Assembly: GCA_002205965.3 (NCBI GenBank)
Contig: NADL03000001.1
Coordinates: 1,488,001-1,552,000 of the forward strand
DNA length: 64,000 nt
Source: Kappaphycus alvarezii
Lineage: Eukaryota > Rhodophyta > Florideophyceae > Gigartinales > Solieriaceae
Direction of reading: 5' to 3'
Shown: piece by piece, positions 1 to 64,000 of the stretch
Numbering within the stretch: position 1 is the first letter of the stretch
How the letters are laid out: each line of letters begins with the position of its first letter
Notes under the pieces: generated by a model
What the model was told of the DNA's origin: nothing
What the model saw: the letters and a program-made list of their open reading frames with translations, nothing else
Databases searched by the model: none
Made by a program: the position numbers and the translations under genes

Positions 1-235
1 GAATGCTTGAGGGCTAAAATAAAACGAGCAGGAATGACGTTTAGAATAGGTCCAAGCTCCCCCTCGAGCACAAGAAGAAATGTGCCTTTCTAAATTAGAC
101 CTAATATTTCTTGTCTCAGAGCATCATTGAGCTCCTGAACAAACTCAGTGAGTCTTGGATCGCCAGTGGACAAGACCTCATTGTGCATTATACGCGGTGG
201 TCCTGTGTCGTTGGCTGTGATCAATTCTTCCATTG
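1..235 (-). pseudogene. copia-1 reverse transcriptase, N-terminal piece
   Basis: A minus frame from about 235 to 1 reads RLTEFVQELNDALRQEI, then GTFLLVLEGELG and IPARFILALKH. This matches the start of copia RT, where an ExxxLxxRGTF segment is followed by the PGRFVLAIK strand. One internal stop lies after EILGLI. The rest of RT lies outside the window. The call comes from spacing and these motifs, and from the position directly after integrase. Confidence 0.65.
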
Positions 236-1064
236 ACTGTAAGCGAGCTATGGGACTGGTCGAAGCTGAGATATGTTGAATTCCCTGGGACCCTTGTCTT
301 CGCCTATATACGGGCGAGCTTGCTTGCCGTGAACAGAGGCAACCAAATGGGGACCTGTGTAACGCTGAAGGCCTTCACGGTATACATATACAAAATCACC
401 TGGGATGTATTTGTGGTCAGATGAAGGGGTGGAATATAACTTACTCAGCGATTGACTAGGTCACGTGATACTAGTTTTTCATATTCATGTCGTGCAGTTT
501 CCATTACACGGAAACGCTCCTTCTGATGGGGACTCGTACGGGCAAATACCGGGCATTTGAGGAAATACATCAAAGACAAGCAATTGAGGGCAAAGTCCGT
601 CCGGGCCGACAGTGGAGTTGATAGCCTTGATTATATTGAGAGACATACGTCTGGTGGTATGATGGGGTGACTGTTCCTCGTCTTCTGATAAACTTTGCCC
701 AGTAAATCATGGTACATTTCGAAAGCACATAATGAATTGTGGCTCTCAGTTACCGTATGCTTAAGTTCAATTTTTCCACCTGGTCAGTAATCATGCTCTC
801 TGGGTAGCCATCATAAATGGTAGACCAGATGCAAATGAAAGTATTTCAAATGGTCGTCGCGTCTAGTGCGGGCAAGAATGCGGCGTTCTGTAATTTAGTT
901 CCTACATCCACGATGTGTAGGACTGGACTGGTCTTGGGTGTAAGCCGACCCCTGCGAAGCTCTATCTCTTGTTCGAGATACATGATATCGATTCGGAGCT
1001 CGTAATTAAATCCTAGGCTTTCAGTATCCCGGATGCGGAATACGGACTGTTTCGGTGCGTACAA
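236..1064 (-). pseudogene. copia-1 integrase remnant
   Basis: The stretch at 1064-846 carries the first catalytic aspartate region (YELRIDIMYLEQEI then PVLHIVDVGTKLQNAAFLP), typical of the rve core in this copia group (DIMYL plus VLHIVD). Further left, around 600-450, a minus frame reads LSLMYFLKCPVF followed by an SPHQKERFRVMETARHEY helix, matching the integrase C-terminal region where host-range-like copia proteins have SLLVFG and a run of charged residues. There are several frameshifts. The product would insert element cDNA into chromosomes. Confidence 0.7.
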
Positions 1065-1111
1065 CTGACATATTTCGCATGTCTTACGAAATCCTCCAGG
1101 ATGGCGTGTGT

Positions 1112-1870
1112 CTACTTAGTTAGTTGTTCCGGCTTAGCACGGCTCAACAGGTTGTATAATTTTTGCGTAGAGGGGTGCCGTACATGCTGGTGTAGGCGTT
1201 CAAGCTGCGGATGCGTGAAGAATGTTCCAAACTCTGCTGGCCAGTCCCAATAGATACGTACAAGCTTGCGTTGAACTGGTACTTTCCAGCCCTCTCTAAC
1301 GCATTCTGGCTGGTTGTAGACCGATAAAACCTGCAAAGAGTAATTTTCTAAGATGTCTAGACCGATTAGAAAAGGTATATCGTCCTTGAAGACGTCTACC
1401 CATAGTGTCAAAACGGTTTGGGGATAGAGATGTAAATCGATATTTTTCCATAGGATTTGGCAACGCCGGTGCCAAAACGGAAGGAGTTTCGGGATTTCAT
1501 CAATTCGAAGTTGACCTCAATAGATTTGCAGGAATCTCGGGCCTGGCAGAGTCCGGTAACGGAACAGTGACCTCCAATATCAAGTCATCCGCTATGGAAG
1601 TCAGTTGATGGCTCGAATGACTTCTTGTCAACACGATGCTTGTCAATATTGGATGGTAAATGATATTTTCGAGAACAATCTCGCTTCTTATGCTTCAGGT
1701 ATCGATAACGACGACCAACAATAGGGTGTGCTGTGTAATAAGGCACTTTTTATAGAAACTCGAGAATCAGACTGTGTGCCGATGATGAGCGGGGGCGTTG
1801 AGACCAAGTTGCTTACGAAGCTCGTTGCAAATTTTCCGTTTCAGCCAACGTCGGGTTTTTGCGCGTCATG
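1112..1870 (-). pseudogene. copia-1 protease end and pre-integrase domain
   Basis: The open stretch at 1411-1112 contains the C-terminal retropepsin signature IPFLIGLDILENYSLQ, followed about 55 residues later by a pre-integrase zinc-binding segment, RLHQHVRHPSTQKLYNLL then SRAKPEQL. In copia elements this H..H segment precedes integrase. Upstream (1411-1560) another frame reads FGTGVAKSYGKISIYI, the flap region of the protease, so a frameshift lies near 1410. The catalytic DTG region is not recognisable. Same family as the copia-3 protease (FGDG-like, FLIGL). Confidence 0.75.
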
Positions 1871-2609
1871 GCGCTTTGGCGAACCCTCATATCGTGATTA
1901 ATTTGGCTGAGGTCTCGCTACTTTGCGGCTGATTCACGTATAAATTTACAGTGTCCCTAGTATCTGGCGTTCCAGACTCAGCTACTGAATCCGGTCGGTG
2001 TCAAAGTCTGCTATAGAGAACGAGTCATAGTCTGAGTATGTATTAGAGCTTGTCTCGCTTTCCTAATCGAGATGGCGAGGTCTGGTGCGGTGTCCAAATT
2101 GTATATGTCAGTCGTGGAGGACTGCGTTTGGCCGATGCGTGGCCCTCTACTGTCGCATCGGCGCGGTCCAAAAAGTTGGGCGTCTTGAGAAACTTCTTTT
2201 GGAGGTTTCGAGATTATGCCAATGAAATGATTACTACTCGCTGTAAACGCCTTCTAGATCACCTTTAGCCTCTGTTTTGAGTATACGTGTTCATAAGGAC
2301 AGATTTCAGTAAGGTTTCGAACGAGTTTGGCGGGGTCCGAATGCGTTTGCCGGCATGGAAGTAATAGGTTCGTTGTTTGAGTATGGCATTCCGCTCCCGT
2401 GTGATCCAATATTAGAGAAGGCGATGTAAGCATAGCACTCTTCGTCATCTTCGGCTATGGCCCGAAGTGTTTTAGCAACAGCCGCATCGTCATTTCCAAG
2501 CTCTGAAACTAGTGAAAGCATGACATTTTCAAGTTAGATCCAGAATTTATATGGTCATCGAGGCGCCAATGCCCTATCTGCTTACAACGAATACACTTTG
2601 CGCGCGCTT

Positions 2610-3881
2610 TCAATTGCGCAAGCTGAGAAAGCGTTCAATCCGCTCAATCCTACTGGAGATCGCAGCATGAAGGTGACATTTACAGCGGGGCCACTTGATA
2701 ATCCTCGATTTAAAATATTTGTTCATACGAGTCGGCCTTTTGGCTAATCGTTTACCGTAGTAGGTCGAGGAACCATAGAAAGTTGTAGCAAAAATTTTTC
2801 GGCTAGAGTCTGAGTTGTCGTGTTTCCGACTAGCCTCATATGAAGTCAAGGCTGCGCAGAGCTTAGAGTAAAACGTGTTGTAGTCAAAGCGCTGGTTTGG
2901 TGAGGTTGTATGGCGGCCTTGTGTGACAGATTCTGCCCATTGCTGACCCAGAACTGCATTTTCTAGGAAGTCACAGTAGCAAATAGTGTGCTGATATTCC
3001 TTTCCACAGCTTGGGGTAGTCTCGGTAATACTGGTGTGCACTGTTTTAAGGGCTACCATAGGGCAGCATTGTTTTTCCTTGATGACTGTGGCAATCTTTA
3101 AATTATTTAGGTAAGTTCTGGCCTGCGCTTGATGCTGGAAAGAATTAAACTGACTTTCTAGCCCCGAGAAAGTTTCGTCTGTGTACTGTCATATGCCTTT
3201 TATTCTCCTGTTGTAGAATTCATATGCCGTGCCAGAGAGGCAGCAATGCAGTAAGTCAACCCCGTCTGTTTTCGGGATACTGTGGTCACGTACGGCGTCG
3301 ATGAACCTATTTCTAGCACGATGGAGCGGAATTTTGCCAGAAATAGATCCAGAGTGCTTGTATTCTTCTTTGAAGCTGTTTGTAACATTGGCTCTGTTGC
3401 GTCAGATACTGTAGCGGTCGCCACCAGAGTGACCATCTTGAAGAGGGATCATAATATTGTGTAAACCTGCTCAAGGGGCTTGAGGCGCAGCAGTATTTCT
3501 CTGGGAAACTCGGTATGCTTCAACTGCTTCACGCGCATCTTGCGACTGATACTCATCCGCACACAGGGAGTGAGCGACTTTAAGGCTAATTAAGGTACTT
3601 CTGTCGCTGAGCACGTTAACTCCAGCCGCTTCGATCAGAACTTGTCGTACTACAGATAGTATGCGGTAGTCGACGAAGCAGCCATTGACGAATAAAACTT
3701 CGACGGGTAGCATCCCGATTAGATAGTCTTGTATCTCATCAATAGGGATTTCGATAGCGTCCTTCATGATGAAAAAAACTGCACGCACTTGGTCATTCGA
3801 TTGATCGTTGCGGTCAATCGCAGTAAGAATCCGATTCTTGATGACTTGCCGAACAAGTCCACTCTCTCCTGCTTTGGACAT
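2610..3881 (-). pseudogene. copia-1 gag remnant
   Basis: Three successive minus-strand open stretches (3881-3471, 3436-3200, 3059-2610) fit a broken gag. The last has a Tyr-rich part (YNTFYSKLCAALTSYEAS), then YYGKRLAKRPTRMNKYF and a basic segment with CKCH, which I read as a decayed nucleic-acid-binding end. Gag forms the particle that packages element RNA. No intact CCHC knuckle remains. The 136-residue segment at 3881-3471 has no feature I recognise; its place upstream of gag is the only reason to group it. Assignment rests mainly on position relative to the better-conserved protease and integrase. Confidence 0.5.
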
Positions 3882-6800
3882 ATTGAATCACAAACGGAAA
3901 AAACTTTGGTAGTTCTTGCATAAACTTGCAAGTGTTGACGAACTCGGAGAAGACTAGATCAGTTTGTGGGTGTGACTATCCTTCTTCCTAACGCTGGGTA
4001 CTCGGCCTAAGTCCGCACACTCGCGGTGTGGATAGATAGGCGTCTGTAGGCTACGATAGTTGCAATCCTGTACTCGCAGCACAGGAAGAGCTGGAGAAAC
4101 CCAAACGAAGAGAGTCTGAGTTTACTGAAGAAGGTACCGAAGAGAAAAAACCTGTCGCAGCTACACTAGAGGCTAAATGTACTGTATGCGCTCCGGGTCC
4201 AACGACCCAGACCGAAGTAAAAATGGGGCCAGTATAGAATCGGGGGTGCTGTAAAACAAATGCGTCTTCCAGGAGCACGAATGGCTTACAGTGAAACTTA
4301 TCAGCTTACTGTGAAACTTATCATGTTCCACGCTGGCGAATGGTGTGGCATGCAGCGGCAAATCACTGGTGTACAGTCCAAATGTGCAACGATCATCAGT
4401 ACGGTACATTTGACAGGCCTAGCACGGTTCTATCCGCTTCAAAGTTGCCAAATGGCTATGCCAGCACCACCGCATGTCTACTGTACAGTACTGTACTGTA
4501 CATGGTCAACAACAACAGTTCTGTAAGAAACCTTTATCTGTTGTTGACCGCCTCCACCGCCATTCTTTAATTCAAGAGTCCCTCGCCTTCCTCGCCGTCA
4601 GGGCTGCGCGCCACTGCTGCTTGTTCGATATCCCGCTACATATGTATTCTTATCCCTGGCACTAGATTACAACCTGCGAATACTCTCATCACGCCTCTTG
4701 ATACACCCATTGAGACAAAAGCCGGCTCCCTCTCTTGGGACACCATAATCCTCTCGCTCAGTAGGCCACTAGAAGGAAAAAGGCCATGCGTATCGTAGGG
4801 GGTGCGCCTGGGAACGCCCACCCGGACCAAGTGTGAGACCTCGCGAGCAATTGAGCCAGACTATTGAATTTTCCCGACGGCCTATGAGGCTTTCCGCACT
4901 TTTCTTCTCAGCCCATCGCAACTAACAAGATTGGTACCTTGTCCCCTGCCAGAAATCGTGGTAATGACGGGTTCATTTCAAAAATCGGCTGCTAGTACTT
5001 CACGTCTATTGAGGAGATGCGATTGCGGATCTACCCACGTTTTAGGTGAAGCATTTGGTTCTCAATTACTATGTCAATCTTTTCTCGTTACCCTCTGTAC
5101 TCCGTTCCTGACGAAGAAGCTAACCGAAAGGTCGGCACATCAACCACCCGGTTTGTTCTGATATATAATCTCAATTCCGTCACTGCACTCACCTATAGAC
5201 CGCTGACCTAAATAAGTCATGTACAGCTGGCACTGACGCCACTCCTCAGCCATCACATCTATAGAAGCAGGCCAGCAACGGCAACCTCGGAGTCAAATGA
5301 TTGCCACCGTTTGGCAACAGTTCCAGACAGTAGCAAAGATGTATGACCCCTGCAATCCCTGAGTCAAACTAGCGATTGTGACGGCATGTAACTTGAAACT
5401 GTCTGCGTTTGCTCCCTGTAAAAAGAGTGCAGTTCTAGAGTGAGACGAGGGCTGTTAAAGTGCTGAACACAGGTGCAACGACTTTTGTTGGTGCCAGTAG
5501 CAGCTGCCAACTGGAATCACACCTAGCAGAGATTCCTATCTTTAACTGGCACCAGTAAAAGAAAGTACAGCACAAACAGCACTGTAAATATATAATGTCG
5601 TGCTCAGGTAGGAGAACTTCCATTCCGAAAACGATCTCAACTTTCTGCAAATTCGTACATGTACCAATACAAAGTTGAAATTGAAAATGAGCGTTTGCCG
5701 CTCTTGAGGTGTTGATACAAGTTGGTTTCATCGGTAACTTGGGGGGAAAGGTAGTATTCATTCAAAAAAAACAGATATACAACTGTAACTGTGCACACGT
5801 TTCGCGGTTCAAGGAATGTACGTATGCAGCCTCATTTAGCATTAGTTTCCCTGTACAGTATATGTACACAGCCTACATGCTGTACTGTACTGTGCAATAC
5901 TGTACAGCACAGTTTTTGAGTTCTGTCGTGCGGTACAGGATAGGGAAAAGAATGACAGAAACAATGGGCAGTCTAGATTCTCCTGATGGGATTAGTTACA
6001 TTTTAAGATGCCCTCCGAAGGCTATCTGGCAAGAGCGATGCAAATTTGCGGTCCCATTTGAGCATCGGTTTGTTTGTACTAGAAGACCACCCGTTTCAAA
6101 ACAGAGCGGTAGCTAGGCATTGCGGCATGAATTCAATTCATCGCATTCTTGTTTTGGTATGCTCAAAGGTTGCGCATGAATCGCTTGTGATGTCTTTATA
6201 CAGTATAATTGTTTCTGGTTGTCTTCGGGGTAGCTGCTGCCAAGCAATGGGTCGGAAAGTGTAATGGGTAATGAATATGGTTTTGTGGCCGTCAGTTACA
6301 GTGGTACTTTACACAACATGGAACCCCATTGAAACATTGGATATTTCTACTTTCACATGTACTATAGAACTCCTCTGCATTACACGTTACTGATGGTATA
6401 CAGTTATTGGACTCGTTTTGGAGAGTTGTTTTCCTGAAACCCTAAATTTTCCGACATTTCTAGAATTGCTATTGGTCCACACATTTTGTTAATTCATTTC
6501 TCTTTGGTAAAAAGACATTGTCCACCGCATGGTAGGCACCTGCCAAATACTGAACAGCGCTCCAATTAGAGACACGATACAATTTGTGTGTGGACCTGGT
6601 GAATTTTCATCATAATGTTACCTTTGCAGTCACAGTCGCCTAGTTTTACATGCTTAATTTGAGGCTCGCCTTGAGAAGTGTGAGGTCCTCATACCTAGCA
6701 CGCCTGTCACTGGTGCATATGTGGGCTGGCAATGTTCGTTTCATTGCCACAACGCACCAAACATTTCTGGACACACTAACCTCCAATCAACGACTGGAAT

Positions 6801-7387
6801 CTATTGCTTCATTCATTCCGGGAACAATCCCGTTACCACAATTTCCGCCATGATGCAATGCTGTCCCGATCTTTACGGAGCTACTGGTTAATTCAATCGT
6901 TTCTTCCCTTTCGGTGCACCCATTGAATCTCCTTTTTGTGTCTGATCCAAATGTCCGCGTTTTGCCCCGCTTTCCGTTCTATGCATAGTCACAATGCTTT
7001 CCCGTACCGCTGCATCACTAGCCAGTGATGCAGACCCTTAACGATTCTGCCATATAGGCCTTCCGTCGGGTACAAATACCGGGCAACGTCCTGAACTCCT
7101 CTCATCTACATACGCAGTCGCACAACCTACTCATCACCGTCTTACCGATCACTGTGTCCGGCACCTTTACTGCACGTTGATCGATCTGCCCTTGTGAACA
7201 TCACTAGACGACATCTGCCAGTATCCTGCATGGCCTACGAGTCCCATCCGCAGGTAACTTTCTGTCATTCCCTGGTTCACGGTGGTACTCTATCGTAGCG
7301 CATCGTCCCCTACCTAGCTCACTTGCCCTACATACCGGAACAAGACCACTTTCACAAGACCCTCACTGCCCAAACGCACCGACCATC
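3882..7387. other. 3.5 kb without a recognisable gene
   Basis: I read both strands and found no family I know. The longest open stretches (about 135 codons at 5709-6116 plus, 108 codons at 5435-5761 minus) are cysteine/tyrosine-rich, have no domain signature and overlap each other in part, so I do not call them. The region holds a 20-bp direct duplication at 4285-4324 and two clusters of TACTGTAC-type palindromes (4481-4503 and 5878-5914). Bases 7040-7387 are pyrimidine-rich and look like promoter or 5' untranslated sequence of the gene that follows. Confidence 0.5.
4285..4324. repeat. 20-bp tandem duplication
   Basis: Two head-to-tail copies of a 20-base unit starting CTTACAGTGAAACTTATCA, differing at one or two positions. 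No function is apparent. Confidence 0.8.
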
Positions 7388-9060
7388 ATGACAGATCAAA
7401 TGTCAACGATTCTAGCAAAGCGCGCTCGCCTTGCCAAGAACTTCGCGGAACCCAAATCCAAAAGACTTCACGCTGACTCCCTCACTCGCCTCGGCGTGGA
7501 CGACTGCCTCGAGCTGTGCTCCCTCCTCTTGCAGAAAGCTGGGACAAATCTATCGACGAATCCTGACCATGAAGCTCTTCATTCCTTACTGGCGCATGAG
7601 TATTCCCACGGGTTGCCGAGCTTCTGTCAAAGATCACTATGGCTTTGGACAAGGAAGGTGTGCTTCACGCGGGCTCTGACATTACGGATGGCAGCGATGA
7701 AGAGGAATCTGATGCAGTGGTTCCAACCCCTGTCAAGGTCCCTTCCATGATTGCTGACCGGGCCACTGTGAAGGCTGACGCCGTTGTACCCGATTTGTTG
7801 GGAGTTCGACCGACGAAACCCTCCAAGCCATTCAGGAGAAAACATCTCAAACTCAAACTGCGTACAAGAAAGAGACAGAGATTGCGATTTCACGTATTTT
7901 CGATCTCGGGAAAGTGAATGCTGTTGCCGATCCCACCATTCCTGCTGACGCCCCGTACATTGGTCACAGCGTTGTAACAATGACTGGTTTCGGCGAGTTA
8001 GGCCGCTTCGGTAACCAGATCTTCCAGTACATGTTTCTAAAAAGCTTTGCAGCTGCCATAACGTGAGCGAGATTCAGGTACCGGGATGGGTGGGAGCAGG
8101 TCTGTTCGGGTTGGAGGATCGGGTAGTACAGCGCCAGCTGCCCGCGGCTGTTGAGTTCAGAGATACCAAGGCGAATTCAACATTCACGACGGACCTGATT
8201 GACTACGTCAAAAACTCGCGGCCTGGGAAGGTTGTTCCGGACCTTTCCCCCGATGTACTAAAGCATGGGAATGGTTATTCAGCCGTCAACAAGGACTTGT
8301 GGGGATGGTTTCAATGGCACACAGCACATTTTGCTCCCTTCAAGCAGGTAATCTTGGACGCATTCACTCCGTGAACCTTTGCGCTCCCACTGCCGATCCA
8401 TCTTTGAAGAAAAGATACGCTTTCGCGGCGGGAGAAAGCACACTGTGGTTGGCCTACACTTACGACTAGGGGATTATCAGAACATTGCAGCCAGCTCCTT
8501 TGGTTACTGTGCGCCAACATCTTGGTATCTAGAATTGCTCGCGAAAATATGGCCTACGCTTGACAATCCAATCTTGTTCGTAGCAAGCGACGATGTGGAC
8601 GCTGTGCTCGTGATTTTGCCGCATACTCCCCGGTGACTGCGGATGCGAATTGGAATGAAGGTACCGGACGATCTAAAGGCCTCAAAGCCGGATTCTTCCC
8701 CGACTGGTTCGGTTTAACGCTTTGCGATGTTGTCTGCATTTCCAACTCGACCTTCAGTTTTTCCGCATGCATGTTGAACCAAGTGGCAGATGCGAAATTC
8801 TACCGAGCTCACTTCAGGGAGAGAATGGTGGAGTTCGACCCTTGGAACGCAGAGCCGATTGTGCATCGTGACATGGGAAAGATGGGCATCGCCAAAGCGC
8901 TGGAGACGCTGCAAGTCGTGTACAGCACGCAAGGGTCCCGTGGACTGGCTAGGAACTTACTTACGAGATACCCTATTACGGGGTTCGTGCAGCTATCATG
9001 AAAGCGGTTTTATGGCGGCAGGCTTCCGTGAAAGCGTACACGTTGGCATCTTCCTCGTAG
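7388..9060 (+). pseudogene. Glycosyltransferase family 11 (fucosyltransferase-like) pseudogene
   Basis: The GT11 catalytic domain can be followed from about 7980 to 9060. At the N-terminus TGFGELGRFGNQIFQYMFLK matches the family's first motif (G.LGNQ.FQY). VVGLHLRLGDY near 8450 is the donor-binding HxRxGDY motif. FFPDWFGLTLCDVVCISNST near 8700-8750, then FSFSAC, is the C-terminal GT11 motif. The family transfers GDP-fucose onto glycans, usually as Golgi membrane proteins in eukaryotes; I see no clear membrane segment here. The frame breaks near 7620, 7800, 8064 (TGA), 8372, 8608 and 8968, so it is dead. The upstream stretch from the ATG at 7388 (acidic patch DGSDEEESDA at about 7690) reads into the domain after two frameshifts and may be its N-terminal region or a separate piece. 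The frame ends KAYTLASSS then TAG at 9060. Confidence 0.75.
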
Positions 9061-9282
9061 GAAGTGTAAGACTCCTTCCCTTTTTGCAGGGAGTCAGATT
9101 TAATCAGCAAAGAGTGAGCATTGCTTCGTGGCAAATCATGTAAACTACCAGGACTCTTCGGAATTCTAAAATACGTTTGGGTATTACAATATAATCTAAT
9201 AGTGCCAACCATGTAAGTTGATAAAGCACATCCTATAGAACTCTCTAAGATATTCCGGGCCCCAACCGACCACATCTTTCAA

Positions 9283-9351
9283 GAGGCATGCGGCTGCAGC
9301 AGTGATGTCCAATGCATCATGCCTGCTGACGGGCTTTGAGCCAGCCATTTA
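9283..9351 (+). pseudogene. Tail fragment of non-LTR RT-like gene, copy A
   Basis: A short plus-strand fragment reads FKRHAAAAVMSNASCLLTGF and ends with FEPAI and a stop. It matches the last residues of the longer copy ending at 10363 (QRHAAAAATSNAACLQAGLE). A related nucleotide block also occurs at 9849-9906. The preceding bases (9250-9280) resemble those at 9978-10010, so an older duplication is likely. Confidence 0.55.
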
Positions 9352-9554
9352 GGCACACGAGTGACATTACCCATTACCCTGAACACGTCTAGCATACACC
9401 GGGGATAGCCGAACCGCACTTTTCAAACATCAAAGAACTAATTTTTCCCGTAAGCATTAAGAGAGAGAATCTTTACTCTTTACTTATCTTGAGCTTGCGT
9501 GTACTGTACACTAAGCACCAAAACATTTCCCACTCCCTATACAGTACAGTAGAA

Positions 9555-10363
9555 GGCTATGGTGACCATCTCCTTCACTGCCTGCACGGGCCTTAAGGGC
9601 ACATTCGCTACGACCGGCAAGTGAATCTTCTGGCCCGGGACTTGCCCAAAGCCGCCCGCCATCCGTCGTAGAGCAATGAAAGGACCTTCCTCGCACGAGA
9701 CCGGGTATCCGGCAATGGGAAGCCACGGAGAGACTGACTTCTTCCACATCACTTTCGTCATTGACGCTTATAGGGTGCTAAGCGACGTCCCGCGGATCGT
9801 AGCCGTTAGAGCGATGGAGGCATATGGTAAGGCCCGTGCGGTATTTCGCGGAGGCACGCTGCCGCGGCCGTAATGTCCAACGTAGCTTGTCTGCTGGGCG
9901 ACCCGAGCCGGCATTATAGGGAAATTTAAGAGCTCATTTTTAAATTTAATTTCTGCTGTATTACTGGTCACCCTGTAGGATATTCCGGGCCACAACCGAC
10001 CATACCTTCCAAATATTAAATCACCCCAGATTTCCCCCTTTCGTCAATCCTCTCGCGCCATCGAACAGGAGAGTCAATACGTTCAACCCGCCCTTAACGC
10101 AGCCCGAGCGGCGAAGCACAAAAGGTACCAACCCTTCATTGCTACTTCCTCTCGAGGCAGACTCGTCCCCGTGCCCATATCCACTCTCGGCGGTTGACAT
10201 CCAGACGCATACGCCGTCATAACCAAAGTGGCAAGAAGCATCGCAGTCAGGACCATGAAATCATAAGGGAAGGTTCGCAGGATATTCATGCAAAGGCACG
10301 CTGCGGCCGCTGCCACGTCCAATGCGGCCTGCCTGCAAGCTGGCCTCGAGCCAGCCTTCTAGC
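9555..10363 (+). pseudogene. C-terminal half of a non-LTR reverse transcriptase-like gene
   Basis: A plus-strand decayed reading, interrupted by stops, begins YGDHLLHCLHGP near 9557 and continues with RQVNLLARDLPKAARHP, AMGSHGETDFFHITFV (9715-9755), and later AARAAKHKRYQPFIATSS with GRLVPVPISTLGG (10100-10195). This is the conserved region after the RT core in a widespread RT-like family: a D-x-G-D-H-x2-x-C zinc-like motif, an arginine/histidine stretch, then a restriction-endonuclease-like fold with A...K..+Y and VP+...T.G. The RT core itself is absent here. The same region recurs at 19080-19450. It probably derives from a retroelement, though it could be a domesticated relative. Confidence 0.6.
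9849..9906 (+). repeat. Internal copy of RT-like tail repeat
   Basis: About 58 bases starting GAGGCACGCTGCCGCGGCCG resemble the tail sequences at 9283 and 10287. It lies within the decayed RT-like gene and may reflect partial duplication or rearrangement. Confidence 0.5.
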
Positions 10364-10769
10364 GATCTTTAACCGGTTTAATACCGCCTCCAGGTTCCCA
10401 TATGACCATTTGTACCAATTGTTTGATGCACTTTTGAACACAATAGTAACTCATGACTCGGCCTCATTTCCAGACTCTCCATTACACAGACCTGTCCCCC
10501 TTAGCTTTCGGAAAATAGCCGTCCTACATCCCTAATCAGTAAAGCACCCCATTCCTCCCCCCTTTTGAACACTGGCTACCCTATTAATCACTAGGACACC
10601 CCAATTTTCGCCCTTCCCATCAGCACGACACCACCAGCTCTGTAGAGCGTTGGGTACCCCCTCGTCAGACGCAATATGCAGGGGACTACTGTACTGTACA
10701 GGTAAAGCGTAACCCTGGCCCATGCCAAAATTCCGAAATTGGTGGCCTACTCCACCGCAGAGTCAGTAT
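10364..10769. other. Short intergenic stretch before copia-2
   Basis: No gene is recognised. There is a TACTGTACTGTACAGG palindrome-like run at about 10687-10702. Bases 10765-10769 (AGTAT) are the left target-site duplication of copia-2. Confidence 0.5.
10765..10769. repeat. copia-2 left target-site duplication AGTAT
   Basis: AGTAT directly precedes the TG of the 5' LTR and matches the five bases after the 3' LTR. Five bases is the usual duplication made by retroviral-type integrases. Confidence 0.9.
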
Positions 10770-11110
10770 TGTGGCGTGGTGGAATTGTGGCCACCATCGA
10801 CCGACAGTGAATATCCTTCCAAAATATGTACAATTTATTAATTTTCTGGGTGACACGGGAGTTCTCAAATTCTCCCATGCCCATAATAAAAGGAGAGCTA
10901 CTGGGGACATCTCGAGCATCCGGGGTAGGCGCTTGCTACCCTTTCCAACTCGCCGACCCATTCCCTTTCAAACGTCTCGAGAGTGACCATCCTTTATCCC
11001 CGCTTCCTTCCGTCCCTTTATTTCCTAATTTTCCTTACTCCCTCTACAGCTGCGCTACATAGCCCCTACTCTCCGTCTCTTCCTCTTCTTTCCTGTCTCG
11101 GCTCCTCACA
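10770..11110 (+). repeat. copia-2 5' LTR
   Basis: 341 bp, TG...CA, alignable along its whole length with 17906-18247. It carries the element promoter in principle; I see no convincing TATA box. The two LTRs differ by scattered substitutions and small indels, so the insertion is not recent. Confidence 0.95.
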
Positions 11111-11113
11111 GTT

Positions 11114-12430
11114 ATGGGCCCAAGGATTAAGATGACAAAAAACCCTAGCCTTTTCGATCCTCCCCTCTTCTCCCCAGATGGTGATCTCGAGGTGTGGAGA
11201 AAGCGCGTCGGCCAGTGGGCCGATTCTTTGAGGGTAGCTCATGACAAAGGTTCCGGTTGCCATCTTCAAACTATGTTTCGCTTGCTAGGTCGTACCCTTT
11301 ATGAGCGTGGTCTACCCGAAGCTCAAAAGGCCATAGTCGATGAAGCTCAAGACAAAGGGCAAATTGACTACCTTCAGATGGACAACCCCGTCGAGGCAGC
11401 TCTTCAAATTGTAAGGCTCGTCGCCGTCGATCCGTCAATTACAATGGTGACACGATTAATATCTTCGTACCAGAAAGTAACTGGATATCGCCGTGAAAAG
11501 AATGAGAAGCTTTCCTATTTCGTATCTCGCTTCCGTGGACTGACAGCTAAACACCTACTGCATTCTCAAGCTTCTTCTTCTTCCCAAATTGGAGAAGTTC
11601 TAGCAATCACTCTTCTGAACAACGCAATTTAGAAGAGGGTACTCTCACGAATGCTAAGCTACAACTCATTGCTCATGCAGAAGCAAGAGATCGCGAAGAA
11701 GAGAATGCTGATTCAGTTTTCAAGATTCATAAGTCGAAAGTTAGCGATTTGCAAGTATCGTCTCGGACTTGAAACATGTGAACCTCCCTACGGTTATGAC
11801 AATGGGACCCCTCAATTATCAGGAGCTTTTCAATTTCCGAGCTGATATTTCGGCTATTCAAGATCGCCTCCGTGATTTACTAAGAGTAATTTCCCCTGTT
11901 TGCGACCCTTCTCGTCAAGTCAATTTATCCAAAATATTTCTGTCCGCAAGCAAAACGTGTCGGTTGAACCTGGATGATGCTGTCCTTGTTCTGCGAACAC
12001 TCACCACGGCATCGAATTTGGAATCACCTTCAGTTTCCCTCAAGGAGGTTCAGGCCCTAGTAGATAAGAAGGTCAAGGCTTTCCTTTCCTCTCACTGAAA
12101 AGGTACATCTTCTGGTTTCGGCGCAAACCCTTTGGCCAAGCGGGCCATTCCCAAGGTGGCGACATACCTGGCGTGACTTCAAATGCTGCCCAAGGTAGCA
12201 CTCAGGACAATCTGAATAATCGTACGCGTCCCGGCCCTACGTCCAATAAGACGGCTACGCGGCCCTCTTAAGGCGACCGCCAGCCTCGTTGCTACGACTG
12301 TGATGAAGTTGGACACTATCGTGGAGATGATGCCTGCAAGCATCCGAGCGTTTACACCAAGAAAAAGAATGCTCGAGCTTCCGCTGGTTTATCGAATCCT
12401 AGCGAAAATGATCCTAATGCTAGAGACTCA
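11114..12430 (+). pseudogene. copia-2 gag with CCHC knuckle
   Basis: The open frame 11114-11632 gives an early gag segment (LFSPDGDLEVWRKRVGQWAD, typical of copia gag N-termini, then RLLGRTLYERGL and NEKLSYFVSRFRGL). A stop follows, and the frame resumes at 11769-12098 (FRADISAIQDRLRDLLRVIS). At 12290-12336 another stretch reads CYDCDEVGHYRGDDAC, a CX2CX4HX6C zinc knuckle that binds element RNA. There are at least two frameshifts and stops. Gag packages RNA into virus-like particles. The fold is inferred from place and knuckle; the N-terminal part is family-typical. Confidence 0.8.
11115..11131 (+). other. Possible primer-binding site of copia-2
   Basis: TGGGCCCAAGGATTAAG starts four bases after the 5' LTR. 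It begins with TGG as needed to pair with a tRNA CCA end. The tRNA is not identified. The first ATG of gag (11114) overlaps it, which is odd and argues that gag may start later, at the ATG in MTKNP. Confidence 0.3.
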
Positions 12431-12435
12431 TTTTT

Positions 12436-12850
12436 TTGGACAGGCTCCGGCAGTCAACAAGGCAGATGAGCTACGTTGCCTCGCACGGAGCCTTATCTGA
12501 TATCATGGAAAGTCAGCACGACCCAAATCCTATCGTCGACCCGGGTTGCCCTCGCAGCATTGGTGGAGAACTTGCGGCTTCTGCCCTGTGTAGTGCACTT
12601 TGCATAGTTTTCAAGCTTCGGGACTTGGATTGTGATCCGTTTCTTCATGATATGGTCACAATTGCAGCGACGCTGAAGTTACTGTGGGGATTTGGGATTT
12701 GTCGTTGACAGACCTGAATGGCGTGACTTTCAAAATTCCCTTCTAAATCACACTAGGAGACGGCTTCCTCCTTCTTGGAAACGATATCCTGCACAAGTGA
12801 TACCAATTAGGACCCGAAAATCTCCTCGCCGTCCCGCCTGGTGTCCGTGA
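12436..12850 (+). pseudogene. copia-2 aspartic protease
   Basis: After a frame change the reading PNPIVDPGCPRSIGGELAAS appears at about 12525-12585. This is the retropepsin active-site strand, in which the usual D-T-G is D-P-G. Further on, DLSLTDLNGVTFKIPF, then a stop, then LGDGFLLLGNDILH in another frame is the flap and the C-terminal G-x-D-I-L signature. It cleaves the gag-pol polyprotein in living elements. This copy has at least one frameshift and one stop. Confidence 0.75.
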
Positions 12851-14173
12851 TCTTTCTTCCCAACGCCTCGTTTTTCAGACGTACACTGCGACGTCTTCAT
12901 CTGATATCAATGCTGTTCTTACTTATCTTTTTGTTGTTCCTTCCAAAAATTCCCTTTCAAAACTTTCTTTACCTCTCAAAGCTATTTCTCTGAGACAAAA
13001 TCTAGGCGTGAAGACATGAATCGCCGTTTCACGGATGGCAAGATCGCAAAACGTTTTGCCAACAAGCTCCATGGGTACTCGCACCTACCTTTTGAAGACA
13101 TGGTGACTCTTTGTGAGCGCGGCGGTGTCATGACTCCTGTCCTGAAAAAAGCCCTCCAGTCCGCTGCCGATAAGTTCACCACTTGCAAAGAAACTGGCAG
13201 GCCGTTGCAGTCTCGGAAAGTATCATTCGGAAAAGCTCTATCCATTTTTAACGACCACCTCCAAATCGACTTCGTGTTCTTCCCCCAGTTCAGCAATGAA
13301 CCGGTACTCAATGTCGTCGATGTACACATCGCTTTCTCCGTTGCTTCTTTCATGCCGTCGCGCGAGATGGACAAAGTTTCCAGAGAGTTGGAGATCAAAT
13401 GGATCAACCTGCATGGTGTTCCTTCCAAGATTTCCTGGGATGTCGAGTTCTTCAACCGAAAATTGGGAGACGCGCTTCGTTACTTCGGTATAAAGTTCGA
13501 TCCTCGCCCGGCGCGTCGCCATAATAAGCTCGGCGTTGTCGAACGAAAGAACTCCGTCTTGCGCACGTTGGTTGAGCGGCTACTCAATGATGCGGAACAC
13601 TTCAGCAATACTCGAGGAATAGTGTGGGACAGAACTGAAGTTCTGTCGCGTGCAACGTTCCTGAGTAACGTGCTCTACGGTAGCAAGACGATGAGCAGTT
13701 TCGAATTGGCCCGTGGCTATACCCCTTCGCTCGTCTGTCTCCCCCAATCCGGTCTTTCTGTCGATCTCCGGAAGGCGCATCAAGAGCAGGTCGCAAAAAG
13801 GGCACTTCGGCTTGTCCAAAAGGGTCAGCAGCCAAACACTGTCCCTCCGTCCGCCCTGTCTCGCGGCGATAAAGTGTACTACTTCAAGAGAGGCCCCAAG
13901 TTCGGGACCTGGGAAATTGATTTCGTGCGCTCGACACCGCCGCATTTGGTTGTCATCTCCAATCGAGAAGACCATTCCGGTAAACCAGTGAAAGCTGCGT
14001 ATGAAGATATCTGTCAAGAACCTTCATCGGGTCTCTTAAAAGAACTTGACAAGATCGAATTCATATTACCTCGCAGTTATTCTGTCGTCGACGAAGACTT
14101 TCACGATTCCCTTGCAGACTTCGTAACGGAGACTTCTCACTCTTTCCTGAACTTGACGAAAGCACAACTCTGA
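12851..14173 (+). CDS. copia-2 integrase (long open part 13016-14173)
   Basis: A 385-codon stretch that is still open, the longest pol piece in the window. Early residues (HGYSHLPFEDMVTLCERGGV then KFTTCKETGRP) hold the H..H...C..C-like zinc-binding region of the integrase N-terminus. The rve core follows: LQIDFVFFPQF (first Asp, about residue 84), SWDVEFFNRKLGDALRYFGI (second Asp, about 140) and VVERKNSVLRTLVERLL (Glu, about 170), the D,D-35-E arrangement. The C-terminal third, RGDKVYYFKRGPKFGTWEID, is the SH3-like DNA-binding domain. Upstream reading (12851-13015) fits the protease-integrase linker but has a stop at about 13016. Integrase inserts the cDNA, giving the 5-bp duplication seen. 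The true start cannot be defined because it is part of a polyprotein. Confidence 0.9.
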
Positions 14174-15540
14174 AACAGTACAAGCTATTCCTGTCCCAGA
14201 TTCTCCTCCTCCAACTCCTCCAGCTGATGTACTGAAAGACCTAGATTTGGACGACACTGGAGATGTAGTCGACATGATCGATCAGGAGAAGTCGCTTTGG
14301 TCGCAACATAGAAGCTTCCAATACCGCTCTGCTTCTAAGAAACCATTGCGGGCTAATCAAACTTTCAGAGATGTTGCACCGCAAGCCATTACGCTTTGCA
14401 ACAAATTGTTCGGAACGCAACACAAAGCTTCCCCTCGACCGGTTGCTTTCGATATCACTTCTTCCCATGATCCCCCGCAGCCAGAAAAGGACATAGGAAC
14501 CTCGGCCTCAAATCCACCACCTTCTTTTCCCTATTCCTTGAAGTCTTCCGAACAAGAAATACTTCACAACATGTGCAAGGTGCTCGCCGACAAACCTGCA
14601 AGTGAATTTCAGTTGCAGTTGGCCCTGAGGTGGATTCTCGACAAGGCCATCGCTGCCGAGAAAGAGAACTACCTAAAGGCAGGGGCATACAAGGAAGTGC
14701 ACTATCGTTCACTTCCTCTCAATGCCAACGTTATCTACTCTCATCACTGCTTCCAACTCCGTTTCTCCGCCGACGCAGGCAAGCTGAGACTGAAATGCCG
14801 CCTCGTACCTCACGGTAATCGCGACAAAGAGAAGCACACTGTCCGGACGGATTCTTCAACGGCGCAATTCTCGTAATTCGCATCGTCCTTTCCTTGGCCG
14901 CCATTCTTCACTTCCGTCTTGCAAGTTCTACATCAAGCATGCCTACCTCCAAGCCGGCTATTTTTCTCGAGACATCTAGATGCGCCTTCCAAAGATTTGG
15001 GCTTCTTCTAGGCACATGCTTTGGAAAATACTCAAACCTCCTACGGTCTTGTTGAATCTGGCCGTCTGTGGCAGCTCGTGGTTGAAGCATGGATGAGGAA
15101 ATATGGAATGACCGCCATCCCGGGCCTACCACAGTTGTTTGCTCTCTACAAGTCAGATCTTTAAATCAGTCTTGTAGTCGCGAAGGTTGGACGACTTTCT
15201 TCTTGCTGGGGAGCCGGCAGCTATCCATGCCTTCCATGACGCCATCGGCAAGCGGTTTACCATCGCAACTTCGTATTCGACAAGGATCTTGTATTCAACC
15301 GGCTGCATATCCATCAAGACTCCAACGGGTCCATCCATGCTAATATGCAAGAGTACCTCGATAAGATTGAGGCTCTCTCATTACGGCGGCCCGTCGCAAG
15401 CAAGCAGCACAGCTAGCCGAAACTGCAGAGTTGACAGAGTACCAAGCACTCGCAGGATCTCTCAACTTCCTCAGCCATGGCGTCCTTCCACAAGCCTCCT
15501 TCACTGCGAGCAAAATCCAGCGCAAGTGGGTCACCTCCTG
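14174..15540 (+). pseudogene. copia-2 reverse transcriptase
   Basis: The open part at 14247-14876 runs from the integrase-RT linker into the RT N-terminus (ALRWILDKAIAAEKENYLKA, RLKCRLVPHGNRDKEKHTVR, the strand with K.R.V..G). After a stop the fingers/palm start is legible as IVLSLAAILHFRLAS then KPAIFLETS. LDDFLLAGEPAAIHAFHDAI at about 15187 has the catalytic DD followed by the usual LLAG. Between these, at least three frameshifts occur (about 14875, 14925, 15060). It copies element RNA to DNA. Confidence 0.85.
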
Positions 15541-16101
15541 GTTTCGCACCTACTAACCGCCAACTCAATGCTCGCGAAGTTGCGTACCCTCTCCCCATCG
15601 ATTCGCTTCCTAGCTCCTAAATCTCTCGCCAACCCCGCTTACCTCGCATTCTCCGATGCCAGTCAAGGATCATCTTCGTATGTAAAAACTGGATACCTGT
15701 CAGGGATGTTCCTGCCGGCAGGGGGTGGGGATATCTTCCATGTCCTTGACTGGAGCAGCAGCAAACAGGCAAGGATCAGCTTTTCTTCGATCCTAGCGGA
15801 GATCCAAGCCGCCGCTAGCTCCGCAGATCGCGCATCTTTGCTCGCAGATCGAATTGAAGCCGTCCACAGAAGCCCGGTGAAACCTCCATTTGTCCTGACT
15901 GTCGATTCTCATGGCTTGTACTCGACGATCACAACGCTTCACGAGGGAACTGACTATCGTTTACGTCCAATTGTTTCTCACCTCCGAGATTCCTTCGAGT
16001 ACGGCGAGATAACATCAGTGCAATGGATCACTGTCAACAGAACCTGGCCGACGCCCTCACAAAACGGAACGTCGTCATGTTCCGGAAGCTTAATGAAGTA
16101 A
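15541..16101 (+). pseudogene. copia-2 RNase H
   Basis: Reads ANPAYLAFSDASQGSSS (first Asp), SFSSILAEIQAAASSADRAS (Glu) and FVLTVDSHGLYSTITTLHE (second Asp), the three acidic residues of the copia RNase H. The end VQWITVNRTWPTPSQNG shows a frameshift just before the family's LADALTK motif, which is legible in another frame at about 16045-16070. It degrades RNA in the RNA-DNA hybrid. Pol ends near 16100, leaving 1.8 kb before the 3' LTR. Confidence 0.85.
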
Positions 16102-16195
16102 TGTTTTGGTCTTCTTAATCCAGATATCCTCCGACATGCGAAACGCATCAAAGGAACGGCTAATCACAGTACCACGGAAGATTCGTAAGGCTTCT

Positions 16196-17485
16196 TTATT
16201 CTTCATCAGAGACTTCTACTTTCCTGCGCGGGTTCTTCTTATTCCCATGTTCTTCTGAACGTCTCTTCTTCCTTGCACGCCTGATTGCTACTGGGATCTT
16301 TCTATTCTTTCCCTTGACCTTCTTCTGCGCAGTCAGTAGTCGAACTTCCGTTATCCTCTCCAACTCGAATCCATCACCGATGCAGGCTCGCAGCGCTCCT
16401 CCTTACATCTTCAAGGCGAATCGCTCTGCACTGTCGATGATCAATCTGCAATGCTTCCTTGCGTCAAGAACAACCACGTGATCAACCGATTCTTCGTGAA
16501 CATCTGTACCGACAAGCCGCACAAGGAAAAACCCGTTGCCAGCCCTTCGGCCATGCAGAGAGCTCTGTAGGGCATGGCTGGGTTCCTTCTTCAGGCGATA
16601 GCGTCCCATGCGAGTCTCTAACCATCGCTGCGCATCCGCAAGTCTCCGAGCAGGAACCGGTCCGAAGTCAAGCAGTTCTTTTGCGACTTCCTCCCCGATG
16701 ATGGCTCGTATCGCATTCGCTAAAGCCGCGCGTACTCATTCCCCATGAATTGCAAAGCAAAAGACAGGCTCCTCCTTGACGACGAATGGAGCAGTGTTCC
16801 TAACCTTCTGCCTTGCTCCTGGACCTCCCAACATCACAAACGAGTCTGCGTGCGCTCTGCAGTAGTCGTAGAAACAAAGAAAGTACTCAACGCGCCCGTG
16901 AAGGCTCTGCTTCAGCTGCACGAGGTTTAGGGGAGTGTAGACTTCGCTTCGCTCTTCTACATCGCTCATAATTGGAATTACAACTTCCTCAACGTATACG
17001 CTTTGTGACTGAAGGGTGAAGAAATCCATCAACCAAAAGGTCTTCCTTCCTCCAAACTGCTCGTGCGAAGCGTAGTACCGACCTCCCAAATAACCTTCAA
17101 CAGCTCCATAACTGTACATCAACCTCTTCACCTCCCAATGTCCCTCGTTTCTCTCATTGCCTTGCTTCTTGAACTGCAATATCCCAAGTCGACGAAGGCC
17201 CTCTACCATGAACGTCCGCCCTTCTCTATCACCAAGCCAACCATTGATTACCTTTCCATCATAGTCCTTCAAGCCATCAACAAAGTGCTTCATCCTTGTC
17301 CGCACCCACCTCCCAGCAACCATCAGCTCGCAATGCTTCTCCTCATCCTTACCCTCCGTGATACGGAAGCCCTCAATCGACCTTACCTTACCTTCAATCG
17401 TCCCCGCAATACCCTCCGCACACGCTCTACGCCGCCCGTACCCTGGCATTGGCACTCTGTAGGTTGCAGGCGACGCATCACGCAC
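16196..17485 (-). pseudogene. Antisense papain-like cysteine-protease-like gene of copia-2
   Basis: One minus-strand frame stays in register for 430 codons from the ATG at 17485 to TAA at 16196-16198, broken only by TGA at 16736-16738 (codon 250) and TAA at 16403-16405. That is remarkable given how broken pol is. Residues 1-249 are unfamiliar (aromatic-rich, e.g. YLGGRYYASHEQFGGRKTFW). The second half looks like a papain fold: HGE-[TGA]-VRAALANAIRAIIGEEVA at the nucleophile helix, then RLADAQRWLETRMGRY, then GNGFFLVRLVG, DHVVVLDAR (His336) and LIIDSAERFAL (Asp351), then EITEVR-like ERITEVRLL and a Lys/Arg-rich tail. The Cys position is exactly the TGA. The same domain lies at 31532-32237 and 42640-44280, also antisense to an LTR element. 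Function unknown; the protease fold is my inference from the C/H/D spacing. Confidence 0.7.
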
Positions 17486-17905
17486 GCGTTAGGGGGTTGA
17501 GGGTTGATCAGAGGAGGAGGCATATCGGAATTCGCAGTAGGAGGGATGGGGATGATGGAGTGTAAGGGAAAAAGGGATGATTGAGAGGAGGATAGAGGGA
17601 CGGAAGTGGAAAGGAAGTGGGCTGGGAACACCAATTGAGAAGAAATAAGGTTTATTATAGGTGAAAGGGAAGGATACTATGTGGGAAATGTGCATGCTAT
17701 GGGGAACGACAAAGGATGTAATGTACAGAGAGGGATGAATCAAGGGTGGACGACCCTCTTCCATATATGTTGGGGTCGTCAACCTGTTCCGTTGGTGGGA
17801 GGAAAATGCTTATTGTCGACGGGAGTGCAATTCCAAATGCAGGATGACTCTCCTGGGTTGACCCCGCCTTCAACGAAATCGCAGAATTTGGGTTCAACGG
17901 GGGTG

Positions 17906-18247
17906 TGTGGCGTGGTGGAATTGTGGCCACCATCGACAGACAGTGAATATCCTCCCAAATATTTACAGTTTACTAATTTCCTGGGTGACACGGGAGTTCT
18001 CGAATTCTCCCATGCCCATAAAAAAAAGAGAGCTACCGTGGGTATCTTAAGCACCCGGGGGTAGGCGCTTGCTACCCTTTCCACCTCGCCGACCCATTTC
18101 CTTTCAACCGTCTCGAGACTGACCATCCTTTATCCCCGCTTCCTTCCGTCCTTTTATTTACTCATTTTACTTACTCCCTCTACCGCTGCGCTACAGAGCC
18201 GGCTACTCTCCGTCTCTTTCTCTTCTTTACTGTCCCGGCTCTGCACA
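17906..18247 (+). repeat. copia-2 3' LTR
   Basis: About 342 bp, begins TGTGGCGTGGTGG and ends CTCTGCACA. It pairs with the 5' LTR. The upstream ACGGGGGTG could be a very short polypurine tract. Confidence 0.95.
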
Positions 18248-18252
18248 AGTAT
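18248..18252. repeat. copia-2 right target-site duplication AGTAT
   Basis: Five bases identical to 10765-10769, immediately after the CACA end of the 3' LTR. Confidence 0.9.
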
Positions 18253-18257
18253 AAATC

Positions 18258-19510
18258 TTGTACCTACTAGAAATCACCCAAGAGTGCAGTGAAGACACAG
18301 AAGTTTTGAACGCTCCAGTTGAATCCAAATACTTTACCCAAATGTGCTTCAAAGCCTACGTCGAGTCTCTGAAGCCGTTCCTCGACACCACCATCGACCT
18401 TGAAGACACACAGATCTCTTTCCAGCTTCTGCGTAACTGTTTCGGTGTTTGCAAGATTGGCTACCTGTCACGCGTGGTGCCACCATCATGCACAGCAGAG
18501 GGCACTGCAAAATTTGATGAGATGATGGAGAGCTGCGTGCGGAAATTAGCCGGGGGAGTACTTGACTCTGACATATTTTGAGAAATGAAGCTCCAAGTCA
18601 AGCTGATGACGGAAAATTCATCCGTTTGGGTGGGATTCACATCCAAAAAGTCCATTGCAGCCGATGCCTTCCTCTCATCCAGCTCGGCGTCAAACCAGTT
18701 GTGCTCAGCCCTTCTGTCCCATTCCATCAGAGATATGGCAACATACCAAGACACCTTAGACGCCCGCAGAGCTTGGTCCCTTTCATGCACAAAATCTAGG
18801 ATTCTCCCCTTCAGTGCCTTCTACTCCAGCCAAACCCATCGCAGAGGTCCTTGACGGATGCAATTCACGAAAGAGTGCATGAAGAGCTACCCCTCGGCGA
18901 CAACAGGAGGCAGGCTTTTCGGGCCTCCATGGCTCTCCCCGGTGTGAAAGCATGGGTGCACTGTGCCATCTCCGGGCCTTACACAAATATTGAACCAAGC
19001 GAATTCTCGTTATGACTCCAGTATTATTGCCAAGTCCCACTTTTCGCTCCGCAGACACCATGCCCAAAGAGGACCTGCCCCGAAATGCTCGATTATTTCG
19101 GCGACCACCTCTTTCATTGCTTGCACGGAAGCGAAAGGAAGAGGCGCCACGACCTTCAGGTCGGTCTAATGGGCAGTGATCCGAAAAAGGCAGCTCGACA
19201 TCTAGTCGTGGAACGCGAGAAGGCCGCTACCGCACCAGAACCTATATTAGCGCAATGTGGCATACCGGCGGAGCGGACTTTTTCGACATCACCTTCGTCA
19301 ACCCTTGACAGCATCCCGCAGGAGAGTTCGCAACTTCAACCGCTGGCCTCACTCAATGCTGCGAAACACGCGAAAGTCAGGAGATATGAGTCATTTATAT
19401 CGAATTCTGCCAGAGATACACTCATTCCCGTCCACTCGCTTACCGTAATTCCTATTGGAAAGTGCGCCCTCACTTTAGGAAATTCAGCTAACCTATTTTT
19501 CAATCATTAG
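18258..19510 (+). pseudogene. Non-LTR reverse transcriptase-like pseudogene
   Basis: The open stretch 18258-18581 has ISFQLLRNCFGVCKIGYLSR then VVPPSC and FDEMMESCVRKLAGG, the conserved thumb/connection region downstream of the RT palm in a common RT-like family (RLL..C.GVC+..+L.R..P). Later frames give ELPLGDNRRQAFRASMALPG then VKAWVHC (18880-18965), CPKRTCPEMLDYFGDHLFHC (19060-19120; a C...C...DH..HC zinc-like motif) and ASLNAAKHAKVRRYESF (19345-19395). Frameshifts occur near 18580, 18850 and 19200. It begins a few bases after copia-2; the element is inserted at or near its coding start. The palm with its catalytic Asp pair is not present. Confidence 0.7.
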
Positions 19511-19698
19511 GGATCTTACGGCTGAAAAATTCTGATATTCTGCGCTCATATTTCTGCAATACGTGTCCACCTTGCAAATTATTTGCAGAAGTGGAACCAG
19601 TGCGCGTGGTGTACAATCCTGAAATGTGAAGATTTAGTGATGCCCTGTTAGCAACATTCCCTGTCATCTCCTGCCCTTTTTGCAGCATCGACAGCTTC

Positions 19699-20560
19699 GT
19701 GGCTTGCCTTCTCTGGGCATGCGCAATGAATCAAGCTCCTTTGCCCACCGCGGCAACTCACACAACCGCCGCAATTGAGCCAAAGCTCCCATTCCTGCCA
19801 CAGCTCACATCCTCCACTACAACAACAACTCTAGCGAAGCCTGCAGGTCCGGGTAGGCGATCTAAGTTCTCTTCCGATGGGACTTAGTCCTCTTACGCGA
19901 AATCGCGGCGTGCAAAGCTCAATCGCCCCTACAGGGGAGACCGAGAGCGGTTTGAGATAGCGGCAAGCAAGGCGAACGCAACTAAGAAGCTATCATCCAG
20001 GGTAACCTGGAAGGCTCTGCAAGATCGCTACAAGCGATTGCAGTCTAGGTTTGACGAGGAGGATAGGACTCAGCGCGTAATGAGTGGCATTGGAGGGGAG
20101 GTGTCTGAAATGGAGGAACTCCTTGCGCTCATGAAGAGGACCGCGACGACCTCATCTCTCAGCGAACGTGAGAAGGGAGAGGGAGGAAAAGCGTGAGAGG
20201 GAGAAGGAGCGATTGGGAGCTGTGATTCGTCACGAGCGACTAGGAGCAGAGCGTTGGCGTCGATGTGAAGGAGAGCGGCGATAGAGGCTGGAAGTTCAGG
20301 AATGGAGACTGGGAGAATGAGTTCTAACACACGTGTACGGAAGAGGAAGGTTTCTGTGCTTGACATGCAGGACGAAATGGCGTTTGTTGAGGCACTGCAG
20401 CGATCGGATATGGCGCGCATTGATGTCGAGACAAGAAACTCGAGCTCTCTTCTTCAATTCAAGGATGCACAAGAGGAGCGCAAACGGGCTCGGAAGAGAG
20501 AAAGGAGGAGCGTGAAGCTGCTGCCGAACTAGAGCTCAAAAAGATAAGCTAATGATGGAC
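19699..20560 (+). pseudogene. Harbinger-1 Myb/SANT-like DNA-binding gene
   Basis: The frame from 19699 has one TAG at about 19886, then reads RPYRGDRERFEIAASKANAT, RVTWKALQDRYKRLQSRFDE and VMSGIGGEVSEMEELLALMK. This is the trihelix/Myb-like helix with W..+..R+..L, followed by the G(I/V)GGEV.EM..LL segment that I associate with transposon-encoded Myb proteins. A long charged coiled-coil-like tail follows (20302-20532, many Glu/Arg, ERKRARKRERRSVKLL). It partners with the transposase on the opposite strand at 20536-21844; in PIF/Harbinger elements the Myb-like protein helps bring the transposase to the nucleus and to its ends. It ends where the transposase ends, so the two are convergent. Confidence 0.65.
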
Positions 20561-21844
20561 GCTATGACAGCTTGTTTGGCTTCGGCACGGTCGAGCAGGC
20601 TGACTGCGAGGCCCTCCAATGGGTGGCGCTGGAGCTCCTCCGCCCTAAGTCCTCCGCTACGGCACCTCGCGCTCGCAAGCTGCCCTCCGGCGCCTTCGCT
20701 GCGAAATTTGGGCTCGGAGCTCCAGCGCCACCCAATGGGGCCTCTTTTACTTCTCCATGACAGAAACTCCTCTAGCCTCGGCGGCTCACACCTAAATAAA
20801 CGGATGTCTGGTTTCTGTAAAAGCAGTTTCTGATGTTGCATAGCAGCATCGCGGCGAGGTACAGCGAGCCACGGGTAGCTGCAAAACGCGCATCTTGAGG
20901 GGAATCTACTGTAGTCCAAGTACGTTTTCACCTCCTTAAACATCCATTCTACTGTTATGCGGGCGCAGCCATCGCTTTGTTGAAAGCGGACTGGTCGGCA
21001 TTCAGGTTTGAGCCCTGGAACGGAATCTCGAGGTGTTCGCATGTTGTATCCGCTGTCGCCGAATATAAGTACTGCTGGTTACCTAAAGCATCACTTCTTC
21101 GAGCTTTGCGTCGAGACCAGAGCGAGAATAAAGCGTCCAGTCATGACGTCATCCTTCAACCGGACCGTACAAATGGTAGAACATTCCATCAGCTGTAGTA
21201 ACCGCTTGAAACTTTAGTGCGTGCTTTCTCTTATGTCCATTGTAGACAACGTTCTGTAGAGCAGAATCATCCGGGCAAGCAATTTCAATTACAGTACCAT
21301 CGATGTACCGATGCAGTTATCGAGAGCTCCGACCCTATCCCTCACTTTAGTTGCCCAGTATGCAGCCTTCAAATCAGTGTAGCATACAGTATCGACAAGT
21401 TAAAAGATGCCCTAGCCTGCCAAAGGCATCCGTACACTCCCAAAAGATTTCGGAAAGTTGGGGTGCGTGCTTGCGGAACATGAGTTCAAGATCGCTCCAT
21501 CGCTGAGGTGTAGAAAGTTTTCAGAAGAACACAGGTTGCGAGGAGCCTTGTGCTAAAGTATGTGTTCCTTCGCTTAGTTTATTCTTCCGCACCGCTAGTG
21601 ACGACATCTACATTTTAAGAGACTTTCGTAAGAATCGAAAGTGCACCAGGCACTGTTCGTCGCCCATTTGTTGGAACACTTGCTCAAATGAAGTAGTGGA
21701 TATGAGTCGGCCTCGCGCTATGTAAGAGTTGTAGTTGCGCTGCATAGTAATGTACTTTTGAAATGCCGTGCACAGCAGAGCGCTGTCGACGTCCTGTTGC
21801 TCGACGGTGGATAAGATAGCGCAGTGCAGCAGTCCAAAAAACAA
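20536..21844 (-). pseudogene. Harbinger-1 DDE transposase (PIF/Harbinger)
   Basis: Minus-strand pieces in order: EQCLVHFRFLRKSLKM (about 21660), RWSDLELMFRKHAPQLSEIF (about 21500), IDGTVIEIACPDDSALQNVV with YNGHKRKHALKFQAV (about 21300-21200; first Asp in the IDGT strand), LYGPVEG then RHDWTLYSRSGLD, and in 21042-20536 VRFQQSDGCARITVEWMFKE with the catalytic Glu in RITVEW. This is a DDE_Tnp_4-type Harbinger transposase. At least four frameshifts or stops. Its 3' end meets the Myb-like gene from the other side. I did not find convincing terminal repeats for this copy. Confidence 0.8.
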
Positions 21845-22105
21845 AGACGACGGTGAGTGATTGCTCTGCTTTCCCTTTTCTGGGAGCCTCGCGGAACGGA
21901 CATGGCAGAAGAGCTTGGGTTAGAAGATTAAGATATAGCCCAACCCCCTCAAGGGTAATGCTCAAATGAGGTCGCACCGTAAACAGTACTCACTGTAACT
22001 TCAGCAATTCGCTATGTTTCTCATGTGAGCAATGTCTTACAGAAAAATTTACACTAACATTGCAGAACTATTGCAGAAGTCACACGCACCGTAGATATGT
22101 ATTAA

Positions 22106-22123
22106 AGCATCTCTAGTCTGTGC
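22106..22123 (+). repeat. Harbinger-2 left terminal inverted repeat
   Basis: AGCATCTCTAGTCTGTGC, inverted partner at 25001-25018. Confidence 0.7.
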
Positions 22124-22428
22124 CGTATTTTTGTAATTCTATTTGATTTTACGGATAGAAAAAAATGATACTATACGCCGCAAGAAAATTTCTATTGAAT
22201 GAAAGCTGCCATGAAAATAGGGATTGAATAATCATTATTTTCTCAGAAATAAGGACCGTTCAATCCGTGTTCTAATCTTCGTGCTCTGATAGGCACGAAG
22301 ATTGGCGGGAACACCGAAACGGCAATGTACTCCATCATTGCGCTTGCCATGTCACCCGAACTTCGCACTGTCCAACAACACCCATACCGCTATCTTCATT
22401 CACAACTCTCCTCTACTTTCGCACGAGC

Positions 22429-23475
22429 TTGAATCGCATCTCTCCGAAACGCAATGGGACGGGCAAAAGTTGGGACAATGAAGAAAATGCTGCCCTCGCC
22501 AAAGGTTGGATAATTGCTTCAGATGATGTAATTTCTGGATCTGATCGAAAGAGGAAAATATTCTGGGAGACTATGTTCCGCCGCTTACTCGAGAAAGGCC
22601 CGGCACCCCACCTTGTAACGGGTGGAAAGTACGGAAAGCGCACAGTCAAGAGCTGCAAGTCTCATTTCGCCGATCTTTCAGCTGGTGTCCAGAAGTTTTT
22701 TGTTGCTTTGCGAGCAATCAAGTCCTCAAATCCAACAGGCGCGAATGACGACAACATTGTTTCCATTGCAATCGCTCTTCATACTGGCAAATGCACAAAA
22801 AAGACTACAATTATACGGAATACTTGAAATAGAATTGGATTGGGTTCAAGGCATACATAGTTCTGAAAGACATCCGAAGTGGAACAGAGATTATGGTCCT
22901 TCGACCGGAATCGGTGGCGACGATAAAGATGAGAGTAACGATGCTCCGGTAGATTTTGTAGCTGGAAGCTTATCAGCAAGTGTGGAAATTACATCGCATG
23001 ATGACGATAGCAGATCCAGTTCCCCAAACAAAATCGATTCCGGATTGGCAGCAAAAATGCTAAGCTTCTCCGAAAAGAAGAATTGCGACGGAAGAGGTCA
23101 GATCTCTTGCTCTCTCCGCTAAAAGAAAGTCTGATACTCTGGAGGAACGAAACGCCATCGCAGTTTTCTCGCATCCAGATACTGCTGGACTTCCAGAAAC
23201 GGAAACATTTTTTAAAGCAGTTAGAAAAACTTACCCTCTCAACGATTTGAAGAAAGCTCGATTGGCTGAGGAAGAGCTGCGTTCTGTAGGAAATGAGGAG
23301 GATACTGCAGGTAATAACGATAATGCTGTGGTACACGTCAGGCAGGAACCAAATGATACTGTACAGAAGCAGGATTTGTAGAAAGCTTCGAGGTCAGCCC
23401 AAGGTTCGGATGACGTTGGTAATTAGGATTTGTTTAATGCTCAACAATGTTTTGGTACAAGTTCCATTCATGTAG
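22429..23475 (+). pseudogene. Harbinger-2 Myb/SANT-like gene
   Basis: The open frame 22429-22827 begins MNRISPKRNGTGKSWDNEEN, then AALAKGWIIASDDVISGSDR and KIFWETMFRRLLEKGP. This is the SANT-like pattern of W..EE...L..AW...S.D...G...K...FW found in PIF/Harbinger-associated and NAM-associated proteins. KRTVKSCKSHFADLSAGVQK then KFFVALRAIKS matches the third helix (R+...+S+...+...V.KF). After a frameshift near 22795 it continues with YTEYLEIELDWV and a Ser/Asp-rich part, and beyond 23100 with remnants such as ARLAEEELRSVGNEE. It is the accessory partner of the transposase at 23540-24816 and runs towards it. Confidence 0.75.
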
Positions 23476-23539
23476 ACTTAGTCACTTTGTTAAAGCATCC
23501 ATAGCGATACCAGATGTGCGCAATGAGGTCCAGTTTTAA

Positions 23540-24816
23540 CGAATAATGGTCAGCTGAACTAGTGATGCGAGCTTCTCATGAGTCGAAAATACTTGCCCAC
23601 ATTCCACTGGGTAGCTGTTGGCTTCCTTTCGATGAAACCATAGCAGATTCTGAATGCCACATGAAAGTTTTTCCATCTCCGAACATATTAAGTGCCTCCT
23701 CAGCGAACTGAAGAGATGAAATTGTACTACCATATGTATCACGACGGGTTTCTACCACCATATTGTGTAATATTATGCATGTCTTCATGAAATTCGAAAT
23801 TTTTCTTGAAACCAAAGCCATGCCGGTCTTGTCAGTATTTGGAAGCGGGCACCAAGGACCAAATGCTCGCTCTACATCCTTCCTAATTGCCTATTGCTGG
23901 CTTGCAAAAATTCTTTCCTTCTGACGTAATCCATTTTTGATCGTTTTCTCAAATATAGCCCAATCCGGGTAAATTCCATCGGCTAGATAGTAGAGCATTG
24001 CACGTTCAGTATTTTTCACTCTACAGGGTAGGGAAGGGGAAAAAGATCCTGCAATAATCTTGCCTGCAGTTGGGGATCGCTCAAGTATGTTGATATCGTT
24101 GAGAGAACCAGGGCTGCCGAAGAAGGCATGCCATATCCACAACTCGCCGTCACTAATAGCTTATAGCACAGTAGTTGGTTTATTTTCCTTCCCTCAAAAC
24201 TGTACAGCCCACGCGATAGGACAATTTTTCCACTGCCAGTGCTGGCAGTCAATGGATCCAACACAGCCAGGAAAACCTCTTGCTGCATTAATACGCATTA
24301 TTCTCCTCAATTCTCCTTCTATAGGTTCACGAAGATACTCTGGACCGAATCTTTCCACGAAAGCTTTACAAAACGCTTTTGAAGAGACCAAGGCAGAATC
24401 CTCAGTCATCTGCAGATATTCATCTAATGCATCTGCGGCGACACTGTACGCGAGCATTCAAAGGGCCGCAGTTATACGTTGCTAAGGATGTATGACTTTG
24501 TGACCGAAATTACTGTCGCGACGGACAAATATATTCTGACTGACGATTGCTTCCTTCAGACGATAAATAATATCCGAGGGATTCGAAAACGCCTCTCAAA
24601 GTCCTTCTCGGTATACTTAGGGCTTTCGGAGAAATAGTCCGAATGAAGGCGTTGCATGGCTGCATCGGAGTCCCGTTTGGTGTTTGCCGTTCTTCCGATA
24701 GTAGAACCATTAATTCCCTGTATAATCGATGAAGCTCCTGGTAGTATACCTGTCGCTACACGATACGACAGCGCTTCATCGTCAGACGAGCCCTCTTCTT
24801 CAATAATGGGAAGCAT
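23540..24816 (-). pseudogene. Harbinger-2 DDE transposase
   Basis: Well preserved in pieces: YTEKDFERRFRIPRILFIV (about 24570), AADALDEYLQMTEDSALVSS (about 24440), INAARGFPGCVGSIDCQHWQ then WKNCPIAWA (about 24280-24200; first Asp in GSIDC), WIWHAFFGSPGSLNDINILE (about 24120; second Asp in GSLNDIN), MLYYLADGIYPDWAIFEKTI (about 23990), and KTCIILHNMVVETRRD (about 23775). This matches the PIF/Harbinger 'plant transposon protein' family. Frames change near 24510, 24200, 24030 and 23850. The catalytic Glu lies in the broken part (23890-23830). Confidence 0.9.
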
Positions 24817-24840
24817 CAGACCACTAGCGAAATGGAAATG

Positions 24841-25130
24841 ATCTTTGGTGTCTGGTGTTGGATAGGGAAATATATCGCTGCTGGCGTAGAGTTGAAAATT
24901 GCTCTTCGTTTTATTCCATTTAGGGCAGGATCAGAAAATAAAGCCGGCCAATCAGAACTGTTTACTCGACAAGAATTTTTCTTTTAAGGATAGAAATAAA
25001 GCACGGACTAGAGATGCTCTCAAAACACCTCAAATTTCCCCTTGAGGAAATGACAATACTGTACTTTCCAAATACTGTATTATATGCGATATAAATATAT
25101 GAATTTCGTTTTCCGGATCCTTGCATCAAG
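24841..25130. other. End of Harbinger-2 and short spacer
   Basis: Nothing coding is recognised apart from the right inverted repeat at 25001-25018. Confidence 0.5.
25001..25018 (-). repeat. Harbinger-2 right terminal inverted repeat
   Basis: The reverse complement reads AGCATCTCTAGTCCGTGC, 17 of 18 identical with the left end. Confidence 0.7.
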
Positions 25131-25250
25131 TTATGAAAGTTCCACCAGCATGACTCTTAGTTCTTCCCGATGCTCCCCCAAGAAACTTCGAGGATAAGAT
25201 GAATGCCCTTGCTGAAGACCTTTCTAGTGTTACCGTTCTCGTCAAATAGA
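25131..25250 (+). pseudogene. Isolated gypsy gag fragment
   Basis: Plus-strand reading LLVLPDAPPRNFEDKMNALA then EDLSSVTVLVK. It matches the gag segment of gypsy-2 on the minus strand near 48960-48880 (LLVLPDPRSRKIEDKVDTLA, EDLSKLTLFLK). Stops lie on either side. It shows that a further gypsy-2-like copy once lay here. Confidence 0.6.
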
Positions 25251-25559
25251 AAATGAAATGCAGTATCTAGCTATTAAAAAATTGAACAGTGAAAATGCAA
25301 TTGCAAACTACTACAACCTCCATCATTTCACTGCGGTAAAATTACTCTCAATATGACACAATGTTAGAATCTGGATCATATGGGAGGTTGCGGGGATTGT
25401 ATGTTGCAAGAACATTTTTCTTGAAACGGTCCTGTTGAAGAAACTTTTTTCTTGAAAACGGTTCTTGCAAAGGTTATTTTGAAAAAAGAAACGATTAAAA
25501 AGATTACTTCTTTCATGTTTTGAAGTATACAGTGAATGAATACGCCTCTGCGATTGAAA

Positions 25560-26104
25560 AAGAGTACTCATTTACTGATATACTGTAATAGCTTTCTCAT
25601 TTCAAGTACACCAGCAATTACTCCTTTACTGTATGTATACCTGGTCTACTGTGGTAGCTTACCACTTTGTTATGTAACAGTACATGAGTAATCTTTTTCA
25701 ACCGTGGTAGCTTAATATTTTTCAACGTTAAATGAAAAATCTTTTTCAACCACCGTAGCTTACTTAATTGCTATAAAACCAGTGAATGAGTATCTATTTA
25801 CACCAACACCGTAGTAGATAACTCATTTACTGCAAACCATTGCAATTTTACTCATTTACACCAGCAAAATCACTTACTGTAAACCAATGAATGAGTAAAT
25901 GAGGTCAAAAAGATTACTTGTTTACTTTACACTAGTATTATAGTAGCTTAATCATTTACCGTACACTAGTATCGTAATAGCTTACTCATTAAGTGGTGTA
26001 CAGGCTACTAGTGTAAAAGCTACTGGTGTGCAAGTTACTGGCGTGCAGGTTACTTATGTACATTAAATGAGTAACTGCAGGTGTAAAGTAAATGAGTAAG
26101 GTAG
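25560..26104. repeat. Imperfect TTACTCATTTAC repeat cluster
   Basis: About 0.5 kb of AT-rich, irregular repeats based on TTACTCATTTAC (and its complement GTAAATGAGTAA), CACCAGTA/TACTGGTG and CTACTGTGGTAGCTTA. Copies are spaced unevenly and occur on both strands, so it is neither a clean satellite nor a CRISPR-like array. Shorter clusters of the same motif lie at 39953-40035, 49607-49635 and 53765-53836. Confidence 0.7.
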
Positions 26105-26107
26105 TGT

Positions 26108-26341
26108 GCGGTGGACAAGTGTACGCCTCACTGGCCATCAAACTTGACATCAATGATGATTTTTTGAGATTTTATGTGATTTTTATACAGATTATTAGTT
26201 TTTTATTACTTCTGTAAGCCCTTCGTCACTTGTATACGGTGTAAGTTGAGGAGTGGCGTGGCTAGGACGAAGAAATGAGAGGCATGAAAGGTTGCGCTTG
26301 GTCCCAGGAAGGAATAAAGGGAAAAGGTTCAGACCGTTACA
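26108..26341 (+). repeat. gypsy-1 5' LTR, 5'-truncated
   Basis: Alignable from GGTGGACAAGTG to TTCAGACCGTTACA with the right 235 bp of the solo LTR at 39606-39888. The first 45-50 bases (TGTCGCGCCCC in the full copy) are missing and the preceding repeat cluster abuts it. It ends ACA and is followed nine bases later by a primer-binding site, which identifies it as a 5' LTR. Confidence 0.7.
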
Positions 26342-26350
26342 TGTAGTACA

Positions 26351-26374
26351 TGGTACCGCATCCAAGGTTCGAAA
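26351..26374 (+). other. gypsy-1 tRNA primer-binding site
   Basis: TGGTACCGCATCCAAGGTTC followed by GAAA. Its complement ends GCGGTACCA and has TTCGAAC then five T-stem bases, seven acceptor bases, a discriminator and CCA in exactly tRNA spacing. So a tRNA whose acceptor stem begins ACCGCAT would prime it. The tRNA identity is not assigned. Confidence 0.65.
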
Positions 26375-26379
26375 ATACC

Positions 26380-27523
26380 ATGAAAAATACCGCTAAGCCC
26401 CACGGTTCCTTCGATGTGTCCCAGTAGTCCGAGTTTTCCCGTTTCTTTTTCGCGTCGGAAAACGTAATTATGAGCGGAAGGAGCGATGAAATTAGTTCAG
26501 ATTATCTGTCACCTGGATGGCGCAGCGTTAGAGTGCTACTACGAGGCGTTCGCACGAGAATGATCGATCAAAGAAGAGGCGAAGGACCATGCAGTCGCTA
26601 AAGCCAAGCCCCTCGGGGAGTTTAGGAAGACACAGAAACCGGAGGAAGAACTGCAGAAGGCCATTAGCGCTAGATTGGACCAAAGAGATATTTAAGGCTC
26701 TCAGGCTCAGTTGGATTGTCCTTACAGAAGGGTAGGTTTCAATGATACCGCATCGTTCGCAATTCTTCGAAAAGCCGTAGCCGAGCATAAGGAAATAGCC
26801 CAGCTCGTCATTCTGCGTGCCTGAAGCGATTACAAGGGTATGAAGAAGGCCATAGAAGATTTATTGATTGGACAGAAGGCTTTTTTTACCGACCAAGAAC
26901 AAGATTCCGCTGCCACCAAATGTCCCAAAGAAGATACTAAAGAGATCGGAACAGAGCGATGGAGGACATAAACAGCTGGAAGACAACGTTGACCAGCTTG
27001 TCTGTCAGTTCGTTGAGCCGTTCCTCTTCAGTAAGAAGCAATTAGAGAAGACTGGACCCGCACCTTGGACTGAAGAGGAGTTCAGTTGTAATTATTGCTG
27101 AAAAAGGGCCTTCGCGGGACTTAATACCCGCAGAAAGCTCATAGGAGCGCTCGCTGCTCCATGTGTGGAAGGTGAGGCCACTCGGAGGCAGAGCGCTTGT
27201 CCAAGGACCAATGCAGTGGAGACCGACGGGTTGGAATCGCCGGGGCAAGCGCTGACTCCGGAACGGAAATGCAACTGAAAGAAAATGCACATGAAGAGCC
27301 AGTGGCTGTTGTCCAAGAGGCCAGGAACGCCGACGTTTTCGCTGCGGCTAAAATAAGTGCCGACGGCCAGGGTCTTTTGAGACAGAGGAGGGATAAAGTC
27401 GTGGATATTGACGCACTGATAGAGAAGAATCGAAAAGTCCCACCACCAGTAGTAGTACCGGCGGTCGGAAGACGAATAAATTATCCGGAGGGCTCCAAGA
27501 ACTTCCTTGAAAACACAGCGTGA
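26380..27523 (+). pseudogene. gypsy-1 gag
   Basis: Decayed plus-strand frames: QIICHLDGAALECYYEAFAR (26500-26560), a charged helical part (KAKPLGEFRKTQKPEEELQK), and at about 27140-27185 CSMCGR then a stop then GHSEAER, a CCHC zinc knuckle whose last Cys reads Arg. The frame 27197-27523 continues with a hydrophilic gag/protease linker (KVVDIDALIEKNRKVPPPVV). The order and knuckle identify gag. Confidence 0.65.
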
Positions 27524-28030
27524 TCGAGGAGCTTGCATTCGCTTCTTCTAGTATGAAGTTTGGGCAACTCCGTAGTGGGGATGCAGATAAAGCGAGGAAG
27601 CAACTTAAGCGGTGGATTGCACAGACCGGTCGGGTGACGCAAGCCGCTTACTCGAGCAAAGCCGGAGGGCCGGGTAGGTTGAAGGTGGTTTTCGTGAAGT
27701 TATACGGCTTAGGGACTTTTGTTATACTGGATACTGGATCCGTGCCTAGCTTGATGTCAAGAGACTTTTGCCAAAAGTAAACGCTTTCACCAACGGCTAC
27801 TGACCGTCAGGTTACAGTTGCTCATGGGACAGTTGTCTAGGATTTCGGTTGTTTGGAGAAGGTTCATGTCTTGTACAGGGCTTTAATGAATCCCTTTGAC
27901 CTTTTAGTGATGCACAACGCCCAATTTGATGCCATTTAGGGAGCCCCATTTTAAAGTCTCTACAGGTCACGCTCGTCGTCAGGGAAAAAGAAGTGCTCCT
28001 ACCACTGCTTGGAGATACACTCTTGATTGA
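27524..28030 (+). pseudogene. gypsy-1 aspartic protease
   Basis: The stretch 27520-27780 reads VKLYGLGTFVILDTGSVPSL then MSRDFCQ. VILDTGS is the retropepsin active site with an intact D-T-G. Downstream, after a stop at 27778, TDRQVTVAHGTVV and VLYRALMNPFDLLVMHNAQF fit the flap and the C-terminal F.DLL+G motif (G lost). Needed for gag-pol maturation. Confidence 0.75.
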
Positions 28031-28422
28031 CGGAGGTCGTATTGAAAGTGACTAATTTACGTCACAAGGAGAGACGGAGAGAGAAAATTGCCGCTTCTTC
28101 CTCCTCTGAGTCCGGCAGCAGTGAAGATGGGTACGAGACCGAGAAGGAACTGGTATTGGCAATTATGAACAACGAACCGTACTAGCCCTATCCCCAGCCA
28201 CTAGAAGAGGAAGAGAGAAGTTCTGGGGGGAAGAGGAAGCGAATCGTTGCCGCACTTCTCGCTTCAAAATGATACATATCGAGAAGGAGGCCCAGGAGGC
28301 CCTGGCGAAGGCACTCAAGGAAACTAACGTTATTGCGTGAGATATTCAGACCTTTAGCAAGACGATTTGCTTTTCGTACACTATTTCGAGCTAACTGACG
28401 ATACGCCTATTCATAAGAGGTC
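28031..28422 (+). pseudogene. gypsy-1 protease-RT linker
   Basis: At 28043-28185 the frame reads VLKVTNLRHKERRREKIAAS then SSSESGSSEDGYETEKELVL, an acidic/serine-rich linker also hinted at in gypsy-2 near 47740. Just before the nested LTR the RT entry strand HYFELTDDTPIHKR is legible (28376-28420) and resumes after it at 29262. Confidence 0.6.
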
Positions 28423-29256
28423 TGTAACGCCAGGATGATCCCCCACCTGATCCGCTCGCCGAGATTCATGAGGTTGGTACCAAGAATTCCTATTTTTCGT
28501 TTAATTCTCGGGCCCTGCCCTTCTGCTGACTACTTCGGGTTACGCTGAGACGCGCTGTCAGCAACGACCTACTCCGGAACTACTGCACTAGCAACGCTGT
28601 AATGCTACTGTACCACTGGTGTAAGGCTACTGTACCACTGGTGTAAGGCTGCCTACCTTGCGGTGCACCCCGGCCCTGTATAGGTGGACTGTGTAGCCGA
28701 AGGTGGAACCGTGGACAGTGCCTCCAGAAGTGGACCAAAGCCACAGATCTCCTATTGCTGAGGAAACTGTTCCACCTATCTTCTCAATTTTAGCTAACCT
28801 TCCATTGTAGTGCCATTAGGAAAGATTTGCGTTATTTACTATCAGGCCAATCTAGTACTTAGGAAATACTAGCTTAGAACCACTACAGTAAAGCTATCGA
28901 TGGCTGACCTAGTCTACGGGTCTCCGTCCTTGGATCCCCAACTCCGTTTTCGGGCTCGCCCCAGTTTGCGTTAGCTTCGGTCCCCCTTAACCCTTTCTGG
29001 CTAACTAGGATCCCGGCCTCGCCGCTTTGGTGCGCCACCCCGGCTAACACTTCGCACGCAGCCCCATTTTTTCAGTCACGGAACTCTCTCGTTTCGCCAG
29101 ACTCTACCTTTCTTTTTGCAGCTACGTCCTTTTTTGTTTCTTTTCATTGTTCGCGTTTTGTGGCAGTATTTCGTTTACGTGAACCGGGAAAAATGCCCTT
29201 CTCTCGAACTGTCGTGCCCGCGCGTACCGTAAACACCACCGGCCTGTTTGATTACA
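28423..29256. repeat. Nested solo LTR inside gypsy-1 RT
   Basis: An 834-bp non-coding block starting TGTAACGCCAGGATG and ending TGTTTGATTACA (TGTAA...TTACA ends). It is flanked by AGGTC (28418-28422) and AAGTC (29257-29261), a one-mismatch 5-bp duplication. Removing the block and one duplicate joins IHKRS to RRIAPRHNGVVKKEF in frame, which is strong proof of an insertion. No other copy of this LTR was seen in the window. It contains a 22-bp tandem duplication (CTACTGTACCACTGGTGTAA) near 28604-28650. Confidence 0.8.
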
Positions 29257-29261
29257 AAGTC

Positions 29262-29995
29262 CCGCCGGATAGCACCCAGACATAATGGTGTCGTCAAGAA
29301 AGAATTCGATGAGCTACTTCAACGGGGAGGCATTATCCAGCGGTTATTGCGACCAAAAAAGATTGAATGCCTCATTTTCGCGTCGAATACCGTCAGCTCA
29401 ACAGGGGTATGACGCCTGATCGATGGCCGTTTCAAAAGACCGAGGAACTCTTTGATGATATTTCAAGGGGCAAAGTCTTCACGACACTTGACCTTTATAC
29501 AGGCTGTTGGCAAGTAAGGATGTCCCAGGAATGCCAGGAATGACGAAATTCGTATACTTTCACGCGACGTACAAGTCCGAAGTGATTTCATTTGGAAAGA
29601 ACGCTCCTTCGACATTCCAGAAAATTATGAAATATTTTTTGCAGAAATTTCCCTTCGCAATGGTGTAAGTGGATGACGTGGTCATATTGTCCAAGAATAT
29701 CTCAGACCGCGTTCGTCATTTCGAGCAGGATTTCGAGAGGATTCATAAGGCAAATATTTATGTCAAGGTGACAAGTGCAGCTTCGGCCACTCGGAGATAA
29801 AGTTGCTTGCTCAGGTTGTACACAAAGCAGTAATTAAGGTTGACACGGGGAACATTGTTGAGGCCCCTTCTACGAAGAATTTGACGGAGTTGGGGACCTT
29901 CCTCGATCTGGCAGACCACTACCGGCGCTTTATTAAGAGCTTAGCGGAAATCTCTGCGGTCTTGAATGCTGCTACGTTGGTTGAGAGAGATTTTG
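29262..29995 (+). pseudogene. gypsy-1 reverse transcriptase
   Basis: Reads VVKKEFDELLQRGGIIQ (29290-29340), YRQLNRGMTPDRWPFQKTEE then LFDDISRGKVFTTLDLYTGC (29385-29505; the K.FTTLDL strand holds the first catalytic Asp), FGKNAPSTFQ, and at 29651 FPFAMV-stop-VDDVVILSKN. The Tyr of the YxDD box is replaced by TAA (29666-29668). The thumb region continues as VRHFEQDFERIHKANIYVKV and FLDLADHYRRFIKSLAEI (29900-29950). Frameshifts lie near 29350, 29540 and 29770. Confidence 0.85.
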
Positions 29996-30345
29996 AGTGG
30001 ACGACGGGTATGCAAGAGGACTTAGAGGACCCTAAGAAGAAGCTGCGATGCCAACAGCTGTCGCATACCAGGACTTTGAGACCCCCTTCATAGTCGAAAC
30101 CGATGCTTCTGTCGAACTTGGTGTCCTTCTAGTACAGAAGAAAGAAGATGGTAAGGTTAATTCGGTTCATTACGCTTCGCGTACGGTAACGGGGCAGTAC
30201 AGCTATTACATCACCAGCGAACGCGATGTTCTCGCGGCGGTCTTGGCATTGAAAAAATTTCGAGTGTCTCTGCTCTCAGAAAAGCCATTTGTCGCTTACC
30301 CAGAACATCAAGCGCTACAGACCGCTTTTAAAAAGAAGTAAATTC
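29996..30345 (+). pseudogene. gypsy-1 RNase H
   Basis: The open stretch reads DFETPFIVETDASVELGVLL (Asp in ETDAS), HYASRTVTGQYSYYITSERD (Glu in SERD) and VLAAVLALKKFRVSLLSEKP then FVAYPEHQAL, where the usual TDH is PEH, so the third acidic residue is lost. The typical sequence order for the Ty3/gypsy RNase H is otherwise clear. It ends FKKK just before integrase. Confidence 0.85.
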
Positions 30346-31420
30346 AATGAAGACTAGTGCGGTGGATGGATTTGGTGCGGAATAAAACTTCTACTTGAAA
30401 TATTGCCCGGGTTCTTATACAGCGCGGCAGAATACCTATACAGGAAACCCTAAGGCAATCTAGGGAAAGAAGAAAATGTGACCGAAGTACTTGTGGCCAC
30501 GATTTTCTGGTCCGACCCGCAGTTTGACGGATTTGAACCGCAATTGCTGGACATGGGTAGGTTTTTTGCAGGTGAGAAAGTACAGGAGACCGACCCGGGG
30601 AAAAAGGCCGCGCTTAGGCGCAACGCGAAGAAGTTCATGCTGTGGAACGACACTTTTTTCACCGAGAGGAGGATGGATTTTGGGTCGTGTCTCCACTTGG
30701 AAACTTGCGGAAGTTTTTGGCTACGTTCTACGATGATACAGGCTACTGGGATGTCGAACCAACGAGGAAGTTTGTAAGGGATATTTTTTAGTGGCCAGGG
30801 GTTCATCCTATGTGATGGAATACTTCAGAGCTTACGAAGGTTTCCAGCACGCTCGACGACTACCGACATATCACAAGTACGTTAGGGCTCCTGTCATGGG
30901 ATTGTTCGAAATATTCTCGATCTAATTCGCAGGCCCTTTCGAGACATCAAAGAAAGGACAAAAGTTCGGTCTAATCGCGGTGGAACACACTAAAGGCTGG
31001 CCAGTTGCGTGGGCAACCAAGGATGTTGCGTCGAATACCGTCATCAGGTATATGGAACAGGAGATCATGATGCATTTCGGGCCACCGAGAAGGATAAGGT
31101 TGGACAACGCCATAGCTTTCATAGCAGCCTACATCCATGATTCGGGTAGACGCATAGAGAAGATAGAGAAGTCAAGGGAAAATAGAGGGCTACAAAAAGT
31201 GTGGAACGTTCGCAGTTGGGGAAGACGTTTTGGTTGCTCATGGCGCACCGTTCAATACTAACAGGGGTTGGCCTGCCTTTGAGTAGTTCTACTACAGGCC
31301 TTGCAAGGTCATTCAAGCGGAGCATCCACACTAAAAGCTCGTTTCTTCAAGTGGCAGAATTACCTGTAAGGCTTTTCATTCGCGGAGACTAGTGCGTTAT
31401 TACAAGCTGGGAAATCTTTT
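30346..31420 (+). pseudogene. gypsy-1 integrase
   Basis: The open stretch 30478-30777 ends the inter-domain region (RRNAKKFMLWNDTFFTERRM) and is the counterpart of the gypsy-2 segment with KKFMMWEGKLLRR. The H2C2 zinc-binding part is broken (YWDVEPTRKFVRDIF-like at about 30740-30790). The rve core is visible as IRLDNAIAFIAAYI in the stretch at 31095-31140 after GQKFGLIAVEHTKGWPVAWA (30960-31015), with the RNRI-type second Asp in LDNA. The C-terminal part (VGEDVLVAHGAPFNTNRGWP) follows near 31220-31280. Confidence 0.75.
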
Positions 31421-31531
31421 ATTGGATTAGGGGATTGAAGGACGTTTTAGAACCCACGATTGAAACCAGAAGCAGTGCAGCGATGAAGGAAAAGAAGGAA
31501 GGCAGAACGGAACTAAGAGAAAGGGAGAACC

Positions 31532-32237
31532 CTACATAGTCGTTGACGGCCCGTCAGAGGCATTAGACCTCGCAATCGCTTCGCTCTTTTGCTTATTGCG
31601 CGTATATCCCCGATTATGGAAAGGTCGCTTCGAGAAATGCCCACAGAACAGCACTAGCCTTCGGAGCTCGCGAAAAGATATTAATTCTGAGGTCTTAATG
31701 ATTCAGGAACCCCTCGGGTTCAAAGGAAAATTCGAGGACCAAAGCATTGGAAGGATCGAAGATGCGAGTGGTGACGAGGTTGGCGGCGATGCAAAGTTTC
31801 AGTCCGACTGATACAGTCACGATCAAAAGATATACTCCCAGGGGTATAAAAGGGAGGCCCTCGTTTGGTGGATAGAGCGGAAGAGTGCGCTGCACCACGA
31901 GGTACCTCGAGGGCAAATGCTTCTGGGCGTCCCTGAGATCCCGGAAGCGCCTACCAGTGGAGGCTTCCCGTTTGTTCCTGACGGCTGTCTCCTTAAAATA
32001 GCGGGACCACTTGACTGCCTCCGCGTGACTACTGAGCTCATGGAGAGCGTTTGCAACGCAAAAACCTATAAAAACACTGATGTGATCGATGAAGACACGC
32101 GGACCAGGGGAATGGCACAGTGAGTGAGTAAAGTTGTGCGAGGAGCGCACGAACGGGTCGAGAAGAGGACGACTTTCCGGCCAGGGTTTTCTTTGCACCA
32201 CACATGGATGTACAGGATGGCAGCAGACTGATCTCAA
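31532..32237 (-). pseudogene. Antisense papain-like protease-like gene of gypsy-1
   Basis: A minus-strand frame of 180 codons (32237-31698) followed by shifted pieces to a stop at 31532. It reads FIGFCVANALHELSSHAEAV (Cys codon 32060-32058), then RDLRDAQKHLPSRYLVVQ, GVYLLIVTVSVGLKLCIAAN and TTRIFDPSNALVLEF. The pattern equals the copia-2 antisense gene: nucleophile helix C-V-x-N-A-L, R-x-L/R-x-D-A-Q-x-x-L, G-x-[FY]-L-x-V, then H-x-V/I and [IF]-x-D-[PS]. The Cys-to-His spacing is 88 versus 86 residues. The His position is Leu (CTT, 31796-31794), a one-base change from CAT. After a frameshift, FCGHFSKRPFHNRGYTR matches the C-G...F..I..+R end. It is antisense to gypsy-1 and directly downstream of its integrase. 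Upstream of 32237 the frame is lost. Confidence 0.65.
31845..31852 (+). promoter_or_regulatory. TATA-like box downstream of gypsy-1 pol
   Basis: GGGGTATAAAAGGGAGG is a near-perfect TATA box on the plus strand. It lies inside the antisense gene's coding stretch, so it may be chance or part of the element's 3' U3 region. Confidence 0.3.
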
Positions 32238-32344
32238 CCGACCTCAAACTAGTTTTCTTCAATCGTATAGTCTGCATTACTGTCATATTCCGATAAAGCT
32301 TGCGTGTAAAGGAGAATTAAGTGACCTTCGTCCTTGTCGTCGTC

Positions 32345-32392
32345 TGTGGCCATGTACATTTCAGTGGCTGTGGCCGTGTACATTTCAGTGGT
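32345..32392. repeat. 24-bp tandem duplication
   Basis: Two copies of a 24-base unit beginning TGTGGCCATGTACATTTCAG, differing at two or three positions. Confidence 0.85.
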
Positions 32393-32919
32393 GCTGCACT
32401 AGCAAGAGTTTCGAGGGCATCAGGCTCCCTCAGATACGACTAGGTAATCGTTTTGGTCATTAAACCATTATGTCAACCCAAGGCGGAAGGCCTCATCGCA
32501 GCTTAACTCCCAAGACGACTAAAAAAGAAAGGGTATGACGGCCAAGAAGAATTGTGAATTCATCTTCATTGACAGCAATCGGATTGGCTAAGCACCTCGT
32601 GCAAACCTTGAAAGGGGATGGGGACCCGGCCTGGTAAAATATCTTGGCGAATTCGCACCCAACTAGGTGCTTCGCGCCAAATTAAGCTTCTTGAGTAATA
32701 TCCTCATTGATAGGTTTGAGAATACTCAGTGAATCCAATAGTCTATATAAATATGTATGGACAATAAAATAGATGTATTAACAAACTGCATACAAAAAAC
32801 ATAGTTGCAATCAGTAGAGCACTGCTCTTGCGGACTGAGGAGACTTCATACTTATTTCATGTTTTCCATAAATATATATTTATATTGAAGTATTTTATAA
32901 AAAATTAATCGCTTAGCTT

Positions 32920-33589
32920 AAATTTTAGATAAGATGAGACAATCGAAATTGTTTTACATTTAACGTAAGATAAAGTTTTACCATATGGAAGTGCAGAAAT
33001 AGGACTAGTAGGACTAGGAGGTACAGTATTTGATTCAGTAGTTATCTCTAAAACTTCCAAAGCATCCATTTTTTCTTCTATAACATCGTGTTCACGAATG
33101 ATAATTTTGTGATAAGCAGCTAAAACGTCTAAATTACTATTGATTACTAAATTATGAATACGTTCTTCATGGGAATCAAAGACCTTGCAAAAGAAGTAGT
33201 ATCAAGAATATTATCAACCTTTATAGCTTTTTTTAATTGAACTAAATGAACTTGAATTAACTCTCTATATTTATTACGAGATATACCAAAAGACACAAAT
33301 TCTTTTTAGGAGAATACAGCATAGATGATTGAAAACTTATCTAAAAGCTAATTGGAAACGAGGAAGCTATAATATTGTCTGATCTTAAATGGCTCGGTGT
33401 TGAAGTATGTATTCTTACCTCTTCTCCAACTGATTTAAGACGTACATGTAATACAATTAGCATATTTAAAAAATTACGATGAACTTTTGTGTTCTCCTTT
33501 AAAATATTGCTAATACCTTCTACATCAGAATTATGTTTACCATTATCAAACGCATTGGAAATAACCAAACACCCTGTAAAACTATACAA
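32920..33589 (-). pseudogene. Unknown protein remnant in AT-rich island
   Basis: A minus-strand series of frames: NSDVEGISNILKENTKVHRN with FLNMLIVLHVRLKSVGEEVR (33535-33410), then FGISRNKYRELIQVHLVQLK (33280-33220), then HNLVINSNLDVLAAYHKIII with REHDVIEEKMDALEVLEI (33160-33060) and a Pro/Ser-rich tail, PPSPTSPISALPYGK. The codon-like continuity over about 600 bases suggests a real former gene broken by two or three frameshifts. I do not recognise it. Confidence 0.4.
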
Positions 33590-33938
33590 AATAAAACTGA
33601 TAGTAGCTAAACCACGAAAAAGTGAGTCTCACAGCTTATAACTAGTTTCATATAAGAAAAAAAGTGATCTATAAACCTAACTATTTTTTGCAAGCATAAT
33701 AGTTACTTATTCAAAATTTATCCTACGCATATAAAGTCTTATTAAAACGTATATTATCACGTTATTCAAAAGTCAAACGAATGAAAAAAATCAGATAATA
33801 CGCACTTTTAAGCAACGAACTTTGATAGATTCGATATAACCAAATTTATTAAAAAATGAGTAATAGAAAACCTGGAATCAATTCAATATGTTCAATAAGA
33901 TCATTCATAAATTTTCTTATAACTTTACTTCTCTTGCT

Positions 33939-34362
33939 TTAAGCAACTAAATTAGTACTCTTAACAGAGTATGGACTAGAAATTAGATCATTAATGGAGA
34001 TTTTTATATAAAATGTAGATGGTTTTATACGGAAACATAAAAAGTAATACATTAAACGCACTCTGCAGTTAGTAAGTAGAGAAAATGACTGCCTATGTAT
34101 TATTGTATATCCAATGTTTGCTCTTAAAAGGTATAATAGTGGCCTAAAAAGTTCTGAAATAATACAAGTCTTCTTAAGGTTAGCTAAATATGTCAAGTTG
34201 AATAAATTGCCGCTGTGTTCGTAAATAATCCTCAGTATTAGATAGGAAATATAGATTCTCTACTTTGTGATACCGTTGTTTACAAGTAATGAAAATTTTA
34301 GACAGTTTATTCAGTGATACCAAAAACCTTGAACGTCCTGAGCCAGAATAGCCTGATTGCAC
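33939..34362 (-). other. Two unknown minus-strand open stretches
   Basis: 34362-34180 (RFLVSLNKLSKIFITCKQRY) and 34196-33939 (SELFRPLLYLLRANIGYTII) overlap slightly and could be one frameshifted gene. The second is hydrophobic. In such AT-rich DNA they could also be chance. Confidence 0.25.
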
Positions 34363-34489
34363 GATATTTATGATTTTATTGATATCGAATTCAAATACAT
34401 GATGACGTATGATGACTGTGTATAATGTTCAATAGAGAAGTTAAATGAAAAGAGTTTAATACATAAATCAACAAGGGGTGCTATTGAGA

Positions 34490-35565
34490 CGACTGCGCAA
34501 GTAAGAGAAGAATTAAAACCTTTCCTGCTTTCAATCCGGAAGAACAGAAGTCCGTGCTAGTAAATAATAATATTGAACAATGGTTAGACGATTACGAATA
34601 GAACAATATTTGATGACAAATGTTTTTTGCATGCAAATAATTAGATCAAAGTTAAATTGAGATATCAACTCCAATATTATTCATTAAACTCCAGGAAAAC
34701 TCAATAATCTTACAGTACCGGTCTTGTTTTTAAAAATATAAATAACATCACATGTACACTTAAAGATCTTTATAATGTACTTGGAGAAATAATAGCGAAA
34801 TTTTTTTAAAATCATTCAAGTCTCATTCGCTGGAATTACATGAATATAGTAAAAAGTAAAAAGTTATTGGAATAATACTTTAGAAAATTGTTTTGGTCAG
34901 ATTAATCGCAATGAAAGTGATGATGAGTTGATTAATAACTTCTCTTTTCATTTATTTTATGGAAATGTACGCTATATGATACAATTTGAGAGGTGTAGTA
35001 GAGAATAATGATAGTTCTAAGCATGAAGAAAATTCACACAAAATTATAAGAATATTTATTCAAGATATACCTGTTTTAGAGATTATGAAAGATGCCAATT
35101 TTCTTAGATTTGTAAAGCAAAGTAATCCAAACGAAAAATTTCATACATTTGACACTGCTGTTCCGTGCGGACCTAAAAGAAATCGAAAACATAAAACCTA
35201 GGAAAAAACTGATCAAAGCTGAATATTATAGTGTCTTACATGAAGTTTTATAAATACAGAAACTACGTGAATTATTAGTTATAATAAATACCAATGGCAT
35301 AGTACTATAGTACCATAATTCACTAAATAATTCATGCATAAAATATTAAGCGCAGAACAAAGGCTTGAGAGGATTAAAACAGTCAATCAGCACAGACAAA
35401 AAAGATATATACAATCTACACTTGATCAAGGTGAAAAAGTTCTGAGATTATAGGTAAATGTGGTAAAGACACAGAGATTGAATTGAAAGAGTTAGTGCGA
35501 AACCTATCTCAAGATCAGAAAATAAATATAATTAACTATTGTACAAATCTTTTAAATGAATAAAT
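34490..35565 (+). pseudogene. Unknown plus-strand protein remnants in AT-rich island
   Basis: Frames in succession: FPAFNPEEQKSVLVNNNIEQ with WLDDYE and a stop (34520-34602), NINNITCTLKDLYNVLGEII (34730-34795), ESDDELINNFSFHLFYGNVR (34915-34975), IRIFIQDIPVLEIMKDANFL then RFVKQSNPNEKF (35045-35145, in the open stretch 34986-35201), AEQRLERIKTVNQHRQKRYI (35350-35410), and KELVRNLSQDQKINIINYCT (35485-35550). They read like parts of one or two degraded, charged proteins. No family recognised. Confidence 0.4.
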
Positions 35566-35759
35566 TTAGCTAATCCAAACTAATTATAGTACATATAAGA
35601 ACACTTGAACAGTATCATATTTAAGTAATTTTTTTTCTATTTTTCTTTGGAAAAAATGGCATACATGATAGTATTAGCATCGAAATATTATATAAATTCC
35701 TTCATACGTACCGCTAAAGAGGTATATAAAATTATAAAACTTTTATTTATCAACTATCA

Positions 35760-36372
35760 AGTATTGGTATCGTTTCTGCTAACTTAAATGGTATTAAAGG
35801 CATATATTTTAATAGATTACATCCTGCTAATCAGCTGACAGATAAAACTAATAACTCTTTTGAAATTAGTTCAAATTATACTATTAAAGTTTGCGTTATG
35901 TTTAATTTTTCTCTTTAGAATATAACAATCTTTGCTCTAAAGAAACTAATCATGAATATGAATTACGCTTTGGTAATGATAATAGTATTAAATTAGAAAT
36001 GTTTGGTGCGAGCACTCAATTTATAAGACGCCATAAACTTTCTGCTTTACCTTTATATATCGGACTAGGATTAATATGTAGTTTAATACGGTTTGTAGAT
36101 AATTTCATAAAAACAGATTTGCCTCTAATACTAATATTAATGTTGATGAAACTTATATTGCTGATATGGTCATACCCTCTTTTGAATATTCAGATGATGA
36201 CCGTTTTGCTACTAGTGAGAAACGGAAATTTTATTTTCGTAGTACTGTTAGTGGTTTAGTGTATTTTACTATTTTTATTACTTCATTGGCAATTATTTCG
36301 GAAACTGCAAAAAGTTTTGTATTATACTTTTCGGATAAAACTGGTATACATTTTGGAAGATTCGAGAAATAG
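35760..36372 (+). pseudogene. Unknown possible membrane-anchored protein in AT-rich island
   Basis: Two frameshifts (near 35918 and 36120) separate three well-formed parts: GIVSANLNGIKGIYFNRLHP then SFEISSNYTIKVCVMFNF (35765-35915), KETNHEYELRFGNDNSIKLE then FGASTQFIRRHKLSALPL (35938-36055), and NVDETYIADMVIPSFEYSDD then GLVYFTIFITSLAIISETAK ending FGRFEK and TAG at 36372. The last part has a likely membrane segment. It looks like a real gene about 200 residues long that has decayed. I do not recognise the family. Confidence 0.45.
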
Positions 36373-36402
36373 CGAAACTTCCCTAAAAGAAAGGAAAATA
36401 AT

Positions 36403-36938
36403 TTAATCTACTAATTCGAAGGCCTGGTTATCATTCTGCAAACCGTATGTGTCCACAGATGCCTTCAACTCAACATAAATTAGTTTGGTATCGTCTTGCC
36501 TCCATGGCATATTGAACTTATCATGGACGTGCATCTCAACCAGAAAAGGGAGTGGTAAATTCCATAAAGACATTACAATATCATCCTTCCTAGTTCTAAG
36601 TTTTTTCAGAGCTGCTTCAAAAGTCAGCATCTTGGGGTGATATTGAGTAATTTTTTCACTGCCGTAAGACTGAAGCCACTTTGCGTGTATCACTTTCGGC
36701 GAGGTGAGGGGCTTTGGCCACGTAGTCGAAACCTCAAACACTCTTCGACGGATCGGTTTAACACGATAATTAAAGTCACCCGGACCAACCCCGTAGGCAG
36801 CACAATAGTAAGGGATAAACTTTTTGTCGTGGTCTCTGGTTCTATCCAGGATGATATCAAGTACATCGGGTGAACTACTGCAACATCTGGTTCTGGAATA
36901 GAATCAGTGCTATACTCCGAGTCACTCTCCTCTCCCAT
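36403..36938 (-). pseudogene. Unknown acidic/aromatic protein, one frameshift
   Basis: Starts MGEESDSEYSTDSIPEPDVA at 36938, runs to about 36790, then continues in another frame as FEVSTTWPKPLTSPKVIHAK, KITQYHPKMLTFEAALKKLR and DDIVMSLWNLPLPFLVEMHV with HDKFNMPWRQDDTKLIYVEL, ending FELVD and TAA at 36403. About 180 residues. The composition is gene-like, with a conserved-looking LPLPF-V-E core. I do not recognise a domain. It lies next to the DDE transposase at 37980-38600 and points away from it, so it could be the second gene of that transposon. Confidence 0.5.
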
Positions 36939-37979
36939 GAGTTCTTCATACGACTGCTTTTCCCTACAGTATTTTCAACAGGGACAATGCAACACCGCAT
37001 GAGGACATGAGCATAATCCTCATCACAATCATCAGACGGGAACAGAGCAATGAGAAAATGGACGATAATAAGTGAATGAATAAATAATTGGCTTTTTGTT
37101 AGCTTACCCTCTGCACATTACTCACCGAACTGTTGCCCCATTTTGTTGTAGCATACCCTAAAAGAACTCAGATTGTGCTACTGAAAGATTTATGAAAGGT
37201 TGTAGGCATACTTCGGCTTCCGGTACCTGTAACTTTCTTGGTTTCAAAAAGTCGGGGCAGGTGAGACACAGATTTCGAATTTTTCGTCAGCTTTTCCCCG
37301 AAGTCACGAAAAGAAAATTAATAATGTCTACGGAGGGATATGGAAAGACTCAGTAGTTGATGAGATAATGGAGTCAAGAGCGCAAAAAACGAACATACAA
37401 ACAGTACTTTTTAATGTTCGAATTACATTCACTTCACATTTCGGTGTGCCCGATATTCATTTTTTGTGGCGAACAAAGATTGCACAACGTCTGCCATTTC
37501 ATCCGTGTTTTGGTTCTCCCTGCTATTCCCGCGAACATTACTACTTCGGAGGTCACTGAACATCGCCTGTGCCAAGCAAGTGGAGTTTGAGTGAATTAAA
37601 GGACAAAAATGACCGATACGAAAAACACAATGTTGGTTTTTATAGCGAAAATTCGGTTTTATGACCGCCTTTTTTTGAAAAAATACGTTTTTGACATTTC
37701 TTTTCATCAATGTTGTAGGGCATAGTCTTCTGTACCTATGTTCGCATGTCCATTGACTTGCGTTCTTATTGGTGCAGAAAGAGGTTGGTTTTACGCCGAA
37801 AGAATATCAAATGTTCGGCGAATACTCGGCGAATATTCGCACACAGGCAGTTTTTAAACAAAATTTTAAAAGCCGATTGATTTGCAAACTCTTGATGTGT
37901 GTTTTACATGCCAAGCAAAGAGATGACTATTACGTCTGTTTGCTTGACAAACACTCTAGCTCCCCAAACACTAACTCTT
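36939..37979. other. 1 kb spacer, nothing recognised
   Basis: There are only short open stretches (63 codons plus at 37368, 93 codons minus at 37710) without motifs. It could include the shared upstream region of the flanking, divergently oriented genes. Confidence 0.4.
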
Positions 37980-38640
37980 CTTTATCCGCCATGGAGGTTC
38001 CAGCAGTTTCCTCGGAAGATATACTGGCAGCCGCATCGTCATTTCAGGGGAATGAAAGGAGAGGGGGATACCGCTTGAGCATCGTCGTTTTAGAGGTTGC
38101 TACGGGGTTGGTCCTGCTGTCGCTGCGAAGGCATGGAATTTGTGTACACCGTTATTACCGTTGAGCCCATCTGCTTTTTGCTTTATTTTTCTTTAAAATA
38201 TAAAAGCGAGCATTTTAATGCCTGTGCTGCGAAAGTAGACGGGAAAGCGTTCCTTCTTTGGTGCTGGCGGCTATTCCGGCGACTAGCTTCTTTGGAAGTG
38301 GTAAGCGTTATTATGGCAGCTCTGACTACAGCCATTTTTAAACTTGCTACTAGCTATTTACAGGTGTTTTTTGATAAGCGTCTACGTGAGCAGAGTGACT
38401 CCATGTTTAAGATGTCAGTGGACGGGACGGACTTTTTCATTCAAGAACCATCCCGATTTAGCCCAATTTGGTTCAGTCACAAATTTAAAGGACCAGGGGT
38501 TCGCTACTGTATGAGGTGGGAGTTAGCATTAGAGGGTGGAATATTGTGTTGCTGTCATGAATCTCGTGCAGCTCTGTATTGAAGATCAAGAACCATTATT
38601 CTTCGATGAGTAGGCTTCTTTTGTTTTCTACTAATAATTT
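37980..38640 (+). pseudogene. DDE-type DNA transposase, N-terminal half, with apparent intron
   Basis: From the ATG at 37991 (MEVPAVSSEDILAAASSFQG, GYRL), after a frameshift near 38080, CYGVGPAVAAKAWNLCTPLL reads the helix-turn-helix-like region. After a second shift the stretch 38170-38582 reads HFNACAAKVDGKAFLLWCWR, LFRRLASLEV, then MFKMSVDGTDFFIQEPSRFS and WFSHKFKGPGVRYCMRWELA. S-V-D-G-T-D is the first catalytic Asp and W-F-S-H-K-F-K-G-P-G-L/V-R-Y the following conserved strand of a eukaryotic IS5/Harbinger-like transposase group. Bases 38301-38363 look like an intron. After ALEGG the frame decays and the remaining catalytic half is missing. Confidence 0.7.
38301..38363 (+). other. Probable 63-bp spliceosomal intron in transposase
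   Basis: Begins GTAAGC, contains a CTGACTA/CTAGC branch-like sequence and ends TATTTACAG. Its 21 codons (VSVIMAALTTAIFKLATSYL...) interrupt the expected LASLEV-VFFDKRL continuity. Length 63 keeps the frame open, so a simple translation misses it. Confidence 0.55.
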
Positions 38641-39605
38641 GTGAGGCAAATTCGTATTTCCCCGCATCTCCCTGGATAAAACTGCTATATATTTTTAGAG
38701 GATGAATGAAAATATACTAAATATACATGGAGAGAAATGAAGGTATATTTTCTTATATATATATAGGACAAAGAAATATAGATCTAAAAAACAATATTTA
38801 GTAATAAAATCAATTGCACAATAAAAAACCATAGATATGACCAATATCTATGGTTAAATATGAATTATATCATGAAACAAGATTCAAACAAATCACTTGA
38901 AAGTAAGAATTGGTTTGAAACCATTAATAAGTACATAAGGTACAACTTTATACACTTATATAGTAAGTATAAACAAAGTTAATATAAACTCAACTAGAGT
39001 TTGGACATCAAAAAAAGAAAAAGAGATAAACACTCAGTTAACTATGTTCATTTTGAAATTTAATCCTCCTTGCTAGTGATGAAATAGACCTCATCGGGTT
39101 CCGCGCTGCTTTAGTGGCTATGGCAGCGCGGGACGCACGCCTACCCATACTCGTAGCTGCAGTTTGGCATTTTTTGGCCATAGATACCGAATACGACGAG
39201 ACTTCAAGTGCGGGTCAAATTACGCACCGTGGGCGGCGGCACCCACCGAAGAACTTCTCTTGGGTTCACCGGAAGACTAGACTGCAAAACGCCGCCTCAC
39301 TGGGTACACTCGCTCATGTTAAAGCTCGTATACTGTTGCCACGCAGGACGGAGTTGGCAAAGAGGCTGAGGCGGTGCAGCGTCTGTTTGGCGAGCCGACA
39401 AGGGCGCCACAGGACGGCGGTGAAAGCCGGCGGAGGCGGTGCAGCGTCTGGTTGGTAAGCTGGCATGGCACAGGAAGGAGATAGCAAACCAGCAGAGGTG
39501 GTGCAGAGGTTTGGCGGGGATGTACGTGGGTGCATGGGTGGGAGGCTAGTAGGGAAGTACTACTGTAGTCAGGTGAAAGGTTCAGGTGGTCAGAAATGAC
39601 AGCAT
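38641..39605. other. AT-rich then GC-rich spacer
   Basis: 38641-39060 is AT-rich with a perfect hairpin at 38827-38855. 39090-39605 is GC-rich and contains a motif GAGGCGGTGCAGCGTCTG at about 39368 and 39432, with a weaker third copy at about 39496. The 114-codon open stretch 39114-39458 is probably an accident of this composition. Confidence 0.5.
38827..38855. repeat. Perfect 12-bp hairpin
   Basis: AACCATAGATAT, five-base loop GACCA, ATATCTATGGTT. No run of T follows directly. Role unknown. Confidence 0.85.
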
Positions 39606-39888
39606 TGTCGCGCCCCGCGGCCGGCGGTCGCGAGCTAAGTGGGTGGACAAGTGAGGTGGACAAGTCTCCACCTCACCGGCCACATTTTTTGATGTCAGCA
39701 CTGTTTCTTTTCTTTGAGATCTTTATGTTTTTTTATGATTTATTAGTTTCCATTACTACTGTACGCCCACCGCCGCTCGTACACAGTACAAGGTTAGGAG
39801 TTGCGTAGCTAGAGCGAAGGGACGAGAGGGGTAGGAGGGTCCGCTTGGCCCCTGGAGGGAATAAGGGAAAAAGATTCAGACCGTTACA
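39606..39888 (+). repeat. Solo LTR of the gypsy-1 family
   Basis: 283 bp, starts TGTCGCGCCCCGCGG and ends GACCGTTACA. It is flanked on both sides by AGCAT (39601-39605 and 39889-39893), a perfect 5-bp target duplication. Its right 235 bp match the gypsy-1 5' LTR at 26108-26341. It formed when two LTRs of one copy recombined and the inside was lost. Orientation is given relative to gypsy-1. Confidence 0.9.
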
Positions 39889-42639
39889 AGCATTTCAGCC
39901 ACCTCGATGGTTTTCGCATGGTGCACAATAATTACTGGTATACAGTAAATGAGTAACCTATTGAAGATGAAATAGATTGCTTTACGTCATTGTGCAGTAA
40001 ATGAGTAACTTTTTTCAACAGCAATAACCCTCAACCCCCTTTTGTTTAAATACTGTACTGTGCGGTAAATACTGCCCACTACAGTAGTTTGCATTGTAGA
40101 TGGCCCAAAAATATATATATTTCTTTAGAAAGATAATCCTTTAACAGCACTGAGCTGCAGAAAACTTATAACGCTCTAGATATTTTGGCGACTTTTCTGC
40201 ATTAGCAACAATTCGATACTTTACTCTCGGAAACAAGTGATTTTAGTAGGAAACACTATCTAAAGGCACCGAATTGCGAACCAATTTCAATTTTTTTATA
40301 AAACAAGGTGCTGCGAGCATTCCTTCAAGGAGAAAATCCTGTTCAGCGTTCTGGAGAGAATCTAGTTCAAAGTGCTGGAGGTTAACCAGTGCTTCGAAAC
40401 CAAAATCCACTTGCGCCGAAAATTATTACCATACACCTACAAGGTTATCATTGACTTCACCTTCATTTAGAAAATCTTATGACATAAATACTTTACACTT
40501 TTTTCGTAAGGACTTTGCAGTGGCCTACCAGTATTTCGCACTTGGAAACAAGCAAAATGGAAGTTAAATCACGATTTTCTCATATTGACAGTACTGGGAG
40601 CTTCAAGAGATATAAGTACTTTATACTTTTTCGTGCGAGATAATGGTGTTTTTCTCGTTTTGAGCTTGATAAGAAACAAGGCTGAATTTCAAAATACAAT
40701 TACAGTACTATAGAAGAATGCGCGCGTTTTCAAAATATAAAATAGAAATGTTTCTGCCTTTATTTATGGAAGAAAACGCAGTGAAACATGGATGAAAGTG
40801 TAAAGTAGATTTATTTTAGATACTACGCACACGTTGTTCACTCTCCCATTTCGTTACTAGTCTTCGTTAATGTCGTGAATTACAGCTTCTAAATGAACAT
40901 AGCTCTACTTGTGGTTACAACTAAGGCAGTTTATAGTCATGGGTCGTAACAGAATGCTTCGAACAGTGCTCTGAAGCAAATTAACGGCTTTTCACATTTT
41001 GTAAAGCGAGAAAAATCTTAAAACGACCTTTCGCGATCATTTTAAAGACATGAATGTTCTTTCTGACGAAACAAGTTCTAAGTTTGTTGATACCTCTCGA
41101 AGACGTGCCTTCCTCTTAAAGCGAATAATAGTTACTAAAACACATTGCTTGTAAACGCTTCATTGTTCTGATAAAGTAGTAACTTTACAGCCCAAGTTTT
41201 GTCTAGTAGCGCTTTTAGTTATGGGACATGCGGATTAGTTTTTAGTGGGTTGTAAAAGTTCAGAGGCATTCTTGGAGAAAAAGTACGCAATCACAATGTG
41301 ATTACGATTATATTTGACCGTTTTCTTTGGAAAAATTATCTGTACTGCATTGGAGAAGCGCCTATAAATATTGCCTTGGAGATGCACTTTTCTAGAGAAA
41401 CTGCACCTTACTCTTTCAATACACAAATTTATAGAAAAAATCATTTTTTTGTAAAGCATATTAAATTTTAAGGCGAATCTACAACGATGGATTAGCAAAA
41501 ATTTAATTAATAGTATACATCTCTCTACCCTAGGTAGGCGAATCTAGATGAGCGGCCCTAAGTAAACATGCCTAAAAGGCACACTTAAGCAAGCATTCCA
41601 AAAGAGCGGGACTTTACGATCGTATCTTATATGTTATTTGCGCCTTCTAGCATGGTGAAAAGAAGAAAAATAGTACCATTCGGTATGAAAAACTTGCATA
41701 AAATTTTACAAACGTAACCAGACTTAGTCTACATAAATAATTTCGGGGCAAAAAGGTTTCATTTTTTACGTATTTCTTGAAATTGCTACTAGCGAAGTAA
41801 AAAAAGCTGTCGATTCATACAATCGTTCACGATACAAATTCGATGCCGATGCGCACCTTTTCCACACTATTTTGCTTCCACCGAAACACTCGAGTGTTTT
41901 ACAATGCTGCAGTCTACATAGACAGAGGTTAAAACGCTACTGTAGAGTATGACAAAAATTTGCGCATCCTAATGCTATTCATGAAACATCTCCAGCTCTG
42001 ATGTTTTTTTGAATTCTTCCAATAGCCAACAAGCCCTCCTAGCCACAGAAGATCAAATTTACTTTAAACTTTAGCACTAGTACATTCCACTCTGTGTTTA
42101 CAGGAACCTTAAGTGGGATACTTTGTTACACACACCTCTCTGATGGGAGTGGAGGGAGCGAGTTGGTTTGGAAGACAGTATGTCAAGAGCGGGGGTAGAT
42201 CGCTGCCTCCGTTTACTGTGGCCGAAGCGATTCTCCTGTCGGGCTATAGACCCGGCTTACGAACGCTGTATCATGTCTAGAAAAAAAGGAGTAAGTCACA
42301 AGACAAAAGGTACAGTAGCCAAAATTAAAAAACCTTCACGGATACCACCTAAAATCGCATAAAATTCACCTTTCTGCAAAATGGTCTCAGAACTATCCGT
42401 CCTCAAACTGCGGCTCGACTGCATTACAGTTTGATCTCGATCAGCTCACCCAAGGGGTCGTTCAACCCCTGCAACCCCCTCCAGACTGCAACACACACAC
42501 ATTACCGTCTGGCGCACCACACACATTCCTCCCTGACACCTGATATTTCATGGGCCCTCCCACAACCAAAACAGCCAACTGCTGAGCCTTGCACGCCAAA
42601 ATCCTCTACCTCCCCCCGCGCGCCGTCTTCGTCTCGAAG
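39889..42639. other. 2.7 kb without recognisable genes
   Basis: Begins with the TSD and a short TTACTCATTTAC-type cluster (39953-40035). The rest to about 42100 is AT-rich with only small open stretches and no motif. From about 42100 the base composition rises; 42168-42362 (MSRKKGVSHKTKGTVAKIKK) is basic and unassigned. The 3' LTR of gypsy-2 should lie here but I could not recognise it without a partner. Confidence 0.45.
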
Positions 42640-44280
42640 CTCAGTGTTGATTCAGGTCAGACAAAGCCTTCGAGGTTGGCCCATCCACTGAGCGTGTAGA
42701 GGTGAAGGAATGCAGTAGTATCGTCATCCCCAAATCCCTCCGTGGACCAGTAGGATGGCGCATACCAAAAAAACCGCCCGAGGTTCCACAGCGGGGGAGT
42801 ACTTCACGGTTAGAGATAGCCTTCAAAGCGGCAAGGTGACGCCCGTCTCAATTACCCGATAGCAATAACACGCCACGGCCCCGAGATTATTTCAAGACAA
42901 TGGAATAATTCTCATTGGATCAGATCCGTCGCGGAGCGAACAAGAGCAAGCTTCTTCGCCTTGCCGGTCGTCCAGATGTTATCAAGATTACTAGATCTCG
43001 GAGGTGGGTGAGAGTCTGGACGATATCTTCTTCAGGGCCTCGTTCGGTGGCTACGAAAAGAAGAAACCGGCTTCGGAAGAGCTTTTTTACTACAAATCCA
43101 CCCTCCTCTTCGGTAAGAACACGGTACGTCTGGCGAAATGACGAACGGAATTGACAGAGAACTGGCGCTCAGGCTGAGCCTCACGGAACTCCTTTTCGAT
43201 CGCGAGGGCCATACGGAGTACCCGGAAATTCCGACGTAGATAATCTCTTCCGTGGTTCGGAAAATACCAGAAGGTGTCTAAAATTGATTCATGGGGCTGT
43301 ACGTTGCCGTCGACGAAGAAACAGAGGAGTACCCTATCGACTTGTACACTGTTTCCCTCCAAGAGGCACTCCAGGAGAAAGCCTCCATATTCCCCCTCGA
43401 AGGTACTTCGAAAAGAGCATACAGACGGGCTCGTCGCCAACGAGTTGTTCGAAATAAAGCTAGCTTCTCGGGTTCGGGCTATCATGATGATCGGCTTCTG
43501 GTGTCACAAGCACCCAACAAGTAGTATAAGGTACTCTTCCCAATGTCAAAGGTGTCTTCACCTCCGGCGCTCCCATTCCTTTTCAGGAACTTTCCAGTTC
43601 CCCATCGCTACTTTGAGGGTCGCTGCATGCAGGCATCCGCGGCGACTGCGCTGTACCTCGACCTTGGTGAGGGCTCGGCGGAGGAGTATGGGTCCCGAGA
43701 CTATGTGAACGATTGCGATACCTTGGATCTGTACAGTTACCGTCCTCATTGCACCTCTCGCCGATTTCCTGAAAGAATTGAACCGCCTATGTCTTCGTCC
43801 CTTGGCATTTAGCCATGTTCTTGTTGCTAAAACTCCGCACGGCCGTTTCAAGAGTAGTCTTCAACAGCGTGAAAGGAGTGACCCTGACGACGACGGAACC
43901 GTGGGTTGCCTGGTTTTTTCTCAAGCAGGAATTGCGTAGCGGCGGTTACAGGACGAAGCGAGGCTCAACACACCGTATGCATCGACGCAAGGGAAGGAAT
44001 CCGTACTCGTATATGATTCCGTGGAGGAGTATTGATGCGGTTCTGCAAGGCTTCTATGAAAATTTGCTGCGGGGAGGACTGTCCGGAAGACTTTCTGAAG
44101 ATAACCGACGTACGGAGAGTAAAATTGGCAGGTAAGCAAGATGTGCCTTTTCGACGTCATAGTACCCCTACCGCTTCGTCAGATCCTGTGCAGAAGAAGA
44201 GGAGGCCGCGTCGCGCAAAACCCACCGTCGGTTCTTCTTCGTCGAGTAAGAGGTGTAGATGCGACCGAAGAAGTCGTTAG
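42640..44280 (+). pseudogene. Antisense papain-like protease-like gene of gypsy-2
   Basis: A plus-strand gene remnant facing gypsy-2 (minus). N-terminal readings: FEVGPSTERVEVKECSSIVI (42665-42725), SLRGPVGWRIPKKPPEVPQR, GIDRELALRLSLTELLFDRE (43147-43205), then LYVAVDEETEEYPIDLYTVS. The core: YFEGRCMQASAATALYLDLG then EGSAEEY (Cys 43624-43626), HGRFKSSLQQ, TVGCLVFSQAG, EAQHTVCIDAREG (His 43969-43971), SVLVYDSVEEY (Asp 44015-44017), MKICCGEDCPEDFLKITDVR, and a Lys/Arg-rich tail KKRRPRRAKPT. It shares the helix, H-x-V-x-x-D-A-R, x-x-D-S-x-E, C-G and I-T-[DE]-V-R-R/L with the copia-2 antisense gene. All three presumed catalytic residues remain, but at least six frameshifts or stops break it. Predicted fold and activity are inferred. 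Confidence 0.65.
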
Positions 44281-44940
44281 TGGGTTCCAGATCCCACCTG
44301 ACGCTCAACAAATGTTGGTTGATGCCTGTGCTGTATATTTATTACAATTCTATGATTAGGTAAAAGAGGGTGTGACATAAACAATTTTTCGGGTCCAAAT
44401 AAGAAATGATCCAGCTTATTACCCAAAAACAAGAAAGCATAGAAAAGCACTAAAACAAGATGAAACGATATCTAGTGTCTATCCATCATGGAGCAGTCTT
44501 CATATGGCACATTTTGTCCTCGTATGATCATACAAAAATGTACAGTAAGCAAAAAATGTTGGGGGGGACGTAAATATTTACTAAAACTTATACACCAAAA
44601 ACATTTAATAACGTAAAAGAGGAGCTCAGTGTCTTCAACTCTGCACCACTTCGGCTAAAGTATTCAACTACAAGATAAAATGTGGCAAATTGGCACTCAA
44701 ACCAAAGATTATCAAGTGGAATAAAGTAGTTCGTACCCTCACTAGCGCTAAAATTAAGGAAAAGTTTGTTTTGATCGAACTTCAATACTGTTGAAAATAC
44801 AGGTTAGCAAAATAGCGACGGAAAAATATTTACTTCACAAAAATTTAGCCCTAAATCATGTCCTCATATGAGGAAGATGGTCCTATAGATACTAGCATAG
44901 CCCAAATCCAGCAATCCTAGGCCTTCAGGTGGCTCGGGAG
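44281..44940. other. Gap between antisense gene and gypsy-2 integrase end
   Basis: About 650 bp with no coding signal; it separates two genes that converge. It may hold both 3' untranslated regions. Confidence 0.4.
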
Positions 44941-46149
44941 CTAGACGGAGGGAACCAATCTCCTCACGTGGACGGCGCGGCGGAAATGGTGACCACCGTA
45001 TGAGATGAGCCAGTATCGAGGTGTGTAACTTCCGAACGCGTCAAGGCCCGTAATAGAGAGACTAAATGCAGTCCATTTAGCTGCTGATGTTAACGCCTGC
45101 CCTTGCGTAACCAGAACCCAATCTACCACTTTGAATATACGTGAACCACTAATTCTACGCACCTGTTCCGCTCAACGCTGAGGTTGAAGGGCCGAGGAGG
45201 TCAAAAGTTCCCACTTCCGATTCGTCTCGGAAGCGTTGGCTATCAACGCGACGAGTTCAGCTGGATCCATGCACAGAACTACTCCGAACATCAGTCCGAA
45301 CGTCTAAGCTCCTGCGGAAAGTCGACGGCGGGGGAATCCATACAAAACACGCGGCAAGCATTCCTCCTAATCCATTCCCTGGCCGGTGACATCTTCTTGA
45401 CGGCGTTTTTGATTCTTCGCACCATCCTTTCGGCTCTATTATTAGATATGAAAGCGTACGCTAGAACAATGGTCCAGATAATTTGATGTTCCTTCATTAA
45501 ATCCGCAATAGCAGCAGCGGTAAAGCACCCTGCGTTTTCCAAGAAATTAGTCTTTCGGGAACCTTAGGGGTGCACCGCCTCGCTGTATATGAAATTTTCG
45601 ACGTTTATGGGCGACCAGTCCACAGTGGAAACAGTGATTGGCCAATCTGACAAATGCTCAAACGCGATGGGTAGATACCTCCTACCTGCCTTTGATGTAT
45701 GCAAAGGTCCCGCGAAGCCATTCGAATAAGTATCGAAGATATTCCTCAATGGGACATTCAACGTCGTACGATATGGCGGAAGAGGCCTCGTCTTCTAGCA
45801 CCCGTCGCAACTTTTTCCCTCGTCAATTATGAATTTCTAGGTGCATTTACGGCCACTGATAACGGTCTACGACACATTTCTTTGTCGTCTCCCTGTCCCA
45901 GTATCCAACATCGTCATGAAAGGTCTTCAAAATCGCGATCATATCCTTCATAATCGGTACAGACCTTAGCCCGTTTCTGTTACGTCTAAGAAGCTTTCCT
46001 TCCCACATCATGAATTTTTTAGCCATAGGTTTGATCGAACGGCGCTTTTTCTCATCGTAGACCCGTATCTCCAAGCTATGCAAACGGCCAGCGCCGCCGA
46101 GCATGAAAAGCTTAAGGTTGGGATTGTCTTCGGCCGGAACGGAATCCAT
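44941..46149 (-). pseudogene. gypsy-2 integrase
   Basis: 46149-45847: KKFMMWEGKLLRRNRNGLRS, FHDDVGYWDRETTKKCVVDR then YQWP, the zinc-binding H..H...C..C entry and the Y-x-W-P end. 45761-45564: RNIFDTYSNGFAGPLHTSKA with GRRYLPIAFEHLSDWPI, the start of the rve core (Asp position N-G-F where D is expected after altering). 45542-45291: MENAGCFTAAAIADLMKEHQ then NNRAERMVRRIKNAVKK with the Glu in N..AER. 45162-44941: VVDWVLVTQGQALTSAAKWT, the C-terminal domain. Broken in at least three places. Confidence 0.8.
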
Positions 46150-46199
46150 CTTGGCAACTAGGTCTCCTTCATAATGTTTCGAGGTAGGATTTGAGCCAG

Positions 46200-46620
46200 C
46201 AGGTACTGCATGCGAGAGGAAGTCAACTCCTCCGTTGCTCGCGACCGGCCTGTACTCTACCTCGACTCATACTCCGCAAAAAAGTCCATCCAGCGTTCCA
46301 GCCTTCCATGAATATCTTTTTTCTTGTAAGCATAACGAAGGGCCTCAGGATCGCTAATGAACATGAACGGCTCCGTAGATAACAGATGCACTCTAAATTT
46401 ACTTAATGCGAAAATGACGGCGAGGACCTCCCTGCCACAGGCGGAGCAGTTATACTCTGCTGGCTTCATCCTCCTGTCTGTGTACTGCACAGGATGAATC
46501 TTTTCACCCTCCATATTTTGGGCCAGAACTGTCCAACGGCGACATTAAATGCGTAGGTTTCCACTATGAAGGTAAATTCGAAGTCCGGGAAGGCTAGCAC
46601 CGGCGTAGAGGTAAGTTTCT
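46200..46620 (-). pseudogene. gypsy-2 RNase H
   Basis: PVLAFPDFEFTFIVETYAFN has the first acidic position as Tyr instead of Asp (ETDAS in gypsy-1). After a frameshift, HPVQYTDRRMKPAEYNCSAC then GREVLAVIFALSKFRVHLLS and FMFISDPEALRYAYKKKDIH follow, with the Glu (GREVL) and the D-P-E-A-L counterpart of TDH.AL. Then GRLERWMDFFAEYE, typical of the end of the domain. Confidence 0.85.
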
Positions 46621-47820
46621 CTTTCAGAGTTTCGAAGGTGGTCGTCATCTCTTCAATCCATTCGAATTTCTTGTTCGTCGAAGTTGCTCCGTGAATATCG
46701 GCAGATACTCCGGCATAATCCTTGATGAAACGACGACAGTAGCCGGCGAGGCCAAGAAAACTACGCAACTCTGTTGCGTTGGTAGGGTCGGGGGCCCTCT
46801 TGATAGCATCAATCTTTTACCCGTCAACGCGATTCCACGCTTGTCCAAGAAGTGAGCAAGCCGCTTTACGCTTGGCATAGCAAACGCGCATTTCGAAATC
46901 TTGAGCTTAAGTCCTGATTCCCGACTGCTCGAAAACGACAGTTAGGTGATCAATATGTTCCTCCATCGAGTTAGAGAATATCACGACATCATCTAAGTAG
47001 ACTCACAGTGAATGTATTTCAAGACGTAATCCATCATGCGCTAGAATGTAGAAGGCGCTTTCATTAACCCGAATGGCATTACATCGAACTTGAGTACCAA
47101 CACGGCTGATGGACTTGGTCATTTCTTTGCATTTTTCAGCTATACGGATTTTCCAGTATCTCACGAACAAATCAAGGGTAGTTAAGATGTAAATATTATT
47201 TAGATCGTCGAAGATATCCTCTATCTTTGGTCGTGGCGACAAACCCCCTTCATTTTGCGGTTGAGAGTGCGATAATCCACGCAGAAAAGAGGCCTACAAG
47301 TTTTCTTCGTTATGATAACAACCGATCACGACCACGCAGACGACGCAGGGGTGATGATCCGGCATCTAAAATATTCTGTCGATTTCCCGACGGGCAATTT
47401 CTTTATGTCGAGGCGACATTCGGCGAGCCCTGTGGTACATCAGAGTGGGGTTCTTCATTTCAAAAGGAATTATTCGTCGATGCGGCTGCAGGAAGTAGCT
47501 CATCTATAGTCCAGGCGACGATTCCTGTGTCGCGAAGCAAGCTATTTATCTCTCCTTGCGTTTCATTCTTCAAGTAAGCGAGTCAAGCCCTTAGAGCATC
47601 AAGTAATATATCTTTCTTTCCTTCTTCGTCCGTAAGACCTTCTTCACTGGTAGGATCTCCGTCCTATCCGGAAGATTTATCTTCGCGGGTTTCCAGGACC
47701 AGCTCTTGTTCCGATGAGTCCGAAGACCCCGGACCAGCGTCCGGATCAGACGTGAAATCTTCAATCGGTCCCTATATCTTCGCCCTCGACCAGTTTCTTC
47801 TCGGTCTACTTACTGTCAAG
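46466..47820 (-). pseudogene. gypsy-2 reverse transcriptase
   Basis: Entry reads PSGNRQNILDAG in a shifted frame near 47390. At 47242-47003 MSPRPKIEDIFDDLNNIYIL then TTLDLFVRYWKIRIAEKCKE gives P.P+I.D.F......+TTLDL with the first catalytic Asp. The YxDD region falls around 47000 (a +strand ATCATCTAAGTAG complement reads LLRZD-like LDDV). The thumb reads MRSFLGLAGYCRRFIKDYAG (46768) and FEWIEEMTTTFETLKEKLTS. The linker 47800-47420 is acidic. At least five frame breaks. Confidence 0.8.
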
Positions 47821-48240
47821 CTAGAGCGAAAGCACCACTTCTTCGGAACCAATGGTTAGCCGACTGCTCTGCGCCCCGAAACACATGTTTTCATGCATAG
47901 CTTTGAGTGTCGAGAGACCGATTATGATGTCGAATGGGGACTTCTCGACGACGAAGAAGTCTGAGTTGACGGCTTGGTCCATGAAAGTCTTCAGGACCTT
48001 GAACAGCCATCCGACACAGTAGGAGCTGTCACTTTTCGCAACAGTGATCCTTGTAGACGTATTGTTCGGAGAGAGGTACAGACGTCGAAAAAAAACAGCT
48101 GAAATGACGTCCGGTACTACTCCGGAGTCGAGTAGAGCACTGACCTCGGTAACGTAAACTTTGACCTGAAAAAACAGTAATAAACAAAGACCGGAATTCG
48201 AGACGTCTGCAACGCGTGTAATAGGATTTTTCCGAAACAA
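47821..48240 (-). pseudogene. gypsy-2 aspartic protease
   Basis: The 139-codon open stretch reads VKVYVTEVSALLDSGVVPDV (active site D-S-G), ITVAKSDSSYCVGWLFKVLK (flap side) and VVEKSPFDIIIGLSTLKAMH, the C-terminal F.I+IG...L motif. A near-complete retropepsin domain. It lies between the second knuckle and RT in the expected order. Confidence 0.85.
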
Positions 48241-48265
48241 TAGGCGCAGAACCTCGGTAGCTCCG

Positions 48266-49247
48266 TCAGCGTCTTCGCGGAGGAGCTGACCGAATATTAA
48301 ACCATAATTGGCGTTTGCAAGGTTGAAAAACCGTTGTATTTTCCAACTTACTCCTGCAGTTTGATTGAGCTCTTCCTCCCGCGGTTCGATTTCTTCGTCT
48401 TCTTCTTATGGCTAGTGCTTCGAAATCCTTCCGAGGGTCGGGTTGGACCAGGCTGCATGGAACGTTCATGGGGTCCAGTTCCGAAGCGAGGGATCGGAAT
48501 GCCCCCATGGTTGTCCTGACGATGATGCTTCTTCAGTGCCTCACCGTCGGCGTTTCTCTTTGCGACATTGACGCCTCCACCCTGCGACAAATCGGTGTCG
48601 GCCGAGCCTTCTCGGAGGTCATTCACTCGGACACCTCCTTCACCGTCTTCTTTCTTCTCAGCAGCTTCTTCGATATCCGCCTCCTTTCTTCCACCAGAAT
48701 ACAAGAACGTAGCCTCTATGTGACCCACGTTTCTACAAAGTGAACACCTTGTATCACGATGCGGTTTTTTGCGCAATTTATTGCGTTATGGCCAAACTCA
48801 TTGCAGTAAGAGCATTGGCGTACCTGATTGTTCTTATTAGGGACGGAAGATGGTCCAGCCCCGTTATCTTCCTTAATCCTCTTCAGAAAGAGAGTCAGCT
48901 TGGAGAGGTCTTCAGCTAGAGTATCCACCTTATCTTCGATTTTTCTCGACCTCGGATCAGGGAGAACCAGCAGCCTTGCCGGCGTAACTTCAACATGACC
49001 GCGGCAGTACCGTAATAGTCGTATAATCAACCAAAATACTACCTCTATATGTATATATAGTAGTCACGAGAGATGACGGTTTATTCTTCGTCATCAAGCT
49101 ACCAATTTCACCAATTGTAAATATCACCATGTCGATCTCTAAAAATTCCTTTTTAACAATTGCGACTTGATCAGCCTTCGCGCTCGCCTTCCGCTCCTCC
49201 GTGTGTACCTCCCTTGGATCATAACGTCTTTTTCTGTTTTGGTTCAA
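48266..49247 (-). pseudogene. gypsy-2 gag with zinc knuckles
   Basis: The stretch 49030-48716 reads LLVLPDPRSRKIEDKVDTLA, EDLSKLTLFLKRIKEDNGAG, then CSYCNEFGHNAINCAKN, an intact CX2CX4HX4C knuckle at about 48820-48770. Thirteen or so residues later in the next frame CSLCRNVGHIEATF is a second knuckle whose last Cys is Phe. A charged linker follows (EEAAEKKEDGEGGVRVNDLR, HKKKTKKSNRGRKSS). It binds RNA. The upstream piece 49247-48990 is less certain. Confidence 0.75.
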
Positions 49248-49651
49248 CTCTCCCAGTCCTTGGTCACTAAAACATAAATTTTTTCAGAACCAATGGATTG
49301 CAATTCGAAGAGCAAAGTAATCAACAGTACCTGGAACATCTTGCGGAAATTTCACTGCAAACACCTTCACCTTCGAGAACCCCATCCCCGAAAGAGCGTT
49401 TAGGGACTCCTGGGGTCGCTTTCCCTCGACATCCATTAGTTGACGACGAGGTGGTGGAAGCGGATGATGACATTGAGGTGTAGTCCACGTGTCACGAGAA
49501 CATATGTCCCTCGTGTGGTCGAAGTGGACAAGATCGGTATGAAGGAGGTTAGAATTCAATTAACAATTAAAATTAAGTTTAAAATATTAAGCCTTCATTA
49601 ATTCATTTCCTGTACACCAGTAAATGAGTAAGCTACATTTCGAGCCACTGT
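49248..49651. other. Spacer between gypsy-2 and Harbinger-3
   Basis: Contains a small plus-strand open stretch (49298-49480, LEHLAEISLQTPSPSRTPSP, acidic end DDEVVEADDDIEV) that looks gene-like but is too short to assign, and a TTACTCATTTAC-type motif at about 49607-49635. Confidence 0.4.
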
Positions 49652-49672
49652 AGAGCATCATCACTCGTTGCG
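49652..49672 (+). repeat. Harbinger-3 left terminal inverted repeat
   Basis: Begins AGAGCATC and ends GTTGCG; inverted partner at 53668-53688. Confidence 0.55.
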
Positions 49673-49814
49673 CTATCCAAATACTACTGGATGACAATTT
49701 TATGGAGCTTATTGAGAGGTCTTCAAAACTATGTTTACGTCAAACGGCGGTGTTAATCATCGTCATTTATAGAGCGCACCTAACGTACTCATGCGATTTT
49801 CAACGATCCTTCTG

Positions 49815-50445
49815 CAACCATCCTCCTCATCGAGCATCCGCACCGAGTAAGCCCACCAATCATCCCCACCAAGCATCCCGAGCCAGCACTCCTAGAGATC
49901 ACCGAGCGGAGCATTCCCGCCGAGCAACCACGTATATTCTCCAGAGTGGCACCCTCACCAGGAATTCTCACTGACTAACCCCTCCAGGTACCCCCACCGA
50001 GCACCCACACACAGCAAGCACCCGCACCAAGACCATTAACACGGAAAAATACTAAGCACCGCCACAGAGAACAAGAACTCTCACCAAGCATCCTCACAGA
50101 GCACCTCTAACCAGCATCTGCACCACGCACCTGTACCAAGCACCACTTGGAGCATCCCTTCCGAGCACCTGCATTCCCTGAGATTATCCCCATCCCGACT
50201 GGGCACCCCAACCGAATATCCCACCGATCACACCAGCCAAGTACAAAAACCAAGCATCTCTACGAGCATTCCCACCGAGCACATACACTAAGCACCGCCA
50301 CCGAGCACAATAATCCTCACCAACAAACCTCACCAAGCAACCCCACCGAGCACCATAGCCGAACACCCTCGACAATTGCACACAACAAGTACGTACACTA
50401 AACTCAGCCACCGAGCCATGCCTCACCAAGCACACACTCAGCCAT
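49815..50445. repeat. Degenerate minisatellite, unit about 11-14 bp
   Basis: About 630 bases made of variants of CACCGAGCATCCCC / ACCAAGCACC, many dozens of units with poor homogeneity. It stands between the left end of Harbinger-3 and its transposase. The unit core GAGCATC is the same as the start of the element's terminal repeat. Open stretches inside it (e.g. 50147-50401) are a by-product of the repeat. Confidence 0.85.
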
Positions 50446-50447
50446 CA

Positions 50448-51600
50448 TGAAAGGGTCTGCTGCAATCATGTTCGATGAAACCGAACTGGATGATAAAGAG
50501 GCCTTTGCTGCCGCCTTTTGGCTACAAATGGACAGGATTTTAATATTCAATTAAACAAAGGCTTTTTGTGACGTATCAGTGCCAGGACGATCAGAGAATG
50601 TACATCGTAATCTTGAAGGTGACCGCCAACGTTATATGGTGAAGATTTTCTGGCCTCAAGATCAACCTCGACGAGGAACAACTCAAATAGGTCCTGAGCA
50701 ACCCATATTTGAAAGAAAATTTAGGATGTCGCTTTCATTCTTTTACTGGATTGTTTCCAGCTGTTCTGTCCAGATCAGATTATCTACGCCTGGGTATAAG
50801 ACCTGATGCCAGAGGTAGAATAGGAATATCACCTTTACTGAAAGTTATTATTGCCCTGCGTTCCCTTACTTACGCTCTTCCCGTCGATCTGGTTGATGAC
50901 ATGCTCGACGTATCTGAAATCGCGGCGTTTCAATGATTTCAGGCCATTCGCAAAGCTGTTATTCAGTGCTTTGAGGAGGGATTTCTGAGGGCAAATAGAG
51001 ATGATGATTTAAGCAGTATCGAGCGTCAGTTTGCTGTGGTTAGGTTTCCGGGCTGCACTGGTTGTTTAGATTGTCCAGGTTGAGAGTGAAAAAATTGGCC
51101 GAAGGCACTCTATGGAATGATGAGGGGCAAGGACGGAACTCTAAGTGTTAGAGTGGAATTTATCTACCAATTGGATCCATGGGTGTGGTCGTTTCAATTT
51201 GGTTTACTTGACGCCTTCAACAACCTCAACATCCTAGAGCTAAGCGATCACTCTGGCAATGATTTAGCTGACACTTTCGCCCCAGCGTGTCCTGAGTACA
51301 CTTTGGACGGAAAGAGGTTCACTTGGTTTTACTACCTCGCCGATGGTATTCATCAAGACCTTCAGTGATACCAGTCAACAAGAGAAGCGAAATGTTTTGT
51401 GGTAGGCAGGAGGGAGTTCGTAAGTATTCAGACAGACTTTTAAGCGATTTATTTCGACTTTTGGAAGTACGCTTCATCCCTAACGAGTTATGGAGTGTCA
51501 CTAAGATGACTTTTATTGGCAGGACAGCTATAATAATACATAACGTGAATTTTTACGTACGGAGAGCGTTCTATACAGGGGACGGAACTGGTGGATAATC
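50448..51600 (+). pseudogene. Harbinger-3 DDE transposase
   Basis: ATG at 50450 (MKGSAAIMFDETELDDKEAF). Pieces: GPEQPIFERKFRMSLSFFY (50690-50750), ALRSLTYALPVDLVDDMLDV (50860-50915), VRFPGCTGCLDCPG (51040-51080; first Asp in GCLDC), MMRGKDGTLSVRVEFIYQLD (51117), VWSFQFGLLDAFNNLNILEL (51187-51245; the second Asp position reads Asn), FTWFYYLADGIHQD (51320-51360), and RTAIIIHNVNFYVRRAFY near the end (51520-51570). Same family as Harbinger-2 (FPGCVGSIDC, GSLNDINILE, YYLADGIYP). Four or more frame breaks. Confidence 0.85.
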
Positions 51601-52335
51601 AATTTTATACAATGAGTGAGAAGATGACATTTATCTTGTCATTATGCATCCAGAAAGCGCTGGATGCTATTAATTAACCAAAATGAGGTTTCGGATAATA
51701 TTGAGGTGACTGGTTTGAACTTCCAGCTTAAAAAACCTTTAACAAACCACCAATGGAATCAAAATGGCGACAGCTAGCGTGAAATAAAGAGAGGATTGTA
51801 TGCCTAGCTGTAAAATCAAAGTCTCATAAGATTCCATATTAAGCTTTTGATAGTCGTGAAGTACATGCAGCAAGAGATTTTAGCAACATGGATACATTGA
51901 AGGTAGTTAAGAGTATCAAATAATCGATTTGTATGATGCTAGTTTTTTCTATCATTTGACTTTATATGTTGGAGATTGAGAGAGCCCGGTTCGGACTCAT
52001 CAATGCTTTGAAGCGGTTGGTGCACCAAACGATTTCTGACACCATGTGATATGACATGTTTTGTTGAAATGTCACATATAGGGGAGTATATTATCGCTTC
52101 GTTACTCGGAGCGGGCGACTCAGCACCTCCAACGGCATTTTATGCTCTCATCAATCCCTTTAGAGGCCGTTTTTGAGCTACTCCCGTGTACTGGCACTTG
52201 AACTTGAATCTTTGCCATGCATTGAGATTAAAGTAAGCATTCATTTCTCCTTTTCTATCTGAAACAGTTCTTCAGTTGTTTTTGACCTTTCCACAGATGC
52301 CTCTGCAAGCATTTCAATGCCATCAGTGCCCCAAT
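51601..52335. other. Harbinger-3 internal spacer
   Basis: Between the two convergent genes; no coding signal recognised. AT-rich, with stops in all frames. Confidence 0.45.
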
Positions 52336-53151
52336 TTAAAGTTTCCACATACAGTACTTCGAAAATTGATTCCGCGTCTTCCCAATTGGTCGCTCCCTAC
52401 TAGAAGACGCAGTGGGAAGCACTTCCCTCCCCGCTTGATTTGATTGTGAATCTGAGCTGCTGTTGCCTTTAATTGTTTGACCAGTACATAATAAGGGCTC
52501 CAATCGTGCTATGATTTCAACTTGAGCCACAGAACCTTCTTGATCCTCTGATCCCAAATTCAGGATACAGAAATGGGTCTTTCGGAAAAATAAAAGCCAC
52601 TCACGAAACAAAAACTTCGGGCCATAGTCAATCGAGGGGTCTCAGAGGAAGTCATACATATTGGAAATGTTGGTTTCCCCGATATAAACAGCATTGGCAG
52701 CCGTTTTAAAATCCTCCTCAGTCGGATAAATTGCCGTATTTTCCTTTCTGACGGCCCCTAAAATACTTTCAAACTTGACGTATTCACATCATTCTTTTTC
52801 AATGACGCTTTATGACTCCTTCACCCGTACGGTCAGGATACAAGAAAGAAATTTGGGCTCCGTCTTTTTACTTCCACATGAATCTGGTGCATGCTTGCAA
52901 AACTTGAGATCTAACAGTTCCTTCTATTTCCCAGACACTAAAAGTGGGTCCTTCGATGCCGCGACGTAGGCCTGATAAGCATAAATGCCTTCTTCAGAAT
53001 GCCATCCTTTTCCAGCTCCCTTACCGAAAAAAGATCGGTAAAACAATTTGTTTTCGGTTTTTTGGTGACATTTAAGTCCACTGTGAGAGAGTAAGCTTTG
53101 CGGGACGCTCGATGCAGTCTTCTTCCGAAGCAGGCCGCGCCGATTGCACAA
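52336..53151 (-). pseudogene. Harbinger-3 Myb/SANT-like gene
   Basis: Minus strand: FFGKGAGKGWHSEEGIYAYQ then AYVAASKDPLLVSGK (53040-52925), the SANT-like K-G-W-x-x-E-E...AY..AS.DP...G pattern. After frameshifts, KFESILGAVRKENTAIYPTE then EDFKTAANAVYIGETNISNM (52780-52670), the counterpart of A.A..HTG...K in Harbinger-2, and FLFREWLLFFRKTHFC (52625-52575). An acidic/Ser-rich tail ends CMWKL at 52336. It runs towards the transposase, as in Harbinger-1 and -2. Confidence 0.75.
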
Positions 53152-53667
53152 CAGAATCCAGGAAATGGCGCCAAAATATAGGACAGTTTTTCTCTCTATT
53201 GCTACGCTCTATTTTGCAAATTTCTGTTCCCCAAATGCCCTTCGTTGTGTTGCAGTTAGCAAAGAAAATGGGTAAGAAAGGAGAAAGTCTCAGATCGATG
53301 CGAAAGGTTCTCATCGATCAGGTCAAGAGCTGGGGCTAATCTAAGGAGGAAGCTTCTCTGAATTTTTCAGCGGGCAATGGTATCAGCTAATTTCGTAGTG
53401 TAGCAGTGCTCTAGTAGCACAAATACAGTACAAGATGTTGGGCCACGCGCACTGCACATTACTATACAGTGCGGGAATATCACGCTGATTTGCTGCTCAA
53501 TGGATTCCATGGTGGAAAATCTAGGTCCAATACATGCTCTTTTGGACCGCGACTCACCGGAATAGACTCCAAACACTATCAGAACTGGTTGACTCCGAAA
53601 TACAATTTCATGGGTACTTGCTGAAGTATGGAGTGCAAATCTAAAGATCCATTACAACTAAATTTTA

Positions 53668-53688
53668 CGCAACCGGTAGAGATGCTCT
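53668..53688 (-). repeat. Harbinger-3 right terminal inverted repeat
   Basis: The reverse complement begins AGAGCATCTCTACC and ends GGTTGCG. Confidence 0.6.
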
Positions 53689-53864
53689 AATGGACAGTAT
53701 TTACCGCAGAGTATAGTATTTCGACAAATACTGTTAAGGGCTACCATGGTTAAAAAAGATTAATTGATATAGTGTACAGTGCCTAATGGTGTACGGTAAA
53801 TCATTAATTACTCGTGTGCAGTAAATCAGTAAGCTACTACTCTACAACTAAACTACGGAGGGAA
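53689..53864. repeat. Short TTACTCATTTAC-type cluster before copia-3
   Basis: Contains GTGTACAGTGCC, GGTGTACGGTAAATCATTAA and GTGCAGTAAATCAGTAAGCT (53770-53836), relatives of the 25.6-kb cluster. No gene. Confidence 0.6.
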
Positions 53865-54469
53865 TGTTCCAACACTTCAGTAAGGACATCAAAGTTTAAT
53901 ATGAAGAGAACGATCCGGTTATCTGCAACGACTGAATAGGCGCTTTCCTCCGAAGTCTCAGAATCAGTAACTTACTTACGCTTGACTGTACCTGTAGCAA
54001 TAATTCAAGGGATAAAAAGCGGATTGGCGGCGTAAGCGGCGAGCCTGAAAAAACTGTACACGTTTTTCTTGGCGTAAACAAGTTGAATAGGTTGAAATAA
54101 ATTTTTGATACTGTTTTTTACTTCAGAGCCCAAGGCAGCGAGGCTTTTTATAGTTAGTACATGTCGTTGACTATCTCTAGCACATCTACTAACTACTAGC
54201 GAAATTCCCTAGCCTACGGACGGTCCTAGTGACCTTACACTACAACGGTCCTAACTGGCATGGGCTAACATTACAATAGTATATAGAAAATATAGACTTC
54301 GTAGTATATAAATAGTAGTATGGGCAAAAAGCTACACTACAGCTTTTTGAACAGTACATCAATAAATTTTAGGTATCCTTTATTTTCAGCATACCCTCTC
54401 TTTGGCCTGACCTACTATTTTTCCCCATCCTTACTCACAAATTACCCATTGTTGAACAGCTACATCACA
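53865..54469 (-). repeat. copia-3 3' LTR (left copy)
   Basis: Plus-strand start TGTTCCAACAC and end CTACATCACA; in element sense TGTGATGTAGCTG. It aligns well with 60000-60520 in the central part (TACTTCAGAGCCCAAGGC, CATCTACTAACTACTAGC). Exact outer edge is approximate. Confidence 0.75.
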
Positions 54470-54952
54470 TTAAATTGTATTGAGGATATAATTCAGTGTT
54501 TCGCACTTTGCAATCTTCGTGAAGGCGTCCGCGAAACTGCCCGTAGTTTGTACAAATCCAACATTGGATATTTCCTCTTTTGCATATGCATCTCTTACAA
54601 GACTAATATCGATCATGAGTTTTTTTTCCAAATTGTAGGAACACTTAGTGATTGCGTCAAATACACTTTTGGAGTCCGTAAATATTGGGAATGGAATTTT
54701 GATTCTAAGCAAGGACCCAATGTCGTGCTTAATCATGTAGCCAATATCGAATGCATCAGCGAATGCATAAACTTTGGCGCCTAGTAAACATCTAGTTACT
54801 TTGTGACTTTTGTAATTAAAATACCTCAGCACATTACAAGTCCCGGTCTTGTCAGTCAGCAAAAAAATGTATGCAAGTTGGAAAGTATTGTCGACATTGT
54901 TTGCAAATGACGTGTCAAAATATACTTTCAACCTTTTGAAGTTTTTGTACAA
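54470..54952 (-). pseudogene. copia-3 RNase H
   Basis: The 160-codon open stretch is nearly a whole domain: LKVYFDTSFANNVDNTFQLA then YIFLL (first Asp in F-D-T-S-F-A), HKVTRCLLGAKVYAFADAFD (Glu position Lys: GA-K instead of GAE), PIFTDSKSVFDAITKCSYNL (second Asp in TDSKS), EKKLMIDISLVRDAY, and EISNVGFVQTTGSFADAFTK, the A-D-x-x-T-K end motif. It ends LNTI at 54470, at the LTR edge. Confidence 0.9.
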
Positions 54953-55900
54953 CCTGTAATACTTAAGAAAAGAACTATGTTTGTTCTGCCATACTTTAAG
55001 ACTTTTTTCAACTGCTCTATTGTTTCCATTGAGAATTTGGTTTTACTCACTTGCGCGGCCATATTCAGGGAACAACATATTTCAGTCATTGTATGTGTTA
55101 ACCAAGCCAATCTATGCCTCAAAGGTAATTTCTTAAGATACAGTTCCTGGCTTTGACTTAACTCAAATCCATAATAATTTCTTTTTACTCTGGCACCTGC
55201 AAATACAATGTCACCGAATTCCCTCTCTCTCGATTCAAATGTATCAAGAGTATTTTGGGACAATTTCATGAATTCATTGTTGCCACAAAGTAGAAAATCG
55301 TGTACATATTTTCCAATTAATCCTGAATTTCTCCGTCTGTGTGCTTTTAGAAGAGGGCGAGATCTCCACAGGTTGGCGTCATACCGAGATCTTTCCTCAG
55401 GTGTGAATTCATAGTGCAATTCCAATAGTCTCCTGAATCGGGTAATCAGTAAAGAGTTTTCAGTAACCCGATTAACTGGTTCTCGGATAGTCCAAAGTCT
55501 TTGGTTGTTCTAATGTAAACTTTGAGCATCAAACTTTGACCTGAACTGTTCTTACACCTGTTTAACATCTTGAGAGCATATCCAGATATCGTGTACTGCT
55601 GCAAATGCAACTAACAGGCGTGTGTAACTCTGGCGGAAAATCATGGTTTCATCTACGATATAGTTCTTTTCTTTGCCTCTATGACCTTGTACTACAAACC
55701 GTGCTTTGTATATCTCGTTGTCAGTGTTCTTATTTTTGATTGAAAGAACGAATCTTCCAGAGAGGTATTAGTATTCTTTGGTATGTCTTCTCCTGCGACT
55801 GTCTTCGATCATTGTTTCAATTGCATCATCGAAAGACGGCTTTACTTGAGAGCGTAAGTGTCGCACTTCCTCGCCATTTCTTTCCATAAAGACTTGTTTG
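54930..55900 (-). pseudogene. copia-3 reverse transcriptase
   Basis: NTDNEIYKARFVVQGHRGKE then NYIVDETMIFRQSYTRLLVA and IWICSQDVKQ (55760-55590) is the K-A-R-[FY]-V-x-x-G and Q-D-V-K-Q strand holding the first catalytic Asp. In 55425-54928, IGKYVHDFLLCGNNEFMKLS is the YVDD-like box (reads V-H-D), followed by FGDIVFAGARVKRNYYGFEL and LRHRLAWLTHTMTEICCSLN, the thumb. At least three frame breaks. Confidence 0.85.
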
Positions 55901-55932
55901 TCATTAATTTTCGTGATTTTGTACGGTCCCGT

Positions 55933-56499
55933 CTACTTAGGTTTGGACTTTTCACGAAAGACCAGAACTTTACTTCTAATGTCAAGTTCACAATGACCAG
56001 TATTTGGAAGCTGCGAATTAAGAGCGGATCTGAGTTCGAGTTCTGATTTGATTGTTTCCATCTTAGCTCTTGCCATTTGGAGCGCGCTCATTCGTTCCAC
56101 TTGATCCGGAGGTTTGCTATTCATGGCCGGAAACTTTTGTAAAAATCCAAACACGAGTAACGATGTAACCAGTCCTTCCGGTTTCACAGTATCGTTCAAA
56201 GCTTTAACGGTGATATGTACAGCGAGCTCAATTTCAACATCAGGCTCTGAATGGCGAATCTTGCGGTACATGCGGCGTAACGGATCATGTTAACGGTCAA
56301 CAGAACCAATATAATTAGGAATTACAACTCAAGATCGGCTAAGTTTGATTCCATTCGATTTTATCAAATCTTTCCGCGCTTCGGAAGCGAATTGATTGCC
56401 TTGGTCCACTTTCATTTTATCGGAAAATCTAGTGTAAATTGTATCCCATCTCTCAAGAAAAGTGTTCCAAATATATTCCGTACTTTGACTATGTAAGAA
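55933..56499 (-). pseudogene. copia-3 integrase
   Basis: LPLDVTYLDKNHVFHIVETQ then THFGNAVF (56580-56500) is the first catalytic strand (D-x-x-Y-L-D, V-F-H-I-V-E). The second Asp and Glu region is lost. The C-terminal part is open at 56271-55933: EIELAVHITVKALNDTVKPE, GLVTSLLVFGFLQKFPAMNS and ERMSALQMARAKMETIKSEL, then CELDIRSKVLVFREKSKPK with the C-terminal strands. Confidence 0.8.
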
Positions 56500-57375
56500 T
56501 ACTGCATTACCGAAATGAGTTTGTGTTTCGACAATGTGAAATACATGATTTTTGTCAAGATACGTAACATCAAGGGGTAACTCTTGATTTAATATGATTT
56601 CATTGGGCGTACTAACCTATAATGATCTGGGTTTAGGTTCAAAATGAAGAAATGTGCCGCATTCATTCGATATATCCGAAATCAAATATCGCGCCTAAGG
56701 CGTTGCTTTCTCTGGTCTAGCTCTACTAATCAGATTGCATAGCTTTGAGGAAGATGGATGTAAAATATGTAAATGGAGGCGCTTTAATTGAGACTCCACA
56801 CTAAGTAAATATGCCGTGTTTGCGTGTGATTGGCAAATTCCATTTATGTCTTCTGGAGAAAAGTAGTTTTCAACTTTGCCGGCAACAAGTCCAGACTTTT
56901 CTAAAACTTATAGGCCAATCAAAAATGTAATATTGGCATCAAATATATACACTTGTAGCGTGATAAAAGCGCCGTCAGTCATTGGCATACGAACTGGAAT
57001 ATGTTCAATGTTTCGAAGGATTCCATCACAAAACTTGTAAGCAGTCGTAACGTGCTTACGTTTTATCTTAGTCCAAGCTGGGTCAAAATATGCCTTAGCT
57101 TGTGATTTTCCGATCACTGATTCTTGATCAACAGTGTCGAAACGCCTTCCGTGAAAATTCTCGGAATTGGAATTGGAGTGCTTTGGCAATTTGCTGCTTT
57201 TGACTGTTAAAATCTCAATGATCTTTACGCGTTCATTCGCCATTATCCTTTGCTTCCGTGGAAGATAGACGATTTTTACGTTACAGATTGGAGGTATCTC
57301 GCGTTTCCTCACCGTTTGCCTTTGGCTAGGAGCACTTCGGGTTGTTGGAATAACTCTAGTTAAAATATTTGTCAT
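56500..57375 (-). pseudogene. copia-3 protease and pre-integrase domain
   Basis: 57375-56908: RRFDTVDQESVIGKSQAKAY (the D-T-G region, reading D-T-V), TAYKFCDGILRNIEHIPVRM then PMTDGAFITLQVYIFDANIT and FLIGL, the flap and C-terminal signature of this copia family. After a stop, LVAGKVENYFSPEDI and QLKRLHLHILHPSSSKLCNL then ISRARPEKATP (56760-56690) give the H..H pre-integrase segment. Matches copia-1. Confidence 0.8.
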
Positions 57376-59006
57376 CCAAAACCGTTGGTCTTTAACTTCA
57401 ATTTGTGGGAATAACTATTCAGGGCCATAAGTTGAGTCATCTTCATCCATTCTTCCATTTTCGGACTCCTCAATTTCATCATCAGTGTTGACGTCCCTAG
57501 TAAATCCTGACTAGGTAGTATTTCTTCATCAACTGATTGATCGCCATGATACAATTCCTGAAAGAGCTCAAAAAGTACACGTTTCATTGCCATGATCGGA
57601 TCTTTAAATGGGCTTTTCTGATAGTGTTTAAACTTCCTAGCAACACTCTCGCCATTGACTGGCGATATTGAGAATAATATGGCCCTTTTAAAACAATCCG
57701 AGCAAACTCTATCATCACGAGTTCGTTGCGACGTGGGTTACCATCGTGACGAATGACTTTGGTAAAACGCGAGTCACGGCCGCATTGATTTTTTTCCATT
57801 TTACAATGTATCAGCTAGGCGGCTACGGAGTGTAGGGTCTGCATCTGAGATCGATGTCATACGTATTTTCTCTGGTACCTTATTCGTCCAACTTTCTCCT
57901 CTTGCTCGAATTGGGCGGCAGAAATGAGCTGGCTGTAAAATGATTGTTAACTTAATTCAGCAGAATTTGCTCTTCTGCAAGGATCACGAGCCAAGAGAAA
58001 TAAAAATAACAGCAAACGGAAGATACTCAATCTTGTGCCTTTCTGCACAGCAATGAGGTAGTGCTTGGGGCGTGAGTACTTTCTCCATAGCATCATTCAC
58101 AGTACATATAGTAGAAATGTACTAGCTGACACGTATGATTCGAAGAAAGGCGGAAATCCTTTTTTGCCTTGAGACTGAGTTATATTCATTTTCCAATGCT
58201 TTTAGAGCTTGAGAATAATGCTCATACACACCTTCCACATTCTTTATGTAGATTTTTTTATTTCCTGTTGGGAGATGGTGGAGATACTTAAGCTTTTGTC
58301 CGTCATTGAGGATATATTCCTGGCAGGTATACTTGTACTTAGCTATGAACTCGTTCTAACATTCAGCGAAGCTCCCAGAAAATAAGATTCCTATTTTCGT
58401 CCCTGAAGCGCATGGACATGTACTGTGAGACCGTATCATGTGATGGTTCCGGAGGTTGGGTGGACACTGGAGTGGAAAGTATGGGGTTGGGGGCGAGTCT
58501 AATCGGTGATCTGGTTTGTCACGCAAGAGAGTTTAAATATGCATCAATTTGGTTTAATGTTTTCTAAGGTCACCATTGCAGAGAATAGCTGAAGCAAGGG
58601 TCTTTGAAAGCACAGCAGACTCATAACGGACGGTTGAGGCATTTCGTTTTGCGTGAAATACAATCAACTTGCGAATTATCGAGGTATTTCCCAGAGACTG
58701 TCTCGAAAAAGCTTGGGGATCGGGAAGTCTTCAAGCAACTGAACCCTTAATTCATAACCGCAGAGGGGACTATCCTCAACAAACCATTTTACGCAGTCCA
58801 CTAGAGACTATTGCAATTCTGTGGTCTGTCTAATACCTTGACCGAAAACTATATTAATATACCCTTTTGAAAGTCTAAGTTAGTGGTGATTTAATGCTTC
58901 GAAATTGTGGGTCTTCTGGTGGTTTTTGTACGTTTCACTTTTTTGTAGGTGCCCATTATTTTATCGCTCTTTGTTTTCCTTTTGATCCCACAGTAAACCC
59001 TTTCTT

Positions 59007-59074
59007 CAATTTGATTATTTTTTCAATTTGATTATTTTTTCAATTTGATTATTTTTTCAATTTGATTATTTTCA
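59007..59074. repeat. 17-bp tandem repeat, four units
   Basis: CAATTTGATTATTTTTT repeated at 59007, 59024, 59041 and 59058, almost perfect. Likely replication slippage. Confidence 0.9.
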
Positions 59075-59205
59075 ATTCAAATTTTTTTGCTTTCACCTTT
59101 CAAGCAAGAATCACAACTTATTTTCATTTTTCATTTTTTATTTTTCTCAGACCAAGATCAAATATCCAGATCTGATCTAACTAAATATTATTTGAAACTG
59201 CCCTT

Positions 59206-59400
59206 ATATGATTTTTTCTAGCCTTAAGGCGCTGTAAATGCGAATGGTACTCGAAGCTTTGTTTGCACTCCTGACAGTACGGCGGATTTTTCTTGTCCTG
59301 TAAGCGGTTTTTGTGGTTGCGGCTCTGTAAATGGTCGAATTAAGTTTTAGACCTGTTGTAAAGTAACCTTGCAAGCTTACAGGTTCTCTTCTTTACTTCC
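59206..59400 (-). pseudogene. Pair of U1/JAZ-like C2H2 zinc fingers in copia-3 gag region
   Basis: Minus strand: KKRTCKL, then (with one base lost) CKVTLQQ, and FDHLQSRNHKNRLQDKKNPP then YCQECKQSFEYHSHLQRLKA with RKNH. The second finger is C-x2-C-x3-F-x5-L-x2-[H>L]-x5-H, the first His being Leu by one base. Spacing and H-L-x-S-x-x-H are typical of double-stranded-RNA or U1-type C2H2 fingers. One stop (TAA at about 59344). Unusual for a copia gag, which normally has a CCHC knuckle. Confidence 0.55.
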
Positions 59401-59931
59401 ACATGTGTAGAAATAGCCTTAATAACCCCAGCGAGATCAGCCAATCGACGGTCAGCTTTATGGTGTAGGCGAAACTGAGCCCTAGAATGAGGTCTGCAAA
59501 AACTGTCAGCCGTAGGAGGATTTGTAAAATCAATTACTGAAACTTGATAACGTGGCACACGTAGAAGATCTGAAATCTGAACTTGGCCTGAACCTGAATT
59601 CACACGTGTACTACCTCAAACTGAACCTAAACTAAAAAGACACCTGTCGTTACTTGATTGGCCGAAGATTAGGCCTCGGATTGCTATGGGACGGGGATTT
59701 TAGATGCCAAATGAAGGATTCTGATTGGTCGGCGAAACTGCGACACTTGGCGAAAAAGGAGTGACGCTTGAGTTTGAAGTGCTTACAGTCGGATTTGGGG
59801 TGATTCTGACAGAGGTTGAAAGCTTCTACCACGGAGTAGATAGGGGCTCCGATCTTGTTGTGGACTCCGTCGAGCCAATTTGGCACCGTGTTACCGAGAT
59901 CGAATCGTTGCCCTCATTGGCCACTGGATAA

Positions 59932-60520
59932 TGTTCAAAAAGAATAAAAATTAAACGTATTTGCCAGTATTTACCGGCTGACACGTATCTCAAAACACCG
60001 TAGAAATAGAACAAATAGGTATATTTTCACTATCGAATAGCGAATAGACTTTCTTCTTAAATTCCCGGCAAAACAGTAAATCCATATTGTCGCGAAAATT
60101 CAAAAAAAGCAGACTGGCTGCGTTAGCGGCGACCCTAAAAAAAACTTTACACGTTTTTGCTTGGCCAGACAAGTTTAGTAGGTTGAAATGAAATTGTTGA
60201 TACTGTTTGTTACTTCAGTGCCCAAGGCCGCGATGCTTTTTATAGGCAGTACATGCCGTTGACTGTCTCTATCACATCTACTAACTACTAGCTAAATTCC
60301 CTAGCAGGTAGACCTGCGGAAGGTCCTAGTGACCTACAGTACAAGGATCCTAATATGCATCGCTAAAAGTACAATGGAATAGAAATAGTAGTAAGGGCAA
60401 ATATCTGCACAACAGGACTTTAAATAGTACATAAATAAATTTTATGTATCTTGAATTTCGACAAAGGATGTACTGTACATTACAAAAAATAGTATTGCAC
60501 AGCTACAAACCAACTACACA
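59932..60520 (-). repeat. copia-3 5' LTR (right copy)
   Basis: Plus-strand start TGTTCAAAAAG, end AACTACACA. In element sense it is followed by ATTATCCAGTGGCCAATGAG, resembling the usual TTATCAG..GG primer-site context of copia elements. Inner edge approximate. Confidence 0.7.
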
Positions 60521-61168
60521 CCGCACCTAACAAAGGGTTTCAGGGTTTTTAAATCCCCTAAATCCCTAAAAATGTAAAAATTAAATGATACGTTTAGATC
60601 CAAAATAGATAATTCCAAATAAATGAATGATAAATTACCAGAATAGAACTGAGAATAATGACAAAAGGAAACCAATATTTGTCGATCGACGGGGATAGTT
60701 CGATGGCCCGAGGCTTGCTAAAATTATCTAAAGGCCTAAGGATATTTATACAGCAGATCAGGGTAGAATGCTACAAAGATGATTCCAGCAGTATAATAAG
60801 TATTCTAGACCAAATTCATGCCCAATAATAATTATAGAATAATTATCCAGGTGAGCATTACTCCAAATAATAATTTGCTGGCAATGTAATTCCAGTATTA
60901 TAACTGCAGAATATAAAAACAAACTGAAAGACATAAGAATTGCTTCACGTGTAATACAGTATAAATGGGCCAGCGAAAATAGATAGAGTTATTTCCGATG
61001 ATTCACAATAAATAAAATTTGTTCCACAATTTTTCATAACTGTATTCGATATGTAAAACCAATGAAATAGTTTTCCAATACTTGTAAAATTATTTTTCCA
61101 ATTTTCACAGCACTTCCCCTTTGAAATTTATGAATAGAATGTACTATTATTCTGTTGGTTGAAATGAA
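60521..61168. other. Spacer between copia-3 and copia-4
   Basis: AT-rich. It begins with CCGCACCTAACAAAGGGTTT. It would hold the RT end and RNase H of copia-4 but I cannot read them. Confidence 0.4.
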
Positions 61169-61870
61169 TCACGAGGTAATTTTTTTGTCCATATTCATGG
61201 GTATAGATCCATAAAGTAAGCGAAATTTTGGATACATTATGTATATCGATCTTTTAGTTGTAACTCTACTGATATTAAAAGATCCGGAAGTTTGTACGAT
61301 TGTACCGAGCCTGTAAAATTTCCCCAGTTCTTGGATAAATGTCGCATTAATTTTTTTGTCCAGTAACAGTAATATTATCAACTAAATTAACAACAAGTAG
61401 TATCAATGATTCTTTTGAACACATAAAAATAATTGAGGTAAATAAACCACTGATTTCAAGCCAAGATCACAAAATGTATTATCCGAATGTATTTGCCATT
61501 TTGCATTCGCGATGACTAAGCCATACGATACGGACAATAAAACCAGTAAAAAGATTTTTCTGTGCATTCTCGATGGGTCCTCACGTAAACATCTCGAAGT
61601 GCTGATCCATATTTTAAAAATGCTGATTTGACGTAGACCTTTGATAAGTTCCATTTCAAAATCGTAGCAATGGATAAAAGCATTCTAATCGCCATTGGGA
61701 ACAAGATTCTGAATCTGTATTTAGATTGTTTTTCTCCTTGTCCTTATTTCCATGGGGAGCAATCTGTGCCTTGCAATTATATTTTCCATCATCTAGAATT
61801 TAAATCTTGTATAAAACGTAAATGGATACTACATTTGAGTCCGGAGGAGTTTTTGAGATATGAACTTTAG
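61169..61870 (-). pseudogene. copia-4 reverse transcriptase
   Basis: MAIRMLLSIATILKWNLSKV then YVKSAFLKYGSALRDVYVRT (61698-61580) is R.LLS.A....W.LSK.D.K.AFL with the first Asp changed to Tyr (Y-V-K-S-A-F). VSYGLVIANAKWQIHSDNTF then CDLGLKSVVYLPQLFL (61535-61425) is the palm. YxDD should follow near 61400 and is decayed (VDNITVTG-like). FIQELGKFYRLGTIVQTSGS (61345-61290) is the strand after it. The last third is missing. Confidence 0.85.
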
Positions 61871-61879
61871 AACAAGTTC

Positions 61880-62339
61880 TTAAAAATTGTTTTCTTCTGT
61901 GCTATAAGCATTTGAAATAGTTTGAGATGGAATTCCCGATGCTTGATGAAGTAAAAACTCTTTAGAACCAAACCTCTTATAATAAGGATCCAGATCTTGT
62001 TTTTTCGGAGATTTCAATTCTGTTCCAGGTAATAATTCAATTTCATGAGCATCAACTGCACCATTTATATTCAATGGAATGTAAATTAAATTTTCAGGCT
62101 TAAGAAAGTTATTTTCGGTTTCAATCGTTGCATGTTCAAGAGATAATATATTTTTAGATTCTGAAATATTTCATCATTTTCTGCCTCAGTTTTATTAAAA
62201 CCACAGTCATCAAAATGTTCTTCAATATTGTTTTCACATATATTCTTGATTTCATGAGTAATTAATTGTTCACAGTTTTCTAAAATTTCATCAACAGAAT
62301 TACCAATTGACTCGTCCAAGAAATCATTCGCTTTTTAAA
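61880..62339 (-). pseudogene. copia-4 integrase-RT linker
   Basis: Acidic low-complexity: DESIGNSVDEILENCEQLIT then ENNIEEHFDDCGFNKTEAEN (62319-62150), later VDAHEIELLPGTELKSPKKQ then DLDPYYKRFGSKEFLLHQAS (62050-61930). This is the linker type that ends just before RT begins. Confidence 0.65.
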
Positions 62340-63353
62340 TTTGATACGCAAGTTCATTTGACGAGACTGAGAGACGAACGTCTTCAATTGCTGCGTTAAT
62401 AAATCTTCCATTAGATCCAGGAGCTGTAACAATAAAAGATTTTTTGTCTAATTTTAAGAATGGTTTTGGAGATGACCTCGATGAATAAAAATTTCCACAA
62501 TATCGCCAACATTAATTGGAATATCGGTAACAGACTGCGATTTCAGGATAAGATTAATTTTCCTCTTGGCAATTAGCTCATCATGAGCCCTTTTTAAATC
62601 ATTCGGTATATCTTGAGGGCCATTATTATCGATGGGTCTATTGTGACCAGTTGCGAGCTCTTATGAAGGGACAACATCGTTTCCATATAAATCATTCGAT
62701 ATTTGAAACATTCGAGCAACGCGAACAGTATCATTTCCATGTGGTTCGGATAATTTTAAACGTAGGTATATATCTCTTAATTTTTGTGTTTTGACCAATA
62801 GAATTTTTGTTTTGGCGGCGAGAACCAGCAGGGCAAAATAAAATCCGTTTTTCTTCTAGATAGCTTTTAAAAATATAATTGTCAAACATCTGATCTCCCA
62901 TTATATTATTAGGGTCCCAAAAGGGTGTTAACAAGAGAGTTTCAAAACAATTAATACAATTTTCCATTTTCAAGGAGGGCACAGTAGCACCAGTAGAATA
63001 TCCGGTAAATGAGTCCATGATGTGAAAATATCCAAATTTCCACAAAGGAGTGATCTACACACACCAATTCATTAAATCCGCGAGATAAAGAACTTAAAGA
63101 TACTGCACGAGGATGAGACTTTTTTTGTGACATCACAAAATTTGCAAGAGCCAACTATATTCGATAAATGTTTTTTGCTTTCATCGTCCCATATAAAATT
63201 TCTTTGTAATAATAATTTCATATCATCATAATTTGAGTGACCACCTACATTTTCGTGGACCTTACTAATTATTTTCTTTTTTTCTGCCCGAGACAAATTT
63301 TTTGTTGTACTGATATTGTTGGAACATATTGTTGATAGAAATGAATTTTTCAT
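62340..63353 (-). pseudogene. copia-4 integrase
   Basis: 63353-63072: LSRAEKKKIISKVHENVGGH then SNYDDMKLLLQRNFIWDDES and IVGSCKFCDVTKK, an H..H...C..C zinc-binding domain. 63060-62731: WKFGYFHIMDSFTGYSTGAT, LLLTPFWDPNNIMGDQMFDN then YIFKSYLEEKRILFCPAGSR and RQNKNSIGQNTKIKRYIPTF. The second Asp is in GDQMF and the Glu position reads Gln (IGQNT). From 62700 to 62340 KRAHDELIAKRKINLILKSQ, TDIPINVGDIVEIFIHRGHL and FINAAIEDVRLSVSSNELAY form the C-terminal region. Frame breaks near 62735, 62500. Confidence 0.85.
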
Positions 63354-63875
63354 ACGGTCGAAGGTTTATATAAATATATTTCCGGGAACATAACAATGAT
63401 GACCATGATCCACCAATGTTATTGAATCGGTTGAATTATTTGCGGAATTGAACTCTATGCGGTTACCCGCCATATGAATAATATTTGGCTTTTTTGTAAC
63501 ATTTACTTCCGATGATCCATTGCGATGATCCACGAATTATCAGATGCCTTATCTTGACCTTATTACCATTATCTGAAATAGCTGATAGAATATGAGCCGA
63601 TTATTTTTCTTTTTGCTTGAATGAGCTCCATTTCCATATTGCCAGAAGGGAGTTTCTTTGATAGATTCTGGAAAATCATCTAGTTTTCCATTCTATTCAG
63701 GTAAAATAAGTTTTGAAAGTGCTCTTAATTCAACAATTCCCATTCCACTATACGGCCCTCCATCATCAAGTAACGGTCCAGGGTAAAATTCGTTTGATGG
63801 AGAATCAATCACAGTTTTAGCCATATGAAATGGTATGACAGACTTACCTCCGACGCTGGCCCCGATGATGTCCAC
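63354..63875 (-). pseudogene. copia-4 protease region
   Basis: 63875-63693 reads IPFHMAKTVIDSPSNEFYPG then LLDDGGPYSGMGIVELRALS with KLILPE. D-D-G-G-P-Y-S-G-[IM]-G is the active-site region in this copia group (D-x-G-A-P-Y-S-x-I-G). A decayed continuation carries LPSGNMEMELIQAK (about 63640) and SAISDNG, IRHLIIRGSSQWII-like strands (63590-63500), ending NSTDSITLVDHGHHCYVPGN (about 63430-63380). Two or three frame breaks. Confidence 0.7.
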
Positions 63876-64000
63876 ACTGGCTTTCTCCGCAGGTCCTCCA
63901 GGCAGCGGAGCCCTACCGGCCTATGAGGATGCACAAGCTAGCTTGCTAATCGCAGCTTAGGATGCTGGAGTACCCCTGCCCAAGCACGCACTCCTTACAT

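Follow-up and report, generated by a model that had tools for sequence, protein, structure and literature searches.

Antisense genes in copia and gypsy elements

The window, a stretch of 64,000 nucleotides from the red alga Kappaphycus alvarezii, holds remains of three LTR retrotransposons, and in each a gene lies on the strand opposite to pol. Copia-2 is bounded by LTRs at 10770–11110 and 17906–18247 (plus strand), which are 89.8% identical over 343 columns. Three open stretches in the ORF list (12905–16101, plus) are pol remnants that owe their copia assignment to a relative, L010. The stretch at 12905–14173 has a weak Pfam match to rve, under the cut-off (E 0.0098), and those at 14157–14876 and 15178–16101 have no Pfam domain match. 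In L010, which is 94% identical to copia-2, the pol stretch has a match to the Ty1/copia reverse transcriptase domain RVT_2 (E 1.3e-10); of seven copia relatives compared, L010 exceeds the cut-off for RVT_2, L011, L014 and L018 fall below it, and three have no match. The Ty1/copia assignment thus combines the LTR pair in the window with the RVT_2 match of L010. The antisense gene, as delimited from the window copy and its relatives L010–L019, has two domains and occupies 16196–17488 on the minus strand, in a single frame with two in-frame stops. The initial annotation had located it correctly, apart from an end at 17485, and had read a nucleophile there; in the window copy that position is a TGA stop, and relatives L010, L013 and L015 have Cys.

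Gypsy-1 has LTRs at 26106–26341 and 39651–39888 (plus, 73.7% identity), and the finding of this pair means that a 3' LTR exists. Its antisense gene, on the minus strand, is in two parts. The N-terminal part lies at 39068–39181 and specifies a decayed histone H3 tail, MAKKCQTAATSMGRRASRAAIATKAARNP; the C-terminal part, at 31532–32680, contains the end of the N-domain and the papain-like domain, with catalytic Cys and His lost. The intervening 32681–39067 (about 6.39 kb, no strand assigned) is a nested insertion that splits the gene: the two flanking parts are only 1 to 65 bases apart in all six relatives compared (L002–L007). The gene is therefore larger than the 31532–32237 first assigned to it. 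A Cys-to-His spacing of 88 residues had also been given for this copy, but its nucleophile aligns to Phe and its catalytic His to Leu, so that the spacing there is meaningless.

Gypsy-2, on the minus strand, can be aligned between about 42134 and 48992 and contains an insertion of about 0.4 kb at 44475–44887. An approximate 3' LTR (42136–42480) is placed by blastn of L030, L031, L037 and L038, among which L038 (element C488) has a known LTR pair; a 5' LTR was looked for and none was found. The pol region, from integrase to aspartic protease (44888–48992, minus; blastn to L038 and L064), is convergent with the antisense gene. It has a weak gag-asp_proteas match, under the cut-off, at 47821–48405, and its homologue L064 has RVT_1 and RT_RNaseH_2. 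The antisense gene (42755 to about 44280, plus) is frameshifted and comprises an H3 tail (42755 to about 42850), an N-domain, a papain-like domain in which Cys and His are kept, and a Lys/Arg-rich end. The strand and end first annotated stand, while the start moves from 42640 to 42755.

Better preserved elements lie outside the window. In C453 and C488 the antisense gene sits inside LTR pairs that are 98.3% and 95.9% identical, respectively. Pfam finds RVT_1, aspartic protease, integrase H2C2 and rve in C453, and RVT_1 and RT_RNaseH in C488, so the LTR pair and the RVT_1, RNase H and integrase pol expected of Ty3/gypsy elements were found on these two. The C453 gene is one open frame of 491 codons from stop to stop. 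Many LTR retrotransposon copies in this alga hold the antisense protein gene between pol and the 3' LTR: 36 of 48 matches in a search with the gypsy-2 gene, the window copy counted, cover most of it, and such copy numbers are lower bounds because the whole-genome searches score the best candidates only. The gene has about 430–510 codons and lies 0.3–0.5 kb from the 3' LTR. It specifies an H3 tail, present in every gypsy type seen, followed by a globular domain some 190 residues long, which has no recognised fold and is modelled as mixed alpha/beta, a domain of predicted papain fold, and a Lys/Arg-rich end. None of the three window copies is intact, and the other copies also commonly contain stops or frameshifts.

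Profile comparison confirmed that one antisense gene is common to Ty1/copia and Ty3/gypsy elements, downstream of pol in both. In hhalign, the copia type aligned with the gypsy-1-like type at 97.9% (E 6e-13) and with the gypsy-2-like type at 98.0% (E 1.8e-13), and the two gypsy types with each other at 99.9% (E 6.8e-33). These alignments extend into both domains, beyond the protease-like one; the proposed homology holds, but the shared unit is a two-domain gene rather than ‘one shared domain’. Whole-gene dN/dS is below 1 in 12 of the 13 pairs with finite dS (range 0.13 to 1.03), a further 6 of the 19 pairs being saturated. Four of five elements (copia-2, gypsy-1, C453 and C488) have LTRs on both sides of the gene, and gypsy-2 on the 3' side only. 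The initial annotation had named chance-level alignment, free-standing host genes or nearby DNA transposons, and a non-protease fold as outcomes that would defeat it; none came about in the five elements examined. Its observation is thus confirmed, with corrections, and its interpretation partly supported.

A histone H3 tail on the gypsy-type protein

The start of the gypsy-type protein closely copies the N-terminal tail of histone H3, from residue 1 to about residue 28. In the window these tails start at 39181 (minus, gypsy-1) and 42755 (plus, gypsy-2); both had been missed in the initial annotation. Canonical H3, searched against the genome, gave at least 150 matches (the best 150 of 399 candidates scored). 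Among those listed, ten were judged by reading to be host H3 or H3-variant genes; the rest begin at residue 1 or 2, and most end by residue 45. At least 18 of 60 tails are followed directly by the downstream gene among the matches listed, and of the other 42, 14 were examined, the gene being seen in six of six by eye and in seven of eight by tblastn (none at L144).

The tail is also recovered when the gene, rather than H3, serves as query: it is present in 36 of 37 gypsy-type loci found in this way. It occurs in six of seven among L002–L008, where the DNA query lay outside the tail, and in 20 of 20 (L029–L048) and 10 of 10 (L059, L061, L066–L073) where the queries contained it. The best tail score per locus is 48–117, against at most 38 in 20 shuffled loci. 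In the copia type a tail scoring at least 45 on the gene's strand was found in none of 11 loci (L009–L019); the gene can therefore do without it.

When the protein of one gypsy-type locus, L052, was compared with PDB sequences by phmmer, the 60 matches listed of 114 were all histone H3 or H3 constructs (best E 9e-4). In these 60 the match is confined to the tail, about residues 1–34, and ends no later than residue 35; a histone fold was not found, and the tail therefore cannot enter a nucleosome through this protein. The antisense-gene protein is an H3 tail mimic, not a histone. A 129-residue protein from a separate source, ‘lgn’ (P0006), begins in the same way, position 9 being Leu and position 27 Val.

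The pattern of substitution indicates that the tail is under purifying selection. Within the five families computed, tail pN/pS is 0.07–0.27, and between families it is 0.19–0.55, at pS of 0.69–0.90. Among 29 tails, T11 is kept in 28, K23 in 27, and T3 and G13 in 26 each, while codons vary freely, S10 being specified by all six. A larger set of 60 tails was drawn from the most H3-like downwards, so that it leans towards conserved tails and towards the alpha and beta families, which supply 35 of the 60. In this set A1, Q5, S10-T11-G12-G13, P16 and K23-A24-A25-R26 are kept in 52–60 tails, the last four in 54, 54, 52 and 56, respectively; A21 is kept in 47, and K4 is Lys in 49.

The lysines that carry repressive methylation behave differently. 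Position 9 is Leu in 34 of the 60 tails, Lys in 15, Arg in seven, and Phe, Met, Trp or Gly in one each. Position 27 is Val in 19, Lys in 14, Met in 13, Arg in seven (two of which, L091 and L116, are alignment slips, the printed peptide having Phe), Ile in five, and Ala or a gap in one each. Hydrophobic residues occupy both positions in 34 tails. Families were set by a rule on the tail letters. In a tree of representatives only, which carries a warning that zeta and theta may be joined through long-branch error, almost all the hydrophobic changes fall in a gypsy-1-like clade (both positions in alpha, beta and eta, position 27 in gamma), so that they represent few events, not 34. A hydrophobic substitute in kept H3 context, as in known K-to-M inhibitors, was thus found almost wholly in one clade. 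It was not found in gypsy-2-like (delta and epsilon), zeta and theta tails, which keep Lys or Arg at 9 and 27, apart from one delta tail with Gly at 9. K4 is Asn or Ser in all six epsilon tails and Arg in both gamma tails. The window gypsy-1 type has Asn at 27, and its relatives L002 and L003 have Thr.

The protease-like domain

Structure prediction gives the C-terminal half of the protein a papain-type fold, in which Cys, His and Asp are conserved. The predicted structure, which bears out the papain-like fold first suggested from motifs, matches Josephin domains (Josephin-2), USPs, a herpesvirus deubiquitinase, coronaviral PLpro, C39 and effector proteases. Of the 38 rows of an alignment (A2), 24 are filled at the Cys position and 22 of these keep it; the figures for His and Asp are 19 of 23 and 21 of 24. 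In L052 the three residues are Cys245, His337 and Asp350, with spacings of 92 and 13. In predicted fold and in the order of Cys-His-Asp the domain agrees with Clan CA peptidases (C39, Josephin, C58/AvrPphB), in which the third residue is Asp or Asn. It differs from them in having no match to any peptidase in Pfam or PDB sequences. Pfam searches at E up to 1 gave no family for nine of nine proteins, nor for the L052 and L066 gene products, and a profile (A3) searched against PDB sequences at E up to 1 gave two rows, both non-peptidase.

A possible role in countering silencing

A plausible role for the protein, although we put it at somewhat less than an even chance, is that of an anti-silencing factor that occupies an H3K27 or H3K9 methyltransferase with a non-methylatable H3 tail, a mechanism we infer from tail sequences. 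A free H3 tail would be offered to H3-reading enzymes, above all H3K27 (PRC2) and H3K9 methyltransferases. Alpha- and beta-type tails present Leu for K9 and Val, Met or Ile for K27 within the kept contexts A-R-x-S and A-A-R-x; since the lysines are replaced and the context is kept, we propose that the tail could sit in the active site yet be unmethylatable. It might then act like H3K27M or EZHIP, lowering repressive methylation on the elements. The papain-like domain may remove or cleave a chromatin protein or ubiquitin-like modifier where the tail brings it, and antisense placement near the 3' LTR could give the factor its own transcript, apart from the genomic RNA. A bolder form of the proposal, possible but more tentative, is that LTR retrotransposons evolved an ‘oncohistone’, in which a diffusible tail (Leu9, Met/Val/Ile27) joined to a papain-like enzyme would poison Polycomb or H3K9 methyltransferase and open transposon chromatin.

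PRC2 is inhibited by H3 with Met or Ile at 27, the ‘oncohistone’ change, and H3K9M binds the G9a active site (PMC6513997); K27I and norleucine act likewise (PMC6061380). The residue tests in the available text of these papers do not cover Val at 27 or Leu at 9. Lys or Arg at that place in EZHIP or H3–EZHIP fusions had no effect (PMC6513997), so that, by the published tests, the delta, epsilon, zeta and theta tails would not inhibit and another action is needed for them. The host, which its phycobilisome linkers mark as a red alga, has PRC2 genes, with four SUZ12 VEFS-box and two EZH CXC matches, all over the cut-off. A search for a SUV39-type Pre-SET domain gave no match, as did its controls. 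H3K27me3 marks 50% of the repeats in another red alga, C. merolae (PMC5405695), and the E(z) of Paramecium silences transposons by methylating K9 as well as K27 (PMC6586856).

Other functions would draw on the same features. The protein might be a protease that clips host H3 near A21–T22, its own tail being a pseudosubstrate or pro-segment that holds the enzyme inactive or is cut off on activation. The predicted papain-like fold, the mostly kept Cys-His-Asp and the well kept A21, K23, A24, A25 and R26, which surround the site where cysteine proteases clip H3, are consistent with this, yet we think it unlikely, as it accounts neither for the equal conservation of A1, T3, Q5, S10, T11, G12 and G13 nor for the variability of K9 and K27. 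We give similarly low credence to the tail as an address, by which H3 readers (PHD, WD40) or histone importins would bring the protein, alone or complexed with Gag or integrase, to chromatin or through the nuclear pore, the loss of K9, K27, K14 or K18 keeping the tail free of marks or ubiquitin. Readers of unmodified H3 contact A1, T3, K4 and Q5, which are kept in 49–60 of the 60 tails, and an address would still work in families that keep K9 and K27 (epsilon); however, it does not predict hydrophobic residues exactly at 9 and 27, and K4 is itself replaced in epsilon and gamma.

A deubiquitinase-like or polyprotein-processing protease, with the tail of little weight, would suit the modelled likeness to Josephin-2, USPs, the herpesvirus deubiquitinase and PLpro, and the copia type, with its protease-like domain but no tail. 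The likeness extends also to C39 and effector proteases, an aspartic protease is already encoded by C453 and weakly by gypsy-2 of the window, and no gypsy subfamily seen has lost the tail, so this appears less probable again. The H3 tail at the start of the genes of both gypsy types speaks for a link with chromatin and against the Gag processing suggested earlier. That the likeness is chance, or the gene a relic or a host gene near the elements, is scarcely credible: broken copies would fit it, but not the gap between real and shuffled tail scores, the dN/dS values, or the gene's position within the LTR pairs of C453 and C488 and its open frame in C453.

The anti-silencing proposal has close parallels in EZHIP (CXORF67) and H3K27M or H3K9M, which likewise present an H3-like peptide with a hydrophobic residue for the methylated lysine. 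EZHIP and oncohistone peptides are reported to occupy the active site of PRC2 or G9a (PMC6513997). EZHIP, whose sequence resembles K27M, belongs to a mammalian host, whereas in the red alga the tail is encoded in full, from residue 1, by a mobile element, alpha, beta and eta replace both K9 and K27, a protease-like domain is attached, and inhibition is a prediction. Viral histone mimics such as influenza H3N2 NS1 are also parasite proteins with an H3-tail-like peptide; the NS1 likeness is short and C-terminal, while that in the retrotransposons is N-terminal and spans about 28 residues. Chromoviruses, Ty3/gypsy elements with a chromodomain, engage H3 tails and carry an H3 reader, whereas what the red-alga elements encode is the tail. 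Another reverse-strand gene in an LTR element is gene 23 of maize Grande, a likeness of position; we know of no protease or histone tail in it. VANC and KAONASHI (KIU) of Arabidopsis Vandal MULEs are transposon-borne anti-silencing genes, and KIU resembles the antisense gene in being an extra transposon gene joined to a cysteine protease (Ulp1) domain, but these are DNA transposons with a C48 protease and DNA-motif targeting, and the available text mentions no histone tail (PMC13317346).

A mobile element bearing an H3 tail would preserve, in molecular form, direct evidence of an arms race over the silencing of chromatin, here in red algae, where H3K27me3 has been proposed as a genome guard against repeats. 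If Leu9/Met27 tails inhibit PRC2, the K-to-M solution would have been reached independently of cancer and EZHIP, the idea of Polycomb as an early transposon defence would gain a testable counter-defence, and a large natural set of H3-tail variants would show which positions matter for binding. The two-domain core, for its part, is one accessory gene common to copia and gypsy elements.

Copies of the antisense gene in the window and elsewhere

The antisense genes that the initial annotation had placed in copia-2, gypsy-1 and gypsy-2, LTR elements of the window at C1:1488001-1552000, are all present. Their claimed homology is borne out by comparison of profiles from the open stretches of copia-type, gypsy-1-like and gypsy-2-like genes (E 6e-13, 1.8e-13 and 6.8e-33), whose alignments extend into the N-domain as well as the predicted papain-like domain. 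The paired LTRs of copia-2 are 341 and 342 bases long, and a near copy of this element, L010, encodes a Ty1/copia reverse transcriptase. Gypsy-1 had been misread: its antisense gene is split by a 6.4-kb insertion (32681-39067), on the far side of which both the gene start and the 3' LTR were found. This insertion is AT-rich in part (GC 0.35, 0.28 and 0.39 in 2-kb steps from 32001 to 38000), and two of its ORFs had no match in Pfam. Two other stretches of the window (53993-54385 and 60088-60458) resemble an LTR pair, with 75.7% identity across 404 columns; Pfam had no match for three ORFs that lie between or next to them.

All three window copies of the gene are broken; an intact frame is present elsewhere in the genome (336 Mb, 884 contigs). 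In a gypsy element on contig C453, with LTRs at 245134-245418 and 251939-252224 (98.3% identical), the gene is one open frame of 491 codons from stop to stop, 475 from ATG, on the strand opposite to reverse transcriptase and integrase, with pol spread over several frames. The C488 element (LTRs 95.9% identical) is arranged as its mirror image, and gypsy-2 can be aligned to it across antisense gene and pol. By coordinate arithmetic, the start codon lies about 450 (C453), 320 (C488), 470 (gypsy-1) and 275 bases (gypsy-2, from an approximate LTR edge) from the 3' LTR, and a gap of this size, about 275-470 bases, would offer a steady site for a promoter.

Copies of the gene are numerous: two protein searches of the genome, with 816 and 1065 first-look candidates, gave at least 113 and at least 117 scored matches, with several matches to a copy and perhaps some overlap between them. 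Inverted pairs of gene pieces, less than 10 bases apart at the closest and about 17 kb at the widest, occur at five genome sites (C732:512334/515876, C51:320760/321101, C711:442181/459814, C44:240874/241782 and C841:229681/231260) and could be a source of hairpin RNA against the family.

A histone H3 tail on the gypsy-type proteins

Read from their open frames, the gypsy-type proteins start like histone H3, with 24 of 29 residues identical in L074. Among the best 60 of 114 PDB matches of another locus, L052, histone H3 alone was found, tail on tail. A genome search with H3 gave at least about 140 such tails besides the host H3 genes. The tail is present in 36 of the 37 gypsy-type loci retrieved by gene searches (the query covered the tail region for 30 and lay outside it for L002-L008) and in every gypsy subfamily examined: alpha, beta, gamma, eta, the window gypsy-1 type, delta, epsilon, zeta and theta. 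None of 11 copia loci has it on the gene's strand. Most simply, this distribution would mean that the ancestor shared by the gypsy-type genes already had the tail; as the tree is unrooted, copia may have lost it or may never have had it.

In 29 tails from longer loci and 60 further tails, the well-kept residues are A1, T3, Q5, S10, T11, G12, G13, P16, A21, K23, A24, A25 and R26. When families are compared, synonymous differences approach saturation (pS 0.69-0.90) and pN is 0.14-0.41, so that selection acts on the peptide, not the DNA. The ranking of the 60 tails on likeness to H3 biases pN downward, but for the whole gene dN/dS, partly free of that ranking, falls below 1 in 12 of the 13 pairs whose dS is finite.

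The variable positions include the mark-carrying lysines (kept among the 60 tails: K9 in 15, K14 in 29, K18 in 35, K27 in 14), and their replacement is non-random. Position 9 is Leu in 34 of the 60, position 27 is Val, Met or Ile in 37, and both are hydrophobic in 34. With families assigned by a rule on tail letters, residues 9/27 are mostly L/V in alpha (n=15), L/M in beta (n=20; 13 Met, 5 Ile and 2 Val at 27), L or M/V in eta (n=2), K/V in gamma (n=2), mostly R/K in delta (n=7), K/K in epsilon (n=6) and K/R in zeta (n=5), leaving three other tails. Except for L112, a tail without family (Val at 27), the hydrophobic changes are confined to the gypsy-1-like clade and thus reflect few independent events. 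Four loci (L135, L136, L138 and L142) belong to the deeply diverged zeta and theta, which may use the tail differently: zeta has Asn at 8, Lys at 9 and Arg at 27, and theta Arg at 9 and Lys at 27.

Possible uses of the tail

Two published accounts (PMC6513997, PMC6061380) state that H3K27 methylation is lowered by Met or Ile at H3 position 27 and by EZHIP, which acts by contacting the active site of EZH2; that EZHIP or an H3-EZHIP fusion with Lys or Arg at the corresponding place has no such effect; and that H3K9M occupies the G9a active site. Half of the repeats of another red alga, C. merolae, lie under H3K27me3 (PMC5405695), and in Paramecium a single E(z) enzyme marks transposons at both K9 and K27 (PMC6586856). 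PRC2 genes are present in our host, and a tail without a methylatable residue at 9 or 27 is what would be expected against an enzyme that sets both marks. Action of such a tail against the host E(z)-type methyltransferase is the best-supported mechanism, albeit at somewhat less than an even chance.

The families with Lys or Arg at 9 and 27 speak against this mechanism as a general rule, and leave room for the antisense protein to be an H3-clipping protease or for the tail to serve as a chromatin address. An anti-silencing gene carried by a transposon and combined with a cysteine protease would not be without precedent: VANC/KIU of Arabidopsis is an example (PMC13317346).

Relatives and genome background

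No report of a retrotransposon-encoded histone tail was found in the open-licence literature. The only relatives found beyond this genome are three partial proteins (P0004, P0005 and P0006), of which P0006 has the same H3-like tail, with Leu and Val at positions 9 and 27. All three come from a single source labelled 'lgn', and it seems that one other alga or community holds the same type of element.

Several host genes occur as pairs with equal or similar scores (VEFS in C474/C744 and C119/C635, CXC in C536/C710, LHC in C529/C780), so that the assembly may contain both haplotypes or a duplicated genome, with copy counts possibly doubled. The gene content is that of a red alga, judged by homologies: the phycobilisome linker family has 17 matches and three-helix light-harvesting proteins have 22. 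For one of these light-harvesting proteins, a chain of 7y5e, a structure from Porphyridium, is one of the two best PDB matches.
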